A stretch of 64,000 nt of DNA from Pelagomonas calceolata. Taxonomy: Eukaryota > Sar > Pelagophyceae > Pelagomonadales > Pelagomonadaceae. The DNA lies in the NCBI GenBank assembly GCA_918797485.1, contig CAKKNE010000001.1, forward strand, positions 4,030,001-4,094,000. The letters run 5' to 3'. The notes under the pieces were generated by a model. The model was not told where the DNA came from. It was given only the letters and a program-made list of their open reading frames with translations, and did no database searches. Positions 1 to 64,000 of the stretch are shown piece after piece. How positions within the stretch are numbered: the stretch's first letter is position 1; every line of letters begins with the position of its first letter. The translations under genes were made by a program, and so were the position numbers.

Positions 1-1
1 G

Positions 2-904
2 TTGGATAGCGCGCGGACGGGCGCCATTAGTAGGCGGGGGTTCCTTCACGGGGGGCCGTGCCTCCTCGAGGCCTTATTTAGACTCGACGCCGACGCCGAC
101 GTCAACCGCGAGCCGGCCTATTTTAGTTACGAGCACTTCTACGTGATCTACTGCCGGTGGTGGGAGCTCGACGCCGACCGCGACGCGCGGTTAAGGAGAG
201 ACGACTTGCTGCGGTACGCGGGCCACCGCCTCTCGCGGGCCGTCGTCGACCGCGTCTTCGACGCCGCGCCGCGGGCCCTGACCGACGGGCTGACCGGCGC
301 GGCCCTGCGGCGGATCAAACCGGGGGACCCCGACGCCGACGCCCTGACCTACGCGGACTTCTGTTACGTGATGTTGGCGGAGGAGGACAAGACGACGGAA
401 GCGTCGCTGCGGTACTGGTTTGGGATATGCGATGTGGATGGCGACGGCGTCGTCGACGAGCGGGACGCGGCGGCCTTCTACGTTCTCCAAAGGAGGCGGC
501 TGGAGTGCCTCGGCCACGAGGCGGTATCGTGGGGGGACGTGCGCTGCCAGATGGCCGACCTGCTCGACCACGGGCGTAGTGGATTGCGGCTTAGGGTGGA
601 GGACTTTTTGAATGATAAATGTCCCCAGGCGGGCGTCTTCTTCGACGCCCTCTTCGCCCTCGACAAGTTCGTGCGGTGGGAGCAGCGCGACCCGTTCGCG
701 GACCGCATGCGGAAGGACGACCCCTTCGACACGGACTGGGACCGGTTCGCCGCGCAGGAGTACGCGAGGCTGGCGACGGAGGAGGACCAGCTCGAGGAGG
801 CGTACGGCGTCGACTCGCCGGGCGGCGAGGACGCCGTCTCGCCGCTCGACGGCTCGTCGCCCGTCGAGGCCGAGGTCGTGCGCAGCGCGGAGGCGCCGTT
901 TTAA
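2..904 (+). CDS. PP2A regulatory subunit B'' (EF-hand), 3' part
   Basis: This is the C-terminal ~300 residues of a protein phosphatase 2A regulatory subunit of the B''/PR72 family, which targets the PP2A catalytic dimer in a calcium-sensitive way. The family signature SYEHFYVIYCRWWELD is followed by a degenerate EF-hand. An EF-hand loop DVDGDGVVDERD lies near residue 144, and the C-terminal block ends EQRDPFADRM then DWDRFAAQEYARLATEEDQ, as in human PPP2R3A/B. The 5' end lies outside the window, so the first residues read at the edge may not be coding. The acidic tail after residue 265 is lineage-specific. Only the exact paralogue is uncertain. Confidence 0.88.
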   Translation: MDSARTGAISRRGFLHGGPCLLEALFRLDADADVNREPAYFSYEHFYVIYCRWWELDADRDARLRRDDLLRYAGHRLSRAVVDRVFDAAPRALTDGLTGAALRRIKPGDPDADALTYADFCYVMLAEEDKTTEASLRYWFGICDVDGDGVVDERDAAAFYVLQRRRLECLGHEAVSWGDVRCQMADLLDHGRSGLRLRVEDFLNDKCPQAGVFFDALFALDKFVRWEQRDPFADRMRKDDPFDTDWDRFAAQEYARLATEEDQLEEAYGVDSPGGEDAVSPLDGSSPVEAEVVRSAEAPF

Positions 905-1029
905 TTTGATAGCTTAGGTTTCTTGGGGCGGCTTTCTGGTCGAGTCCTAGCTACTGCACGACGCCACTGCCACGCCGCGGGCACGCCATCGCCGCGTTGA
1001 CAGCGTCGCAGCGTGTCTAAACGAGCTCC

Positions 1030-1223
1030 CAAATTCAGAATGCATCATAGTCGGTCGCAGCGACCAAAATTTGACAGTAGTGGCCACACAGAGCCAAACT
1101 CTGAGCTAGCGTAACGACATACTAGCAAATTCAAAGATACGCTTCGATAGCGTCAAAAGAATGACTCAAATTCAGAATACATCCTAGTCGTTCGCCGAGA
1201 CCAAATATTTCAGAGCAGCGGCC
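1030..1223. repeat. Imperfect direct repeat, two ~56 bp copies
   Basis: Copy one is 1030-1085 and copy two 1167-1223, offset about 137 bp. Both start CAAATTCAGAAT and share CATC(A/C)TAGTCG, GACCAAA and a terminal GGCC, with scattered substitutions and small indels. Confidence 0.7.
1105..1126 (-). promoter_or_regulatory. GCTAG imperfect palindrome
   Basis: On the minus strand the element reads GCTAGTATG, spacer, CGCTAGC. It is closest to the copies at 35626 and 44654. This copy is far from any recognised start codon. Confidence 0.4.
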
Positions 1224-2879
1224 CGGGAACATACCCTCGCGCCTCCCGGAAGGCACCGCCAGCGACATTCGCGGATGAGACTTACGGCTTCCCAAAGTAC
1301 ACCAGCGATTGACGCCGCCATCTACCGTCCAGATAGTACATTATATCAACTCCAGCCCAGTTTTCATACGGAATCGACGGAACCGGAGCCGACGGCGCGC
1401 GCTCGGAGGGCGGGAAAAGAATTCTACTAGACAACTCTCGCGTTTATGTTCGTTTCCTTCCGTTTGTTAGTAGTAGAGGCCGTCCAGGCCGCCTGGGCGG
1501 GGATGAGCTATGTTAGAGGATCTGTTGGAGCCGCGCGAAACGGAGATTCCGGGTCCACAAGTTTACACATAGACGGGCACAAAACCTAGACCCGCGAGTA
1601 CCAGCGACGCCACCATCCAGATGGACCATGACGCCGTTGTTCTATTCACGATCGACCGACTTGCCCGTTCTCCGCTGGCGACGGTGCGTACGCGAGGCAC
1701 TGGAAAGGCCCCAGACCCGTGAGTTATGAAATAAATTTGCGTTTCAGGCGCTTTAGTGGTGGGACGGTCCAGAATACCGGCCTGAGCGTGTACTACATTG
1801 AATTATCTCTTCCGAAGGCTCCCGGCGGCTCGGCCATTCCGAGACCCCAGGATCTCGTTTAAACTGGTCTAAGAACTGGACCTGCGGCCATCAGCCCGTG
1901 TACCATCACCATGGACCATAACGCGATCATTTGCTTCATGACCGAGTGACTTGCGCGAGGTCCAGATAAAGATGTTCATGTCCCGAGCGTGGGCAGCCCA
2001 AAGTACCCTTCTCGTGGTGTAGATGCCATATATTTGTAATTGACTATCGGTGGGGTAGTATAGGGTCCAACGAGACCGCTACGGCGACTACTGGGGGCCC
2101 TCGGGTAATTGACGTTTTTGACGGGGACGGGGCGCCATCGGGCCCAAATTATTTACTTTTTTCGGATGTAGATCGGCTCCCGGACGCTCTCCGGGATAGG
2201 TCTAAGGTCGGGTAGTCGCCTAGGCCGCATGCGCCGGCGCTTGGGGCTCTCCAGAGAGCTCTGGATCCAAAACTTTGGGGGACCCCCCCCGGGCTAGGTT
2301 CCTGCGGTTGCGTAGGTCGTTAGGTAGGTGGGGGATCATGGTAGTTGTCCGCAACGTGCTGGGGACCTGTACTGATATGTATCTAACGATCGAAGCGCCC
2401 GCGCATGCGCTGTAGGCGATTGCACGTGTATAATACCGACCCTAAGCGACCTCCGGGAGGCCTCTGGGCCACCTATGGACAGGATTCCACCGGCGCGCCC
2501 GACCCCTTTGGCCCGTCAATATCGCGAATTAAAAAATTATTTTTTTAGAGCCCCAGTAAGTGTTCCATTGATCTCTTTGGACCAGTAGCGAACCGAACGG
2601 TACTCAAGCCGCTGCATGCGCATATGTTTCAATACCTAGTGTGTCTCTCGCCTAGCTGAGGTGCGCCAGCGCGGCCTTTGTCGCTCTCTGGCTTGCCAAG
2701 CACAAGCGTGATTTCCCCAATTGCGCAGCCTACCGCACAACTGCCAGCCGGTGACGCGCGTGCAAGCTCTGCTGTACGCTGCCGCAGCGCGCCTCACAAG
2801 CAAAGGCAAAGGCAGCACGCAGCGACGCCAACGGTTGCCACTGTGCGAGCTGCTTCAAATTACAGTTTGACAGCGATCA

Positions 2880-4400
2880 ATGCGCCGCTTATTAATCCTA
2901 GCGCTCGCCGCCTGCGCCGCAGCGCACGAGTCCTGCTGCGAGAAGGCCACCAAAGCGGAGCCCGAGTTCATCATCGACCCGGACGACGCGCCGCCCGACG
3001 TCTACGAGGGCGAGCCGCGCTACGTCGCGGACCCGGCGGACACGGCGCCCGCCGCGTGGGACGAGGACGAGGACGGGCCGTACGAGCGGCGGTTGATCGA
3101 GAACCCGCGGTACGCGTGGGCGCCGCGGGAGATAGAAAACCCGAGGTACCGACCGCCGGCGTCGCTCGGGGAGCGCTACGCCGACGAGGTGCGCGAGGCG
3201 GCGCCGTGGGTCGCGCTCGGCGCTGTCGTCGCGGCCGTGCTCGACGCGGCGCCCGTGCCGTCGTTCGCGGGGGCGTTGAAAACGCCGGGCGCGGCCGGCG
3301 TCGTGGCCGGCGCGTTGGTCGGCCTCGCGACGCCGCTGTGCTCGTGCGGAGTGCTCCCGGGCGCGGCGGCGCTCGCGGCGGAGGGCGTTCCTCTGGGCTC
3401 CGTCGTCGCGTTCCTCACGGCCGCGCAGTCGTCCGGATTGGATTCGGCGGCGATCACGTACGGCCTGCTCGGCTGGCGCGCGGCGCTGGCGCGGCTCCTA
3501 GGTGCCGTCGTCCTAGCCTGCGCCGCGGGCCTCGCCGTCGGCCGCTCCGCGGCGACGCCGAGGAAGGAGAGCAGCCAGAGAGACGCGCGCCTCGACGCCA
3601 AGCCGCTCAAGGGCTTTGGACCGAAGAAGGTCGACGCCTTCGCCGCGGCCGGGGTCCACACGGTAGCGGAGCTGGCCCACTTCGCCGTGTCGGACCAGGC
3701 CTTGGCCACGAAGACCGGTCTACCCGTGAAGACCGTGAGCAAGTGGCGCGACGCGGCCGGCGACTGGCTCGAGCACAATACCTCGAACGGAGGCGGGCCG
3801 CCGACGAAGCAGCCGACGAACGTGGTGGCGACGGCGCTCCGCGTCGCCGCCGAGGTCTTTCCCAGTGTTTTAGTCGGTCTCGCCGTGTCGACGGCGGCGC
3901 TGCACTACGCGCCGTCCCTCGCCTCGGCGCACGACGCCTACGCCTCGGCGGCAAGCGGCGCGGTCCTGCGCCTCGCCACGCTCGCGGCGACGATTCCGCT
4001 GCAGCTCTGCGAGCACGCGACCGTCACGTTGGCCGCCGGCGTGCAAAAGGGCGGCGGCTCGGCGGGCCTGGCGTTCGCCTTTCTCCTGGCCGCGCCGGCG
4101 ACGAACGCGTCGAGCCTCCTGCTCCTGGCGAAGCAACCGTCGGCCGTCGCGCGCGCCGTCAGCGCGCTGACGGCGGCGGCCCTCGTGTTGTCATACGTCG
4201 TGGACCTGGCCGGCGCCGATTTGCTGGTCGTGGCCGAATCCGAATCGGACGGCGGCGGCGGCGGCGGCCTCGAGCTGCCCGGATGGGTCGAGGGACAAGC
4301 CGACGCGCTCGTCGCCCTACTGGCGGTGACGACGCTGTACCACGCCGTACGGCCGAAGCGCCACGGCGAGGCGTGCGGGGACGGGTGCAAGGACGATTAG
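2880..4400 (+). CDS. ArsP/UPF0718-type membrane permease with inserted helix-hairpin-helix domain
   Basis: A 506-residue predicted permease of the DUF318/ArsP_1 family. It has a signal peptide (MRRLLILALAACAAAHESCC), an acidic lumenal stretch to ~residue 95, and two membrane halves. The first half carries the diagnostic TPLCSCGVLPG motif, whose cysteines bind substrate metal(loid)s in characterised ArsP proteins. The second half carries IPLQLCEHATVTLAAG and a LLAAPATNAS motif. Between the halves (~residues 235-300) sits a soluble block with KPLKGFGPKKVDAFAAAGVH, resembling a helix-hairpin-helix/DUF4332 domain. The tail is rich in His and Cys. Efflux or transport of a metal or organo-metalloid is inferred from the family. 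Start chosen at the ATG preceding the signal peptide. Confidence 0.8.
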   Translation: MRRLLILALAACAAAHESCCEKATKAEPEFIIDPDDAPPDVYEGEPRYVADPADTAPAAWDEDEDGPYERRLIENPRYAWAPREIENPRYRPPASLGERYADEVREAAPWVALGAVVAAVLDAAPVPSFAGALKTPGAAGVVAGALVGLATPLCSCGVLPGAAALAAEGVPLGSVVAFLTAAQSSGLDSAAITYGLLGWRAALARLLGAVVLACAAGLAVGRSAATPRKESSQRDARLDAKPLKGFGPKKVDAFAAAGVHTVAELAHFAVSDQALATKTGLPVKTVSKWRDAAGDWLEHNTSNGGGPPTKQPTNVVATALRVAAEVFPSVLVGLAVSTAALHYAPSLASAHDAYASAASGAVLRLATLAATIPLQLCEHATVTLAAGVQKGGGSAGLAFAFLLAAPATNASSLLLLAKQPSAVARAVSALTAAALVLSYVVDLAGADLLVVAESESDGGGGGGLELPGWVEGQADALVALLAVTTLYHAVRPKRHGEACGDGCKDD

Positions 4401-4658
4401 CGGCTGTGTAAGTGAAAGTTTATATAGCGGAATCCCTCCCGGCGCGAACGCCGTGGCCCGGCGCGTCTCCGGCGCCGCGGCCAAATTGCAAAATTGCGTC
4501 GCGACGCCGCCGCGGCTGTCCCGCGAGCAACGGCGTCTTGGGTGGCGTCGCGGTCGTTTCTTTGGCCCTGCGTCCAGGCGGCGATCGCCACAACGCAAGC
4601 GAGCGGCCGTGTGCGGGCTAGAGTATGCCATAGAGTTACGCCGCCGGGTTCAATGCGC

Positions 4659-4889
4659 CTAGAGGATGCGGAACGTGTCTTTGATGCCGTCCCAGCAGGG
4701 GTAGCCGAAGTTCGTGAAGTCGCGCGCCTGGAGCCTGCAGACCCTTTTGGCGAGGGCGGGCGTGTAGTAGTCGAAGCGCTTGTCGGCGGAGTCGCGCGCG
4801 TGGGCGGTGCGCTGGACCTCGCCGATCCAGCCCTGGAGGCGGAGGACCTCTCGCGCGCGGTCGACGGCGCGTCGCGTGTGCGCCAGTTC
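4659..4889 (-). pseudogene. C-terminal fragment of a carbohydrate sulfotransferase-like gene
   Basis: An open frame of 76 codons ends with a stop at 4659-4661. It reads as the C-terminus of a Golgi sulfotransferase-like protein: RAVDRAREVLRLQGWIGEVQ, then RFDYYTPALAKRVCRLQARD and FTNFGYPCWDGIKDTF. The frame is closed upstream by a TGA immediately before 4889. No PAPS-binding region is found in the next 700 bp. A CAC-TGAG/AA sequence could be a splice acceptor, so a missing or distant 5' exon is possible. I call it truncated with moderate confidence. Coding-like composition and motif order make chance unlikely. Confidence 0.5.
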
Positions 4890-5618
4890 TCAGTGGATAA
4901 GAAACTATATGAGGATTTCTGTCCGGAGCGGGGGAGGGGGGCGCCGCGTACCGATGCTCGGATACCGCCCTCCCGCGACCGGTAACGACGATCTATGAGA
5001 AACGCGCGGGCGGCGGGCGTCGTTGGCACTGCAGTAAACCGCGGAGGACCGAGCAGGGAGCCGTCCATACGCCTCCTTGGGGAATTGGAAGGCCCGGAAG
5101 AATCCGGCGGACAAACCCGCGCAGGCCAAGGCTGAAACGCGCAAATGGACGTCCGGCCGCGGTGAGCGCCGCCCAGAAATCTGGCCAGGGCGGTAGGCCG
5201 AGGCGCCCGCGGGGGGACGTCTATGTGTCGAGCCCGGAGGTTTAGTAGTAATGTGTCAAGCTTGCTAGTGTCTTTCGACCGCTAGCTGTGGCCAACTTGG
5301 CCGACAAACTTGCCCGACACAGAGCAACCCATATACGCTCACAAAGTAGCTCCCCGCGTCCCAGACCCCCTTCAACACTCTGGCCGATCACGTACAACGC
5401 CCACTCGCCGAGAACTTCCGCCGCGCGCGCGCTCGAAGACGCTAAACTCCCCTGGAACATGCCAGAGCAAAACCGAAGCTCACGGCACGCCAAGGGCGCG
5501 GCGGGCGCACCAAAGCCGCGGCGGTTTGCCGCGCGCCGGCGCGCGAGGCCGTGCGAACGGCGGCGGCCAAAAGACATCACACAAAAACATTGGCCAGCGG
5601 CCGGCCGCGGCCGCCTAG
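4890..5618. other. Intergenic DNA between two divergent 5'-truncated fragments
   Basis: No frame here encodes recognisable protein. It lies exactly where the missing 5' parts of the flanking fragments should be and contains a GCTAG palindrome (5264-5286) of the kind otherwise found between divergent gene starts. A short minus-strand frame starting near 5144 begins with a hydrophobic, signal-like MRVSALACAGLSAGFF, but it does not continue into the downstream fragment. Confidence 0.5.
5264..5286 (+). promoter_or_regulatory. GCTAG imperfect palindrome
   Basis: GCTAGTGTC, a T-rich spacer, then CCGCTAGC. It is nearly identical in layout to the copy at 57234. It lies between the two divergent truncated genes. 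Confidence 0.5.
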
Positions 5619-5840
5619 GCCGGGCTGTACCAGCCCATCTCGCGGATGACCGTGGCGGCGCTCGACGACCTGGGCGTCTACGGGCCGCTGAACTACGACG
5701 CGGCGGACCCCTACCCGGCCACGCGCCGCAAGCTCGAGGAGGGCCCGGGCTTCGAGGTCCTCACGCCGACCGAGAGCTTCACGCTCGACGGCGACGACGA
5801 GTACGTGGTCGAGGTCGAGCCCGTCCCGCTCGACGCGTGA
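5619..5840 (+). pseudogene. C-terminal fragment, leishmanolysin (M8) peptidase-like
   Basis: The open stretch begins after an in-frame TAG at 5616-5618, which could also serve as a splice acceptor (CCTAG). It encodes LYQPISRMTVAALDDLGVYG followed by NYDAADPYP and an acidic tail. The pattern S-R-M-T-x-A-A-L-x-D-L-G ... Y-x-A-A-D-P-Y is typical of the end of leishmanolysin-like metallopeptidases just after the catalytic domain. The HExxH active site is not present in the preceding 700 bp. It is probably a truncated gene, or the last exon of a gene whose other exons are not here. Confidence 0.45.
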
Positions 5841-5917
5841 TCGCGCGCACAAGAGTCCCCTCCCCCCCCCCTCTCGCTTCCCGCCTAAAAAAAAAAACAA
5901 ATATATATATATGTATA

Positions 5918-6919
5918 TTAGGCCCAGCTCCGCGGCTTCCTCAGGACGTCCACGAGCCGCGCTTCTGGAGAACCAATCGCAGGCTCGGCCTTGTACTGCC
6001 ACGCTATCAGGGGCGGCGCCGAGACCATGATGCGCTCGATGGCGTCGGGACTCAACCCGAAGCGGACGCCGCGGTCGTTCAGCAAGTTGAACTCGAGGTA
6101 GCGGCCCCGCCTCAAAAGTTGCCACTGGCGCTGCGCCTCCGCCACGGCGTCGCCGCGCCGCCGCGCGACGATCGGCGCCCACGAGGCGATCATCGTCTCG
6201 AGCACCCGTCGCGCCAAAGCGTCCGCGTCCGCGGACGCGTCGTCGTCCCAGAAGACGCCCCCCACTCCGCGGTGCTCCTGTCGCAGGGGCAGGTAGAAGT
6301 ACCCGTCGCACGTTTGCTTCATGTCCTGATATCTCCCCTTGCAGACGTCGCGCCAGTGCGCGTGGAACCCTCGAATATCGTCCTCCACGACGTAGCAGGG
6401 CGTCAGGTCGCAGCCGCCCCCGTACCACGCCTCCCTCGGTTCATCGTTTTCGTCAAACACCACGAAACATCTCGCGTCGCCCCTGAGAGTGGGCACGTGC
6501 GGGCTCTTCGCGTGCAGCACCAGCGACAGCGCCGCGGCCTCGAAGCGGTCGCCCGCCTTGACGTTTTCGCGGCCCCGGCTGCACATGGCCTCGGCCCGCG
6601 CCTTCGTGAGCGTCCCCTGTATGTACGACGTGGAGATGCAGCCCTTCTCCACGAGGGCGCCGTCCGCGATGACTCTCGTGAGTCCGTGGCTGCCGTCGCC
6701 GCGGGTCCACGCGTCCTCGCCGAAGGACGATGTCCCGTCCAGCGCCTCGACGGCGTTGCACATGACCTCCTGCTGCTCGGCTAAAAAGTCCTTGAAGGCG
6801 CCGAAGGCCGTCGCCGACGCGTGCTGCGGCTGTTGTGGCTTACGGCGCACGAGCCTTTTGAGGCTGTTGAGCAGCGCATCGGTCGTAGCGACGGCGAGCA
6901 GTAGCACGGCGAGCCGCAT
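5918..6919 (-). CDS. hemF: Coproporphyrinogen III oxidase (aerobic)
   Basis: A 333-residue enzyme that oxidatively decarboxylates coproporphyrinogen III to protoporphyrinogen IX in the heme/chlorophyll pathway, normally in the plastid of algae. Family motifs are all visible: WTRGDGSHGLTRV, WYGGGCDLTPCYV, RGRYLEFNLLNDRGVRFGL and ERIMVSAPPLIAWQY. The N-terminus MRLAVLLLAVATTDALL is a signal-peptide-like leader followed by basic residues, consistent with import into a secondary plastid. The ATG at 6919 is preferred over an upstream TTG. No introns. The 3' flank is A/T rich (5886-5915). Confidence 0.95.
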   Translation of the reverse strand: MRLAVLLLAVATTDALLNSLKRLVRRKPQQPQHASATAFGAFKDFLAEQQEVMCNAVEALDGTSSFGEDAWTRGDGSHGLTRVIADGALVEKGCISTSYIQGTLTKARAEAMCSRGRENVKAGDRFEAAALSLVLHAKSPHVPTLRGDARCFVVFDENDEPREAWYGGGCDLTPCYVVEDDIRGFHAHWRDVCKGRYQDMKQTCDGYFYLPLRQEHRGVGGVFWDDDASADADALARRVLETMIASWAPIVARRRGDAVAEAQRQWQLLRRGRYLEFNLLNDRGVRFGLSPDAIERIMVSAPPLIAWQYKAEPAIGSPEARLVDVLRKPRSWA

Positions 6920-7194
6920 GGCTGCTGTCAATGCGCACGGCAGCTTGCTCCTCTGCAGCAGATTGATGCTGCTCGGACGCGTTAACTATAATGCAGGAGC
7001 CGCGTCGAATACGTGTGTCGGCACGGCTGCGATCGCTGGGGTGTGCTGCGTGCGCTGGCGTCGCGCGCTGGTAGATGTCTCAAGCCAGATAACTGCAGCT
7101 TCGTGAGATGCAGCACCCACACGCTGTGCGCCCAGCGTAGCTCGACTAGCGCTGACAGGCTCACAGACAGACCTCAGAAGTCTTCAGAACTTGC

Positions 7195-7776
7195 ATGCGA
7201 CGACCAAAACTCCTCGCAAGCACCATCGCCTCGGCTGCAGCCCTCCGCAGCGCTACCCTCAGCCGGCCGGCCGTGAAACGCAGCAGCGTCGTCGCGACCC
7301 GCGCAAAAGAGACGATGGCAGAGGCCGACCTCCTGAGCTGCATCGTACGAACGAAACAAAAAAAGACGGACTTCAAGGGCAAGCGCGTCGGGCTCTACTT
7401 CGCCGCGGGCTGGTGCCCCATGTGCACGTCCTTCGAGCCGTCGCTCGTGCAATTCGTCGAGGCGACCCGAAGCCCGGAAAGCAATGCCCCGCCGGTGCAG
7501 CTCATCTACGTGAGCTCCGACATGGACGAGGCGGCCGCCGAGACGCGCGCCGCCGCGCTCGGCATGGATCGGGTGGACTTCGCCATGGCCCAGACGCTCA
7601 AGACGACGTTCAAGGTCTGGTCCGGGCGCGAGCGGCCCGAGTTCGGCGACGGGCGCCGCGGCGGCGTGCCGGCGATCGTCGTCGTCGACCGCGACTGCGG
7701 TGAGCTCCAGTACCTCAACGCGGAGGGCGAAGGCGCCGCGGCGCTGGGGAAGTGGAAGGATGAGGGCGCCTGGTGA
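7195..7776 (+). CDS. Thioredoxin-fold protein (tryparedoxin/nucleoredoxin-like)
   Basis: 193 residues. An N-terminal ~40-residue basic, Ser/Ala-rich leader suggests organelle import. The thioredoxin-like domain follows, with the redox motif WCPMC after VGLYFAAG, the LIYVSSDMDE strand-helix typical of nucleoredoxin/tryparedoxin, and a cis-Pro loop GGVPAIVVVDRD. It probably reduces disulfides or peroxides, but the substrate is unknown. It is divergent from coproporphyrinogen oxidase, sharing a 275 bp intergenic region. Confidence 0.8.
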   Translation: MRRPKLLASTIASAAALRSATLSRPAVKRSSVVATRAKETMAEADLLSCIVRTKQKKTDFKGKRVGLYFAAGWCPMCTSFEPSLVQFVEATRSPESNAPPVQLIYVSSDMDEAAAETRAAALGMDRVDFAMAQTLKTTFKVWSGRERPEFGDGRRGGVPAIVVVDRDCGELQYLNAEGEGAAALGKWKDEGAW

Positions 7777-7831
7777 GTCTTAAAGTATTCTTCGGGCGCT
7801 CTGTAGATTTCTTAGGACGCGTTCGTCGCGC

Positions 7832-8183
7832 TCACGCGGCCTCGTCCGCGGCCGCCTCGTCGTCGGCCGCGTCGGCCGCGTCGGCCAGCTCGAACATGTC
7901 GCCCAAATCGAGGTCCATGGCGTCTCCCCCGTCGCCGTCGGCGTCGTCGGCCGCAGCGACGGGCGGCGCCGTCGGCAACGGTGGCGCGGCGCTCGACCTG
8001 TGCGCAAATCAATTGTGAGTCGGGGGCCGTGGGCAAAGAAGCGACGATATATATATGCACTACGGGTCAGTACGAGCTTGTAGGATTGATAAAGTTGGAC
8101 ATGGCCACAGAGCGCGCCGTCAGCGGCTGCGGCGCGAACGCTAGAGCACCACACATCATCGCAAAACACAATACTATCTTCAT
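7832..8183 (-). CDS. Small plastid-targeted acidic protein (two exons)
   Basis: Exon one (8074-8183) encodes MKIVLCFAMMCGALAFAPQP and a short stretch ending FINPTSS. Exon two (7832-7997) continues in frame with a Pro/Ala linker and a strongly acidic end containing MDLDLGDMFELADAAD. The joined product is 91 residues. The signal peptide followed by ALAFAP matches the bipartite leader of secondary plastids. The intron 7998-8073 has GT-AG ends, and its 3' end resembles an introner terminus. The protein is not recognised. The acidic D/E/A tail is its only feature. Confidence 0.55.
7998..8073 (-). mobile_element. Eroded introner-derived intron (relic)
   Basis: A 76 bp intron. Its plus-strand left end CTGTGCGCAAATCAATTGTG, followed by AGTCGGG, matches the terminus of the short introner at 30000. 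The other end is only weakly similar (TGCACTA). The flanks show no clear 8 bp duplication, consistent with an old copy. Confidence 0.5.
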
Positions 8184-8560
8184 AGCGCTGGGGCTGCCCG
8201 GTGGCCGTGGGAGAAGACGAAATCTTCTCATCAGAGTAAGCAAATCCACTAATGTGCGGGTGCGGGTGCGCCTGCCGTTCCGAGGGCAGGGAGGACCGAG
8301 GGCCGCCCGAGGACGGTATGCGACGCTTGGGAGGGGAGCCTACTAAAATAATGTGGTACAAGTAATGGCCGCGACGCGCGCTCGGGGTCCGTACTAGAGG
8401 GGCTAGCTCAATCTCACTCATCGCCGCGACGACTTCTGCGCCTCCTTCTAGCGGGAAAAGAACAGTGTAGTGATTTTGTATACTTATGTCCCATCCGGTC
8501 AGTAGCCCGCCGCCGCGGCGCCGCCGCGCAAGGGAAAGGAAAGAATGGTTGATCACGATT
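8184..8560. other. Intergenic region
   Basis: 377 bp upstream of the small plastid protein and downstream of the glycosyltransferase stop. No gene seen. It contains a short CTAG-rich block near 8391-8412 but not the full GCTAG palindrome. Confidence 0.4.
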
Positions 8561-9409
8561 CTACGGGCCGCAGTCCGCGCGCGCCGCGAGCTCCGTGTCC
8601 TCGACGTCGTTCCAGTCGTACTTGCGGAAGTAGTCCCAGGTGCGCATCTTTTCGGCTCTCATAGTGTTCACGTCGCCGCGCGACATTTTGGTTTCCCGGA
8701 AGTACTGTTTCGACTGGATCGCGTAGTGGTTGAGGTGGAGGGGCGCGGCTTTGAGAAGTTCCTCGGAGATGAGCGTGCGGTGTGGCCCCTCGCGCCCGGC
8801 GACGACGTGCGAGTGAATGACGAACCGCTCCAGCGCCGCGACGCGCGCCAGGCTCTTGCCTGGAATAATCATAGGCTTGTGGTAGGCGCGGCGCCACGTG
8901 AAGCCGCAGACCGTGCCGTTGCGGGGCTGCGCGTCGCGGCCCGACGAACCGAACATCTTCCAGGGCACGGCGACGTCATTCGCTGCGCCCGGGTCGAGGA
9001 CGTCGCGGACGGTTTGCGCGAGCGTCGGCGGCCACCGCCTTCCGGGATCCCGCGCGTAGAGGTACTCGTCCAGGTCGATGACCACCACCCAGTCGCGTGG
9101 GAACTCGCGCTTCAGGAGCGGCAGCGCGTACTTGTTGTAGAGCGCCACCTGGCCGTGCGCGGCGCCGTCCGTCGTCACGCGGACGCGGTCGCCGAACGGC
9201 GCGACCACGCGTTGCCAGTCGTCCGTGCTGCCGTTGTCCACCAGGATCGCGGCCACGGCGCCCTGCGCGTTGAGGTAGTAGTCGAGCCACGGCCCCAGGT
9301 TCGGCGCCTCGTTCTTGAAGATGCCCACGATCACGAGGCCCGGGGGCCGGTCGAGCACGATGCCTTGGGCGGCGCACAAGACGAGGGTCGTTATGAAGGG
9401 AAAGGCCAT
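8561..9409 (-). CDS. GT2/GT92-like glycosyltransferase, secretory
   Basis: 282 residues. The N-terminal hydrophobic segment MAFPFITTLVLCAAQGIVL acts as signal or anchor. The GT-A fold shows GIFKNEAPNLGPWLDYYL, the nucleotide-binding VDNGSTDDW and a metal-binding DLDEYLY (DxD-like). A C-terminal NHYAIQSKQYFRETKMSRGD is characteristic of DUF23/GT92 and Glyco_tranf_2_4 proteins. Sugar donor and acceptor are unknown. Start placed at the ATG at 9409. An upstream in-frame GTG would add five residues. Confidence 0.82.
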   Translation of the reverse strand: MAFPFITTLVLCAAQGIVLDRPPGLVIVGIFKNEAPNLGPWLDYYLNAQGAVAAILVDNGSTDDWQRVVAPFGDRVRVTTDGAAHGQVALYNKYALPLLKREFPRDWVVVIDLDEYLYARDPGRRWPPTLAQTVRDVLDPGAANDVAVPWKMFGSSGRDAQPRNGTVCGFTWRRAYHKPMIIPGKSLARVAALERFVIHSHVVAGREGPHRTLISEELLKAAPLHLNHYAIQSKQYFRETKMSRGDVNTMRAEKMRTWDYFRKYDWNDVEDTELAARADCGP

Positions 9410-10010
9410 CCTGTGTTGGCCCACTGTTGGGACCGGGCGGACGTCTCTATGCGGGGAAGGTGTAGCTGACGTTGGCGCGAAGCCTGCGAGCGGAGCACGC
9501 TTTAAGGGCGGGGGGTGAGTGAGTGGCGGACCACTGGCGGTCGCCGGTCGGGAGTGGTCACTCGGTGGTGTAACACTGGTGTTGCGGTGCCGCGCGACCC
9601 GGCCCGGTTCAGATAGATATTTTTAGGGCCAGAGAGGACTCACCGGCGGGCGTTATCCTCTTTTGTCACTCGCGACGCCCCGTGTCTGCCACGATAGTAG
9701 CTAGTTACGTTTGTCTGCCACGATTAAGCCATGAAAACCCCCCCTCCAAGCTCTTACCCTAGCCCCCAAGATTCCCCCAATAAAACGCGCCAGGAATCGC
9801 GCGCCAGAAAACCCACCCCCCGGCTAGCCAAGCGCCATGATTCAACGCGCGGAGGACGGAGGTGTGGCAGCGGTGGATGTCACCCTCCACGCCACCGAGA
9901 AGACGGACGGCGACAACCGCGTCGACGGTGTGGGCACTAAAGGTGGTTCGAATTTAAGGGGCCCCGCGGGAAGGGACCGGGCGCGGCGGCGGATGGGAGA
10001 CACGGGTCCG
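9410..10010. other. Intergenic region
   Basis: About 600 bp without a convincing gene. It contains short internal repeats (TGTCTGCCACGAT twice near 9684 and 9712) and GTGG/CACC-rich stretches around 9520-9590 able to pair locally. A pyrimidine-rich segment follows near 9735-9780. Confidence 0.4.
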
Positions 10011-12289
10011 CTAGTGCAGCTGCGCGACGTCGTGCTCGCGCTCGTGGACGGACTTGAGGAGGTGCGTGAACTCCTGCAGCGAGATGCTCCCGTCCCGGTC
10101 GTGGTCCAGCTCCTCCACGAGGATGGTCATCTCCTCCTCCGTCATGCTGATGCCGAAGCGCCGCAGGCCCTCCGTGAACTCGCTGTGGGCCACGCTCCCG
10201 CTCCCGTCGTTGTCGAAGAGGGCGAACACCTTCTTCGCCGTGTGCTCGATGGACTGGTCGTTCTCCGACGTCTCCGCCTGCGTCGCCATGAAGCTGAGGA
10301 ACTCGCTCCGGCTCACCTGGCCGTCGCCGTCGTGGTCCATGCCGGTCAGCATCGCCGCCGCCTGCGCGCCCGACGACTCCATGCCCAGCGACGCCAGCAG
10401 CTCGCTGAGCTCGTCCGCGTCGAGGTGGCCCGTGCCGTCCGCGTCGTACAGGTCGAAGGTCTGGGCCAGCTGCCGCTGGTCCTCCTCATTCACTCCCGTG
10501 GCCGAGGCGCGCGGCGACAGCGCCTGCTCGGGGCCGCCCGGCGTGGCCGGCGCGGTCACGATCTGCGCCCGGAGGCCGTAGAGTGTCTTCAGGAGCTTCA
10601 CGGCGCGCGAGGCCTTCGTCTCCCGGAGGACCTGGCCGACCAGTTTCCGGTTGCGAAACGTGCCCACCGAGCCGCAGTGGATGGCCAGCGGCACGGCCTC
10701 GCGCGCGACGAGCGCGATGCCGACCGTCGGCGCGAGCGCGAAGAGGACGTAGCCGCCCGTCGCCGGCACCGACGAGTGCTTGCACACGCGCGGCGCGAAG
10801 GTCATCACGACCAGCGACACGTAGACCGCCTGGAGCAGCAGCAGGAGCCGGCAGGCGAAGACGTGCGACTCGTGGCCCTTCTCCTCGAAGAGGAAGAGCC
10901 GGTGCTGCTTGTTCGGCGCGTGCCCGCAGAAGAGCCGCCGCACGTGGTGCCGCTCCGCCTCCTCGATCCGCGCGTCGACGGCGCAGGCCCAGCCCGGGAG
11001 GTCCTGGCCGACGATCGGCGTGAACTCGCCCCTCGTGTCCGCGCCTCCAATGTAATCGCGCGCCGCCGGGTCCATCGTGCCCCGGGCGATCCGGCGCACG
11101 TGGTTCAGGAACGCGAGCGCCAGCGCGAAGATCGCGTACTCGAAGGCGACCCAGCCCGCGGCCAGGAGGAAGGGCCCGTCGTTGACGGCCACGACGCCGC
11201 ACCACGCGACGGCCAGCGCCTCGAGGACGACCCAGGTCGGCCAGTCCACGTCGACCATCTCGACGAGGTCCTCGGACAGCGAGAGCATGAGGTAGCGCGC
11301 GTAGTCGAACGTGGCCGGGAGCCTGTTCCTGGAGTCGGCGTGCGGCGGGAGGAGGCTCCGGTCCCGCAGGAACTCCTGGCGCATGCCCCAGTACGCGATG
11401 ACCTCCTTCTTCGACAGGCGGCCGAGGATCGGCGTGTTTGGTGAAGGCGGCGGCGGCGCGCCCGCGAGCCACGGGTAGGGCACGTTACTGTCCGCGACGG
11501 CCGCGCACCACTTGTCCAGGGCGCGCCACCTTCTCTTCAAGTTGTTGCCCACGCGCACCATGCCCATGACGAGCAATACAAAGACGATCATCACCAAAAA
11601 CAGCGTGTAGTGCGCCGTCTCCACGAGCTCCTCGAGCTCCTCCTCCTCGACCTCCTCGCCGTACAGCACGTGGGCCAGCAGGCCCCAGAGCCCGCACTTG
11701 CCCGCCACCGTCGTCACGATCGACAGGAAGCCGAGCACCGTGACCTCGGCGAACGTCTGCCTCACCACGGGCTTCATGGTCGGCACGCTCGAGTGGATCA
11801 TGTGCTCCTGGGTCCGTTCGAAGAAGATCGTGAGCGCGACGAGGAACGACAGGATGCCGAGCAGCGTCGCGGCCATGGTCACCTGTGTGGAAATCAACCA
11901 GTGCGTCGGGTGCACCCGATAATTCTTCACTAAGTCATTTCTCGGCGATGACGCGGCAGTGCTGGCCCCGTCGAGCGGTGAGGAACCAGCACCGCCACGC
12001 CATCGAGCAGGCATCACGTCGATGGCGTGGAGGTCGACGCTACGATGCAGCACGCAATTTTGATTTCCACACAGATGGTCACCTTGCCCATCTCCGGCGC
12101 CTCCTCGTGGAAATTTTCCATGGCCTCGGCTCGTCCGGGCAGCCCGCGCCGCCCGCTGCGACGCGTTTGCCTCCAAGCGGCGCGCTCGATCTCGATGACA
12201 GCGATTTCAGTGGCGGGTTTTGCGGCCGCATAGCTTTCGTCCCTCATGTCTCGCTTGGAGACGCTCCCAGGCGCCCCCGGCGCTCGCAT
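10011..12289 (-). CDS. MLO-like multipass membrane protein with four C-terminal EF-hands
   Basis: Two exons (12083-12289 and 10011-11882) are joined across an introner, restoring MGK-VTMAATLLGILSF. About seven hydrophobic segments follow. The order matches MLO proteins: a helix ending in FFERTQE, an LGFLSIVTT helix, an HYTLFLVMIVFVLLVMG helix, an ALDKW stretch, and a LSLSEDLVEMV motif before WPTWVVLE. The C-terminus has four canonical EF-hand loops (DADGTGHLDADE, DHDGDGQVSRSE, DNDGSGSVAHSE, DHDRDGSISLQE), where plant MLO has only a calmodulin-binding site. A calcium-gated membrane function is inferred. The start is uncertain: ATG at 12289 or the later ATG at 12121. Confidence 0.72.
11883..12074 (-). 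mobile_element. Introner 1 (192 bp)
   Basis: The ends are CTGTGTGGAAATCAA and TTGATTTCCACACAG, flanked by perfect 8 bp duplications (plus strand ATGGTCAC at 11875-11882 and 12075-12082). On the gene strand the intron is the duplicated GTGACCAT plus the element. The donor is GT, the acceptor is the AG of the terminal repeat, and the phase is 0. Confidence 0.95.
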
Positions 12290-12597
12290 GCCACTGTCCG
12301 ATGCAAGCTCGCATTTCTAGAGGGACTCTACTCTGCCTCTGCCAAACCTGCCCAGAAATCGGCCTCTCCGCGCGTCTCGAAGCTGCCCTTCGCTCGCCGG
12401 GTCTCGGAGCAGTCGATTTCGAGCAGTCCTGCGGCTCGTGGCAAGGGAGCCATCACTGTCTGCGGCTGAGCCTCCGCTGGGGGCAGCATAAGCTGTGAGC
12501 TGAGCCTCTGAGCCTCCGCTGGGCAGCATTGCTGGGCTGAGCCTCTGAGCCTCCGCTGGGCAGCATTGCTGCCGCGCGGCGCTGTCGCGGCCAGACC
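12290..12597. other. Divergent promoter region with tandem repeats
   Basis: 308 bp between the MLO-like gene and the 12598 gene. The right half is a short tandem array (separate entry). No GCTAG palindrome. Confidence 0.5.
12464..12572. repeat. Tandem repeat, ~37 bp unit, about 2.9 copies
   Basis: Two near-identical 37 bp units (12499-12535 and 12536-12572) begin GCTGAGCCTCTGAGCCTCC and end GCAGCATTGCTG. A shorter diverged unit starts at 12464. The array ends 25 bp before the start codon of the next gene. Confidence 0.85.
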
Positions 12598-13188
12598 ATG
12601 GTGATGATCGCCGTGAAGGTGCCAGCCGGGGCCGTACCCGGGGATAAGGTCGACGCCGTCTACGACGGCCGCCGGGTGTCGTTCGTCGTGCCCCCATCGG
12701 TCCGGCCTGGCCAGTCAGTGCACGTGCCCGTGCCGGCGTCGGACAACAGGAAGGGCTCGCCCGAGCTACAGGCGCGGTTGCAGAAGCTCAGGGCCACGTC
12801 GTCGCGCAAGCTCAAGACGCCGTCGCCCACTACGCCCTCGTCTTCGCCTCTTCTGCTCTTCACGAAGAAGACGCCGCCGGCGAAGCCGGCGCGCCCGTCG
12901 AACGCCGAGCCCGTGGCGTACGCTAGCGTCCCCGGCGAAGCTCCAGACGACATTACCGCGAGCGCGGACCCCCCGCCGCGCCCTCCGCCGCGCCGCGACG
13001 AAAACGGGGCCCGAGCATTCGCCAAGGCGCCGCGCCAATCGCCGCCCGCCGCGGTCGCGGCCGCCATGCCCTACGCCGACGTCGAAGGTGAAAGCGCCGA
13101 CTTCTGCGGCTGGCTCGAGCCCATCCGGAGCATCACGTACGAGGCGTCCGACGACGAGCGGCCGTTCGCGTGCGGGTGCGTCGCGTAG
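12598..13188 (+). CDS. Hypothetical protein with N-terminal VPAGA/PGD module
   Basis: 196 residues. The first ~50 contain the pattern VKVPAGAVPGDKVDAVYDGR then VPPSVRPGQSVHVPVP, a small beta-rich module seen in many stramenopile proteins of unknown role. The middle is low complexity (Ser/Pro/Lys). The C-terminus YEASDDERPFACGCVA ends in a CxC motif that could be lipidated or bind metal. No membrane segment or signal peptide. The function is not recognised. Confidence 0.65.
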   Translation: MVMIAVKVPAGAVPGDKVDAVYDGRRVSFVVPPSVRPGQSVHVPVPASDNRKGSPELQARLQKLRATSSRKLKTPSPTTPSSSPLLLFTKKTPPAKPARPSNAEPVAYASVPGEAPDDITASADPPPRPPPRRDENGARAFAKAPRQSPPAAVAAAMPYADVEGESADFCGWLEPIRSITYEASDDERPFACGCVA

Positions 13189-13291
13189 CTCTGCCTCGGT
13201 CCCCTACTCATCACTGGCGGCGCGCGTGTATAAGCCATCTTGCAATTATCGCCCTTGGCCGGATTAAATTTAATTGTCACACAACAACCAG

Positions 13292-14288
13292 TTAGTTACA
13301 CGGGCGGTAATGCTCGCACGGCACGGCCACCGCCTGGACGACTGGCATCTCCAGCCCGTCCGCCGATTGCGCGACGCCGACCGGCATGGACGACACAGCC
13401 GTCACCTCGGCGAGGGGCGGCAGGGGTCGGACGCGCATGCGCTCCAGTTGCTTCGCCCGCCGCCGCGCCTTCATGATCGAGTGCGCGAACGTGAGGAGCG
13501 TGCCGCCGCAGATGGTGACCAGCACCGTGATCCAGAAGATGTCTATCGGCCGGCAAAAATCAGTGTTGTCGAGCTCCTTCCGGTGTGCGAGGTAATGCGC
13601 GGAGGGCACGCCGCCCAGTTCCGTGTGCTCGCAGACGCACCCCGTCGCGCAATGGACGCCGCGGTAGCTGCGCGACAAGACACAAGACGTGTCGACCCAG
13701 CGCTTGCTGCCCCGGAAGTTGATGTAGGCGCACTGGCTCATCTTGCACATACCTGTGTTGACGCAGAGCCTCCGATGGCGTGCCGCGATGGTTCCGACTC
13801 AGATGCGCACCCACGTCCGCCGGGTAGCCGCGGCGCCAGGCCGTGAACGAGTGATCGGGGCGCGCCGCGCTCGTCCAGCGCCAGCCCGAATCCGGCGACT
13901 TGTAGGTGCGCTGGTAGGCGCCGATGAGCAAATCGATGTCCTCGCCGACGAAGTGCCGCAGGAGCCGCTGCTGCGCCTGGTCCTCGACGCTTACTAAGGT
14001 ACCGCCGAGGCTGTTGCAGCCCTTCTCGCAGTCGCGGAAGTGCTTCCCCGGCGTGCCGGCGGCGTTGCACATCGACCACATCGTTTTATTACCGATCGTC
14101 GTAGCGCCGCTCGGCGGTACGAGGATGTGCCACCTCCCGACGCGCGCGTCTATCACGCGGTTGCGACCCTCCGGCCACCACTCCGGCCAGGTCGCGTTCG
14201 TCGCGTTCGTCGTTGGTGTCGTCGCGTTCGTTGCCGTCGCGCGGAGCGGTGCCGCGAGCACGACTGCTGTCAGCAGCAGACGCATCAT
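13292..14288 (-). CDS. C-type lectin-domain type I membrane protein
   Basis: Two exons (13811-14288 and 13292-13752) are joined in phase 1 to give 312 residues. The signal peptide is MMRLLLTAVVLAAPLRATAT, followed by N-glycosylation-rich NATTPTTNATNATW. The lectin-like domain carries HFRDCEKGCNSLGGTLVSV, LIGAYQRT, SGWRWTSAARPDHSFTAW, and after the intron CAYINFRGSKRWVDTSC, the typical final Cys-containing strand. One membrane helix (WITVLVTICGGTLLTFAHSI) and a basic cytoplasmic tail follow. A surface-recognition role is inferred. Carbohydrate-binding residues are not clearly conserved. Confidence 0.75.
13753..13810 (-). mobile_element. Possible strongly eroded introner (58 bp intron)
   Basis: On the gene strand the intron starts GTGCGCATCTGAGTCGG, contains GCACGCCATCGGAGGC and ends AACACAG. 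These pieces resemble, in order, the terminus, hairpin core and 3' end of the introners. No target duplication survives. Removal restores the lectin frame. The element origin is inference; the intron itself is well supported. Confidence 0.4.
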
Positions 14289-14757
14289 GGCACTGGAGTC
14301 TGAGGGGCAGCCTGCACACGCCAGCCGTGCGAGCAGTGCGAGGCAGCCCCGCGGCGGTACGTAGGCGATGCTTGACCGAGGCCTGCGCCTTGAGGCCGCC
14401 ACCGCGCGCCGCTTCCGATGCACTGGTTCCAGCCACCACCACAATGTCATGCACATTTGGCCCAGCCGTTTGGCCTCCCATTGCCAGAGTGCACGGGTCC
14501 GGCTTAAAGTTATTTTCACTGCTCTTTGCACTGGCTGGATGTCTCCTTGACTCGTGCAGCTAGCGGCTGTAAGACACTAGGGATGCCAAGCCTGGAGCCT
14601 GGCTCAGATCATCAAGCCTCTGACAGCTCGCAGAGCGCAGATCGAGGACGCCAAAGGCTTGATTCATAGCGGACCATCTCGAGTCGCACAGCTTAACACT
14701 GCGCAGCGGCAGGGCAGACTCGAGCCCCTCATTTGCAGCAACACGGCCAGCGCAGCG
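14289..14757. other. Divergent promoter region
   Basis: 469 bp between the lectin and the plastid membrane protein. It contains a GCTAG palindrome near the middle; nothing else was recognised. Confidence 0.5.
14559..14581 (-). promoter_or_regulatory. GCTAG imperfect palindrome
   Basis: Minus strand: CCTAGTGTCTTACAG then CCGCTAGC. It lies 271 bp from the start of the minus-strand lectin gene and 177 bp from the plus-strand start at 14758. Confidence 0.55.
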
Positions 14758-15366
14758 ATGGCGCGGCGCGCCCTCCTTGGCCTCCTCGCGGCGGCAGCCG
14801 CCGCCTTCACGGCGCCCCGACGACGGCCAGTCCTCGCGCCCCGGCGCGGCAAGGGCTTCGGCGCCGACGCCGAGAAGCCGAAGAAAAAATCGCGGTCGGC
14901 CGCGCCGACGATCACCGTGGACGAAATCGTGGACGACGACGACGCCCCCGCGCCGGCGTCCGAGGGCGAGATCTTCGCGAAGTACGGCATCGACTCGTCG
15001 GGCCGCGCGCCGACGACGGCGGCGGTGCCCGAGCCCGAGCCGCCGTTCACGCCGCTCAAGGACGTGCCGGACGACGTCCAGGTCGCGGCCGAGAAGATCC
15101 TGCTGGGCGGCGGGCTCCTGTGCCTGGCGGTCTTCGTCTTCATCGGCGGCGCGATCACGGTCGACGCGTTCAGCGTCGCGTCGGGCAGCCCGCTCGAGCC
15201 GGGCATGAAGGCGTTCATCGTGGACGTGCTCGAGCCCAAGTTCACGCCCACGCTGGTCGCGGGCTTCGCGTGCTCGATCTCGCTCGGCGGGCTCAAGGCG
15301 CTGCAGCTCACGTCCGACGACGCGCAGTACAGCGAGGGCGTCCAGTACTCCGAGGAGGACGACTAG
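14758..15366 (+). CDS. Plastid-targeted two-helix membrane protein, unknown
   Basis: 202 residues from the ATG at 14758. The leader MARRALLGLLAAAAAAFTAP followed by Arg-rich sequence is a bipartite plastid signal with an AFTAP cleavage motif. After an acidic linker come FTPLKDVPDDVQVAAEKILL and a hydrophobic helix (LLCLAVFVFIGGAITV), a short loop, and a second helix around FTPTLVAGFACSISLGGL. This resembles small thylakoid or envelope proteins conserved in chlorophyll-c algae, but I do not recognise a named family. Confidence 0.7.
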   Translation: MARRALLGLLAAAAAAFTAPRRRPVLAPRRGKGFGADAEKPKKKSRSAAPTITVDEIVDDDDAPAPASEGEIFAKYGIDSSGRAPTTAAVPEPEPPFTPLKDVPDDVQVAAEKILLGGGLLCLAVFVFIGGAITVDAFSVASGSPLEPGMKAFIVDVLEPKFTPTLVAGFACSISLGGLKALQLTSDDAQYSEGVQYSEEDD

Positions 15367-15493
15367 GCGCGTAAGAGATCGCGCCGCCGTCCGCCGTCCA
15401 CCTCGTTCGAACCCCGCACCTTAGAAAGGCAGCTTTCCAGCTGCGCTCGGGGGCTGCCTTCATCAAACAGCAGAAGCCAGCGGCGCAGCCAAG

Positions 15494-16279
15494 ATGCCCT
15501 TCTCCCTTTTGGCGCACCAGAGCACGATCCTGCCGCTCGCGACGGCGGGTCTGCTGGGCGCGGGCATGGCGCGCCTCAGCTACATCCTGATGGACGTGCT
15601 GGACGACGACAGCAGCGAGGCGCGCACGGACCAGCGGATCCGGCTGCTCGACCGCGTCATGCGCCTCAAGGCGAAGCCGGGCGTCGTGGTCGTCGAGGCG
15701 AGCGACGCGGACGTCGACGGCGGGCTGTACCGGCCCGAGGACTGGCGCAGCGAGCAGATCCAGGACTACGCGGCGCGGACGTGCCAGACGGCGTGCCTCA
15801 CGGCCGACTGCCAGACGTGCGTGGGCGCCGAGCCGGACGAGGGCCGGGTGGCCTTCGTGACGGAGCGGCGCTTCAAGCCGGCGCGGCCCGTGCGGGCGGT
15901 CTCCGCGGCGCCGCTGACGAAGGACGCCGACACGTTGAGGCGGCGGGCGGCGCGGCCCGACGCCGTCGACGCCGTCGACGCGGCGGGCCTGTGCTACATC
16001 TGCTGCGACCGGCCCATGGACTCGGTCCTGCTACCGTGCGGCCACAGCGGCGCGTGCTACGCGTGCGCCGTCGAGAACGTCGCGCGCACGGAGCTGTGCC
16101 CCTGCTGCCGCGGCGCCGTCGACCAGATCGTGGTCTACGACCCGGCGTCGCGGAAGGACGAGGACGGGAACGCCGTGTTCCGCGTCGTGGGCCCGGGCCC
16201 CGTCGAGCGGTCGAAGAGCCGGCTCGACGCGCTCTACGAATATATGGGATGGACGGCGGCGGCGCCCGTCGCGACGTAG
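15494..16279 (+). CDS. RING-HC finger protein (probable E3 ubiquitin ligase)
   Basis: 261 residues. A short hydrophobic N-terminal segment (ILPLATAGLLGAGMARLSYI) may anchor it. The central part has clustered Cys (CQTACLTADCQTC). The C-terminal RING-HC finger reads CYICCDRPMDSVLLPCGH, CYACA, CPCCRGAV, matching C3HC4 spacing for two zinc ions. The arrangement of membrane anchor plus C-terminal RING recalls MUL1/cIAP-like ligases. The substrate is unknown. It is convergent with the ankyrin protein at 16347, 67 bp between stops. Confidence 0.8.
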   Translation: MPFSLLAHQSTILPLATAGLLGAGMARLSYILMDVLDDDSSEARTDQRIRLLDRVMRLKAKPGVVVVEASDADVDGGLYRPEDWRSEQIQDYAARTCQTACLTADCQTCVGAEPDEGRVAFVTERRFKPARPVRAVSAAPLTKDADTLRRRAARPDAVDAVDAAGLCYICCDRPMDSVLLPCGHSGACYACAVENVARTELCPCCRGAVDQIVVYDPASRKDEDGNAVFRVVGPGPVERSKSRLDALYEYMGWTAAAPVAT

Positions 16280-16346
16280 GCCCCGGGACTAAACACACCA
16301 CATGTTAGGAGTAGCCGCACCGGTCTTGGCACGGGCGAGCGGGCGC

Positions 16347-17480
16347 CTACTTGGACCGCCTCGCGGCGCACGACGCCGAGCGCGAGGCGCGGTAGCCCCG
16401 GACCGCGTGCTCGCCCAGCAGGTAGTCGTCGATGTTGTCCTCGTCGAGGTGCGCCTTCGAGTACGTCGAGATCAGGTCCGTGACGACGGCGTCGCCGCGC
16501 GCGACCGCGTAGTCGAGCGCGGTGACGCCCTGGAGGTTCTTGGCACCAACAATATCGCGGACCGCCGCGCGCGCGAGCAGCTCCCGGGCGAGCACGGCGT
16601 TGCCCGTCTGCGCCGCGTACATCAGGACCGTGTTCTTCGTGAGCGGGTCGGGCCGGACCAGGTTGGCGTCCGTGAGGTTGGCGAACATGGCGTCGAGGTC
16701 GTCCCGGTTGATCTCGGGCTGGATGACGTCGCGCCACTCGACGAAGTACGGCGCCGCGAGGGGCCGCATGAGCGCGGCCCTATCTAATTTGATCGACGCG
16801 TTCTCGTGGCGCTCGAGGGGGATGGAGTTGTGCCGCTTCAGGCCCTTGAGCTTCTCCCGGAAGTAGGCCGGCACGGGCACGCGCGACTGCTTCTTCTTGA
16901 GGCGCCGCTTGGCGACGACGTCCGCGATGAGCTGGTCGCACTCCGACCGCGACACGCGGCCCATCTCGTTCGTGCCGTGGTCCCGCACGACGCGCCGCGT
17001 GAACGCGAGGGACTCGCCGGGCAGCGCCTCGACCAGCCGCGCGTGGACCTCCTCGACGGTGAGCCCGTACTTCCCGCTCAGCGCCCGCTGGCCCGCGTGG
17101 TCCTCGAAGTGCTTCTTCTGCTTCGTCCGCGACGAGCCCAGCGACAGCAGGCCCATGGTCGCCTGCCGGAAGAGGCCGGGCCGCGGCGTCGGCGCCTTCG
17201 GCGGCGACGGCGGCCGCGCGATCGACGCGACCTTCTTAGGTAGTTCCTCGAAGGACACGGCGCGTTCCGGGGCCGCGCGCGCCACGTCCTTCTTGGACAC
17301 CTGGCGCTTCGCCTTCCGGGGGCTCGGCCGCTTCTTCTTCGGCTTCGTCTTCTTCGTCGGCTCGGCCGCGGGCGCGACCGCGACCTCCTCGACCGAGCCC
17401 TCCGCTTGCTCGTCGTCGTCGTCGGGCGCGCAGCCGAAGTAGGCCGCGAGGTCCGCCGCGCAGTGCCATTCGCCTAGCAT
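16347..17480 (-). CDS. Ankyrin-repeat protein with Lys-rich N-terminus (paralogue A)
   Basis: 377 residues. The N-terminal half is acidic then strongly basic (KKTKPKKKRPSPRKAKR) and contains an EF-hand-like helical block (RRVVRDHGTNEMGRVSRSE). The C-terminal third has two to three ankyrin-type repeats (KNTVLMYAAQTGNAVLARE, GVTALDYAVARGDAVVTDL) and ends GYRASRSASCAARRSK. It is a tandem paralogue of the gene at 17850-19026, with the same order of blocks and the same C-terminal signature. It has no intron, while the paralogue has an introner. Function unknown. Confidence 0.75.
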   Translation of the reverse strand: MLGEWHCAADLAAYFGCAPDDDDEQAEGSVEEVAVAPAAEPTKKTKPKKKRPSPRKAKRQVSKKDVARAAPERAVSFEELPKKVASIARPPSPPKAPTPRPGLFRQATMGLLSLGSSRTKQKKHFEDHAGQRALSGKYGLTVEEVHARLVEALPGESLAFTRRVVRDHGTNEMGRVSRSECDQLIADVVAKRRLKKKQSRVPVPAYFREKLKGLKRHNSIPLERHENASIKLDRAALMRPLAAPYFVEWRDVIQPEINRDDLDAMFANLTDANLVRPDPLTKNTVLMYAAQTGNAVLARELLARAAVRDIVGAKNLQGVTALDYAVARGDAVVTDLISTYSKAHLDEDNIDDYLLGEHAVRGYRASRSASCAARRSK

Positions 17481-17849
17481 GGTGCTGGCCGTGGTGGGAG
17501 TGACCCAGGCTGAATTATGTTGTCCCTCCGCTTGGGGCCCGGTCCACTAGCACCAAGGACCTAAATTTCGATGCGTGGGGCTCCGCGCGGGCCTCGGGCT
17601 GGCGGCTACGCCCGGATCCTTCGGTCGGAGATCAGCTCGGGCGCTCGTCGCAGCGAACCCCGCACGCGCACGAGATGGCCGCAGAAACTTCCGTGGGACC
17701 GGAAGTAAGTGGACCTACAAGTATTTTCGTCGCGCGCTGGTTTGAGCGGGCCAGGCTTTGACCGCCGCGGCGTCGTCTCGGGCCCGGGCCCGCGCCCGCC
17801 ACCAGCGACGAGTTGTGACCGTCTCGTACACAAGAACACTTACGCGCTA
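17481..17849. other. Spacer between tandem paralogues
   Basis: 369 bp, promoter side of paralogue A and tail side of paralogue B. No gene or conserved motif recognised. Confidence 0.4.
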
Positions 17850-19026
17850 CTACTTCGGCATGCTGCCCCGCGCGGCGCACGACGCCTGCCGCGCGACGCG
17901 GTAGCTCCGCGTCGCGTGGTGCGACAGCATCTTGTCGGCGACGTGCTCGTCGGCCAGGTGCTCCTGGTTGTAGCACGACAGCGTCTGCGCGACGCCGTCG
18001 TGGCCGCGCGCCGCCGCGTACTCCAGGGCCGTGTGGCCCCTGGCGTTCCGCCTGTGCACGATCTGCCGCCCGACGGTCCGCCGCAGCACGACCGCGAGGC
18101 GCTCGACGTCACCGATCTGGGCCAAGTAATGGACGATGGTGTTGCCCGCCGACGTCGCCTCCTGCAGCGTCGCGTCGTTGACCTGGCCGAACAGCGCCTC
18201 GAAGTCGCGGCCGTGCGCGTCGAGCAGCTGGTCCCAGTCGCAGCCCGCGGCCTGTGTGGAAATCAACCAGTGCGACGGGTGCACCCGACAATTCTTCACT
18301 AAGTCATTTCTCGGCGATGACGCGGCCGTCCTGGCTCGGTCGAGCGGTGAGGAACCGGCATCGCCACGCCATCGAGCAGGCGTCGCGTCGATGGCGTGGA
18401 GGTCGACGCGATGATTCAGCGCGAACGCGCCGTAAAATTTTGATTTCCACACAGCCCGCGGCCTTGGGGAGCGGCTTCGCCAGGGCCTTGGCGTCGGCGT
18501 GGATGGCCGACGGCGCGTACAGCTCCTTCGGGGCCTTCGGCGGCTTCTTCGCCCGCCGGCGCCAGAACTTGCGCCGCGACTTTTTGACGAGGCGGTCCTC
18601 CTCGAAGCGCGCGACCATGACCTCGAAGTCGCGGGGCGAGACGCGGCCGTGCTGGTCCGCGCCCACGTCCAGCATCATGCGCTTGGTCTGCGCCGTCGAG
18701 ACGCCCTTGCCGAGGCGCTCCCTGAGCCGGTCGCGCGCCTCCGAGACGTCGTAGTAGGCGGTCACCTCGGCGACGACCTCGACGAGCTTCGGCTCCTTGA
18801 CGACGCTGCGTCGCACCAGGCCCCAGCGGCTCGCGGCCCGGGTCTCCGCCGGCTTCGGCGGCGGGTCCGCGGGCCGCCGCGCCGCGCGGCGCTTGCTCTC
18901 GCGCCGCTTGATCTTGCGCCGCGGGGTCTTCTCGGGCTCCGCCTCGGACTCCTCCTCCGCGAGCGGCTCCCCGCCGAAGCAGGTGAGGAAGGCGTCGTCC
19001 TCGCGGCAGCCCATGCAGGCGAACAT
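17850..19026 (-). CDS. Ankyrin-repeat protein (paralogue B), introner-split
   Basis: Exon one (18463-19026, 188 codons) and exon two (17850-18251, 133 codons plus stop) join in phase 0 as PLPK-AAGCDWDQLLDAHG. The N-terminus MFACMGCREDDAF is Cys-rich and is followed by a basic KIKRRESKRRAARR stretch. A block with ADQHGRVSPRDFEVM parallels the EF-like block of paralogue A. The C-terminal ankyrin repeats read GNTIVHYLAQIGDVERL and GHTALEYAAARGHDGV, then end SYRVARQASCAARGSMPK. It arose by tandem duplication with 16347-17480. Confidence 0.78.
18252..18454 (-). mobile_element. Introner 2 (203 bp), GC donor
   Basis: Terminal repeats CTGTGTGGAAATCAA / TTGATTTCCACACAG, with perfect 8 bp duplications (plus CCCGCGGC at 18244-18251 and 18455-18462). 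Frame-preserving removal requires a gene-strand GC donor (GCCGCGGG), phase 0. The internal hairpin arms are at 18364-18375 and 18388-18399. Confidence 0.95.
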
Positions 19027-19510
19027 CGTTACTTGCGTCTGTGGGAGGCTGCCCTCGGGCGGGAGTCTGGGTCGGCGCTGGCGTAGTGCGCAGTTGGACC
19101 GTGCCCGGGCTGCCCAGATATCTCGCGTGCCTGGCGTTTGCCCGGTTGTAGGTAGCTGTTACTCGGGTCTTGGGGGGCTAGCACCTAGGTCTGTCGGCAG
19201 AGGCACAGCGTATACACAACGTTTCACATGCAGCGTTCAGAGGCATGCACCCATTGCATGCCTCGGAAATTCGAACGAACCCGTACGAAACACAAAAAGA
19301 ACCCTAGCCCTCTGACCCCTCTTGGGAATCGCGCAGTAGGTCTGGGCCCGGGAACTCGCACACCTTCAAAAACCCGTTTTGCAGCGGGGAGCTTGCAAGC
19401 TTGGCTCTCTCTGTGCGCTTTCCAATAACCATCTGCATTCGGCGTTACCGCCTCCGCCGCGATTTTAGCCGATTTGTGGAGGCCCTGTGCTGTCGACCGG
19501 TCGCAGCGGT
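19027..19510. other. Divergent promoter region
   Basis: 484 bp between paralogue B and the Asp/Asn hydroxylase. No gene seen. It has a CTAG-containing stretch around 19150-19195 without the full palindrome. Confidence 0.4.
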
Positions 19511-20236
19511 ATGCCTCTGGCGGCAGACATCGTCAAGAGCGGCGCGATGCGCCTGCTCGGCTCGGCACGGCGTCCGGCGCCCTCGCTGTTCTCGCTGCCG
19601 GGACTCGAAGCGCGCGCGAACTGGCGCGGCGCCAAAGGTCTTGACGCCGCGGGCTACCGGCCGCTCGCGGACGCCGTGCGAAGGATAGAGGACGCCACCG
19701 ACGCGCTGGCCGACGAATACGTCAGGGCGAAGGCCGCGCGCGCGGAGGCCGGTCGGAAGGCGAGCGACTACGAGGCCGACGCGTCGCTCCACGGCGGGCG
19801 CTGGGACTGGCTGTCGTACGTCGACCGGGGAGCGATCAAACCGAGCTTCGCGCGCGAGGCGCCGGTCGCCGCGCGGCTCTTGGATGCCGTGCCGCGGCTC
19901 ATGACCGGCGTGCCCTTCGGCCACGCCTTCTACAGCGCGCTCGGCGCCGGGGCCGAGATCAAGCCGCACACGGCGCCGATGAACCTGCGGCTGCGGGTCC
20001 ATGTGCCGTTGATGGTGCCGGAGGGCGACGTCGGCATGCGGCTCGCGGGCGAGGCGTTGGCGTGGCGGCGGGGCGAGGCCCTGGTCTTCGACGACTCGTT
20101 CGTGCACGAGACGTGGAACCGGACCGCGGCGGACCGCGTCGTGTTGCTCTTCGACGTGTGGCACCCCGACCTCGGCGACGACGAGATCGGGGCCGTCGTG
20201 GACATGTTCCGGCGGGCCGCCGCGAAGCCGAAGTAA
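19511..20236 (+). CDS. Aspartyl/asparaginyl beta-hydroxylase-family dioxygenase
   Basis: 242 residues from the ATG at 19511. This is a 2-oxoglutarate/Fe(II) oxygenase of the Asp/Asn beta-hydroxylase family. The first iron ligand and 2OG region are in IKPHTAPMNLRLRVHVPL. The second ligand histidine is in WRRGEALVFDDSFVHETWN, and the closing strand VVLLFDVWHPDL is typical. There is no membrane helix at the N-terminus, unlike the ER-bound animal enzyme, so a soluble enzyme is likely. The substrate is unknown. Confidence 0.88.
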   Translation: MPLAADIVKSGAMRLLGSARRPAPSLFSLPGLEARANWRGAKGLDAAGYRPLADAVRRIEDATDALADEYVRAKAARAEAGRKASDYEADASLHGGRWDWLSYVDRGAIKPSFAREAPVAARLLDAVPRLMTGVPFGHAFYSALGAGAEIKPHTAPMNLRLRVHVPLMVPEGDVGMRLAGEALAWRRGEALVFDDSFVHETWNRTAADRVVLLFDVWHPDLGDDEIGAVVDMFRRAAAKPK

Positions 20237-20489
20237 TGTAGTTGTTGTGGACGTGTGTAGACCCGCGACACACCCATTCGGCTAGACGAAGCGGTGCGAT
20301 GAAAGCTCGGGGCAAAAACCCGCACCAGTCGAACTGAGATGAAAACACGCACGTCGTGAGCCTTACGCGCAGCGCAGACGGACAGCCGCAATCTCGCGCA
20401 CGCCACATCTATTTCCTCGTCATATTTGGCCAGCCTGTCCGCGGTGCGACAGCCATCTGTACTGCAAAACCGACTCACTCTCGAGGAGC

Positions 20490-22745
20490 ATGGAGCCTCT
20501 CCCAACAACCTTAGACGCACTCCTGGCCCACGACGGAAAAGACGTCGGAACCGCGCTGCCCACGGAGGTGTGGGCGTCCACGTCGCAAGGCACGCTGCGC
20601 TGCTGGTCCGAAGGCGCGAAGCTGCGCCTCGAAAAGGCGACCGACGCGACCGCAGCGCCGGCCGACGCCGTCCTCATCGCATTCAAGTCCGCCGAGGCCG
20701 AGCGCGAGATGATCGATGGCCCGAAAGCACTCGTGGCCGCCGTGGCGGCGGGCAGAATCTCCGTCCGCGGCGACGTCGTGGCCCTGCGGCCGGCCGCCGA
20801 GCGCATCGTCGCGGCGCTGCAGCGGGGCGCGCCCATCGCCGTCGACGCGCCGGAAAAGCGCACGGATGGTGTTTTGGTGTACGCCGTGCGCGACGGCGAC
20901 CGGAGAGCCGCTCGGCGCTACCGAGAGTTCCGCGCGCTGCGCAAGCGGCTCGTCGCGACGGAGAACGGCCACGCGAAGGACGTCCTCAAGATCCCCTTCC
21001 CCGTCAAGGGCCCCGTGCTCCGGCCGGAGCGGCGCCGGCGAGCGCTCGACGCGTGGCTCCGCCGAGTCGCGGCGTTGCCTCTATCCGAGGATGGGGAAGA
21101 CGCGGTGCGCGCCTTCGCGGGCGACGACGACGCCGAGGCGCTGGACGCGCGGCTGGCAGCTTTAGAGAAGCGGGCGTTGGAGCCGGAGCTCGCCGCGGCG
21201 CGGTGCCTCGGCGCCGCGGTCATGTTGTTCTCGCGGGCCTTCGCTTTCTGCTCCTTCGTGGGCGTTTGTTTGCTCGTCGCCTGGCTGGCGCTGCGCGGCT
21301 CGGTCGTATCCGCGGCGGCCACGGCGCTCGCGTGCGGCCTCGCCTACGACTACGTGGGCCTCTACAAGTACTGCTACCGGCTGCCCGCGGCGTTGAGTTG
21401 TCTGTTTTGCTGGAAGCTGGCGCGCTCCTTCGAGGCGGCCCGAGGGAAGGAGGGCGACTTCCTGGACCCGTTCTCGCGCTCCATGCTCGCGTCGACAGAG
21501 CGGCGCTTGGCGGAGCGCATATCCGTGCGCCTCATCGGCGACGTCGTCGTGCGCCTGGCGCGGCTCGACAAGGGCCTGCTGGTGAAGGTCGGCCAAGTGC
21601 TCGCGTCGGGCAAAGGGGCGCTCGCGGACGAGCTCGTCGAGCCCCTGGCGTCTCTGTGCGACGACGTAGGCGCGATGCCCCTCACCAGCGCGAGGCGCAA
21701 GGCCCGGAAGGCCCCGAAGGCCGTCCGTGGTGCCTTACTGGCGAGCGACCTGGCCCGTCCGGTCGCGTCGGCGTCCATCGCGCAAGTCCACCGCGTGGGA
21801 AACGTGGCCGTCAAGATGCAGAAAAACGGCGTGAGGCACGCGTTCTGGGTCGACAAGCTCTGCCTCAAGTTCATCGCGCGGCTCGTCCAACGGTTGGAGC
21901 CGGCGGCGCCGGATTTATGCGACGTCATCGAGAGCCAGTACGTCAATTTCTGTCGAGAGATGCAGTTCGACGAGGAGGCTTCCGCGTTGAAGGATGCGCG
22001 GTCCGTGCTCGCGCACCGGGGCCACGCCGTCGTCGTCCCGGAGCCGCTGCACGAGGAAGGCCTGAGGGAGGGCATCCTGTGCATGCGCTGGGTCGCGGGC
22101 GAGAAGATCTCGGTCGTAAGTCCGCTGCTGACGAAGCGGCCCCGAGTCTTCCGCGACTGCGTTACGGCGCTGGTCGACGCGCACGCGTGCCTGCTGTTCC
22201 ACGGCGGCCTCGTGCACATGGACCCGCACCCGGGCAACGTGCTCATCGACGTCCGCGCCGACGCGGCCGTGCCCGTGTTGTTGGACTGGGGCATGCATCA
22301 ACGCCTCGAGGACTCGCAACGGTTGGGTATCGCCCGCGTCGTCGACGCCGTCGCGCGCGGCGCGGGCGACGAGCTGCCGGCGCTGTACGCGTCGCTGGGC
22401 GTCAAGCTCTCGGAGCACGTGCCGGCGTCGATGATCTTGCATTTCTGGAAATTCGTGCTGAGGCCGGCGACGACGGACCTCGGCAGGGACGTGGGCGCGA
22501 TCGAGAGCTTTCTCGAGGGCCACGGCGACCGCGTCAAAGAGTTACAGGAAGCTCTCGAAAAGGCCGGCGGCAACCAGGGGCCGATTGCTACTGGCCTCGG
22601 CCCGTTGTTGGGAACGGTCCGTTCGTTGGACTTGTTGCACGGCTTCGTCCTCGCGCTGCCGGTATCGGTCGACTTCCTCGGCATCTACGCGCGGCGGGCG
22701 CGCGAGGCCATAGAGGAGGCGCGTGTCGTCAACGACGCGTCGTGA
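20490..22745 (+). CDS. PX-domain ABC1/ADCK (UbiB-type) atypical kinase
   Basis: 751 residues. A PX-like phosphoinositide-binding domain lies at ~110-200 (ARRYREFRALRKRL, ILKIPFPVKG). Two hydrophobic helices follow around 245-300. The ABC1 kinase domain begins with KVGQVLAS (the KxGQ motif of the family) and continues with PVASASIAQVH, HMDPHPGNVL and LLDWGMH, with FCREMQFDEEASAL in between. ABC1 kinases regulate coenzyme Q or prenyl-lipid metabolism. The KxGQ motif and nucleotide-binding elements look intact. PX plus membrane helices suggests recruitment to a phosphoinositide-containing membrane. Intronless. Confidence 0.85.
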   Translation: MEPLPTTLDALLAHDGKDVGTALPTEVWASTSQGTLRCWSEGAKLRLEKATDATAAPADAVLIAFKSAEAEREMIDGPKALVAAVAAGRISVRGDVVALRPAAERIVAALQRGAPIAVDAPEKRTDGVLVYAVRDGDRRAARRYREFRALRKRLVATENGHAKDVLKIPFPVKGPVLRPERRRRALDAWLRRVAALPLSEDGEDAVRAFAGDDDAEALDARLAALEKRALEPELAAARCLGAAVMLFSRAFAFCSFVGVCLLVAWLALRGSVVSAAATALACGLAYDYVGLYKYCYRLPAALSCLFCWKLARSFEAARGKEGDFLDPFSRSMLASTERRLAERISVRLIGDVVVRLARLDKGLLVKVGQVLASGKGALADELVEPLASLCDDVGAMPLTSARRKARKAPKAVRGALLASDLARPVASASIAQVHRVGNVAVKMQKNGVRHAFWVDKLCLKFIARLVQRLEPAAPDLCDVIESQYVNFCREMQFDEEASALKDARSVLAHRGHAVVVPEPLHEEGLREGILCMRWVAGEKISVVSPLLTKRPRVFRDCVTALVDAHACLLFHGGLVHMDPHPGNVLIDVRADAAVPVLLDWGMHQRLEDSQRLGIARVVDAVARGAGDELPALYASLGVKLSEHVPASMILHFWKFVLRPATTDLGRDVGAIESFLEGHGDRVKELQEALEKAGGNQGPIATGLGPLLGTVRSLDLLHGFVLALPVSVDFLGIYARRAREAIEEARVVNDAS

Positions 22746-23097
22746 GGCGCTGTGTTTGTTATGGATATAAGAGATGTACTCAGGCTCAGGCTAGTTACGT
22801 CGCGGGGTCCCCCGTACCCCTCCCGCTCCCCCCGGGCCCACCCGTCCGGCTGGACTAGGACGCAAGGGCTGAGTCACAGGGTACTATTGCTAGTGCCTTA
22901 CACCCGCTAGCTAAATCACGCGCACGCCCCCGTCATCAACGTGTAACTCACGAGCACTTGCATCGTTTTTGACCGCACTCGGCGAAACGCTCCCACTGGT
23001 TCACGCGTCGAAGGAATCGTTGCAAATTCCACGCGTTCGCTAGCACACAGCTCAAAAATACAGCAAAAACCATCATTGTACTGCATCCCTGAACATA
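22746..23097. other. Promoter region of the lipase gene
   Basis: 352 bp with a pyrimidine-rich CCC stretch near 22808-22835 and one GCTAG palindrome. No gene. Confidence 0.45.
22889..22911 (+). promoter_or_regulatory. GCTAG imperfect palindrome
   Basis: GCTAGTGCCTTACA, then CCCGCTAGC, 187 bp upstream of the lipase start codon. Confidence 0.55.
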
Positions 23098-24100
23098 ATG
23101 CAGCTCAAAGCCATCAATGGCATCATCGCATTGGCATGCGCCACCAAAGCGCTGCAGCGGCCACGCGTCATCATTGCGCCCGCGCAATTCGGCGTGCCGA
23201 AGGATTACGACGACCTGAGCGCGTTGCTCCGGCAGCGCGGCCACACCGTCGCGTGCGCGCCGCTGAGTCGACTCTCGTGGCTGCGAATCGTGCCATCGGT
23301 TTTCACCGAAGCGTTTTTCAAGGGCGAGCTCAAGCCGCAGGGCACCCTGGACTTCTTCTTCGAGGCGCTCGACGCGGCCGTCGCGGACGTGGGGCCGGAC
23401 GAAGACATAGCAATCCTAGGCCACAGCATCGGCGGCTGGGTGGCCCGCGCGTGGGTCGTCGACCGGGGCGAGCAGCGCGTCAAGCGCTTCGTGACGCTGG
23501 GCACGCCGCACAACGAGCCCCCGGAGGGCCTGTTCTCGAACATCGACCAGACGAGAGGTTTACTGAAATACGTCCGCGCGAACTGCCCGCCGGACGCGTC
23601 CATTTTCACGTGCGTCGCGGGCACGGCCACGTCGACCGCCGCGCTCGGCGACGTCTTCAAGCTCGATGCGTGGGACGAAGAGTTGAGGCGGAGCCCGCTG
23701 CTCGAGGCGCTGGTCTCGTTGCCGTCCTACCTGGCGCTCTCCGGGAAGAACCCGTTCGGCGTCAAGGGCGACGGCCTCATCCCCGTGGCGACGGCCAGTG
23801 CGGAAATCAACTAGTGCGTCAGGCCGGCCTGGAGGTATTATTTGCTATTCTGGCCGCCTCGACGCAGCGCGAGAGTGCTTGGCGTCCTCGCACGAGGCGT
23901 CTTGGGCTTACTCGCCCGAACGTTTGATTTCCGCACAGGCGACGGCCTGCCTCGCGGACTGCCCGTCCATCGAGGTCGACTGCCACCACAGCGACTTCGT
24001 CCCGACGGCGCTGGACTCGATCCGCCTGCCGGAGACGTACCCCTGGTACGGGTCGCCCGCGGTCTTCGAGGCCTGGGCCGACGCCCTAAGCATCAACTAG
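23098..24100 (+). CDS. Alpha/beta-hydrolase (lipase-like), introner-split
   Basis: Exons 23098-23787 and 23939-24100 join in phase 0 to give 283 residues. The leader MQLKAINGIIALACATKALQ may be a signal peptide. The nucleophile elbow is GHSIGGWVARAW (GxSxG), with LGTPHNEPPEG after it. The acid residue is likely in GVKGDGLIPV and the catalytic His in CHHSDFVP, which lies on exon two. Splicing is therefore needed for an intact triad. Lipid or ester hydrolysis is inferred, substrate unknown. The 3' end overlaps the convergent gene at 24093 by 8 bp. Confidence 0.82.
23796..23938 (+). mobile_element. Introner 10 (143 bp), GC donor
   Basis: Ends CAGTGCGGAAATCAA and TTGATTTCCGCACAG, with perfect 8 bp duplications GCGACGGC (23788-23795 and 23939-23946). 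The intron is the left duplication plus the element, with a GC donor in phase 0. It is shorter than full-length copies and lacks part of the core. Confidence 0.93.
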
Positions 24101-24335
24101 GCTTACGCGGCTTCTTCGGCCGGTAGACGGCGCCGTCCCAGTCGGGGTCCCGCCCGACGTCTCTGGACCCGGAGTTCATGAACTGGCCGCGCTGCACCTG
24201 GGACCCCGTCAGCTCGCCTTCTTTGGCCGTCAGCGACCCGCCCATGCGATTCCTGATCCACATCGGCACCGCGAACATCGTGCCGGCGAGTGTTACAACG
24301 CCGACGAGGGTCAGCGCCTTGCCGCGCGCGGACAT
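24093..24335 (-). CDS. Small single-helix membrane protein, unknown
   Basis: 80 residues. One membrane helix near the N-terminus (ALTLVGVVTLAGTMFAVPMW) is followed by IRNRMGGSLTAKEGELTGSQ, then a charged tail DPDWDGAVYRPKKPRKPS. Topology and size resemble small mitochondrial inner-membrane or assembly proteins, but no family is recognised. It is convergent with and overlaps the lipase gene by 8 bp. Confidence 0.6.
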   Translation of the reverse strand: MSARGKALTLVGVVTLAGTMFAVPMWIRNRMGGSLTAKEGELTGSQVQRGQFMNSGSRDVGRDPDWDGAVYRPKKPRKPS

Positions 24336-24754
24336 CGCGTCGGCGGCGTCGGGGGCGGTGCGACTTTTATATGTCGCACGCGTTTAGCCTTTAGTTATCG
24401 CGTCGATAGCGTCGAGCCGGTGTCGCGCCGCGAACGACTGCGATCACTGCGGCTGAGAAGCAGGGTGGTGCTTTGGAGCTTGCCCACTGCGCCCGGTGAG
24501 CGTTCAAAGATCCGAAATTTTCAAGCAGCGCTGCTGCAAGTGCGAGTTTCTTCGCACGTATCGTAGCCAGCCAGCGCGTACAGCTCGAGCGCGACGGCAG
24601 AAAAGCTAGCGGCCTATAAAGGCACTAGGAATAGCTGGGCTGCTTCCGCCTCACGCTGCTGCTGCCCCGGCTGCACCGCATTGGTAGACGAGTCGTGCAC
24701 ATGCATGCCGGCAACGAATAACAAAAAGATTTGAGCGCTATGGCACGTTAAAAC
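24336..24754. other. Divergent promoter region
   Basis: 419 bp between the small membrane protein and the GT77-like gene. It contains one GCTAG palindrome and no gene. Confidence 0.5.
24605..24629 (-). promoter_or_regulatory. GCTAG imperfect palindrome
   Basis: Minus strand: CCTAGTGCCTTTATAGG, then CCGCTAGC, 126 bp upstream of the start codon at 24755. Confidence 0.5.
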
Positions 24755-26900
24755 ATGAAAGGCCATCATCACCGGCGCCGCAACAGCGCCGTGCGCCTCT
24801 TCGTGGCGACGTGGGTCTTCATCGCGGCGCTATGCACCGCGGCCGTGCTGACCACGTGGGCCACGACGAGCGACGAACCGGTGCACAGCGCGCGGCCGCC
24901 GCCCCCGCGGCTTGACGACACGCGCCGCGCCGTCGCCCTGGCCCTGGCGCCCTGCGCCCCGGAGATGCAACTGTGCACCGCGGTGACGCGGGATCCCTTC
25001 CCGCGAGCGACCGGGACCGCAAAGGACGCCACGGTGACGGCGGAGATGCGATCCGTCCTCGGGCGAACGCTCGCGACGATCCGAGACGACGGCGCGGGCG
25101 ACCTCCGGCCGGCGCCGGCGCCGCGCGCGACGTGCGTCGTGCCGACACGGGACGGCACCTTCGCCCAGAGGTTGGCCGCCTGGGCGGCGCAGCAGGCGCC
25201 CGGCCGCGTCGTCTTCACGGTCGCGGACGCGAACTACGCCGAGTACATGGCCGACGCGCGGCTCGACACCTCCCGGACGTTCGGGACCAATCTCTTAGTG
25301 GTCGCCCTCGACGAGGCCGCCGCGGTCGCCGCGTGCGCCGCGGGCTGCGCCGTCGTCCGGTTCGGCGGCGGCAAGGGCAAGGACGCGATCTACGAGGCCA
25401 AGTACGGCACGCTGCACCTCCTGCTCTCGCTGAAACGGGACGCGACGTTCCGGGAGATGGACGTCTGGCACCTGCGCGACCCGGCGGCGGGTACGAAGGA
25501 GGCGGACGTCGTGTTCAGCGTGCACCAGGACAACCCCTACAACATCAACGCGGGCTGGATCCACGCGCGCGGCGGTGTGGATACGGCGCGTTTGTTTGAG
25601 GACCTCGTGAAATACCTGAAATTAAACCCAAAGGCCTTCGACCAGCAGGTCCTGAACTGCATGGTGTCCGTGTCGTCGGCGCGGGACGAGTGCGACGCCA
25701 AGGGCGTCGCCGCGCAGGATCCCATCCTGCGGCGGTGGACGACGCCGCCGGCGCGGGTGACGCACGCGACCATCGGCCCCGACGTCCTCGTGGCCCACGC
25801 CCGGCCCTACGTCATGGCCTGTGCATAAATCAAATTGTCGAGGCGCGTCTCCGCCACTGCCGAATCATGACCTCCACGCCATCGACGCGACCGCCGGCTC
25901 GATGGCGTGGCGGTGTGGTCTCTTACCGCTCGATTCAGTCATCAAGGTCGCGCGTTCTCGCCGAGAAATGACTTAGTGAAGAATTATCAGGTATCCGACT
26001 CACTGTTTGATTGGCGCACAGGTCATGGCGGCCACGAGGGCGGTGCACGTGCTGACGACGATCCCGCTGACCGACGCGCGGGGCAAGACCGACGTCGCGC
26101 GCGAGCTCATGCTCTGGCCGGGCGCGCGGGACTACTATAGGGTCGGCGCGGGCCACCGCTACCTCGCGGTGCGCGGGGGCGTGCTCTCGACGTCGTCGCC
26201 GCACCACTTCCACGAGTGGCGCTGGGTCAACGCCGCCCTGACGGAGCTGGTCTGGCTGGCGCGGCTGACGGGCCGCGTGCTGGTCTGGCCGCGCATCTTC
26301 GATTTCCAGCAGTACCACCACGCGGCGGACCACGTGGATTTGCGCAGCGTCGAGGAGGTGCTGGGCGGCTGGCGGAGTTGGCGCGAGTCGACGTTCTTCG
26401 CGAACCCGCGGCTCGACGTGGCAGATGACGCGACCTACGCGTCCCTCGCGCTCCGCGGGTCGCGGGCGACGGTCACGCGGCGCAACCACTTCGACGGGCC
26501 GCCCGTCAACGCGCGGTCGTACGTGGTGAAGAAGACCGTTGACACGTGGGCCGTCGCCCTCGCGGACCCCGACCTGCGCGACGCGTCCGTCGTGACGGTC
26601 GACGTCGACGCGGCCGCGTTCCCCCTGAGCGACTGCTTCCACATGCGCGGAAGTTCCTGGTCCTGCGCCTCGTCCGTGAGCGCGGGGCGGGTCCCCCGCG
26701 AGCTCGCCCTGGTCCAGGCCAAGCTGAACTGGTGCCGCCAAAAATTAGGCTTCGACCACGCCAAGGCGCCGAACGGCGACGCCGCGCCCGTGGGCTACCA
26801 GCCCTCGAAGACGTGCGCCGTCCGCCTCGCGACAGGACTGGTGCGGAAGGCGCCGATCGCCCTTCCGGTGCCCGGGCGGAACTCGGCCGTAGAGAGTTAA
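24755..26900 (+). CDS. GT77-like nucleotide-diphospho-sugar transferase, type II membrane protein
   Basis: Exons 24755-25810 and 26022-26900 join in phase 0 to give 644 residues. The basic cytoplasmic tail MKGHHHRRRNSAVR precedes a signal-anchor (LFVATWVFIAALCTAAVLTTW). The transferase domain shows VVRFGGGKGKDAIYEAKYG, the DxD-type EMDVWHL, VVFSVHQDNPYNINAGWIHA and a FDQQVLNCMV block, as in plant XEG113/RRA arabinosyltransferases. A second conserved region after the intron (LVWLARLTGRVLVWPRIFDF) occurs in algal GT77 proteins. It probably acts in Golgi glycan synthesis. Confidence 0.8.
25819..26021 (+). mobile_element. Introner 9 (203 bp), variant termini
   Basis: Ends CTGTGCATAAATCAA and TTGATTGGCGCACAG, with perfect 8 bp duplications GTCATGGC (25811-25818 and 26022-26029). 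The donor is GT, phase 0. The core hairpin (CCACGCCATCGA, then TCGATGGCGTGG) is the same as in copies with CACACAG termini, so it is a subfamily of the same element. Confidence 0.94.
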
Positions 26901-26966
26901 TTATTGTGTTGAACAGTTCGTTCGTTCAGTTGTTCAGTTCACAGACATTACTCGCAAAAATTCAAT

Positions 26967-28742
26967 TCACGCCGCCGCCGCGGCCGACTTGTGCTCGCGC
27001 CGCATGCGCTCGAACATGAGATCCGTCTTCACGCCGGAGACGACGTGCGACGGGTCGCGCGGCTCAGTGATGGCGACGTCGCGGCGAGGAGGCGCATCAC
27101 CCCGTACGACGACCTTATTCTTGCCCTCGAAGCGCAGATATTCGAGCGTGGCGCCGGCCTTCGCCGCCAGGTAGTCGCAGAACTCGGCCGTCGTCCGCAC
27201 GGCCGCGGGCCGGTTCGGAAACAGGTCCGCGAAGACACAACAGGGCACGACGGCAAAGGGCTTCCCGTACTTGAGCGCGGCGTCGACGGCGGCCTCGGTG
27301 GCCTCGTCGGCGTGGAGGGCCACGATGGCCGAACAGCTTTCCAGTAACGCGCGACCTGTGTGGAAATCAACCAGTGCGTCGGGTGCACCCGACAATTCTT
27401 CACTAAGTCATTTCTCGGCGATGACGCGGCCGTCCTGGCTCGGTCGAGCGGTGGGGAACCGGCATCGCCACGCCATCGAGCAGGCGTCGCGTCGCTGGCG
27501 TGGAGGACGACGCGATGATTCCGCACGAACGCGCCGTAAAATTTTGATTTCCACACAGCGCGCGACCCTGTTCCGAAGCCTCGAACGCAGGATCCAGCAG
27601 CGCCTCGACGCGTCGCGGATTCCGGGCCATCAGCTGGTCCCGGGGCGACGAGTCCGGAGTGAGCGCCGCGAGCCGCTTCCGCAGGAGCTTCCGCCGGCTC
27701 TTGCGCGGGACCTTGGCCGAGCGCGGGTCGAGCGACACCGCCCGGAGCCCGTGGACGCACTGGAGCTCCCAGGCGAGCTGGCCTCGGCCGCCGGCCACCT
27801 GTGTGGAAATCAAAATTTTACGGTGCGTTCCTGAATCGCCGCGTCGTCCTCCACGCCATCGATGCGACGCCTGCTCGATGGCGTAGCGATGCCGGTTCCT
27901 CACCGCTCGACCGAGCCAGGTCGGCCGCGTCATCGCCGAGAAATGACTTAGTGAAGAATTGTGCACCCGACGCACTGGTTGATTTCCACACAGCCGGCCA
28001 CGTCGAGCACGGGCCCCGCCTCGAGCAGACTCCGTCCAAATCTATGCAAGATCCACGCGCCGAACTCCACGTGCCGCGCCGCGTGCCGCCGCTTACGGTT
28101 GTCGTCGCCGGGCACGAAGCGCCAGGCGTTCTTATTGGCATACTTGTCGTACGCCGCGAACGGGTCCGCCGCGTCCTGCTTGAGGTCGTGGTCCCGCCTC
28201 AATCTTAACCGCCGGCCCCACGTCTCCTCGAACGCGTCGCGAAACGCGTGCCGGTAGGGGCAGTTTTTCGTCGTGCACGCGTCGCCGCGCGCCCACACTT
28301 TACAAAGCACGTCCTTCTTCTCCCTTGTATCCGGGTTCTTCGCCGGCTTCTCCGCCGATGGCCTTTCCGTCAGGACCGCAAGCGCGTCGCAGCGCAACGC
28401 CCGGAGGCCTCGCCGCGAGCACGCGGGCTCTTCCCGCGCCTCGACGACGACGACGTCGGCCCGTTCGGCCGCCGGGGGGAACGTCGCGGCGGCGCACGCG
28501 AGCTGCCACTCGTCGTCCCGGCCCGTCCTCACGACGTCGAGGAACACGAGGTTCTTGCCGAGCCGCCGCCATCGTACTAACTTCGCTTCGAAGCGCTCGA
28601 GTGGTGCTTCGGTAGTTGCGGCGAGCGTGCGCTCCCAGCGCTGGGTCTTGTGGGTTGCAGCAGTGGGGCTCTCTGCGGGCACTGATGCGTTTTTGACGGG
28701 CACAGGCGTGGTGGTCGCCAGCACAGCAGTGGTGGTCGACAT
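26967..28742 (-). CDS. CCCH zinc-finger protein with C-terminal FEGKN domain, two introners
   Basis: Three exons (28002-28742, 27567-27798, 26967-27355) join to 453 residues. An N-terminal OB-like region (KLVRWRRLGKNLVFLDVVRT) precedes a CCCH finger (C-x8-C-x4-C-x3-H, VLCKVWARGDACTTKNCPYR-H). The exon-two junctions read VLDVAGGRGQLAWELQ and EASEQGRALLESC. The first, VAGGRGQLAWEL, looks like a methyltransferase glycine motif. The C-terminal block AVVPCCVFADLFPNR ... EFCDYLAAK ... LRFEGKN resembles SAM-dependent methyltransferase-like proteins. RNA binding plus RNA methylation is a reasonable inference, unproven. Confidence 0.75.
27356..27558 (-). mobile_element. Introner 3 (203 bp)
   Basis: Canonical CTGTGTGGAAATCAA / TTGATTTCCACACAG ends. 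Perfect duplications, plus CGCGCGAC (27348-27355 and 27559-27566). GT donor, phase 1. Confidence 0.95.
27799..27993 (-). mobile_element. Introner 4 (195 bp), opposite orientation to its neighbour
   Basis: Same termini as introner 3 but inverted relative to it. Perfect duplications, plus CCGGCCAC (27791-27798 and 27994-28001). GT donor, phase 0. Confidence 0.95.
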
Positions 28743-28795
28743 TTTGCACCGCAGAATGGTCGCTTAGAGCAGCTCTTGGCCAGTTGCATGCGAAA

Positions 28796-28816
28796 ACTAG
28801 TGTTAATATCGCTAAC
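28796..28816 (+). promoter_or_regulatory. Weak GCTAG-type palindrome
   Basis: ACTAGTGTTAATATCGCTAAC, a looser member of the set, lies between the divergent starts at 28742 and 28951. Confidence 0.35.
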
Positions 28817-28950
28817 ACCCAAAAAATAATAAAGCAGACAAGGCCCCTTCAGCGTGGCAGACCGTAGCGTACGGGGCATTGTTTGCCCACCGAACGTCGG
28901 CTGCTGACCTCCTGCGTCCAGCCCGCAGCCGTGTTTGTCTCCCAAACACC

Positions 28951-29631
28951 ATGGGGCAGCGCAAGATCACCATTGTCTGGACTGGTGACGAGAAGCTGAG
29001 GCTCCGTTTTACCATTCCCGCAGGCTGGGACGAACTACGGGCCTGGAAGCTTGCAGAGTTGCTCCTGGAGCGCCTCGAAGGGCAGCCCCGCGCCGTCGAT
29101 GACGTCACGATGTCGCGGCGGGGTGGGGCTCCGCTCCCGCCGGACGCGCTCATCTCTACACTGGCCGAGGGCGAGTGCGTGCGTGTGGCGCCGCGGCCGA
29201 CGGTGACGCAGGCAAAGGAAGAGGCGCCACCGGTCGCGGCGCCGTGCCTGGCGAAAGTCGAGACAAGAGTACCGATGGCCGGCGTAGCCATCGAGTGCGA
29301 CCTCGTGAATGAAAAGGCGCCTGACATCTCCCTGACCGTCGTGGACGAGCTTTCGAAGCAACGGCACGCATTCACGTACAAAGCGGACCAGCCGGTGAGG
29401 GACGTGAAGCGGGATCTCAGAGACGCGGAGGCGCCGCGGTATCGCTTCGAGGCGCACATGGGGTCGCTATTCCTCGAGGTCGACGGCGCGTCGAAGCTGC
29501 TCGACGACTTCGGCAGTCTCTCCGAGCAAGGCGTCGTCTCTGGGTCTACGCTGAGGCACGTCGTCGTCTTACCGACGAAACTCCAAAGGACCGCCGTCGA
29601 CACGTGCCCCGGCCCCTACCCCTCATATTGA
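28951..29631 (+). CDS. Hypothetical cytosolic protein
   Basis: 226 residues from the ATG at 28951 (an upstream in-frame start is less likely). It begins MGQRKITIVWTGDEKLRLRF and continues WDELRAWKLAELLLERLEGQ. A second half contains HAFTYKADQPVRDVKRDLRD and FLEVDGASKLLDDFGSLSEQ, a pattern reminiscent of ubiquitin-like beta-grasp repeats (strand-helix-DDxxSLxxxGV). No signal peptide, membrane helix or catalytic motif. The ubiquitin-like fold is a guess. Confidence 0.6.
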   Translation: MGQRKITIVWTGDEKLRLRFTIPAGWDELRAWKLAELLLERLEGQPRAVDDVTMSRRGGAPLPPDALISTLAEGECVRVAPRPTVTQAKEEAPPVAAPCLAKVETRVPMAGVAIECDLVNEKAPDISLTVVDELSKQRHAFTYKADQPVRDVKRDLRDAEAPRYRFEAHMGSLFLEVDGASKLLDDFGSLSEQGVVSGSTLRHVVVLPTKLQRTAVDTCPGPYPSY

Positions 29632-29698
29632 TTATATTAACACTCAGTTAGATACAGATACGACAGAGGCGACGCAACGCCTCGCTTGCACAGTCCGG

Positions 29699-31048
29699 CT
29701 AGTGCTTCGCCGCCTCGTTGACCTCCGCGGCCCAGCGCACCCACTTCTCCCGCGACTCGGCCGCGTGCGCGCCGTCCATATGAGGCGACACGACGCGCGC
29801 GCCGATGCGCGCGTAGTCCTGGCACGCCTGCATGGTCTTGACGTGCTCGCCCTCGTCGATGGCGATGTTCGTGAAGACGTCGAGCAGCGTCGCGCAGTCG
29901 GGACGGCGCGTCTCCGGCGGCGTCGAGACCTGGAAGTCGTCGAAGAGATACAAGTCGCCCGACGAGTAGTACGACGTCGCGACGGCGGGCGCCGGTAACC
30001 TGTGCGCAATCAATCAGTGAGTTGGGTGGATCCGTCGAGCAGCGCCGCGTTAATGAGAAGCGCAGCGAAATCTGATTTGTGCACTGCCAGTAACTCCGCC
30101 AGCCGCTCGCGGTTTTGGACGACGAACGTGCCGTACGTGTCGACGGCATGCGCCTCTAGCAGTTCCATGAACTGGTACGCGATCCTAGGACTGAAAAAGA
30201 ATACGACGTTGAGGATCCAATAGTACCCAATCGCGACGTGGTAGCCCAGGAAGCGGTCGGACCACAGCGAATTCCCCCCGAGCGCCTCCATGATCAGGAG
30301 GTGGTGCCTGTGTGGAAATCAAATTTGCGGACGCCCCATCGACGCGACGTCGTCCCCGTAACGGCACCACAATTCTCACTGGTTGATTTCACACAGGGCG
30401 GTGCAACTCGTTCCACTCCTCCGCGTTGTGGACCTTGCGTAATTCTGGGCCGCGCCACCACCCGAAGGACTCGTAGAGGTGCAGCATCGAGACGTACGAG
30501 AAGTAGGGAATCCGCGCGATGACCTCCAGGAACCAGAAGCGTTGTATGGGCCGCTCGTCGAAGAGCGTGTCCAAGAACAGGCACCCCACATCATAGAGCT
30601 TGCGCGACACGGGGTGCGCGTCGACGCGGCCGCCCGACGCCTCGCGTTTCCGCTCGGCCTCCGTCACGGCCTCGTTCGACAGGACGAGGCCCAGCGACGC
30701 GGGCACGGCGCCCGGGTCCCGCTTCTGGAGCCCGATGCTTTCGGCCACCTGTCCTAGGATCGTCGCGCCCTGCTTGAGAAAGTTCGTCTGCGCGAGCTCC
30801 CACGCCGGCGCAGGGCGGTCTCCATCAAAATAGTTGGCCTGCTCGACGTAGTTCGGCATCGTTGTGGTCGTCTTGGTCGTCGTCACGGCGTCGGCGTCCG
30901 CGAGCTCGGCCTCCTTCGCGTCGATGAGCTGCGTAATCGTGTCACCGTCGTCGTGCGCTGCGCGGCGCGTCAATGCATGGCGACGGGCCGGCACGACGAA
31001 TGCCGTCGCGGATGCCGATACGGCGACGACGGCCAGGAAACTTCGCAT
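29699..31048 (-). CDS. PTOX: Plastid terminal oxidase (alternative-oxidase family), two short introners
   Basis: Three exons (30405-31048, 30095-30307, 29699-29999) join to 385 residues. The leader MRSFLAVVAVSASATAFVVP is a plastid bipartite signal. The di-iron oxidase motifs appear only after splicing: FWFLEVIARIPYFSYVSMLH, WNELHHLLIMEALGGN (formed across the first intron), ELLEAHAVDTY, and NIAIDEGEHVKTM with the DExxH ligands. The second junction gives RLAELPAPAVATSYYSSGDL, as expected for PTOX (LPAP then YY then DLYLFD). It oxidises plastoquinol with oxygen, supporting carotenoid synthesis and photoprotection. Confidence 0.95.
30000..30086 (-). mobile_element. Introner 8 (87 bp), variant termini, internally deleted
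   Basis: Plus-strand ends CTGTGCGCAATCAATCA and TGATTTGTGCACTG. The flanks CCGGTAAC (29992-29999) and CCAGTAAC (30087-30094) match 7 of 8. GT donor (gene strand GTTACTGG), phase 2. It lacks the core hairpin. Confidence 0.88.
30308..30396 (-). mobile_element. Introner 7 (89 bp), internally deleted, GC donor
   Basis: Plus-strand ends CTGTGTGGAAATCAAA and TTGATTTCACACAG (one C lost). The flanks GGTGGTGC (30300-30307) and GGCGGTGC (30397-30404) match 7 of 8. The gene-strand donor is GC (GCACCGCC), phase 2. Confidence 0.88.
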
Positions 31049-31209
31049 GCCAGCCTTGTTGTTCTCACTGTGCACGTGACCGCAGAGCTTCGGAGTCGCT
31101 GTGCTTGACAAGCGTGGCTGTGGAAGTACGTGCAGCTTGCCAGCTGGTTCAGAACGACTTGACAGCGTTCTTGAGGTCAATATGCTTATCTGATGCAAAA
31201 AAAATAATC

Positions 31210-31230
31210 CTAGTTAATTCCACTAGCCCA
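31210..31230 (+). promoter_or_regulatory. Weak GCTAG-type palindrome
   Basis: CCTAGTTAATTCC then ACTAGCC, 90 bp before the uS15 start and 162 bp from the PTOX start. A loose match. Confidence 0.25.
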
Positions 31231-31319
31231 CAAAAGCGTCAAGCAAGGCAAGCTTGCCTGCGCTGCGTACGGCAGCGCACTGGCCACGCGTACCAAAGGA
31301 ATAAGCAGTCGCCATCGAT

Positions 31320-31799
31320 ATGCTTGCCCGCACCATCCTCGCCACAGCAAGGTCAGCACCTCGCGCCGCAGCGATGGCGCGGCGACGCCAACTAGCAGAC
31401 ACGCCGCAGTTCCGCCTGCTGGACCCGGCCTTCGACGCGTCGCAGATGAGCGAGCCCGTGCGGCGCGTCCTCGCGCTGCAAAACGCGTCGACGGCCGACG
31501 CGACAAAGGCGCGGTCGCGGGCCGTCGCGGCGGCGTTCCGCCAGCACGACGCCGACTGCGGCAGCACACGCGTCCAGGTCGCGCGGCTGACCGTCGAGCT
31601 CGAGGCCTTGGCGGCGCACGTCGCGGCGCACCCTAAAGATAAGCACTCGACGCGCGGCTACCAGCTCAAGATCTCGAAGCGGCGCCGGCTCCTCGCCTAC
31701 CTGAAGCGCCGGAACCCCGGGGACTATGACGCGACGCTCCAGGCGCTTGGTTTGCCCACGCCAAAGGAGGGCAAGAAGCGGCGGCGGGCACGGTTGTAA
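31320..31799 (+). CDS. Ribosomal protein uS15, mitochondrial type
   Basis: 159 residues. The presequence MLARTILATARSAPRAAAMA is basic and amphipathic, typical of mitochondrial import. The uS15 core is clear: AFRQHDADCGSTRVQVARLT, then AAHPKDKHSTRGYQLKISKR and RRLLAYLKRRNPGDYDATLQ, ALGL, ending in a Lys/Arg-rich tail. uS15 is a primary 16S rRNA-binding protein of the small subunit. It is convergent with the PIMT gene. The two tails lie in a 33 bp tandem duplication. Confidence 0.88.
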   Translation: MLARTILATARSAPRAAAMARRRQLADTPQFRLLDPAFDASQMSEPVRRVLALQNASTADATKARSRAVAAAFRQHDADCGSTRVQVARLTVELEALAAHVAAHPKDKHSTRGYQLKISKRRRLLAYLKRRNPGDYDATLQALGLPTPKEGKKRRRARL

Positions 31800-31852
31800 G
31801 GTATCTCTATTATGTCTCCGCCGGGGTTGTAAGGTGTATCTATTATGTCTCC
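31792..31852. repeat. Tandem duplication at a convergent gene junction (33 bp unit)
   Basis: Copy one is 31792-31819 and copy two 31825-31852. Both begin GGTTGTAAGGT and end ATTATGTCTCC. Copy one contains the uS15 stop codon; copy two overlaps the end of the PIMT gene. Confidence 0.85.
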
Positions 31853-32976
31853 TCTACCGGCTCGTACCCCGGCTCGTAGTGGCTCGTACCCGGCTCGAAG
31901 ATCCCGGGCGCCGCGCGCATCCGGTCCAGGCGGTGCGACAGGAACTCCATGCGACGCGTCACCGCCTTGTCCGGTTCGGTGAACGTCGGCGGCGGCGCGA
32001 CGTAGGGGCCCAGCGGCACGGGGGCGTTCACGCTCCCGAAGACGACGCCTGGATCCATCGACACCCCGAATCCGCTCTCGTCGATGACGCCCTGTTGGGA
32101 GCCGTAGAAGGCCGCGCCCCCGCCGCCGCGGCCGCCGACGTCGCCCTTCACGTAGATGAGCGGGTCGCCCTCGTCGTCCGAGCAGCCGCCGGTCAGGAGC
32201 GCCCGCGTCTCGGGCGCGAAGTCCCGCGTGTCGATCAGGGGCACGAAGGACGCCTCGCAGACCGTCCGCGGCGCGAGTAGGCGGCCCCGCAGGTCGCGCC
32301 GGATCATCAGATACGCCTGGCGCCGCGTGCCCGTCGCGACGACCGGCATGAGGAGCAGCCCTCCGGGCGCGAGGCGGTCGCAGAGCGCCGCGGGCACGTG
32401 CTGCGCGCACGCGCCCACGCAGATAAACAGGAACCCTCCCTTCTTCTTCGGCGCTTGCCACGCGTCCTCGCGCCGGAATTTCACGGGCAAATCGAGGCCG
32501 TCCGCGGCGTAGTTCTCCCGCCCGAGCCGCACGAGCGTCTCCTCGACGTCGATGCCCAGCACGTCGCCACGAACGCCCTCGTTGTCCAGCAGCGCCGCCA
32601 GCGCCGCCGTCAGGAAGCCCGTCCCGGAGCCCACATCTAGTACACGGAACCGACCGTCGGATGGCGCGCCGCGGCGTATCAGCGTCGCGAGCGCGTGCAG
32701 GCAGAACAAGTGCACCACCGGCTTCGACATCGTCACGGTACTTTGACAATTCGAGCCGATGGTCGGGCAGCGGTGCTCGTACGGACCGCAGTCGTCCGGC
32801 ACGTAGCACCTCCGGTCCGGGACGCGAAACGCATCAATGGCCGCCGCGAGGCAGGCCTCGTCCCAGGCGACGTCCTTGAAGAAGCCGCGGCGGCAGCGTC
32901 CTCCGAGACCGGCGTAGAACTGCTCCTCTTTCGACAGGGCCGCCGCCGGCGCGGGGGCCGCCGCGGGGGCCGCCAT
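31843..32976 (-). CDS. Protein-L-isoaspartate O-methyltransferase-like protein
   Basis: 377 residues from the ATG at 32976. SAM-dependent repair methyltransferase fold: substrate region FRVPDRRCYVPDD, CPTIGSNCQSTVTMSKPVVH (the IG..TISxPxxxA equivalent), motif I VLDVGSGTGFLTAALAAL, acidic ribose-binding GIDVEETLV, and the post-II strand GGFLFICVGACAQHVP. The final ~130 residues are an extension with a Gly-rich segment and VTRRMEFLSHRLDRM. It repairs isoaspartyl residues in proteins. The extension's role is unknown. Confidence 0.82.
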   Translation of the reverse strand: MAAPAAAPAPAAALSKEEQFYAGLGGRCRRGFFKDVAWDEACLAAAIDAFRVPDRRCYVPDDCGPYEHRCPTIGSNCQSTVTMSKPVVHLFCLHALATLIRRGAPSDGRFRVLDVGSGTGFLTAALAALLDNEGVRGDVLGIDVEETLVRLGRENYAADGLDLPVKFRREDAWQAPKKKGGFLFICVGACAQHVPAALCDRLAPGGLLLMPVVATGTRRQAYLMIRRDLRGRLLAPRTVCEASFVPLIDTRDFAPETRALLTGGCSDDEGDPLIYVKGDVGGRGGGGAAFYGSQQGVIDESGFGVSMDPGVVFGSVNAPVPLGPYVAPPPTFTEPDKAVTRRMEFLSHRLDRMRAAPGIFEPGTSHYEPGYEPVEET

Positions 32977-33355
32977 GGATGTCTGTGTGCCACCACCACA
33001 CCCTTGCTCTGCTGTTGCGCTGCTGGCGCGGTAAGTAAACCGTTGCTGCCTTCTTGGCCGGGGCGACACCAATGAGCAAATCCTGGCCCACGCGCGCCGC
33101 AAATTCGTAGCAAAGGCTGCCCAACCCCAACTTGTTGTGAAAGCACTCGGCGCTCCAGCAGACCACCCAGGATGCACCAGGGCGTCCTTCAGGCAACGGG
33201 GAGCTCTGAGCGAGCCCCGAGGACGTCTCGCCGTCGATGCCTAGTGGCCTTAGCTAGCGGACCTACTAGCGGTTGGCCAAAACTGACAGCAAAGCCGAGG
33301 AAGACCAGCAAAGCAGGGACGGGGCAGCCCACCGCTGCCGGGACGACACAAAACC
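32977..33355. other. Divergent promoter region
   Basis: 379 bp between PIMT and the Kua/PEDS gene, with one GCTAG-type palindrome. No gene seen. Confidence 0.45.
33240..33260 (+). promoter_or_regulatory. GCTAG imperfect palindrome (short spacer)
   Basis: CCTAGTGGCCTTAGCTAGCGG, about 96 bp upstream of the start at 33356. The second arm is shifted relative to the consensus. Confidence 0.35.
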
Positions 33356-34276
33356 ATGGGCAAGGGCGGCGAAGCAAAGCCCGAGCCTGGAGCCTTGAAA
33401 CGGAGGATCGAGCGCCACCCGCGCCTCGAGCCCATCCCCAAGGTGCTCTACGAGGACGCGGCCACGAACGTGCCGTCGACGCCCTACTACGACGCGCTGA
33501 ATCGAAGAGTCGACGAGATCGTGGCCAAGGCCCGGGCCGTGGCCAAGGAACCGGAAATACACATCTTGGTCGCGGGCGACGGCGCGTTAGTCTACCCGAA
33601 TCGGATCGTGTGGCTGCCCTGGGTCATGGGCGCCGTCGCCGGCTATCTGTGCACGACGGCGCCCTCGCTCAGAGCCTTCCTCTGGATGCTGCCGGCCATG
33701 TATCTCGGGTATGATTTCTATAGTGGTGTCTTACATGTGGCTTTGGACGATCCGAAGAACATGCAGGGCGTCAAGTCCTACATTTTGTTCCAGGGGTGCC
33801 TCGAGTTCCAGTGGCACCACGCCATCCCCTACGACGGGGCCTCGAAGCCTTTTATCGCTTGTTGTGCCGACCTGAACATCATCGTCTTGATCCTCATGGT
33901 CCTGAATTGTGGATTGCTGGGCTACACGTCGGGCACGCGCGCGGCGCTGACCGGTCTCAAACTCTTCTTCGCGTACTTCGGGCAGTATTGCCATCGGGCG
34001 GCACATACGCCGAAGTCGAAAAGACCACAGTGGGTCCAGTTCCTCCAGTCCACGGGCTTCATGACGCCGCAAGCCAAGCACAACGGCCACCACCGGCCGC
34101 CCCACGACGAGAACTTCTGTCTGATCGGGAAGATGGACCCGGCCGTGAACGGCCTCATCAAGCTGTGCGGCACGAACGACTGGGTCTGGTTCGGCCTCTG
34201 GCTCGGGCTGTCGTGCTGCGACGTGGCCCTCGTGCACCGGGGCCTCGCGTGCGTGGCGCCGGGGCTGTTCCCCTAA
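33356..34276 (+). CDS. Kua/TMEM189-type lipid desaturase (PEDS1/FAD4 family)
   Basis: 306 residues with four or more membrane segments. The family domain B (PF10520) is recognised by its histidine pattern: LECFQWHH-like LEFQWHHAIPYD, GQYCHRAAHTPKSKRP, and the HNGHHRPPHDENFCLIGKMD box. Members are plasmanylethanolamine desaturase (animals, bacteria CarF) and plastid FAD4 in plants. There is no clear plastid leader (MGKGGEAKPEPGAL), favouring an ER location. The 3' end is part of a ~68 bp tandem duplication. Confidence 0.88.
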   Translation: MGKGGEAKPEPGALKRRIERHPRLEPIPKVLYEDAATNVPSTPYYDALNRRVDEIVAKARAVAKEPEIHILVAGDGALVYPNRIVWLPWVMGAVAGYLCTTAPSLRAFLWMLPAMYLGYDFYSGVLHVALDDPKNMQGVKSYILFQGCLEFQWHHAIPYDGASKPFIACCADLNIIVLILMVLNCGLLGYTSGTRAALTGLKLFFAYFGQYCHRAAHTPKSKRPQWVQFLQSTGFMTPQAKHNGHHRPPHDENFCLIGKMDPAVNGLIKLCGTNDWVWFGLWLGLSCCDVALVHRGLACVAPGLFP

Positions 34277-34397
34277 GATTCTAGAAGCACATTCACCGCG
34301 TATTACTATGGCTCGCCAGGCGGGCGCGGGGCCTGTTTCCCTAAGATTCTAGAAGCACATTCACCGCGTATTACTATGGCTCGCCAGGCGGGCGCGG
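34271..34397. repeat. Tandem duplication of gene tails (68 bp unit)
   Basis: Copies 34271-34329 and 34339-34397 are essentially identical over 59 bp (CCCTAAGATTCTAGAAGCAC ... GGCGGGCGCGG). Copy one spans the end of the desaturase gene and copy two the end of the convergent F-box gene, so each gene keeps one tail. Confidence 0.9.
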
Positions 34398-35464
34398 ACC
34401 GCCGCCGTCGTCGCGCGCGCGAGCGCGAAGAGCATCCGGCAGGGCTGGAGGCGCTTCGGCGCGCGGGGCGCCCGGTCCTGCTTGCGCTGGATGAGGCGCA
34501 CGCGGTCGCGGCGGACCCAGAGGCGCCCGGACGACGCCACGTCGCCCACGCAGTAGAGCTCGCCCTCGACGGCCGTGACGACGGCGCGCAGCCACCTGCG
34601 TGGAATCACCGTGAGCGCCGGCGCCGTCGCGCAAGCGTGGCGAGCTAGCGACTCGGGAGCAGACGCGCCCGGCACGGCCGAGCCCGAGCACCAGACCTCG
34701 ACGTCGTCGCCCGACGCGACGACGCCCGTGCGGCCCTCGGGCACGGGCCACCGGAGCTGGTCGCGCGCGACCCACTCGTCCCAGCGCGCGTCCCAGTGGA
34801 CGTAGTGCACCTTGTACTTGCGCGCGCGCCGGTCGTCGAGCGGACAGTCGGGCGCCGCGGCGGCCGCGGCGGCCGCGTCGCGCTTCTCGACGACCTCGGC
34901 GGCCCACCACGCGAGCCCCCGGTAGACCTCGAGGCCCTCGAGCCGGAAGCGGCCGCGCCAGGCGATCTCCACCCGGTCTCCCGGCGCCGGGTCCCCGAGC
35001 CGCTGGCGGAACGACTCGCGGAGGCTCGCGCCGAAGTCGAAGTGCTCCGAGGCGTCGTCCGCGGCGCCGAAGCGCCGCGCGTACTGAGGCCGCCACGCGG
35101 CGTCGCTCGAGGCCGCGCGCCGCGCCGCCCGCGACACGGCCGCCATCGCCGCGAGGTTTTTGACGTCGAGGTTCGCGAGGACCGCGTCCTCGAGCAGCTC
35201 GCGCGGCAGGCCCGCCAGGCGGTCCGGCGGGTAGTAGTGGATGACGAGGCTCACGAGGAGCGCCCGGTTCTCGCGGCTCCAGCCCCGGCCGCGGCGCGCG
35301 ATCGTGTCGAGGCCCGCGCGCGCGGCCGTCCGCTCGCGCGGGTCCGCCTTGTCGAGCGCGCGGGCCACGCGGCGGAGCTGCGCCCGCAGGCGCCGGCCGT
35401 CGTCGACCAGGTTCTGGAGCTTTCTTACTTCCGCCGCGGGGGTGCCGAGGATTGCATGGCTCAT
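34361..35464 (-). CDS. F-box-like protein with Tudor-knot/chromo-barrel domain
   Basis: 367 residues from the ATG at 35464 (an upstream in-frame ATG exists). The helical N-terminus is followed by an F-box-like block LAGLPRELLEDAVLANLDVK plus NLAAMAAVSRAARRAASSDA and AWRPQYARRFG. A Tudor-knot domain at ~200-250 contains YKVHYVHWDARWDEWVARDQ, the pattern of MSL3/MYST chromo-barrels. A basic C-terminus follows. It may connect an SCF ubiquitin ligase to modified histones. That link is inference from domain order. Confidence 0.72.
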   Translation of the reverse strand: MSHAILGTPAAEVRKLQNLVDDGRRLRAQLRRVARALDKADPRERTAARAGLDTIARRGRGWSRENRALLVSLVIHYYPPDRLAGLPRELLEDAVLANLDVKNLAAMAAVSRAARRAASSDAAWRPQYARRFGAADDASEHFDFGASLRESFRQRLGDPAPGDRVEIAWRGRFRLEGLEVYRGLAWWAAEVVEKRDAAAAAAAAPDCPLDDRRARKYKVHYVHWDARWDEWVARDQLRWPVPEGRTGVVASGDDVEVWCSGSAVPGASAPESLARHACATAPALTVIPRRWLRAVVTAVEGELYCVGDVASSGRLWVRRDRVRLIQRKQDRAPRAPKRLQPCRMLFALARATTAAVRARLASHSNTR

Positions 35465-35625
35465 GGTGCTCTCCAGATTCCCGGAACACGGACGAGCTTG
35501 AGCTATCAAGATCTGCGCGCCCTGGGCGCAGCTGGACGCGAGTGTTCCTTATTGCCCCGCCAGTCCTATAGCGGCCTTAGACACCGTCCCTGGACCCAAG
35601 AAGCTGTGGCAGCGCCGGGACTGGA

Positions 35626-35647
35626 GCTAGCGAACAAACATACTAGT
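35626..35647 (-). promoter_or_regulatory. GCTAG imperfect palindrome
   Basis: Minus strand: ACTAGTATGTTTGTTCGCTAGC, 162 bp upstream of the F-box gene start and 43 bp beyond the stop of the TPR gene. Confidence 0.45.
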
Positions 35648-35689
35648 CTGAGCCTGAGCCTGAAAAAGACATATATCGCACACACATTA

Positions 35690-38600
35690 CTAGGGCCGCG
35701 GCGCCTCCGGCACCCCTCCAGACGCGGGCACGGCTTTCGACCGCCGGCTCCCGCGGCCCTTGCGATGCGTCGACCGCGGGCGGTGCCCCTGGCCCGGCGC
35801 GAGCGGCGCGAGGTCGCCCGCGAGCCGCGCTTTGAGGGCGACGACGTCGGGGTGGTCGGCGGCGAAGTACGCCCCGTAGCCCTCCAGCGCCCGCGCGAGG
35901 AGCGGGCGCGCCTCGTCCCCGCGCCCGAGCTCGACCAGCACCTCGCCGAGGTCGTGGCACGCCGCCGCGGCGTCGGGGTGCGCGCCGCCGACGAGCGCCT
36001 CCAGCCGCTCCAGTACAATCCGATACTCGGGCTCCGCCTCGCCCGCCTTCCCGGCGTCCCACAGCAGCGCCGCGAGGTTCTCCCGGGCGGGCAGCGCGTC
36101 GACGCTCTCGGAACCGAAAGCTTTCTGAGCCAATGCCAAGGCCCGCCGGTATGGCGCCTCCGCCGCGGCGTGCTTGCCGGCGTCGTGGAGCATGGCCGCG
36201 TGGTCCTCGACGCAGCCCAGGAGCGGCAACCCCAAACGCTCGCGGAGCTGGACCACGCGCCCGAGCACGGGCGCCGCCTGCGACGGCTTGCCGTTCTCCA
36301 CGAGGCAGTCGCCGAGGTTCCGCAGCGCGGTCAACGTCGTCTCGGGCGGCGTCCGCGCGTCGCGGTCGAAGACGCCCAGCGCCCGCCGGTACAGCGCCTC
36401 GGCGTAGTCGCGCGCGCCCGACGCGTCGGCGTAGTCGCCCCGGTAGTAGGCGCAGGCGCCGCGCTTCTGGACCACGGCCGCGAGGTTCGAGAGCGACGCG
36501 CCGACGGCCGGGTGGTCGTCGCCGAGGTGCCGCGCCAGGCCGCCGGCCGCCAACCGCAGCAAACTCTCGGCCTCCTGGAGCTGGCCGGCGGCGCCCAGGC
36601 AGCGGCCGAGGAGGTCGACCATCGTCAACGTATTCGGGTGCTCCTTCCCGAGCTCGCTCGCGCGGAGCGCGACGGCCCGGCGCGCCGGCGCGACGGCCTG
36701 CCGCGCGTCCCCGCTCCGGAGGTAGTGCGCCGCGAGGCGCTTCGCGGCGGCGGCGGCGTCGTCGCCAGCAGTTTCCGCGGCGGCGACCGCGACCACCGGC
36801 GCCGCCGGCGTGGCGTCGGAGGCGTCCGACGCCGTACGATCGTCGTCGTACGAAATCGCGTCGTCGTCCGACGGCCCGCCGCCGCCGTCGGGGGGCAGCG
36901 CCGCCGCGTAGGCCGCGACGAGCCGCGCCGCCTCGCGGTCGAGCCGCACCGTCCCCGGGTGGTCGCCGCCCAACGCCGCCTCGGTCACGTCAATGGCGTG
37001 ATGGAGCAGCGGCGCGGCCGCCTCGACGCGCCCCGCCTCGCGCAGCGCCGACGCGAGGTGCGTCTCCGCCGTCGCGGCCTCGAAGGCTGTGGATTGCGTC
37101 CGGTGGACGGCGAGGGCCTCCCGGAGCAGCGGCTCGGCCTCGGCCGCCCGGCCCAGGGCCTGCAATGCCGTCGCCTTCCTATCCAAAGCGAACGCGACGT
37201 GCCTCGCGTCGCCGCCCTTCCGCAGCGCCTCGAGCGCCCGCGACGACAGCTCGAGGGCCTCGACCCAGGCCCCCTCCTCGACCTTGTCCTTGGCAAGGCG
37301 CTCGAGCGGCTCGGCCTGCTCGAGGGACGCCTCGCCGTGCGCCAGCGCGGCGATCGCGATGGCCCGGCGCCGGAACAGGTCGCGCGTCCGGCGCGGCCCG
37401 CGCCGCGCCTCGACGGCGTCCGCGAGCTCGTTCAGCGCCGCCGCCGCGTCGCCCAGCTCCGCCTTCGGCCGCTTCGCGTGGATCGCGTGGCTCCTTTCAA
37501 ACAGTCCGAGGGCCTTGTCCTCGTCTCCTAAGTTGAGGACGACCTGCGCGTACTGGCATAATACCAGAGCGACCTCCACGTGGTCCTCCCCGAAGGCCGC
37601 CAGACTTAGATCCAGCGCGCGCTTCAGGACGCGCGACGCCTCTTCATTTTCACCGAGCGCCGCGAGGCACCGCCCCAGCTTCCGCCGCGCGCCGCAGCAC
37701 GCCGCGTGCTTCGGCCCCAATCTAGTTTCGATCGTCGCGAGGGCCCGGCGGTAGAGCGGCAGCGCCTTCGCCGGCCGATCGGTGGCTCGCAAGAACTCCG
37801 CGAGGCGCGTCACGGCCTCGCTCGTTTGCAAATGGTCCTGGCCTAGTTCTTCAGCATCGAGGCGCACCTCCCGCCGCAACGTGTCCTCGGTGTCGCGGTC
37901 GAGGCGTTTTTCTTCATCCGGCTCAGGCATGTCGTTCAATAAATCGCAGGCGCGGCCCATGGCGATCTGGTAGCGGTGCTCCCTCCCCAAGACATGCCCG
38001 AGGCAGACCGCGGCCCTGGCTTGGTAGTCCCGCGCTCGGTCCGAATCACCGATCCTACGATGCACGTTCGCGAGGCCCTGGAGGGCCAGGCCCAGCCGGT
38101 CGTCGCCCAGCTTCTCAAACAACACAATGCTTTCCTCGTAGCGCGCGACGCACTCCTCGGCGCGCTCGGGGTCCCCGAGGCCCACTAGTATGGACGCGAG
38201 CTCGTAGAGGCCCGTTGCTTTTGTGCGCTTCTCCTTTGTAATATCAAGCGCCTCCCGTATGAAGGGTTCCGCTTCCTTATATTCCTGGGACAGGCGGAGG
38301 CACCGCGCGAGCGCCAGGAGCGTCGCCGGGTTCCTCTGTTCTTTAAGTACCTCCCGCGCGTTCGCCAGCGCCGCGGCCACGTCCCCGGCGTGCAGCAGCT
38401 CCTCCGTGCGCCGGGCGCGCACTTTCATTGCTTTCCCCGCGTTGATGCCCGTGCTGCCGACGTCTTCCCAGGTAGAACACGCGTCCTCCAACGCCGCCGC
38501 GGCCTCCGTATGTCTTTTATGCTTTGCCAGTTCCAAACCTAGATTCGTGAGATGCGTCGCGTGGTCCCGCGACACGGACCCGGCCTTCATGGCCGCCGCC

Positions 38601-39688
38601 AGCGCGGCCCGCTCTCTTATTTCCATACAGGGCTCCCTATCGCCGAGGAACCAGAACAGCTCCGCGAAGTTCCCGAGCTGCTCCGCCGACCGGCCGTGGA
38701 CGTTGAAGCCCCACTTCAGCAGCGCTTCCTTCGTCGCTTCGATCGCCGGCACGCCGAGTATTAACTCGTGCCGCGACGCGCGAAGCATGCTAGTCCTCTT
38801 GGACGGACAACCGGCGAAAAAGTCGGCGAAGGCCGCGTAGCTTTTCAGGCCGCGCCGGTCGCACGCCTCGAATTGTTTCAAAGTGATGCGCAGCTCGCAG
38901 CGGTGGGCCACCGTCGGTTCTTTGGCTACTTTGGACGTGACGTGTCTTTCCAGAGCGTCGTGGTCAAGCTCACCCTTCTCATCGATGAGCGTCGGTAACT
39001 CTTGCTCTACGATGTCATTGGCGTTGCTCGACGGCATGAGCGTCGCCGCAACATTAACGGAGACGGACGCTAGTAAATCGCGAACGCCCGTCGCGCCCGG
39101 CCGCGCGAACCGGTTCTTCGTCCGTACCACTTTCACGAATTCGTCGTCGTCCATGGCGTCGCACAGCGCCGCCAACGACGCCTCCGAATCACAAATTAAC
39201 GTCCCGCGCACGACGTCAAAAACCTTGGACACGTGAGACCGTGACGCTTTCCTTGCGCAGGCGCCGCGGTCTTTTAACGAAGCGCACGCAAAGTGACACG
39301 CTGCCGACGCCTTCCGCAATTCCTCGTCGTCCTCGTAGGCCATGCGCCGCAGGAAACTACTGATAGTCGTCTCGAACAGGTACCGCGCGGGCTCCGCAAC
39401 TTGATAAAGTTCGTCGACCGTCTCCACGGGCGTCCCGTCCAAGCCTAATTGAATACCTTCATCCTTGAAGACGCCCCGTTCGTCCTGGGGCCACCACTTG
39501 AAGTCGTGGGGCAGCCTTTTTGGACACGCGGTGTCCTCGGCGTCGTCGTACAGCTTCCTCACTTCCCTCAGTTCATCAATATCTTTGAAGAATTTTTCAT
39601 AGTTGATGTCTTTCGATGATGGCTCTTGTGGTTCCTCGACGTCGCATTCTAGCAACGCGGCGGCCTCCCGGGACCAGGCGGTGCCCAT
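35690..39688 (-). CDS. Giant kinesin-light-chain-type TPR protein
   Basis: 1332 residues from the ATG at 39688. The N-terminus MGTAWSREAAALL fits an N-myristoylation signal (MGxxxS). Residues ~50-320 contain VFDVVRGTLICDSEASLAAL, VVRTKNRFARPGATGVRDLL and CELRITLKQFEACD, resembling a RelA/SpoT-like nucleotidyltransferase fold. The remaining ~1000 residues are TPR units of about 42 residues typical of kinesin light chains (e.g. AAPVLGRVVQLRERLG, AEAPYRRALALAQKAFGSES, ARENLAALLWDAGKAGEAEP). It is probably a scaffold. Whether the N-terminal domain is enzymatic is unknown. One continuous frame, no introns. Confidence 0.78.
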   Translation of the reverse strand: MGTAWSREAAALLECDVEEPQEPSSKDINYEKFFKDIDELREVRKLYDDAEDTACPKRLPHDFKWWPQDERGVFKDEGIQLGLDGTPVETVDELYQVAEPARYLFETTISSFLRRMAYEDDEELRKASAACHFACASLKDRGACARKASRSHVSKVFDVVRGTLICDSEASLAALCDAMDDDEFVKVVRTKNRFARPGATGVRDLLASVSVNVAATLMPSSNANDIVEQELPTLIDEKGELDHDALERHVTSKVAKEPTVAHRCELRITLKQFEACDRRGLKSYAAFADFFAGCPSKRTSMLRASRHELILGVPAIEATKEALLKWGFNVHGRSAEQLGNFAELFWFLGDREPCMEIRERAALAAAMKAGSVSRDHATHLTNLGLELAKHKRHTEAAAALEDACSTWEDVGSTGINAGKAMKVRARRTEELLHAGDVAAALANAREVLKEQRNPATLLALARCLRLSQEYKEAEPFIREALDITKEKRTKATGLYELASILVGLGDPERAEECVARYEESIVLFEKLGDDRLGLALQGLANVHRRIGDSDRARDYQARAAVCLGHVLGREHRYQIAMGRACDLLNDMPEPDEEKRLDRDTEDTLRREVRLDAEELGQDHLQTSEAVTRLAEFLRATDRPAKALPLYRRALATIETRLGPKHAACCGARRKLGRCLAALGENEEASRVLKRALDLSLAAFGEDHVEVALVLCQYAQVVLNLGDEDKALGLFERSHAIHAKRPKAELGDAAAALNELADAVEARRGPRRTRDLFRRRAIAIAALAHGEASLEQAEPLERLAKDKVEEGAWVEALELSSRALEALRKGGDARHVAFALDRKATALQALGRAAEAEPLLREALAVHRTQSTAFEAATAETHLASALREAGRVEAAAPLLHHAIDVTEAALGGDHPGTVRLDREAARLVAAYAAALPPDGGGGPSDDDAISYDDDRTASDASDATPAAPVVAVAAAETAGDDAAAAAKRLAAHYLRSGDARQAVAPARRAVALRASELGKEHPNTLTMVDLLGRCLGAAGQLQEAESLLRLAAGGLARHLGDDHPAVGASLSNLAAVVQKRGACAYYRGDYADASGARDYAEALYRRALGVFDRDARTPPETTLTALRNLGDCLVENGKPSQAAPVLGRVVQLRERLGLPLLGCVEDHAAMLHDAGKHAAAEAPYRRALALAQKAFGSESVDALPARENLAALLWDAGKAGEAEPEYRIVLERLEALVGGAHPDAAAACHDLGEVLVELGRGDEARPLLARALEGYGAYFAADHPDVVALKARLAGDLAPLAPGQGHRPRSTHRKGRGSRRSKAVPASGGVPEAPRP

Positions 39689-40020
39689 GCTATCAATACA
39701 AGAGCTGCCCGGCACGTGTCGAAAGCTGCCCCGGTGCACGGAGAGAATGCGTTGGACGTGTCCAGCCGCCCCGCGGCCTCCAGTGCGGCCGCCCGTGGCT
39801 TATGCGTTGTGCAGCCGAGCTAGCGTCATGTAAGGCTCTAGCAAACATCCCGACGTTTTGCGTTTGGTGCCGTGCCGTTCGTCCGTGCGCGCGGCCAGGA
39901 TGACGACGCGATAGTTAAAAGTCAATTAACAGGCTTGGGGCAGCGCGTACGACAGCTGCTGCCAGGGGGGGGCACCGCCACACATACTGGCCCGGGGCAG
40001 CCGCAGCCCTCACGAAGGCC
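39689..40020. other. Divergent promoter region
   Basis: 332 bp between the TPR and kinesin genes, with one GCTAG palindrome near the middle. Confidence 0.5.
39819..39842 (-). promoter_or_regulatory. GCTAG imperfect palindrome
   Basis: Minus strand: GCTAGAGCCTTACATG then ACGCTAGC, 131 bp from the TPR start and 179 bp from the kinesin start. Confidence 0.5.
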
Positions 40021-42453
40021 ATGTTCAAGGCCCTCGTCTCGCGGGGCTCGAAGGCCCTGCAGCGTCTTGATGAGAGACTGAACGACGAGGGCGAGGAGGA
40101 CGCGTTTGAAGAGGGCTGGGGCGAGGAGGAGCGGAAAGCTCTCGAGCCCGTGTCCATCGATGATGTGGACGTCGACGATCGAGACGCGCTGCGGCGGCGC
40201 ATCAGCAAGCTGCAGGGCATGGTCGTCTCGATGGAGGAGGCCTTGGAGGCGGAGCGGACGTCGTCGCGCGACACGGCGCAGAAGCTGGGCCGCGCGCTGC
40301 AGGACGCCGCCACCGTCGACGGTTTGGTGGATGAGTACGGCAAGCTCGCGTCGGAAGCCTCGCGGTTATCCGAGCGCGACGCGCGGACCATCGCGGAGCT
40401 CGCGGCGCAGCGCGACGCGCAGCAGACGCGTTTGGCGGTCTTCGAGCGGCAATTAAATGATCAGGACGTCCAGTACGCGGCGGCGCCGTCCTCGGACTCG
40501 ACCAAAACCTTCGCGGCGCTGCGGGCGGCCAAGGCGAAGATTTTTGAGTTGGAGCTCGAACTCGTCGACGCGCGCAAGGGCGTCGAGAATGGCGCGGCGG
40601 GGCGGTTGGCATCGATGGACGCGGCGCTCGCTGCTGTAAGTGTTGATGCGGCGCGCGCGCGCCTCGAATCCAAAACGGACCCCCGCCTCGCATCTCGCGT
40701 AAAGGCGCTCGAGGCCGAGCTCGCCGCGCGGCCGGCTTCATCAACACTCCGCGACGCCGAGGCGGCGGCGGATGCACTACGGAGCGAACTGGACGTCCTA
40801 CGACGGCGCGTTGCCGACGCGGAGCGCGACGCCGCGGCGCGGCCGGCGTCCTCATTATACCAGGACGCCGTCGCGGCGCGCGACGCCGCGCGGGCCGAGG
40901 CCGATGCATTGAGGACGAAGTGCGCGGCGGCCGAGGCCGACGCCGCGGCGCGGCCGAGCGCCGGCGCGCTGCGGGACGCGGCGGACGCGCGCGATCGAGC
41001 AACGCGCGACGCGGCGGATCTGAGGAGGCGCCTTGATGAATGCGAGGGCGACCTCAAGGGCTTGCGGATACATAAGGAGGACGCCGCGAAGGCCAGGGAC
41101 GAGGCCGAGCGGAAGCTGCGGGAGCACGACGCGCGCGTGTTGCGGGCGGAGAAGTCGATCAACGACCTCGAGGCGGCCGCGGACGCGCGCGTCGCCGCCG
41201 CCGAGCAGAAGATACGGGAGTTGGAAGCAGAGAACGCGGCCCAGATCGGGGACCGCGTGGCCGCGGCGATAAGAGGAGAGCGGCTGAAGATCGAGCGCGA
41301 GTTCCGGGACGAGCTCGCGGCGGCGCGCGCGCAAGTGAAGGCCGCGGAGCGCCTCGCGGACGAGGAGCGGGACAAGCGGCGCAAGCTCCACAACCGCGTC
41401 ATGGAGCTCCAGGGCAATATTCGAGTGATGTGCCGCGCGCGGCCGCCGCGGGCCGGCGCGCCGTCGGCGCTTTTTCCGAGAGAGGGCTGCGTCAAAATAA
41501 GGCAGCCGGAGTATTGTGATGACGCGGACTTCGAGTTCGACGCGGTCTTCGACCCGACGTCGTCGCAGATTGAAGTGTTTGATAGTGTCCGGGACCTCGT
41601 GACGTCGGCGCTCGACGGGTACTCGGTGTGCATCTTCGCGTACGGCCAGACGGGGAGCGGGAAGACGTACACGATGGAGGGCCCGGCCGACAAGCGGGGT
41701 GTTAATGTAAGAGCCATCGCGCGCGTGCTCGAGGCCGCGTCCATGCGAAGTGACGGTGTCAGTTACGAACCGTTGGAAATAAGCATGCTGGAGATCTACA
41801 ACGAGCAGGTCCGCGACCTGTTGCGGCCGCCCGGCGCCGCCGCGGAGCGGCTCGAGGTCGCGACGGCGACGGGCGAGTCCGTCGTGAAGGGCCTCACGAA
41901 ACAGTCCGTGTTCACGGCCGACGAGATCGAGAAGTTGATCGCGGCCGGCGCGCGGCACCGCGCCGCGGGCGCGCACGCCCTGAACAAGGACTCGTCGCGG
42001 TCCCACTCCATCGTGACGCTGTACATTCGCGGCACGACCGCCGCCGGCGACGCGCTCTCCTCAAAACTGCATTTGGTCGACCTCGCGGGCTCGGAGCGCC
42101 TCGACAAGACGGGCGCCACGGGAGATAGGTTGACCGAGGCCAAGGCCATCAACAAGTCGTTGTCGGCTTTAGGGGATGTCCTGACGGCGCTCGCCTCCCA
42201 AAGGCGCGGCCACGTGCCCTACCGCAATTCGAAACTGACCTATTTACTCCAGGACTCGCTGAGCGGCGACTCCAAGGCCCTCATGTTCGTGAACGTGTCG
42301 ACGGACGCCGACGACGTGCCCGAGACGCTCTGCAGCCTGCGGTTTGCCGCGCGGGCCCACGACGTGGCGCTGGGGCAGGCCAAGAAGAACGTGGCGCCGG
42401 CGCGCGCGGCCTCGCCCATGGGCCGGCCGCCGCGGACGCCCGAGCGGCGGTAA
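40021..42453 (+). CDS. Kinesin-14 (C-terminal motor)
   Basis: 810 residues. The N-terminus MFKALVSRGSKALQRLDERL is amphipathic. Residues ~70-460 are a long Ala/Arg/Glu coiled coil with repeated units of about 30 residues. The kinesin-14 neck (RRKLHNRVMELQGNIRVMCR) joins the motor: P-loop AYGQTGSGKTYTMEG, switch I NKDSSRSHS, switch II LVDLAGSER, and the HVPYRNSKLTYLLQDSLSGD microtubule-binding region. Minus-end-directed transport or spindle function is expected. No introns. Confidence 0.95.
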   Translation: MFKALVSRGSKALQRLDERLNDEGEEDAFEEGWGEEERKALEPVSIDDVDVDDRDALRRRISKLQGMVVSMEEALEAERTSSRDTAQKLGRALQDAATVDGLVDEYGKLASEASRLSERDARTIAELAAQRDAQQTRLAVFERQLNDQDVQYAAAPSSDSTKTFAALRAAKAKIFELELELVDARKGVENGAAGRLASMDAALAAVSVDAARARLESKTDPRLASRVKALEAELAARPASSTLRDAEAAADALRSELDVLRRRVADAERDAAARPASSLYQDAVAARDAARAEADALRTKCAAAEADAAARPSAGALRDAADARDRATRDAADLRRRLDECEGDLKGLRIHKEDAAKARDEAERKLREHDARVLRAEKSINDLEAAADARVAAAEQKIRELEAENAAQIGDRVAAAIRGERLKIEREFRDELAAARAQVKAAERLADEERDKRRKLHNRVMELQGNIRVMCRARPPRAGAPSALFPREGCVKIRQPEYCDDADFEFDAVFDPTSSQIEVFDSVRDLVTSALDGYSVCIFAYGQTGSGKTYTMEGPADKRGVNVRAIARVLEAASMRSDGVSYEPLEISMLEIYNEQVRDLLRPPGAAAERLEVATATGESVVKGLTKQSVFTADEIEKLIAAGARHRAAGAHALNKDSSRSHSIVTLYIRGTTAAGDALSSKLHLVDLAGSERLDKTGATGDRLTEAKAINKSLSALGDVLTALASQRRGHVPYRNSKLTYLLQDSLSGDSKALMFVNVSTDADDVPETLCSLRFAARAHDVALGQAKKNVAPARAASPMGRPPRTPERR

Positions 42454-42764
42454 GTTTTTTGTGCTCTTTTTTATGTTGTATGGGTGTTCCTAGTCCGAGC
42501 TGACGACTCGTGTGAGCGGTGTTTTTTTTCGCTAGTGTGTCATTGTCGCTAGCCTTTTTTTTTTTGTTGAGGTCTCGAGCCCTGGACCGCATTTGCCGTG
42601 CAGCATTTTAGACATCTCTCGCATCAGCTCATTTGCTCGCATCGCTGGCGAGATTCACGTCGCTGCTTGCTTCAAAGGAGCAGCCCAGCCGCCAGCAGCC
42701 AGTGTGCAGCGGCCACGCGGCGCAAACGCTGTCGACGCGACCATTGCCAAGCAGCACAGACAAA
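42454..42764. other. Intergenic region
   Basis: 311 bp with T-tracts at 42521-42529 and 42556-42565 and a GCTAG palindrome between them. No gene. Confidence 0.45.
42531..42553 (+). promoter_or_regulatory. GCTAG imperfect palindrome
   Basis: GCTAGTGTGTCATTGT then CGCTAGC, flanked by T-tracts, 212 bp upstream of the start at 42765. Confidence 0.5.
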
Positions 42765-44033
42765 ATGGCAGCCCAGCACGACATGTCCGCGGACATCAAG
42801 CTCGCCGAGCAGAACGCGTCGAGCATAATTTTAGGCATCGACGGCGCGCCGCACGACCCGCAGAAGCTCACGGCGATGCTGCGCGAGCACGGCATGGCAC
42901 AAACTGTCATAAGCTGCGAATTGGTCCACGAACTCGCGCAGCCCAACTCCATCACGGGCGCGCTCGACCTCGCATTGGACGACGGTTCCACAAAAAGGCT
43001 CTTCGTGAAGAAGATGACGGCGGCGCAGGTCGCGCACAAGGCCTGGAACGACCGGAGGCGGTCCCTGCTCTATATGAGGAATGAGGTCCGTTTCTACTCC
43101 GAGTTCCCCGAGCTTAAGGAAAGGGGCGTGCGCTACCCTACTGTATATGGCGTCGAGGATCAACTGGAAAAAGTGACAGGTCAACTGGGCGGCGCCGTCC
43201 CCGAGGAGCCATCAGACTTATCAAAGTGCGGCGCGCTGCTCTGGATGGAGCCCGTTCTGGGGTATGACCAGGGCTCTCCGCTACCGGCGGACAAGTCCGC
43301 ATTGATATTGTCTGCCGTCGCGCGCCTGCATTCTGCGTCGTGGGAGGATACGAATCTACTGAAGAGAGCGTCCGAAAGATTGCAGCACCCGGGCGGGTCC
43401 TTCGCCCTCAAGATCCGCAACCCCGCGGAGCTCGAGAAGATCGTGGCGAATTGGGAGACTTTTGTAAAGAACTTCGCCGAGGAGGCGCCGGCCGGATTTT
43501 TTGAGAAGCGGGTCAATTTAGGCGAGCGGCTGCGGCGCGCGGCGCCCTGGGTCGCGGCGCAGCTCGCGCCGGCGCCTTCAGATAAGCACGCGTGCCTCGT
43601 CCACGGCGACCTCAAGGCGATGAACGCGTTCTTGCCGCGAGATAATCCGGACCCCGACGCGCTGCTGATCGACTTCGCGTCCACTGGTGTTGGCTACGGT
43701 ATGGCCGACGTGGCCATGCACCTGACGCACGCGCTGATGCCTGGGGACCTGCGGACGCACGAGGCCGATTTATTACAGCGCTACCTGCGGTTCCTCGGGC
43801 AAGATTATGATTCAAAACTTGCGAGGCGCCACTACGAGCTCGCGACGATCGACTACGGGCGTTTTGTTCTAGGTCGCTTCTGGGGCGCGGCGTCGCCCGA
43901 CTCGTTCTGGGAGAAGCGACACAAGAGCAACGTCGCGCTCGTGCACCGCAACGTGCCGGCGGCTTTGCACTTCGTCGAGCGCCTCGACGCCTACCTCGCG
44001 AAGTACGAAGGGGAGATAAGTTTGATAACTTAA
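42765..44033 (+). CDS. Kinase-like phosphotransferase (EcKL/CHK or APH fold)
   Basis: 422 residues. Small-molecule kinase fold: N-lobe lysine region RLFVKKMTAAQVAHK, EVRFYSEFPELKERGVRYPT, an ALLWMEPV hinge, catalytic loop CLVHGDLKAMNAFLPRD (HGDxxxxN) and LLIDFASTGVGYG with metal-binding Asp. This resembles the ecdysteroid-kinase-like/CHK and aminoglycoside phosphotransferase families, which phosphorylate small hydroxylated molecules. The substrate is unknown. It is convergent with the next gene, the two ends overlapping by 4 bp. Confidence 0.82.
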   Translation: MAAQHDMSADIKLAEQNASSIILGIDGAPHDPQKLTAMLREHGMAQTVISCELVHELAQPNSITGALDLALDDGSTKRLFVKKMTAAQVAHKAWNDRRRSLLYMRNEVRFYSEFPELKERGVRYPTVYGVEDQLEKVTGQLGGAVPEEPSDLSKCGALLWMEPVLGYDQGSPLPADKSALILSAVARLHSASWEDTNLLKRASERLQHPGGSFALKIRNPAELEKIVANWETFVKNFAEEAPAGFFEKRVNLGERLRRAAPWVAAQLAPAPSDKHACLVHGDLKAMNAFLPRDNPDPDALLIDFASTGVGYGMADVAMHLTHALMPGDLRTHEADLLQRYLRFLGQDYDSKLARRHYELATIDYGRFVLGRFWGAASPDSFWEKRHKSNVALVHRNVPAALHFVERLDAYLAKYEGEISLIT

Positions 44034-44480
44034 GGTCCCGGGTTATCCAGCGCGAGCAGGTGCTCTTCAGGTATCGCGAGGGGCTCGCACTTGTATTTGC
44101 CCTTGCCCGTCCGATGGTGGTGCTTGCAGAAGAACTGGTCGCACTTGCGGTCGACCCACTCCTTCTGGCCGTCCGTCTGCCTGCGCGCAATTCAACCAGG
44201 TGAGTCGGGTGCACGTCTGGAAGCGCCGTGAATTTGATTCGTGCGCCGCCGTCTGCAGCGTGCCGAACGAGGTCCCGGGCTTGACGTGGTGCGCGTGCTT
44301 GTTCGAGCGGCACCAGGCCTCGTCGTCGTGCGTCGCCATGGCCGCGAGGTGGTGCGCGGCGCGCGTGCGGGCGTTCAGGCGCCGTCGCTCGCGGTCGTCG
44401 GCCGCGCCGCGGAGGCGCGCGGCGGCGGCCGTCGTGGCCACGATCGTGGCCGCGAGGAGGCACGCGAGGGCGCGTCGCAT
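44030..44480 (-). CDS. Small secreted basic Cys/His protein, introner-split
   Basis: Exons 44257-44480 and 44030-44180 join in phase 2 to give 124 residues. The signal peptide is MRRALACLLAATIVATTAAA. The mature part contains DDEAWCRSNKHAHHVKPGTS, then across the junction SFGTLQTDGQKEWVDRKC, then DQFFCKHHHRTGKGKYKC. Four Cys and many His suggest a compact metal-binding or disulfide fold. The family is not recognised. The coding quality of exon two is visible only when the 76 bp intron is removed. Confidence 0.65.
44181..44248 (-). mobile_element. Introner 11 (68 bp), GC donor, smallest copy
   Basis: Plus-strand ends CTGCGCGCAATTCAA and TTGATTCGTGCGCCG, with perfect 8 bp duplications CCGTCTGC (44173-44180 and 44249-44256). 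GC donor (gene strand GCAGACGG), phase 2. Between the ends it keeps only GAGTCGGGTGCAC-type subterminal sequence. Confidence 0.88.
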
Positions 44481-44801
44481 CTCTGCTGGGGGCAGCAAGA
44501 TCCGTGGATGTGTTGTGAGCGTCCCCAGCGCCCCGGGCAGCCCCTTAAAACTCGCCCGGCTCGTCCAGGCAGCTGCTCTGACGATGAATCGGAGCCGGCG
44601 GTGTCCTGGCGACCAGTAAATCACCCTCCAAAGCCAAAGCGCCGGCAGCCAAACACTAGCGTGGCGTGACATACTAGGGAAAAGTTGCAAAATTAAATTT
44701 TGTGTCCAGCAGCCTCGTGCATGCCATCGACGGACTGCGCACGGCACAAGACTTTCCTCGGCCAGACATTACTCCTTAGACGCCGTCGACGCTGCCCCGA
44801 T
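44481..44801. other. Divergent promoter region
   Basis: 321 bp between the small secreted protein and the hydroxylase-ankyrin gene, with one GCTAG palindrome. Confidence 0.45.
44654..44678 (-). promoter_or_regulatory. GCTAG imperfect palindrome
   Basis: Minus strand: CCTAGTATGTCACGCC then ACGCTAGTG, 174 bp from the start at 44480 and 124 bp from the start at 44802. Confidence 0.45.
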
Positions 44802-46361
44802 ATGATGCGCCTGCTCGCAACCTTGCTGGCCGTGGAAGCGACCTATCCGGGCCCCCACCGCGGCTACCGGGGCATGCCCGAGACGGAGCGCATCGAATTT
44901 TATGAGAGGAACGGGTATCGCTGGCCCCCAACCAAAGCGACGCAGGGCTGGCCGCCCGTCGCACGGAAGGAGTCGGCCGCGTACAAAAAGTCCAGGGACG
45001 AGATGGAGGCGTGGATCCGGCGGAATTTGACGACGTACAAGGCGACCTGGGACGAGTGGTCCAGCATGGTTCAATCTAGGGCGATGCCCCGCTTCACGGA
45101 GAAGGGTTTCGCGGTCGTCGACTATAGTGATACGGAGTTCTACAGAGAGCTCAAGGCGCAGTACGATAAGAACGTGAGGGACCCCGTCGCCTTCTCGCAA
45201 CTACGAAAGGAGAAGATGCAGGGCACGGGGAATGCTCGATTTTATTCACAATCGCAATTGAACGCAAAGTTGTTGGACGGACTGAGACCGAACCTCGAAG
45301 AGTGGAGCGGGATTGAGCTGCAGAACGGCCAGTCCTACGGCGTCCGCGTCTACGGGGAAGGTTCCACATTGGTCAACCACATCGATAGATGTGAAACACA
45401 TGTAATTAGCGCGATCTTCCACATCGACCACGACCTCGACGAGCCCTGGCCGCTGGAGATTGAAGACCACGACGGCAATTGGCACGAGGTCAAACTCTGT
45501 GTGGAAATCAACCAGTGTGTCAGGTGCACTGGTAATTCTTCACTAAGTCATTTTGCGGCGATGACGCGGCCATGCTGGCTCCGTCGAGCGGTGAGGAACC
45601 GGCATCGCCACGTCATCGAGCAGGCGTCGTGTCGATGGCGTGGAGGTCAACGCGACGATTTAGCACGTACGCGCCGTAAAATTTTGATTTTCACACAGGT
45701 CAACCTCAAGCCCGGCGAGGTTTGTTATTATGAGTCCGCGAAGCAGTACCACGCGCGCTTGCAGCCGATGCGGGGCCGCGCCTACGCCAGCGTGTTTTTA
45801 CACTGGTTCCCGGCCCAAAATTGGAACTGGACGATGTGGGACGGCCACGTCATGGTGCCGCCGGACTTTGAAGAGAAGGAGGCGTCGGGCTTCTTCCGGC
45901 GGAGGGCCGTCGCGAACGCGGGGCCGCCGCCCTTCCTGCGGCATTTTGATGCTTATTGGTCGAAAAGGGGGCGGCCTTCCCCATCATTGCCGCGCGGCGT
46001 CGAGAACCCCGTCCAGGAGTACGAGGGCTTCGGCGCGCCGTCGCCGACGCCCGAGGAGACGCAGCGCTTGCGCGTGGTGAATGCGGCGGCGGCGCGCAAG
46101 CACGCGCAGCGGGGGGACGTGGCGGAGCTGCACGCGCTGCTGGACCGCGTGGCCGTCGACTTCTTGGACGACGGCGACGAGAACGGCTGGACAGCTTTAC
46201 ATGAAGCGGCCCGGAGCGGCCACGCCGACGTCTTGAGGCTCCTCGTCGCCAAGGGCGCCGACGCGGCCAAAAGGACGAAGTACGGCCAGAGCGTCCATGA
46301 CATCGCCCGCGACGCGCACGACGCGGACCACCCGGCCATGCGGTTCCTGGGGGAGTTGTGA
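44802..46361 (+). CDS. Secreted prolyl-4-hydroxylase-like dioxygenase with ankyrin repeats, introner-split
   Basis: Exons 44802-45488 and 45699-46361 join in phase 0 to give 449 residues. Signal peptide MMRLLATLLAVEATYPG. The 2OG-Fe(II) oxygenase domain has YGVRVYGEGSTLVNHIDRCE (HxD iron ligands) and, after the intron, VNLKPGEVCYYESAKQYHAR with the distal His. A YASVFLHWFP strand closes the fold. The C-terminal 130 residues hold ankyrin-like repeats (GWTALHEAARSGHADVLRLL). Ankyrin repeats on a secreted hydroxylase are unusual. Retention of the 210 bp intron keeps the frame open. Confidence 0.85.
   Translation: MMRLLATLLAVEATYPGPHRGYRGMPETERIEFYERNGYRWPPTKATQGWPPVARKESAAYKKSRDEMEAWIRRNLTTYKATWDEWSSMVQSRAMPRFTEKGFAVVDYSDTEFYRELKAQYDKNVRDPVAFSQLRKEKMQGTGNARFYSQSQLNAKLLDGLRPNLEEWSGIELQNGQSYGVRVYGEGSTLVNHIDRCETHVISAIFHIDHDLDEPWPLEIEDHDGNWHEVKLCVEINQCVRCTGNSSLSHFAAMTRPCWLRRAVRNRHRHVIEQASCRWRGGQRDDLARTRRKILIFTQVNLKPGEVCYYESAKQYHARLQPMRGRAYASVFLHWFPAQNWNWTMWDGHVMVPPDFEEKEASGFFRRRAVANAGPPPFLRHFDAYWSKRGRPSPSLPRGVENPVQEYEGFGAPSPTPEETQRLRVVNAAAARKHAQRGDVAELHALLDRVAVDFLDDGDENGWTALHEAARSGHADVLRLLVAKGADAAKRTKYGQSVHDIARDAHDADHPAMRFLGEL
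45497..45698 (+). mobile_element. Introner 5 (202 bp)
   Basis: Ends CTGTGTGGAAATCAA and TTGATTTTCACACAG (one substitution). The flanks GTCAAACT (45489-45496) and GTCAACCT (45699-45706) match 7 of 8. GT donor, phase 0. The intron, duplication included, is 210 bp with no in-frame stop. Confidence 0.93.
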
Positions 46362-46375
46362 GTAAAATCCAAATA

Positions 46376-46774
46376 TTAGCCTTGCGGGGGTATCTGCGAG
46401 CCCCCCTCGCCGGGCGCCGTCGCTCTGCAGCTAATACGCTTGTCCCTCAAAAACTGCATGATCTGCGGCGGCATCTCGCCCTCGAGCCGCATGGCGTAGA
46501 CGCCCGGCAAATTTCGCGAGATGCCCTCCCAGCGCGCGACCCAGGAGTCGTCGGGCTTCATCATCGCGACCATCCCTTCAAAATTGGAGGTCGTGCAGCT
46601 CTGGACGCGGTCCTGCCGCTCGGCCAATTCGAGGAAGGGACAGTTCTCGCAGCCCTCCGCATAAAACTGATCAAAACACTTCACGAGGCCGCACCGGAGG
46701 CAGGCCCGGTGGCCCTTCATCGAGTTCGGCACGTCGGCCATCTCGCGGTCGGCGTCGTCCACTAGAGCGGCCAT
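46376..46774 (-). CDS. SPT4: Transcription elongation factor SPT4
   Basis: 132 residues. The SPT4 zinc finger is clear: RACLRCGLVKCFDQFYAEGC followed by ENCPF. The conserved middle reads TTSNFEGMVAMMKPDDSWVA then RWEGISRNLPGVYAMRLEGE. SPT4 pairs with SPT5 (DSIF) to control RNA polymerase II processivity. The ends extend slightly beyond the usual ~117 residues. It is convergent with the hydroxylase gene, 14 bp between the two stops. Confidence 0.93.
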   Translation of the reverse strand: MAALVDDADREMADVPNSMKGHRACLRCGLVKCFDQFYAEGCENCPFLELAERQDRVQSCTTSNFEGMVAMMKPDDSWVARWEGISRNLPGVYAMRLEGEMPPQIMQFLRDKRISCRATAPGEGGSQIPPQG

Positions 46775-47295
46775 GGTCTATTTATGCGCTCGCGGCGGCG
46801 GCGTGAGGGCGCGCGCCGCGGCGGCAGCGATGCCGCAGCGGCGGCGAGATTGTAGCTTGGGAGCGTCTACGCGGCGCAGCGATGCGCGCAGCCGGCGTAG
46901 CGGTTTGGATCACAACGTAGCGTACTCCTAGTCAGCTTTTTTGCGCTTCAGTTAAGCTGTATACGACGCGCGAGAGACGCCGCGCCTCGTGCTTTGCTGG
47001 CTAGTGTGTCTTACAGTCGGTAGCTGCGGGATGTCTGCGAGCTGTTGGACGTATTGGAGACGCGTACGGCACATACTAATACTACTAGACCGTCTCTAAG
47101 GCTCAGCTCCAAACAGCCCCAATTATTTCAGGCATCCATCCTCTCCCAAAAGCCGACACGACGTGTACGCTCGCCGCCGACCCCCGTTGCAAGCAAAGCT
47201 GTCGGTGCATCGCTAACACTCTTGCAAGCTGCCAACGCAAGGAAATTGCACGCCGCCACCGCTGCGCATCCAGCACAAACACAAATCGAAAAAAA
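46775..47295. other. Divergent promoter region
   Basis: 521 bp between SPT4 and UDP-galactopyranose mutase, with one GCTAG palindrome near the middle and a CTAATACTACTAG stretch at 47074-47089. No gene. Confidence 0.45.
47000..47024 (+). promoter_or_regulatory. GCTAG imperfect palindrome
   Basis: GCTAGTGTGTCTTACAG then TCGGTAGC, 226 bp from the SPT4 start and 272 bp from the mutase start. Confidence 0.45.
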
Positions 47296-48729
47296 ATGCG
47301 TTTCATCAAGGAGTGTTTTCAGCGCCCGCCCGAGGAGGGCAAGGGCCCCTGGCCCCACCGCGCCGCCGAGCCCTGGCGTAGTATGAACAAAGTAGGAGAC
47401 AGAGAGGGCGTCGACGAGCTCTTCCAGGCCGGCGAGACGTCCGAAGCGCCTCTTGAGCTAGATAGGGATACGCTGAGCGGCGACCTCGGCCCGCTCAAGT
47501 ACAAGAAGTACGACTTGTTGATTGTCGGCTGTGGCTTATCCGGTTGTGTGCTAGCTGAGCGCTGTTCGAGAGAACTGGGAATGACGTCACTCATTATCGA
47601 TGTCAGAGACCACATCGGAGGCAACTGCTACGATTATCTGGACGAAGCAGGCATCCGCTGTAGTAAGTACGGCGCGCACTTGTTCCATACGAAATATGAA
47701 AGAGTGTGGAAGTACGTGACACGCTTTAGCGAGTGGATGGCTAATGATCACAGGGTCAGGGGCATGGTGCCCGACTTCGAGGGCGTGAAGAAGCTGGTGC
47801 CGATTCCGCCGACGCAGGAGACGGTCAACACCCTATTTCCCGACGCCAACATCAATTCAGAGGACGACATGCTGCGGTGGTACGAGGGCCAGCGCGTCAA
47901 GCCGTCAAGTGGTGAAGCGAAGAACGGGGAGGAGGCCGCTCTATCTCGAGTCGGACCTCTCTTATACGAGCGCATCTTCAAGCACTACACGAAGAAGCAG
48001 TGGGACAAGTATCCCGCGGAATTAGACGCCTCGGTGCTGATGCGCTTGCCTTGTAGAACGTCGACGGACGACCGCTACTTCGGCGACGCCTGGCAGGCAT
48101 TGCCCGTTCGCGGTTATACGCGTATTTTTGAAAATATGCTGCTCAGGGACCCCAAAATTACCATCAAGCTCAATGTCGACTTCTTCGCCGCTAGAGAGGC
48201 TGGGCTGTTGCCCGCGCATGGCAAGCTCGTCTTCACGGGCCCCATCGACGCCTACTTCGCGGCCCAGGGCCTCCCGAAGCTCGAGTACCGCTCTTTAAGA
48301 TTTGAGGAGGAGTTCATTGAAGAGCCCGAGGACGGCTTCTACCAGCCCGCGTTCGTCGTCAACCACCCCTCGTCCGACGTGCCCTTCACGCGCATCGTCG
48401 AGTACAAGCACGTGCCGAACCAACCTAGCAATGTCAAGGCAGGTCAAGTCAAGGGCACGCGCATCGCCAAGGAATATAGTTCCGCGGAGGGCGACCCGTA
48501 CTACCCCGTGCCGAACCCGGAAAACCGCGCGTTGTACGAACGTTACAGACAGTTGGCCGAGAAGGAGTCGGACGTCTGCTTCGTCGGCCGGTTAGCGTCC
48601 TACAAGTACTTCAACATGGACCAGGCCATCCTCAACGCGCTGGAGATGTTCGACTCGCTCAAGGAGTCCGGGAAATTGCAGCCGAAGCGGCGGCCCGAGG
48701 ACTTCGGGCCCGGCGACGGGCCGAAGTAG
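47296..48729 (+). CDS. glf: UDP-galactopyranose mutase
   Basis: 477 residues. The flavoenzyme interconverts UDP-galactopyranose and UDP-galactofuranose for galactofuranose-containing glycans. FAD-binding YDLLIVGCGLSGCVLAERCS is followed by RDHIGGNCYDYLDEAGIRCS, YGAHLFHTKYERVWKYV, and a C-terminal LASYKYFNMDQAILNALEMF typical of UGM. It has a ~65-residue N-terminal extension without an evident signal peptide, so it is probably cytosolic. Eukaryotic UGM occurs in fungi, trypanosomatids and algae. The sequence is intact. Confidence 0.95.
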   Translation: MRFIKECFQRPPEEGKGPWPHRAAEPWRSMNKVGDREGVDELFQAGETSEAPLELDRDTLSGDLGPLKYKKYDLLIVGCGLSGCVLAERCSRELGMTSLIIDVRDHIGGNCYDYLDEAGIRCSKYGAHLFHTKYERVWKYVTRFSEWMANDHRVRGMVPDFEGVKKLVPIPPTQETVNTLFPDANINSEDDMLRWYEGQRVKPSSGEAKNGEEAALSRVGPLLYERIFKHYTKKQWDKYPAELDASVLMRLPCRTSTDDRYFGDAWQALPVRGYTRIFENMLLRDPKITIKLNVDFFAAREAGLLPAHGKLVFTGPIDAYFAAQGLPKLEYRSLRFEEEFIEEPEDGFYQPAFVVNHPSSDVPFTRIVEYKHVPNQPSNVKAGQVKGTRIAKEYSSAEGDPYYPVPNPENRALYERYRQLAEKESDVCFVGRLASYKYFNMDQAILNALEMFDSLKESGKLQPKRRPEDFGPGDGPK

Positions 48730-48754
48730 GTCCCCATTCCTGCCCTAAGGACCT

Positions 48755-49018
48755 TTATACGTTCTTTCGCGTCGGCGGCGCGTCCCGAGGGGCCTTATTC
48801 CTGCGCCGCGGCGCGTCGATGGCGTCGGGGGTGGGGACATTCGCGCGGCGTATATTCTCTGTTGCAAGCTCGCACGCGCCAGGACTAGTGGGCAGAGCCC
48901 AGATGCGGAGCCCCGGCGTCCCGCGCGGGTCAGATGCGCGGGTCGTGTCCTCGACGCCGACGCCGGTTGCCGCTCGCACGCGTACCAGTGCGTCACGCAC
49001 GCTGCGAAACGTCGTCAT
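48755..49018 (-). CDS. Possible small hypothetical protein
   Basis: An 87-codon frame from the ATG at 49018 (MTTFRSVRDALVRVRAATGV ...). It ends 25 bp from the stop of the mutase gene, a spacing usual here for convergent pairs. The middle LRIWALPTSPGACELATENI looks protein-like, but no family is recognised, and the frame could be chance in GC-rich DNA. Otherwise the 48730-49224 interval holds nothing recognisable. Confidence 0.3.
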   Translation of the reverse strand: MTTFRSVRDALVRVRAATGVGVEDTTRASDPRGTPGLRIWALPTSPGACELATENIRRANVPTPDAIDAPRRRNKAPRDAPPTRKNV

Positions 49019-49224
49019 ACGCTTCCTGCGCACCGCGCATTTTCGAAACCCGGAGGCTCAGATCCACGGACACGCCATCCAACTTGGCCTCTTCCGCGTG
49101 CGTACAGGGGATCTGGCCGCGAGGCGCAGCCCTTCCCCGCTTGTAATTGGGATCCATCTCACCTGTACTGCGTCTGTGCGCCGGCGCAGCCCGCGCGCCG
49201 CATCGAGAAGGCGCCTCCACAGCC

Positions 49225-50322
49225 ATGACGGGTAAAACTTTTATAGCGCCCCTAGCGCCGGCCACGCCGACCAAGAAGACGCCAGAGGAGGCGCCGGCGA
49301 CGCCGGAGGCCGTGCGCGTCGAGCCCCAGCTGGCCGGCGGCGAGAGCTGGGGCGATGGGCTCGAGGCGATCAAGTCCAACAATGTGGTGGTGGGTTTGAA
49401 TCTGATCCAGCCGGCGGAATCACACGCGTGTCGGCCCGCGCGCGCGTCGGACGAGGACCTGAATGAGAGCCGGGAGGCGGATGTGGTTGTCGAGGCACCG
49501 CTCGGCCCTTTGCTGTTCCGGGGCAAGATGCCCACGTCCAGGATACTCTGCGAACGAGCGGGCAGCAAGGTCTGCGTGGGCAAGTCGCGAGGCAAGAAAT
49601 GTGTGGTCAAGACCTTCTCCCCGAAGACCGCGGCTGCTGGTTGCCGGGAACTCGTGTTACTGAAAGCTGCGCAAGGTCCTAGAATAGTGCAGTTGCTCGG
49701 CGCGGCCTTTGCCCAAACACAGCCGACCATAGTGATGGAGTTTTGTAGCCGAGGAACGCTAGATGACGCTGTGAGGAACTGGCTGGATGTAAGAGGCGCA
49801 AGGAGGGTCGCTGCACATGTCGCGGAAGCCTTGGCGCACTTACACTCGTTACGGCCGGCAATAGTCCATAGAGACGTGAAACCCAAAAACGTGCTGATCT
49901 GTCGGGACGGTTCCGCAAAATTGGCAGATTTTGGACTGGCGCGACCCTTCCCCGGAAGAACAGCCAATGATCAATATGTGATGACGGGCGAGACGGGGAC
50001 CGTACGATGGATGGCGCCGGAAGCGTTTCGAGGCGACCCCTACTCGCTGAAAGTTGATATATACTCGTGGGCCATGGTAGCATGGTTTGCCCTGTGCGGG
50101 CAGGCGCCCTACGCGGAAAAAACTTTGAAGGACCTGCGGCGGACGCACCTCGAGCTGCACGACCGGCCTCCTTTGAAGGGCCGGCCAACCAATAGTGGAG
50201 TGGCGTCTCTGTTGAGCCTGGCGTGGGCCGAGGCGCCCGGCGACCGGCCCGAGGCCGCGTCTCTTTCTAGAGCGCTGGCGCCCTTCTCCGTGAAAAGGCG
50301 GCGGCTCCTGCCGTTCTGGTAG
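49225..50322 (+). CDS. TKL-type protein kinase
   Basis: 365 residues from the ATG at 49225. The N-terminal ~110 residues are low complexity. The kinase domain has a compact N-lobe (GSKVCVGKSRGKKCVVKTF, with VVK the ATP lysine), hinge VMEFCSRGTLDDAV, catalytic loop IVHRDVKPKNVLICRDGSAK, DFGLA, and activation segment GETGTVRWMAPEAFRG, which places it near the tyrosine-kinase-like/Raf-type group. All catalytic residues are present. Substrate unknown. Confidence 0.9.
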   Translation: MTGKTFIAPLAPATPTKKTPEEAPATPEAVRVEPQLAGGESWGDGLEAIKSNNVVVGLNLIQPAESHACRPARASDEDLNESREADVVVEAPLGPLLFRGKMPTSRILCERAGSKVCVGKSRGKKCVVKTFSPKTAAAGCRELVLLKAAQGPRIVQLLGAAFAQTQPTIVMEFCSRGTLDDAVRNWLDVRGARRVAAHVAEALAHLHSLRPAIVHRDVKPKNVLICRDGSAKLADFGLARPFPGRTANDQYVMTGETGTVRWMAPEAFRGDPYSLKVDIYSWAMVAWFALCGQAPYAEKTLKDLRRTHLELHDRPPLKGRPTNSGVASLLSLAWAEAPGDRPEAASLSRALAPFSVKRRRLLPFW

Positions 50323-50775
50323 GAAAACATTCCCGAGTCCTTGTTGTGGACCAAAGACCGCGGGCTGGCGGCGCGCCGGTTTCGTACGCGCGCCCGAGGA
50401 CGTCCAGCTAGCAACTTCCCCTTCTCTTCTGCTGTAAATAAAATTACCTAAAAGCCAACCATACATTTCCGGTTATGGTAACCGTACCGACCGTACCGTA
50501 CCTGTACGTACCTGGCTGGTACCTGGCTGGTACCGAGCCACAAAATCCAAAGCCGGCACCGCGTCTATTTATCGAGACGGCGAGACTGGGCGCAACAAGA
50601 GTCAGCGCAGACCAAAAAGGCCGACACCGCGTCGTATCTATCGAGACGGCGAGTCTCAGACAGGCGCAAAACAGGCTGACTCCTGGCTGAGTCTAATTAC
50701 TAAAAATTCGATTGCCATACGCAAGGCAAGATAAGCACTCGCTCGCGGACAAACAGAGATTGAGTACTTAAACAA
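50323..50775. other. Intergenic region with short repeats
   Basis: 453 bp upstream of the sulfotransferase. It contains GTACC-rich simple sequence at about 50476-50535 and an imperfect ~68 bp tandem duplication (about 50547-50606 and 50611-50680, sharing CACCGCGTC and TATCGAGACGGCGAG). No gene. Confidence 0.5.
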
Positions 50776-52234
50776 ATGTCGCCACTTTGTTTCATCCTGG
50801 CCGCGCTTGTCTGCGCGGCCCCGGAGGGACGGGATACGCGGCCTCGGGCACGGACGCCCCCGGGCCCGTCGACGTACTGCGGCCAGGGATACAGGTGCCG
50901 CGGCAGCGGCCGCGAGATGCGGTGCCACCCGGACGTCGCGTGCGACGACAGGGAATTAAGAAGTGGTCCGTGCGCGGTAGCGACCGCGTGCCTCGAAAAG
51001 TGCGTCGCGGACCCGGGGGGCGAGGCCTGCGACATGCCCTGCCACGGATCGCCGCTGCGCTCGCGCGCGACCGGCGCCGCCCCGCCGCCGGACCTGAAGG
51101 TTGCGTATTTTTTGAATCATCGCAAGGTGGCGGGGACGAGCATGCTCGCCGCGCTCAAGCGAGTCGCGGGGCGCGTCGGCGTCGACGGGGGCTCGCTGCT
51201 CGTCGCCAAGGAGGATCTCCGGCCCTTCAACCCGAATTTGTTCTGCAAACCGGAGACCAGCGCGGGCGTGCTCTACGTCACGGTACTTCGGCACCCGCTG
51301 CACCGGCTCGTGAGTTTGTACCACTCCGAGAACAACTTCGGGGACCGGAACCCGGCCGCGAACCGCAACGCAACGGCCTGGGGCGCCTTCCTCGACGGCT
51401 CGTGCACGCGGCACAGGTGCGCGGCGCCGAACTACTACACGCGGCGCTTGCTCGGCTTCGCCCGCGTGACGAAGGCGCCCGCGGACTGCAAACCGCGCGG
51501 GTTGAAGGGGCGGAACTCCGAACAATGCGACGTCGCGGCGCCGGGGACCTGCGCCGAGCCGACGTTCCACCCCCGGTGGCTCCACGACGTCGACCAGGCC
51601 GCGGCGCGGCAGATCGATTGCTGCAACGCCTTCGCGGAGGGCAAGACGCGCCGCGGTCGCCACCTGTGTGGAAATCAAAATTTTACGGCGTGTTCGTGCA
51701 GAATCGTCTCGTCGCCCTCCACGCCATCGACGCGACGCCTGCTCGATGGCGTGGCGATGCCGGTTCCTCACCGATCGACCGAGCCAACACGGCTGCGTCA
51801 TCGTCGAGAAATGACTTCGTGAAGAATTATCGGGTGCACCCGACGCACTGGTTGATTTCCACACAGGTCGCATCGGGTTCGCGTTCTCGTGCGACTGCGG
51901 GCGAGGCGCGGGCCGAGTGCTGAGCGACTTGACGAGCGACGTGGGTATCGCCGTCTCGTCGAGCGAGGTGGCCTTCCAGGTCGCGAAGCGTGTCCTCGAT
52001 GCGTTCGACTTCGCCGTGGCGCTGGAGCGCATGGACGAGCGCGCGGCGCAGAAACTCTCCCAACTCCTCGGCACGACCGTGACGTTCCCACACCACCGCA
52101 CAAGGGCCGGAGGCAGCGGCGGCTTCAACAGACTCGCCGCGGCCATGCCGACCAGCATCCGCGATCGCATCCTGCGGCAACACGACGTGGACGTGCGCCT
52201 CCACGCCTGGCTCGCGGCGCGCCCCCTCCCTTAA
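50776..52234 (+). CDS. Secreted/Golgi carbohydrate sulfotransferase-like protein, introner-split
   Basis: Exons 50776-51655 and 51867-52234 join in phase 1 to give 415 residues. Signal peptide MSPLCFILAALVCAAPEG. A Cys-rich segment (CGQGYRCRGSGREMRCHPDV) precedes the sulfotransferase domain. The 5'-phosphosulfate loop is FLNHRKVAGTSMLAALKRV and the 3'-phosphate region VTVLRHPLHRLVSLYHSENN, the two PAPS-binding signatures. After the intron the product runs RIGFAFSCDCGRGAGRVLSD, then VAFQVAKRVLDAFDFAVALE. It probably sulfates glycans. The acceptor is unknown. Confidence 0.82.
51664..51866 (+). mobile_element. Introner 6 (203 bp)
   Basis: Canonical CTGTGTGGAAATCAA / TTGATTTCCACACAG ends. The flanks GTCGCCAC (51656-51663) and GTCGCATC (51867-51874) match 6 of 8, the most diverged duplication among full-length copies. 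GT donor, phase 1. The core hairpin is intact. Confidence 0.92.
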
Positions 52235-52252
52235 GATTCCTAATTTAAGGTA

Positions 52253-54046
52253 CTATCTCTCCTTCTTCGCCAGCTCCACATCCAAATCCAGCGGCGCCGG
52301 CCGCCGCGGCGCGAAGAGCAGGTAGGCCAGCGCGCCCGCGTGCACGGGCACGTACGCGACGCCGGCGTAGAGGAGCTTGCGGTCCGGCAGGCCCAGCGCG
52401 ACGGCGTCGCGGCTCAAGAGGGAGACGGCCGCGCCCCACGAGCCAACAGTCAAAAACGCAATGAAAGGAGGCGACAGCGCCAGCCAGAGAAAGAAGGAAA
52501 GCGCGACATACAAAAAGCCGTCGGCGCGCGGCCGCAGCGTCGCCAGGACCAGCGTAAGAGGCGCGCCGACCCACAGCAAGACGCATGGCTGCGAGAGGAC
52601 GAGGGGCGTATGCGCGTAGCCCGCCGCGAGGAGTAGCGTCGCTCTAGCTAATCGACGGTCGGAATTTAGTCGTGATACGACAATCACCGCCGCGGCGTAG
52701 GCCAGGCCCACCAAAAGACCGACGAGGTGCGGTGCGCGGAAACACGCGTAGACTGACCCCATACCAAACGCCATCGGCGCCAGCACGTACCAAAAATGCC
52801 GCACGATCGTGTGGGGGATGTCCCTTTGTAGCACAATAGCGTCGAAGGCGTACTCACTAAGTTCTTTGGCGGCCTCGACGCCGAGCGGCAACGCCGTGAG
52901 CATCAGTGGAAACGCCACCTCGTCGAAGGACACGAATTTTGTAGAGTCCATCAACAGATACTGGGAGGCGCCGTGGTGGAGCTCGTGCTCAACGATGTTC
53001 ATTGACCTTATTATGAGTTCGACGCCCGTGCCGACTCTACTCTCATCGAAGGTCTGCCTCGCGTTCGGTAGCGCTTGGGTCGGCTCGAGCGTGACGGCGT
53101 CGATGCCCCGCCGCAAAAAGTGGGCGTGCGGCCCCGACGCGCCGCCCGCCAATCGTTTCGCCCACGTCATTAACGCCCTGGACCGCTCCGAATACGTCGA
53201 GCGGGGCCGCGGCGGCGCCCTAGATTCAAAGCCGCTCTCTGTATGTACGAGTTGGGGGAAGGCCGTCGCCGCGAGGTGGAAAAAGTCCAGGTTCGGCAGT
53301 TCGCCGTCGAAGCCGTGCGCTTTTAGCGTCAAGGCGCCGTACGGCTCCGCCTCGGGCAGGTTTATCAGGACGGCGCCCCGTAATAATCCGCCCCGCTCAA
53401 ACAACAAATCCTCGTCGTCGCCGTTATGGTAGGCCCCGACCCACCGTTGCGGATCGTCCGACGCCACGACCACGATGTTTTTGCCGAGCCACGGCGCGTC
53501 CCTCAGAAACCGCGCCAGCGCCAGCACAATTGGAATAGCGCGTTTATTGGCGGCCACGACCGCGATGGCCTCGACGGCGGCCCAGCCCGACGCCGGGCGC
53601 ACGACGCCCCACGACGCGTTGTACCGTTCCTGGCAGGCAATGTCCAAAGCCATCAGCTCGTCGCAGAACGAGCCGTGGCGCTTCCGGAGGTAGTCGCGGA
53701 ACCCCTCAGAGGTGTGGAGCGTCGCGCGCGCGGCCATGGGCGACAGCGTCGTTTCGTCGAAGTACGTGCCTCTCATTTTGAGTTCTCCTGTCACAATACT
53801 AACGACGGGAAAGCAAAACATCCACGCCACGCCCAACGTAAAGGCTACGATGGACACCATGCGCGACGACACGCGCCTTGCGACGTATCGTTTGAGCTTC
53901 TCTTTCCGCGTGAGGTCCGCGTCCTCGGCGGCGGCGCGCGCGGCGGCGGCGGCGCGCGCGGCGTCGAGGACTGCTGCCACGGCTTCCTCCGTCGTCTCGT
54001 CATCGCTTTCGTCCTGGCGTGTGGCCCGGCGCCGCGTCGTGGGCAT
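52253..54046 (-). CDS. GPAA1: GPI transamidase subunit GAA1 (GPAA1)
   Basis: About 597 residues from the ATG at 54046. The cytoplasmic N-terminus MPTTRRRATRQDESDDE has a long Ala/Glu helix, then the first membrane helix VSIVAFTLGVAWMFCFPVVS. A lumenal M28-like domain begins RGTYFDETTLSPMAA and includes NLDFFHLAATAFPQLVHTES and the motif IIRSMNIVEHELHHGASQYL. A run of six or seven C-terminal helices ends in APRRPAPLDLDVELAKKER. GAA1 presents the GPI lipid in the ER transamidase complex. The KKER tail may be an ER-retrieval signal. Convergent with the sulfotransferase gene, 18 bp between stops. Confidence 0.82.
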   Translation of the reverse strand: MPTTRRRATRQDESDDETTEEAVAAVLDAARAAAAARAAAEDADLTRKEKLKRYVARRVSSRMVSIVAFTLGVAWMFCFPVVSIVTGELKMRGTYFDETTLSPMAARATLHTSEGFRDYLRKRHGSFCDELMALDIACQERYNASWGVVRPASGWAAVEAIAVVAANKRAIPIVLALARFLRDAPWLGKNIVVVASDDPQRWVGAYHNGDDEDLLFERGGLLRGAVLINLPEAEPYGALTLKAHGFDGELPNLDFFHLAATAFPQLVHTESGFESRAPPRPRSTYSERSRALMTWAKRLAGGASGPHAHFLRRGIDAVTLEPTQALPNARQTFDESRVGTGVELIIRSMNIVEHELHHGASQYLLMDSTKFVSFDEVAFPLMLTALPLGVEAAKELSEYAFDAIVLQRDIPHTIVRHFWYVLAPMAFGMGSVYACFRAPHLVGLLVGLAYAAAVIVVSRLNSDRRLARATLLLAAGYAHTPLVLSQPCVLLWVGAPLTLVLATLRPRADGFLYVALSFFLWLALSPPFIAFLTVGSWGAAVSLLSRDAVALGLPDRKLLYAGVAYVPVHAGALAYLLFAPRRPAPLDLDVELAKKER

Positions 54047-54449
54047 TTGTATTTGCAGCGCGTCCACTGCTGCGCGGCCGTGAGCTGTGCCACAATGTCT
54101 GCTAAATGAGCAGGGATGAGCTCTTTGGTTAACAAGCTGCAGCGCTGCGTTGCAAAATCGATTGCGATACGTCGACAGCGATGGAACGTCCACCGCACAC
54201 TGCGATGAGTGGTGCGATCGATTGCGATGCGCGTGCCGCGCGCCGGTACCGCGGTCAAGCATCGATTGCGCGGGTTTCGTGGCTCCCGCAGCTTTCGTGC
54301 CGCGGCAGAGGACTACTACCGCGGACTAATCGGCGTCTTCGGTACGTTTCATTCAAACGCTAGTGGGCCGCTCTCCCTACAACGCGGGGCATTTCCTGAA
54401 AGGGGCAGCGAGAGGCGGGATATAGCGCCCCCGGGGCAGCCCGGCGACG
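54047..54449. other. Divergent promoter region
   Basis: 403 bp between GAA1 and the RING gene. Repeated CGATTGCGAT/ATCGATTGCG words occur at about 54158-54270 (AAATCGATTGCGAT, GCGATCGATTGCGATGC, GCATCGATTGCG). No full GCTAG palindrome. Confidence 0.45.
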
Positions 54450-56159
54450 ATGGCCGCCCTCCCGGCCCTGACCCAGACCATGACCATCGACCAGCCGAGG
54501 CCACCGCCGCCGGCGTTCCAAGGCAGCGGCCGCAACCAGGGCATCGAGCGGGACCGCCTCCTGAAGCCCGAGGACGTGCCCCACGACCTCATGTGTTCTA
54601 TTTGTCTGGGCGTCGTCGCCGACCAATCCTCAGAAACGCCCTGCGGCCATTTATTTTGCACGGAGTGCATCCGGAGCTCACTACGAAGGAACCCGCAGTG
54701 CCCGCTCGACAAGAAACCGTTGCAGGTGGGCCAGCTGCGATCGATCAGAGAGCACAACCTGCCCATCCGACGCATCTGGGGCGGCATCAAGGTGAAGTGT
54801 CGCTTCGCGGAGCACGGCGAATGCCCTTGGACGGGAGCGCTCTGTGATGCTTCTGCCCATGAAGCTAGGTGTAATGCCCGACACGGCAACCCCAAGGATT
54901 TGAGAATAAGGGAACTCGAAAATGTTTTACGGAAGAACGAAAACTCGTTGCGCGAAGCGGAAGAGCTCAACCAGCACAAGTCAAAACGGATCCAGCAGTT
55001 CGAGGAGGAGCAACGGCGAAGGGAGCACGACTTCGACTTTGAGTTGCAGCGACGGGACGCCGAGGCGCGCCAGAAGATTTCAGAGGTGGAACAGCAAGCT
55101 CAGTCGGAAGCCAATCGGGCGAACAAAGCCGAGCAAAGAGCCCTGCAGGCGGAGGCCGATGCTGGTAGAAGTAGGGAAGCCATCCAGCAGATGCAGAAGG
55201 AGCATAGCGAGGTGGTCCAAGATAGAGAAAGACGCTTAGAAAGTGCAGCGAGGCACGCGGGCGACGCGGAACGACGGGCGGAAGCGGCCGCGGTCGAGAT
55301 CCGGAAGGTGCGGGACGAGGGGAACAAGCGATCGAGGGAGCTCGAAAGCGCGGCGGAGAACAACGCGCGGGCGGCTGCTGCCAATGAACAGAGAGCCAGA
55401 GCCGCGGAATACGAGCTGGAGCGAGTCGCGCGCCACCGCCAGGAGTTCGAAGCGTCGTACCGAGCCCAGGCCGAAGATCTGCAACGTGAAAGAAATGCGG
55501 CGACGATGGAGCGCGACCGAGCTGTGAGAGATCAAAGACAACAAGAACAGGCCGCCTACGCCGCTAGAGGGCAATTAGCTGATGTCGAGGAGCGCTTAGG
55601 TGCTTCGGAATCCTCGAGAAGGGACTTGGGCCTGCGCCTGGACGCTTGTCAGAGGGAGTTGTATCAAGCTAGAGAGGCCGCGAAGCGAGCAGAAGAACAA
55701 TTGCATGGCGCCGAGCGCCACTTCCACAAGCAGTTAGCTGGTGCCAGGGCGCGGAACGTGACGCCGCCGAACGGCGCGCGGACCGATAGCGAGTTCGACG
55801 GGCGCTACAATTATGATAGGTACAACGTCGTGCGCCTGTCGCAGCTCATCACGCGGTCGCTCGAGAACCGCCCGACGGAGGTCTCTCCCAACCGCATCTT
55901 CACGTGCGTCGCCTCGTGCTACGACGACTTCAAGCGGGGCTGGACGGACAACCCGCAGAACTACGCGATCGACGTGCGCATGCTCCTCACCGTCGCGTCG
56001 GCGTCGACGTGGTTCAACGACCAGCAGAACCGCCTGATCGACGGGTGGCTGCGCGAGCAGGGCTGGCTCGGGCACAACCACCGGCTGGCGCAGCAGCCGC
56101 CGTCGCAACTGCCCCCGGCCCAGTTCGGGGCGGCCTACCCGCCCCCGCTCGTCCGGTGA
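54450..56159 (+). CDS. RING/TRAF-type zinc finger protein with long coiled coil
   Basis: 569 residues. RING finger at ~50-90: MCSICLGVVADQ, TPCGHLFCTECIRSSL, PQCPLDKKPL. A degenerate TRAF-like zinc finger follows (IKVKCRFAEHGECPWTGALC ... HEARCNARHG). Residues ~155-430 are a continuous Glu/Arg/Ala coiled coil. The C-terminal ~110 residues form a distinct globular domain (NYDRYNVVRLSQLITRSLEN ... TWFNDQQNRLIDGWLREQGW) not recognised. E3 ubiquitin ligase activity is inferred from the RING. Confidence 0.82.
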   Translation: MAALPALTQTMTIDQPRPPPPAFQGSGRNQGIERDRLLKPEDVPHDLMCSICLGVVADQSSETPCGHLFCTECIRSSLRRNPQCPLDKKPLQVGQLRSIREHNLPIRRIWGGIKVKCRFAEHGECPWTGALCDASAHEARCNARHGNPKDLRIRELENVLRKNENSLREAEELNQHKSKRIQQFEEEQRRREHDFDFELQRRDAEARQKISEVEQQAQSEANRANKAEQRALQAEADAGRSREAIQQMQKEHSEVVQDRERRLESAARHAGDAERRAEAAAVEIRKVRDEGNKRSRELESAAENNARAAAANEQRARAAEYELERVARHRQEFEASYRAQAEDLQRERNAATMERDRAVRDQRQQEQAAYAARGQLADVEERLGASESSRRDLGLRLDACQRELYQAREAAKRAEEQLHGAERHFHKQLAGARARNVTPPNGARTDSEFDGRYNYDRYNVVRLSQLITRSLENRPTEVSPNRIFTCVASCYDDFKRGWTDNPQNYAIDVRMLLTVASASTWFNDQQNRLIDGWLREQGWLGHNHRLAQQPPSQLPPAQFGAAYPPPLVR

Positions 56160-56201
56160 GCTATCCCTGTTACCCGCCGTGTAAATAGAAGAAGAATCGA
56201 A

Positions 56202-57164
56202 CTACTTAGAGAAGAGCCAGCTCCCGACGTCCCCCGCCTCCTCGGCCGCGACCTCGACGGCGGGCGCTTCGTCAGCAGGCGCAGCGGGCGCCGGCGCGGC
56301 GACGTCGCCCACCGCCAATTTCCGCAGCGCGCGCTGCTCGCCGACGACCTTCGAGAGTGATGCGGCCCGCGCCCGCGCGTCCGACGCCGCCGCGGGCGAC
56401 GCGTCCACCCGCACCTTCGGGTCCGCCAAAGCAGAAGCCCAGTCGAACGCGCGCACCGCGTCGACGTCGTCGGGCGCCGGCAGCGCCGCGAGCGCCGCGG
56501 CGCAGCAGTCCGCGTCGCTTTTTGCCGCCGCGTGCGCGTCGCGCGACTGTTGCGCGGCGGCTTCGAGGGCGTCCGCGAGGCCGGCATCGGCCTCGACGAT
56601 GTCTGCCTTGGCGTCCGCGAGCCGGCGCAGGGACTCCTGTAACTCTGGTTCAGGGGTCAGCTTGGCCACCTCCCCCAGCGACGCGGCCAGCTCCTTCTCC
56701 GTGGCGACGCGCGTGCGCTTCGCCGCGGCGACCTCGGCGTAGGTCGTCTCGGAGGCCTTGACTTCCGCCGCACGAGTTGTGCACGCCTCGGCTTCCTGGG
56801 CCAATGCTTGCCGCGCGAGGTCGGCGGCTCGCGCCAACGCCGCGTCGGCCTCGGCTCGCAATCTTTCGGCTGCGGCGAGCTTTTGGGCTGAGGACTGCGC
56901 CATCGTACTCCGCGCGGCCGCGGACGCCTCCTCGGCGACGAGCGCCGCCTCTAACGAGGTCATCAGCGTCTCGTCTTCGGTCTCCGCTGGCGGTGCCACT
57001 GGTGGGGCCTCGACTGGTGGCGCTGCATGGGCTGCCTCGCTCTCGGGCTCTGCTGGCACTGCACTGCTCTCAGAGTGGCATACCACTCGAGCTGTTCGCG
57101 GCAGCGTTGGTACGAAAGCTTGCGTGAGTCGAAGGGCGAGGAGGAGTAAGCATTTGCGATGCAT
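56202..57164 (-). CDS. Plastid-targeted coiled-coil protein, unknown
   Basis: 320 residues. The bipartite leader MHRKCLLLLALRLTQAFVPT has QAFVP at the predicted cleavage point. After an Ala/Pro/Glu-rich linker the body is helical, with heptad-like Ala/Glu/Lys content from ~75 to 290 (QKLAAAERLRAEADAALARA, TTYAEVAAAKRTRVATEKEL). It ends in an acidic AEEAGDVGSWLFSK. It could be structural in the plastid. No family recognised. Confidence 0.68.
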   Translation of the reverse strand: MHRKCLLLLALRLTQAFVPTLPRTARVVCHSESSAVPAEPESEAAHAAPPVEAPPVAPPAETEDETLMTSLEAALVAEEASAAARSTMAQSSAQKLAAAERLRAEADAALARAADLARQALAQEAEACTTRAAEVKASETTYAEVAAAKRTRVATEKELAASLGEVAKLTPEPELQESLRRLADAKADIVEADAGLADALEAAAQQSRDAHAAAKSDADCCAAALAALPAPDDVDAVRAFDWASALADPKVRVDASPAAASDARARAASLSKVVGEQRALRKLAVGDVAAPAPAAPADEAPAVEVAAEEAGDVGSWLFSK

Positions 57165-57635
57165 GTTTGAATGCCGTCCACTTCGATTAACGCGAGTCTG
57201 GGCACTGCAATCGTCATGCGTAATTGAGCTTGCGCTAGTGTCTTTACCGGCCGCTAGCTACGACCCTGCCTAGAACGATCACGTATAGATGGGTGGAAGG
57301 ACCAGACGACTGAGGGCGTCTTCGCAGAAGCCCTCGGCTGGAACGCTGACTGGCGCAGCAACACGTGGCTCGAGGCCGGCCGGCCGCTCTAGGAAGCTAA
57401 AACTGCACAACCGATGGTTAGTACACGGAACTCGAACGGTTCCCACCAGGGGGCCCGGGGCCTTCGCGCCCGATTCACGCCTCAAGAAGAGAGACGGAGC
57501 ACGGGGCGGGATCGACGGGGTGGTGGGGAGACGAAGCGAGGGGGATGATGTTGTGGGAGGGGGTGTCCGCGTTCACGCCGGCCGGCGGGGCACGCGGAGA
57601 AGTCTTGTTGTTGAGAGAGGTTTCAGGAATCCGTT
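57165..57635. other. Intergenic region
   Basis: 471 bp upstream of the plastid coiled-coil gene and downstream of the membrane-RRM gene. It has one GCTAG palindrome 70 bp from the start at 57164 and no gene. Confidence 0.45.
57234..57258 (+). promoter_or_regulatory. GCTAG imperfect palindrome
   Basis: GCTAGTGTCTTTACCGG then CCGCTAGC. With the copy at 5264 it is among the best-conserved members. Confidence 0.55.
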
Positions 57636-59657
57636 TCACGCGAAGCCGCGGGCCAGGGACTCCATGGGGTCGTAGGCCCCGAAGGTCGGCGCGTCGGCTC
57701 TGAGGTCCGACGCCAGCGCGTTCGACTGCACCTCGCGCGCCTCCAGAGGGTTCAGGCGCACGCCGCCGTCCAGCGAGCCGGCGCGATCCCTGGTCGCCGT
57801 GTTCGACACGACGATGCACGACACCGAGCCCCCGCCCGAAAAGAGCTCGGCGCCGTGCGTCTGGAAGGCCGCGGCCACCGCCGCGCTTCGCGTCGCGAAG
57901 TCGACGTAGCCGTAGGGCGCGACGCGGTCGAAGACGACGCGCGCGCCGACGACGCTCGACCCGTAGCGCGCGAAGGCCTCGGCCAGCAGGTCGTCGCCGC
58001 AGTTCGGCGGCACGGGCATGACCTTGACTCTAGCAGCAGCGGTAACGAGAGAGGGCGGCGGGTGCGGCGCCACGACGGGCAGCGACGGGAGCCGCGAGGC
58101 TTCCGGCGACGAGTAGGAGGAGTCGAAGCCCGGCGGCTGGAAGGGCTGGCGCTGGGGCGGCGGCGGCGGCGGGTCCGGCGACGCCCAGACGGAAGCCGGC
58201 GGCGCGACGTGCGGCGTGATCGGCGGCTGCACGGGTTGCGGCGCGGGCGCGACCGGCGGGGGCGGCGGTTGCGTCGCGGCCGCCGCGGCCGCGGCGGCGG
58301 CCTTCTGGGCCGACTTTTCTCTAGCTCGAGCCCTTCGCGAAGGCTTCTTCTCCTCGGTAGCTTTCGGTACTTCTTTGGGTACCTTCTTCGGCTTGAGCGG
58401 GCCTCCTCTTTTAGAACCAGACGCGTCGCGCGCGGACTTCGGCCGAGCGGCAGGTCTAGAGGGCTTGCCGCCTCGTAAAGGTAAATCAGGCATCTCGGCT
58501 TCACTGGACGACGCGTCCGACGCCGTCGCGCTCGGCGAGGGCGACCGCGTCGTCGTGGGCACGCTACTACCGTTCGGCTTCGCGCGCGGGCTTCTCCCGC
58601 GCGGCGTCCGCCCGGTCCTTTTTAGTCTAGCTTTTCTTTCCCTATCGTCTTCCGCTAGGAGTCGCGCCACGGCATCGTCGGCCTGCCGGTCGGCTTGCGG
58701 ACGTCGCGATCGATTCGCCAACGAGCACGCCCGTCGTAGTGCTGCTGACAGCGCGCAGAGCACGCCAAAGACCAGTAAGAAGAAGACGACGTCGATCCAC
58801 AGCTCCACAGAATCGTCGTCGGCCTCGAAGAGCCCGCCCGCACCTAGCCTTTCGAGGAGCATCGTCGCCTCTTCTGGCAAAGCTTCGCCGTAGGGCCTCG
58901 CGGCCGCCATCTCCGCTACCGCCGCTCTTCGCTCTTCCGTCGATAACAGCGCATATCGCAACGCACCTAATTCGACAGCGGCCGTCTCGTAGAAGTCCCC
59001 GAAGTACTCCTCGAGCGACGAGACGAGGCTTTCGCGCGCTTCGGGGGCTAGTGCTCGACACAGCGCGACGACCTCCGGGTCGTCGAACGGCGCCGCGCCG
59101 TGTTCTATCACCAGCAGTACAATCGCTAATGCTGTCGCCTTCTCGACGCCCGCGGCCGCCGCCGCCGCGGCCCGAAAGGCCCCGAACGCGTCGACGTCGC
59201 CGTAGTCCTCGTAGTCGCCGCTACACGACTCGTCGTCGCCGCCGCCGCCGCCGAGCACGAATTCTCTAGCAACAGCTAACGCCGCATCATCAAACGAGTC
59301 GCCGGGGCAGGAACCATCTCCCTCGTCGCCGTACGTGACCAAATCGGCGAAGCGCTCTACCAATGGTAAAGCGGCGGCGTCGTCCGCCCCGACCGGTAGT
59401 ACAGTGGCCAGAGCCACGGCCGTGCTGAGGTGCGGCGCCGCGCGCGTCTGCGTCGTCCTTAAGGCGAGGGCAAGAGCAGACGTGTGCCCCACGCTCGGGA
59501 CGCGCGCCGCGCGCGACCGCGTCGCGAGCGTGACGATGGTGGAGAGGATGGCCGCGGGCCTCGAAATCTGCGCGTGGCCCCGCGGGGCCGCGAGCGGCGA
59601 CACGCACCTCGCCGCCAAAAGCAGGAACAGGCTCATCAGTCGCGGTGGGCCCGCCAT
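57636..59657 (-). CDS. Signal-bearing transmembrane protein with C-terminal RRM
   Basis: 673 residues from the ATG at 59657. Leader MAGPPRLMSLFLLLAARCVSPLAAP. A helical, acidic region of ~250 residues (including SLVSSLEEYFGDFYETAAVE) follows, then one membrane helix (WIDVVFFLLVFGVLCALSAA). A long basic, low-complexity linker (Ser/Lys/Pro/Ala) leads to a C-terminal RRM: VKVMPVPPNCGDDLLAEAF as beta1/alpha1 and VFDRVAPYGYVDFATRSAAV as the RNP1-like region. If the helix is real, the RRM faces the cytosol or plastid stroma, tethering RNA to a membrane. No family recognised. Confidence 0.7.
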   Translation of the reverse strand: MAGPPRLMSLFLLLAARCVSPLAAPRGHAQISRPAAILSTIVTLATRSRAARVPSVGHTSALALALRTTQTRAAPHLSTAVALATVLPVGADDAAALPLVERFADLVTYGDEGDGSCPGDSFDDAALAVAREFVLGGGGGDDESCSGDYEDYGDVDAFGAFRAAAAAAAGVEKATALAIVLLVIEHGAAPFDDPEVVALCRALAPEARESLVSSLEEYFGDFYETAAVELGALRYALLSTEERRAAVAEMAAARPYGEALPEEATMLLERLGAGGLFEADDDSVELWIDVVFFLLVFGVLCALSAALRRACSLANRSRRPQADRQADDAVARLLAEDDRERKARLKRTGRTPRGRSPRAKPNGSSVPTTTRSPSPSATASDASSSEAEMPDLPLRGGKPSRPAARPKSARDASGSKRGGPLKPKKVPKEVPKATEEKKPSRRARAREKSAQKAAAAAAAAATQPPPPPVAPAPQPVQPPITPHVAPPASVWASPDPPPPPPQRQPFQPPGFDSSYSSPEASRLPSLPVVAPHPPPSLVTAAARVKVMPVPPNCGDDLLAEAFARYGSSVVGARVVFDRVAPYGYVDFATRSAAVAAAFQTHGAELFSGGGSVSCIVVSNTATRDRAGSLDGGVRLNPLEAREVQSNALASDLRADAPTFGAYDPMESLARGFA

Positions 59658-60070
59658 CCTGCCTCGGGCGGTGCACCCAGCTCTGCGCCCGTTCCGAGGC
59701 TTCGCCCAGACCAGCCCAGGGCCGCCCTCGCCGGGGCACGCGCCGCAAACAGGCGCGAGTTGTGGCCGCGCGCTGCTGGTGAATAGACAAACTAGAGTGC
59801 TTGCGGCCGCTTGTTTGGCTTCTCGGAGACCCGTCGGACCAGTACAGGCGTCCTCTTCAGGCATTTAAAAAATTTAAAACACCTGGCTCTCCGCCAAGCC
59901 TCTGCCTGGTCGCATGCCCACCCAGCCATCGTGCCGCCGCAAGTGATCAGCACTGTCTGTCAGCAGCTCATACGCACGCCGAGAGTCGCTCTTCAGGTTT
60001 GAACAGCGATTCGTGCAAGTTTTCCTGCAGCACACCACACCTTGCAAGCACTACAGCTGGAGAGGCGTCA
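59658..60070. other. Divergent promoter region
   Basis: 413 bp between the membrane-RRM and TPR genes. A weak GCTAG-like element (ACTAGAGTGC, then GCGGCCGCTTG, at about 59791-59812) is present. Confidence 0.35.
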
Positions 60071-61432
60071 ATGGACGAGATCCTGAACACCATCATGGGC
60101 AGGATGCCCCGTGTTGACAACCCCTTCGCGTCGCGCCGGTGGAAGCAATTTTCGGTGGCGGACTGGAACGCAAACGAGATGGAGCGCGCTGGCTTGGTTG
60201 AGTGGAAGGAGTGGAAGGACAGGGGCAACGCCCTGTACAAGGAGAAGGATTATGCGGGGGCGCGCGCGATGTACGGCAAGGCCTGCATGCTGGCGTTAGA
60301 CCCCTTCCGGAACGGCGGCGTCAACGCGTTCTTCGACGCGCTCCACGAGGCGCCCGCGCACACGGCGCGGCGGCAGTTCTTCGACATCGAGCCGCTCGTG
60401 GGCCAGGTCCTCAAGTACTTGCCGCATGCGTACTCTCGGAAATCCGCACTTGACGGCAAGACCTACGCCGCGCCGAACAACAATGCCGCGGTCTGCTCAG
60501 CGAACCTCTCAGCGGCCTGGCTCTTGGACGGCGAGCCGAATAAGGCGCTCAGGGCGGCGAAGAAGGCGACGAAGGCGGATCCCGGCTACCTCAAGGCGCA
60601 CCGGCGCGAGCTCAATGCGCTCCAGGCGCTGCATCGCCGCCAGGCCGTGGCGCTCCGGGAGCTGAAGAGCAGACCGGTAGCGCCACCCCGCCAGGCGAAC
60701 CTCGACGCCGGAGCGAAGCTGCTCGCGCGATACGCCAAGGCCATCCAGGAGAAGCGGGATGAGCTCGCGGACTACGAGCAGGCCCGCGCCGCGTACCCCG
60801 CCGAGGCCTTGGCGCTGTTGACGGCCGGCTGGGTCGACTACGAGCGGGCGGCGTGCATCTACGGCCCCATCAGGTTCATGGCGTGCCTTGAAGCATTAAC
60901 TGGTCCGGACGGGCCCCTGGCGGCGTGGAAAAGGTGCGAAGCACGGGCGTCGCTCGTGCCGTTTCAGGGCGGCCAGGTATTGATGCTGTCGTTGTGTTAC
61001 ACGGTGGTGAACGGCATGGACAACGTGATAAACTGTCTGGACTGGATAATGGTCGACGAGTCGAACGGCGATCTGGCGGACAAGCCGCCGCAGGGCGTCG
61101 CGTCGGAGAAGTCGCTGCAGTACGCCCCGATGCGGATAAATATGTATGTGGAGGAACTGACAGAGAGAGGTCTGGAGGTGGTCTCAGTAATGTTGGGACA
61201 GGGTCTGACGGACCAGGTGAACCTGATCGATAAAACCTTGAGGGAAGGAAGTCCAATTATGGAGGTGAAGACGTTCGACGATATACTAGTATATCACGCC
61301 GCGTCGACGGCTGCTTCCGAGGACAACAACGTGCCCATGAACCCGGACCCGCGGTCCTTCGACGCGCTCATGCGGCGCCGGCCGCCCAGGCCGCTCGACT
61401 TAGCCTCGGACGCTCGAACAGGACTAGACTAA
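60071..61432 (+). CDS. TPR-domain co-chaperone-like protein
   Basis: 453 residues. A TPR-like module starts at ~40 (WKEWKDRGNALYKEKDYAGA, RAMYGKACMLAL) and resumes after an insertion (NNAAVCSANLSAAWLLDGEP, NKALRAAKKATKADPGYLKA), like the three-TPR domains of Hsp70/Hsp90 co-chaperones. The C-terminal ~200 residues (WVDYERAACIYGPIRFMACL ... GGQVLMLSLCYTVVNGMDNV) form another domain not recognised. The last 40 residues are Pro/Arg/Asp-rich. Convergent with the next gene, 3 bp between stops. Confidence 0.75.
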   Translation: MDEILNTIMGRMPRVDNPFASRRWKQFSVADWNANEMERAGLVEWKEWKDRGNALYKEKDYAGARAMYGKACMLALDPFRNGGVNAFFDALHEAPAHTARRQFFDIEPLVGQVLKYLPHAYSRKSALDGKTYAAPNNNAAVCSANLSAAWLLDGEPNKALRAAKKATKADPGYLKAHRRELNALQALHRRQAVALRELKSRPVAPPRQANLDAGAKLLARYAKAIQEKRDELADYEQARAAYPAEALALLTAGWVDYERAACIYGPIRFMACLEALTGPDGPLAAWKRCEARASLVPFQGGQVLMLSLCYTVVNGMDNVINCLDWIMVDESNGDLADKPPQGVASEKSLQYAPMRINMYVEELTERGLEVVSVMLGQGLTDQVNLIDKTLREGSPIMEVKTFDDILVYHAASTAASEDNNVPMNPDPRSFDALMRRRPPRPLDLASDARTGLD

Positions 61433-61435
61433 CAA

Positions 61436-62314
61436 TTAATTAGGGTGACCGCGATTGTACCACGCCCTATCCGGAAACGAGTCGTCCTCGAGGCACGTGC
61501 CCGTCAGCTTCCGCAGCTGAATATTCTCGATGCAGTCCCGCCGCTCCGGCGGCAGCTGGAACATGCGCCGCATATCCTTCACCATCGTCCCCGCTCCGAG
61601 GTTATCATGCACGTCGTCCCATGCACTGAAGCATGGGGCATAACTGTCAGGTATGAGGTCCAAAATATCGTGGGACGCGAAGTCGGCCAGGGGGCCCGAG
61701 CCGAGACACTCGTCGAAGAGCGCCCAGTTTTTCACGTGAATGGCGGTGTCGAAGCGGAGCATGACCAGTAGTTTGGGCGGCGTCGCCTCGACGATTGGTC
61801 GCACGCGGCCCAGGAGCTCGTCGATGACCTTGGACTGGGTCATCAGGCCGGGCCGGTCCGCCTGCAGCTCGGCGAGGTGGTTCGACGGCATGCGTAGGCT
61901 GGCCATGGCGTCGCGTTTGTGCTGGGAGTAGGACTTGGCCGAGTGCGGCAGGACATTCCAGTCTGCTTCCCTCTGAAGCCAGGGCGCGTACCACCGCCGC
62001 AAGTCCTCGGTGTAGTTCTGACCGCGACTGCACGAGTATGTTGTTGCTAGGAGACGAGTCGTGCCGAAGCCGCGCGCCGCGAGTTGTTCGATAAATGCCT
62101 TGTGCGACGCGAAGACTTCGCGCTGCCGCGCGTACGAACTTGGGCAGCACGTGTGAATCGTCGCTTGACCGGCGCCGTTGCGGAAGCTCTCGCCGCGCAG
62201 CGCGAGGATGACATTGGCCCGCTGCGGGCGGCGCGCTTGCATTTCTTTGCAGTAGTCGGAGACGTTCTGGCTGACGCCATCGACGAGGGGCAGCAGCAAC
62301 CACAGGGGCAGCAT
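61436..62314 (-). CDS. Secreted protein, unknown family
   Basis: 292 residues from the ATG at 62314 (an adjacent upstream GTG is in frame). Signal peptide MLPLWLLLPLVDGVSQ. Conserved-looking stretches are NVILALRGESFRNGAGQ, LLATTYSCSRGQNYTEDLRR, LLVMLRFDTAIHVKNWALFD and SYAPCFSAWDDVHDNLGAGT. The alternation of hydrophobic strands with acidic turns suggests a glycosyltransferase-like alpha/beta fold, but no diagnostic motif is present. Intact, intronless. Confidence 0.65.
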   Translation of the reverse strand: MLPLWLLLPLVDGVSQNVSDYCKEMQARRPQRANVILALRGESFRNGAGQATIHTCCPSSYARQREVFASHKAFIEQLAARGFGTTRLLATTYSCSRGQNYTEDLRRWYAPWLQREADWNVLPHSAKSYSQHKRDAMASLRMPSNHLAELQADRPGLMTQSKVIDELLGRVRPIVEATPPKLLVMLRFDTAIHVKNWALFDECLGSGPLADFASHDILDLIPDSYAPCFSAWDDVHDNLGAGTMVKDMRRMFQLPPERRDCIENIQLRKLTGTCLEDDSFPDRAWYNRGHPN

Positions 62315-62650
62315 CACTGTCCGAGGAACCAGAAAGGTAATAAAACAACCACCAAAATTAGCAGGTCAGCAAGCGTTTCGCACCAGTGGCGCCGAACCTT
62401 GGGCAGCTCGTTCATCACTGCCCACCAATTGTCCACCAGCAATACAGCACGCCTACCACAACCAGAGCCAACAGGCCTGCCCCGTCGACGCGGCTCCAGC
62501 GGCGTCGGACGTTGGGCAGCTTGATGCGTAGCAGCTTATCTTGCCGTGAGGGCATCGGATCGCGCGTTATGGCAGAAATAATTTCACACCCCGATCACCC
62601 CGCACGAGACGCCATCGACGCACCCCCTACAGATAAGAAATCACACACTA
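62315..62650. other. Intergenic region
   Basis: 336 bp with a ~30 bp imperfect repeat (about 62379-62408 and 62493-62522, sharing CCAG-GGCG-CG-AC and TTGGGCAGCT). No gene. Confidence 0.4.
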
Positions 62651-63883
62651 CTACGTTAGGAAATTCGAGCCCAAGAGGGCTCGCGCCGTCAGCAGCCCCG
62701 GCGTCGCCCGCCTTCTATCGTTCGCGCCGAGCGCCGTGCCGAGAAACGCCCAACCATCGGAAGTGTCCAGTAATCGGACGACGCCGTCCCAGGCCTCCTC
62801 GTTCGCGCAGTAGTCTCTCAGTTTCAAAATGTCGCAGTCGAAGATGTCGTCGTACAAGCGTTTTAAGGAGTCGCCGTCGCTGACGGGTGGTAATGGGCCG
62901 GCATAATCCTCAGGATACAGCGCGGGCGACAGCAACAGCTCCAACAGCACGTAGCCCAGCGAATTGAGGTCGTCGTTCATGTTCGCCACGCTTGCCGAAT
63001 CCGAGAAGCCGAGGAACTGGAGCCTCACGCGCGATAACGGCGCGTTCTTCGGGACGACGTTTTTGTCCATGCCACTCGAGTCGAGCACGAAGGCCGCGCC
63101 CGACAGGCCCCGGTGGGCGACGCCGGCTTCATGCAAATCCGCGACGCACGCGACGGCGTTCTTTATCGCTCTGAGTACGAACTTTTCCCTTTGGGGATAG
63201 GTCCACCGTTCTCCAACAGCTCTTGAACCAAAGATGCCCCCACCAAAGGGCCTCGGCGGCTCCGCATAAAAGGGGTTCTGCGGGCCCGGTGGTGATGTTA
63301 ATGACGCGAAGGTGCAGGTGCCCGCCCACTCGTAGACCAACCACCTACTATCGGGTTGCGGCGGCTCGCACCGGAGGTTCGCCACCCAGGCCTCGATGAA
63401 TGAATCGTCCAGGACCGCATCCGACGAGAAGAAGCCGTCCTCCGAGTCGTCGAGTGTGCCCAGCAGCTGGCAGACGCTTTTTTTTGGTAAATCGCGGTCG
63501 CGGAACGCGTCGAGCTCCTGGCGCGCCACTTTCGACGCTTTCAACGAGTACTCGCGCACGCAGCACCTTAAATCTTCCCCTCGCGCCCGCGCCGTCGGGT
63601 CCTCCCGCGTCGCGAGGAAGAGTCTTAGTGGTGCACTACCAACTCCGGCGTCGGATTTTGTTCGAGCTGGCTGCGCCGGATCTAATGGATTCACGCCCTC
63701 TCCCGAATATTCCCAGTCCGTGACCTCCGTCACGGAGACCTGGCCCAGGAAGCGTTCGAGCGTGAGGTCCTGGGCGCGAAATTCTCGCATCGCTGCGAGG
63801 CGCGTCGTACGTCGTCGAGCGGTGGTCGGCGCGAGGTAGGCCGTCGCGGCGGCCACGCATAGTGATAGGCAGAGTGGCTGCAT
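62651..63883 (-). CDS. Plastid-targeted kinase-fold protein, probable pseudokinase
   Basis: 410 residues from the ATG at 63883. Leader MQPLCLSLCVAAATAYLAPT is a bipartite plastid signal. The body resembles a divergent protein-kinase fold: LRLFLATRED, hinge-like RWLVYEWAGTCTF, and the pseudo-catalytic loop DLHEAGVAHRGLSGAAFVLD, where HRG replaces HRD. FLGFSDSA stands where DFG would be. The later helix LNSLGYVLLELLLS is kinase-like. The missing catalytic and metal-binding Asp suggest no phosphotransfer. Similar plastid kinase-fold proteins exist in plants. Confidence 0.72.
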   Translation of the reverse strand: MQPLCLSLCVAAATAYLAPTTARRRTTRLAAMREFRAQDLTLERFLGQVSVTEVTDWEYSGEGVNPLDPAQPARTKSDAGVGSAPLRLFLATREDPTARARGEDLRCCVREYSLKASKVARQELDAFRDRDLPKKSVCQLLGTLDDSEDGFFSSDAVLDDSFIEAWVANLRCEPPQPDSRWLVYEWAGTCTFASLTSPPGPQNPFYAEPPRPFGGGIFGSRAVGERWTYPQREKFVLRAIKNAVACVADLHEAGVAHRGLSGAAFVLDSSGMDKNVVPKNAPLSRVRLQFLGFSDSASVANMNDDLNSLGYVLLELLLSPALYPEDYAGPLPPVSDGDSLKRLYDDIFDCDILKLRDYCANEEAWDGVVRLLDTSDGWAFLGTALGANDRRRATPGLLTARALLGSNFLT

Positions 63884-64000
63884 TGTGCTGGGCCGCTTGC
63901 AAGTACTGCAGCGATGCGAATTCGTGCTTAGCGGTGCCCTGCACTTGTCGCAGAGCCCAAACCTAACCGCGAACGAGTTCTGTCTGTCCAACTTGGCTGC

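Follow-up and report, generated by a model that had tools for sequence, protein, structure and literature searches.

How new spliceosomal introns originate is an old question. The window analysed here, a stretch of 64,000 nucleotides from an ocean alga whose genome matches Pelagomonas calceolata RCC100, raises it in a concrete form: are the short repeated elements inside its coding sequences introns that were made by transposition? We consider it close to certain that short non-autonomous DNA transposons with terminal inverted repeats (TIRs) have become introns here, taking the donor from the duplicated target and the CAG from the element, with exact restoration of the mRNA.

Elements in the window and across the genome

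The preliminary description had listed eleven elements of 68-203 bp in nine genes. All its coordinates were reproduced, and the number of genes also stood, since E5 and E6 share one gene and E7 and E8 share another. Its tally of the target duplications was exact (8/8 in E1-E6 and E9; 7/8 in E7, E8 and E10; 6/8 in E11), and excision of one duplication together with the element joined open coding frames in 11 of 11 cases, as it had claimed. We could refine this last point: where the two duplication copies differ, the one to excise is the upstream copy on the host strand, and at E7 and E8 the residue seen in the annotated protein and in relatives is encoded by the downstream copy. The predicted introns are as follows.

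E1 intron, 11883..12082, minus strand: element 11883-12074 plus the upstream target copy GTGACCAT; host, an EF-hand protein
E2 intron, 18252..18462, minus strand: element 18252-18454; donor GCCGCGGG (GC); host whose ankyrin match is weak and falls short of the Pfam threshold
E3 intron, 23788..23938, plus strand: element 23796-23938; donor GCGACGGC (GC); sense 5' end bearing the subfamily mark CAGTGCGG; host, a PGAP1-like alpha/beta hydrolase
E4 intron, 25811..26021, plus strand: element 25819-26021; donor GTCATGGC; host resembling a nucleotide-diphospho-sugar transferase
E5 intron, 27356..27566, minus strand: element 27356-27558; donor GTCGCGCG; host common to E6, without a Pfam match
E6 intron, 27799..28001, minus strand: element 27799-27993; donor GTGGCCGG; host common to E5
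E7 intron, 30000..30094, minus strand: element 30000-30086; donor GTTACTGG; host, an alternative/ubiquinol oxidase (PF01786)
E8 intron, 30308..30404, minus strand: element 30308-30396; donor GCACCGCC (GC); oxidase gene of E7, within the conserved ELHH segment
E9 intron, 44181..44256, minus strand: element 44181-44248; donor GCAGACGG (GC); ends decayed; host, a small unnamed gene
E10 intron, 45489..45698, plus strand: element 45497-45698; donor GTCAAACT; host with ankyrin repeats at its C-terminus
E11 intron, 51656..51866, plus strand: element 51664-51866; donor GTCGCCAC; no Pfam match in the host

One further decayed copy, absent from the earlier list, may lie at window position 7998. The family has TIRs of 15 bp and 8-bp target duplications, and the full-length copies (E2, E4, E5 and E11) give introns of 211 bp. 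In all eleven elements the upstream target copy on the host strand starts with GT or GC, and the sense 3' end is CAG.

We searched the 32.4-Mb genome for the terminus CTGTGTGGAAATCAA, as had been proposed, and found 1261 forward and 1255 reverse matches with at most one mismatch. The reversed motif matched only 2 and 0 times; therefore, the elements are not due to chance. A 61-bp terminal stretch occurred 76+88 times genome-wide with at most three mismatches. Copies are up to 97% similar, and the eleven of the window lie in nine genes; many similar copies placed as introns in unrelated genes are characteristic of introners.

In the mechanism that we propose, a MITE-like element (about 203 bp at full length) would enter a gene and duplicate 8 bp of its target. 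Where the duplicated 8-mer starts with GT or GC in the sense direction, its upstream copy would serve as the 5' splice site, with its first two bases as the donor. The acceptor, CAG, would come from the terminal inverted repeat TTGATTTCCACACAG, along with a short run of pyrimidines and a TTGAT that resembles a branch point; this role of TTGAT is predicted from its sequence. The intron would then comprise the upstream target copy and the element, 211 bp if full length, and its splicing would restore the mRNA exactly. As intact copies have the same 15 bp at both ends, the element could splice in either orientation. Movement was presumably driven by a transposase.

Splice sites and rival explanations

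We assembled a sample of 48 elements, 8 from the window and 40 from elsewhere in the genome, requiring a duplication match of at least 6/8 and setting the host sense strand by codon usage alone; 17 of 62 left ends found with at most one mismatch had no partner satisfying these rules and were left out. On the sense strand the upstream target copy opened with GT (36) or GC (12) in 48 of 48 elements, whereas on the antisense strand such a start was seen in 13 of 48 (Fisher p 2e-15). The background frequency of GT/GC is 3969/23010 (17.2%). The 27 elements with a confident strand behaved alike (27/27 sense versus 5/27 antisense). For the opposite end, we compared the terminal trinucleotides of the 48 elements together with E7, E8 and E9, leaving out the ends by which a copy had been found: 7 of 35 were altered at the sense 5' end and 0 of 30 at the sense 3' end (p 0.013), the CAG being retained in all 30. 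Thus one splice site is carried by the element and the other is co-opted from the duplicated target. Both orientations of the element relative to the gene were common. The duplications were perfect in 27 of the 48, with 15 at 7/8 and 6 at 6/8, and this local match supports insertion as DNA.

GC donors make up a quarter of the sampled copies.

Protein-level support for exact splicing covers two of the eleven elements, E7 and E8 in the alternative oxidase gene. The annotated P. calceolata protein P0001, which is partly model-based and comes from a contig of 6,277,007 bp, agrees with the product obtained by excising both at 100% identity over 385 aa, and P0006, an MMETSP transcript protein (96%), has no extra residues at either site, as splicing would leave it if its strain carries the two elements. 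The environmental contigs behind P0002-P0005, P0007 and P0008 may represent either transcripts or DNA that lacks the introns. The oxidase is full length only once E7 and E8 are taken out. The translations of P0032, P0047 and P0062 run unspliced into E8. No protein named as P. calceolata was present among the 120 of 129 matches listed for the E5/E6 host, or in the list of 21 matches for the E2 host, so that annotated splicing is unconfirmed at those hosts. At the nine sites other than E7 and E8, splicing is predicted from the sequence pattern.

These observations bear on three other explanations. It might be argued that the element contains both splice sites, with the donor at CTGT|GTGG, so that the mRNA would gain 12 bases per insertion (4 from the element and 8 from the duplication). 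Such an addition would likewise preserve the frame, intact elements do open with CTGTGTGG, and this mode is known from one family of the Tara 'Aureococcus sp.' genome (PMC9860276, Fig. 2 legend). We nevertheless give it very little credence. It predicts an unconstrained start of the duplication, against 48 of 48 GT/GC; the extra residues are absent from P0001 and P0006 at E7 and E8, and at E8 the four of them would land in the conserved ELHH segment; moreover, E3, E7 and E9 lack the CTG at that end. Copying through RNA, in which an excised intron enters new transcripts by reverse splicing and then reaches the genome by reverse transcription, is a reading that has been applied to fungal introners (PMC9860276), and the splice-site rule of all 48 sampled copies agrees with it. 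It is extremely improbable here, because the first eight intron bases match the local downstream exon and not other copies (27 of 48 perfectly), and both element orientations are common, which argue for DNA transposition.

A third view would hold that the elements are unspliced MITEs that disrupt genes, the flanking open frames being remnants or a chance product of GC-rich sequence. Indeed, this DNA commonly shows long antisense frames that are spurious. At the confident sites, however, codon usage picks out one strand and frame, the contrast between 48 sense and 13 of 48 antisense GT/GC starts requires selection on splicing, and the oxidase needs both excisions to reach its full length; hence we judge this view highly unlikely. 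The best reading remains the one put forward in the preliminary description, introners that move as non-autonomous TIR transposons. Its splicing is supported by the invariant GT/GC start together with the conserved CAG, by the agreement of P0001 and P0006 with exact removal of E7 and E8, and by the 211-bp full-length introns, which fit the reported peak at about 210 bp (PMC9481584).

Recent activity and the search for a transposase

The site of E6 is uninterrupted in the environmental protein P0124 (contig listed at 51.8 kb), and another environmental protein has an E3-type introner at a site that is empty in RCC100. As read from their sequences, such presence/absence differences among proteins of environmental contigs indicate insertion polymorphism. 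Recent activity, which had been suggested from the window, is backed by these differences and by the copies that are up to 97% alike. P0011, P0013, P0017, P0127 and P0124 (at the E5 site) depart from the host frame into sequence without a clear match to window elements, and these parts were kept out of the introner claims. The terminus of P0123 resembles what we take to be a sequencing adapter.

Pfam searches of the alga's own genome found one locus with a hAT dimer domain and one with DUF659, the latter below the cut-off. KDZ, MULE, P-like RNaseH (PF21787), IS1595/Merlin, DDE_Tnp_4, hAT-like RNaseH and zf-BED gave no match, and no transposase carrying the introner ends was found in these searches. 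Four of the seven empty searches were also blank in all 14 control genomes; therefore, absence from the genome is weak evidence. An 8-bp duplication had been taken as fitting each transposase family searched, which is untrue for some. The family could not be assigned to hAT MITEs by shared ends, since the two hAT-like loci found do not have those of the introners: both C4 and C5 have 8-bp duplications but ends of their own (CAGGGCAGCAGAAG and CTAGGTTGCC, respectively), and were rejected as partners. A third hAT locus may have escaped detection. No viral vector emerged: in three scans, stretches of family sequence 21, 24 and 27 bases long had no exact match in viral contigs, and excerpts of the report on mirusvirus introners (PMC12768974) showed no link.

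We see about an even chance that these elements continue to move in today's ocean populations of Pelagomonas, with introner alleles segregating at several genes, new GC-donor introns tolerated at once, and a transposase that is missing from the assembly or of an unrecognised type.

Relation to known introners

The eleven recently mobile elements in nine genes show the making of introns with unusual clarity and while it is still variable. In this chromosome-scale genome of a marine alga, a single transposon end that makes introns is present in more than 1000 copies, many of them near-identical. Together with the insertion differences among environmental proteins, these copies allow one to measure how introns are born, how well GC donors are tolerated and how selection acts on new introns, and existing metagenomes and transcriptomes can be used for this.

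The class of introner is already known, as in Aureococcus; the present family is new. Aureococcus anophagefferens is a pelagophyte, like Pelagomonas, and Huff, Zilberman and Roy reportedly described in 2016 that its introners carry one splice site and co-opt the other from the duplicated target. Aureococcus introners form introns of about 210 bp (PMC9481584), have direct repeats, TIRs of constant length and canonical splice motifs (PMC7789003), and co-opt splice sites and occur in both orientations (PMC10228655). Compared by description and not by sequence, the two are alike in their size of about 210 bp, TIRs, repeats, co-opted site and use of both orientations.

For P. calceolata itself, Guerin et al. 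2022 (PMC9481584) reported an introner-like peak of intron length at 210 bp, and those introns are very probably the elements described here. The passages on this peak give the length and refer to a supplementary note; ends, duplications, splice rule and polymorphism are absent from them. Gozashti et al. 2022 (PMC9860276) described introner families with target duplications and TIRs that generate introns and are common in aquatic lineages, and the present family makes introns with the same two features. Family 4 of 'Aureococcus sp.' (PMC9860276) also has 8-bp duplications, but both of its splice sites are its own and each insertion adds 12 bp, whereas the present family co-opts its donor and adds no bases.

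The introner family in the genome

The eleven window introners, E1–E11, were borne out as described, spread over nine genes, and their target duplications were, as the preliminary description had claimed, perfect in seven, 7/8 in three and 6/8 in one. The full-length type is ~203 bp; identity among the seven long window copies is 73–97% (89–97% without the divergent E4). A further end-like sequence runs from window position 7998 (CTGTGCGCAAATCAA, 2 mismatches), with a poor partner and a duplication of 5/8; from its sequence, it is possibly a decayed introner copy.

We carried out the genome-wide search that had been proposed, over 32,445,274 bp in 8 contigs; the RCC100 assembly of P. calceolata is described as six nuclear contigs, 32.4 Mb, together with a single contig each for plastid and mitochondrion (PMC9481584). 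The 15-bp end (≤1 mismatch) was matched at 1261 places on one strand and 1255 on the other; its reversed control had 2 and 0. A 61-bp terminal stretch (≤3 mismatches) gave 76 and 88 matches genome-wide (control, 0 and 0), with zero mismatches at 25 of the listed places.

Splice sites of the introners

Read along the host strand, the intron that agrees with the protein starts with the upstream 8-bp target copy and ends with the CAG of the element. In the window, this upstream copy opens with GT in E1, E4, E5, E6, E7, E10 and E11 and with GC in E2, E3, E8 and E9, so that GT or GC is present in 11/11. We examined a wider sample of the window and 69 further genomic loci, most of which were selected for a perfect left end, and by requiring ≤3 mismatches at both ends and a duplication of ≥6/8 we found 50 elements, 48 of them unique; 17 of 62 left ends (≤1 mismatch), E8 included, had no qualifying partner and fall outside the sample. 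The host strand was set by a codon-usage score blind to the duplication; the window itself served to train this codon model, so the eight window elements partly depend on it, and the other 40 are independent.

We observed that all 48 sense upstream copies open with GT (36) or GC (12), against a background of 3969/23010 on the sense flanks. On the antisense strand the count was 13/48, slightly above background (p 0.08; p-values here assume independent insertions). In the strand-confident subset (27 of the 48), GT or GC was found in 27/27 on the sense strand versus 5/27 on the antisense strand. GT is also preferred to GC, with 36/48 against an expected share of 31%. Beyond its first two bases the donor consensus of the 48 elements is slight: the exon has A at −2 in 13/48 and G at −1 in 18/48, and the AG that usually precedes a donor is not obligatory. 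In 12/48, a quarter of the sample, the donor is GC instead of GT.

At the other end, we counted alterations of the terminal trinucleotide in the 48 sampled elements plus E7, E8 and E9, leaving out ends that had been used in finding the copy. It was altered in 7/35 sense 5′ ends and 0/30 sense 3′ ends (p 0.013). Because the acceptor role is confined to the sense 3′ end, this intact trinucleotide, with the acceptor end under selection, is what splicing predicts. Among the 27 strand-confident elements the intron start is in phase 0 in 14, phase 2 in 8 and phase 1 in 5, and both orientations relative to the gene are common.

Evidence from host proteins

In the oxidase gene, host of E7 and E8, the annotated P. 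calceolata protein P0001 is identical to the exact-removal product of both elements along its full 385 residues. At 96–98% identity, P0006, a protein from an MMETSP transcript, has no insert at either site; the environmental proteins P0002–P0005, P0007 and P0008 (also 96–98%) are insert-free there too, and may come from spliced transcripts or from intron-less DNA. P0032, P0047 and P0062 run out of frame into E8, which shows a filled, unspliced site. The two target copies of E7 and of E8 differ; the downstream copy encodes residues of P0001 and related proteins (ELHH; ELPAP), and the altered one is the upstream, intronic copy. No P. calceolata-named protein was present among the 120 matches listed, of 129, for the host of E5 and E6, nor among the 21 matches for the host of E2, a protein with a weak ankyrin match below the Pfam cut-off.

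Environmental proteins differ from RCC100 in their insertions. In the host of E5 and E6, P0124 is uninterrupted across the E6 site; elsewhere it has apparent frameshifts, and at the E5 site it diverges into sequence with no identified match. Its contig is listed at 51,814 bp, as is that of P0261, which carries the E2 3′ end, so the two are presumably on the same contig. P0062, which carries E8, and P0260, which carries E2, are both listed at 255,746 bp. Among E2-host proteins, P0255 has an E3-type introner after ALAKP (46/48 residues as in the E3 translation), a position without an introner in RCC100. P0257 has E3-type sequence that stops directly before AKPLPK, adjoining this ALAKP site, and P0245 has such sequence after TSA (33/35 residues). 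The oxidase proteins P0011, P0013 and P0017 depart after HVAIG, where RCC100 is continuous; this insert had no clear match among the window elements.

Other proteins are uninterrupted, namely P0121 at E5 and E6, P0123 and P0127 at E6, and P0241, P0243, P0244, P0245 and P0257 at E2; we did not count these as empty sites, because their contigs may be either genomic or transcript. The assignment of the environmental proteins to Pelagomonas rests on the identity of the matched parts, which is 92–99% for most and lower for P0124 (75%) and P0261 (87% over 12% of the query), both with apparent frameshifts; they may instead come from a close sister species. At the E2 site, the upstream target copy reads KASAC, not KAAGC, in the environmental proteins P0242, P0247, P0248, P0250, P0251, P0253 and P0254, and the shortened element of P0242 is open in frame throughout.

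Transposase search and known introners

Two hAT-like loci were found in the P. calceolata genome, both with 8-bp duplications:

hAT-like locus 1: L010 5542–9208, genome G000, contig C4, ~4.50 Mb; open frame of 721 codons, inverted ends CAGGGCAGCAGAAG (14/14), 8-bp duplication TTGCTCGC
hAT-like locus 2: L070 with L071/L072, genome G000, contig C5, ~1.22 Mb; open frame of 832 codons, inverted ends CTAGGTTGCC (13/14), 8-bp duplication ACACTCGG

Their ends are unrelated to those of the introners. Seven other transposase families (KDZ, MULE, P-like RNaseH (PF21787), IS1595/Merlin, DDE_Tnp_4, hAT-like RNaseH and zf-BED) gave 0 matches in the same genome. An 8-bp duplication by itself is not diagnostic of one superfamily.

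In the literature searched, only PMC9481584 connects Pelagomonas or pelagophytes with introners, and it already notes introner-sized introns in P. calceolata; the anatomy of these introners may be partly in print already. Introners with TIRs and duplications have been described in Aureococcus and other lineages (PMC9860276, PMC7789003, PMC10228655).
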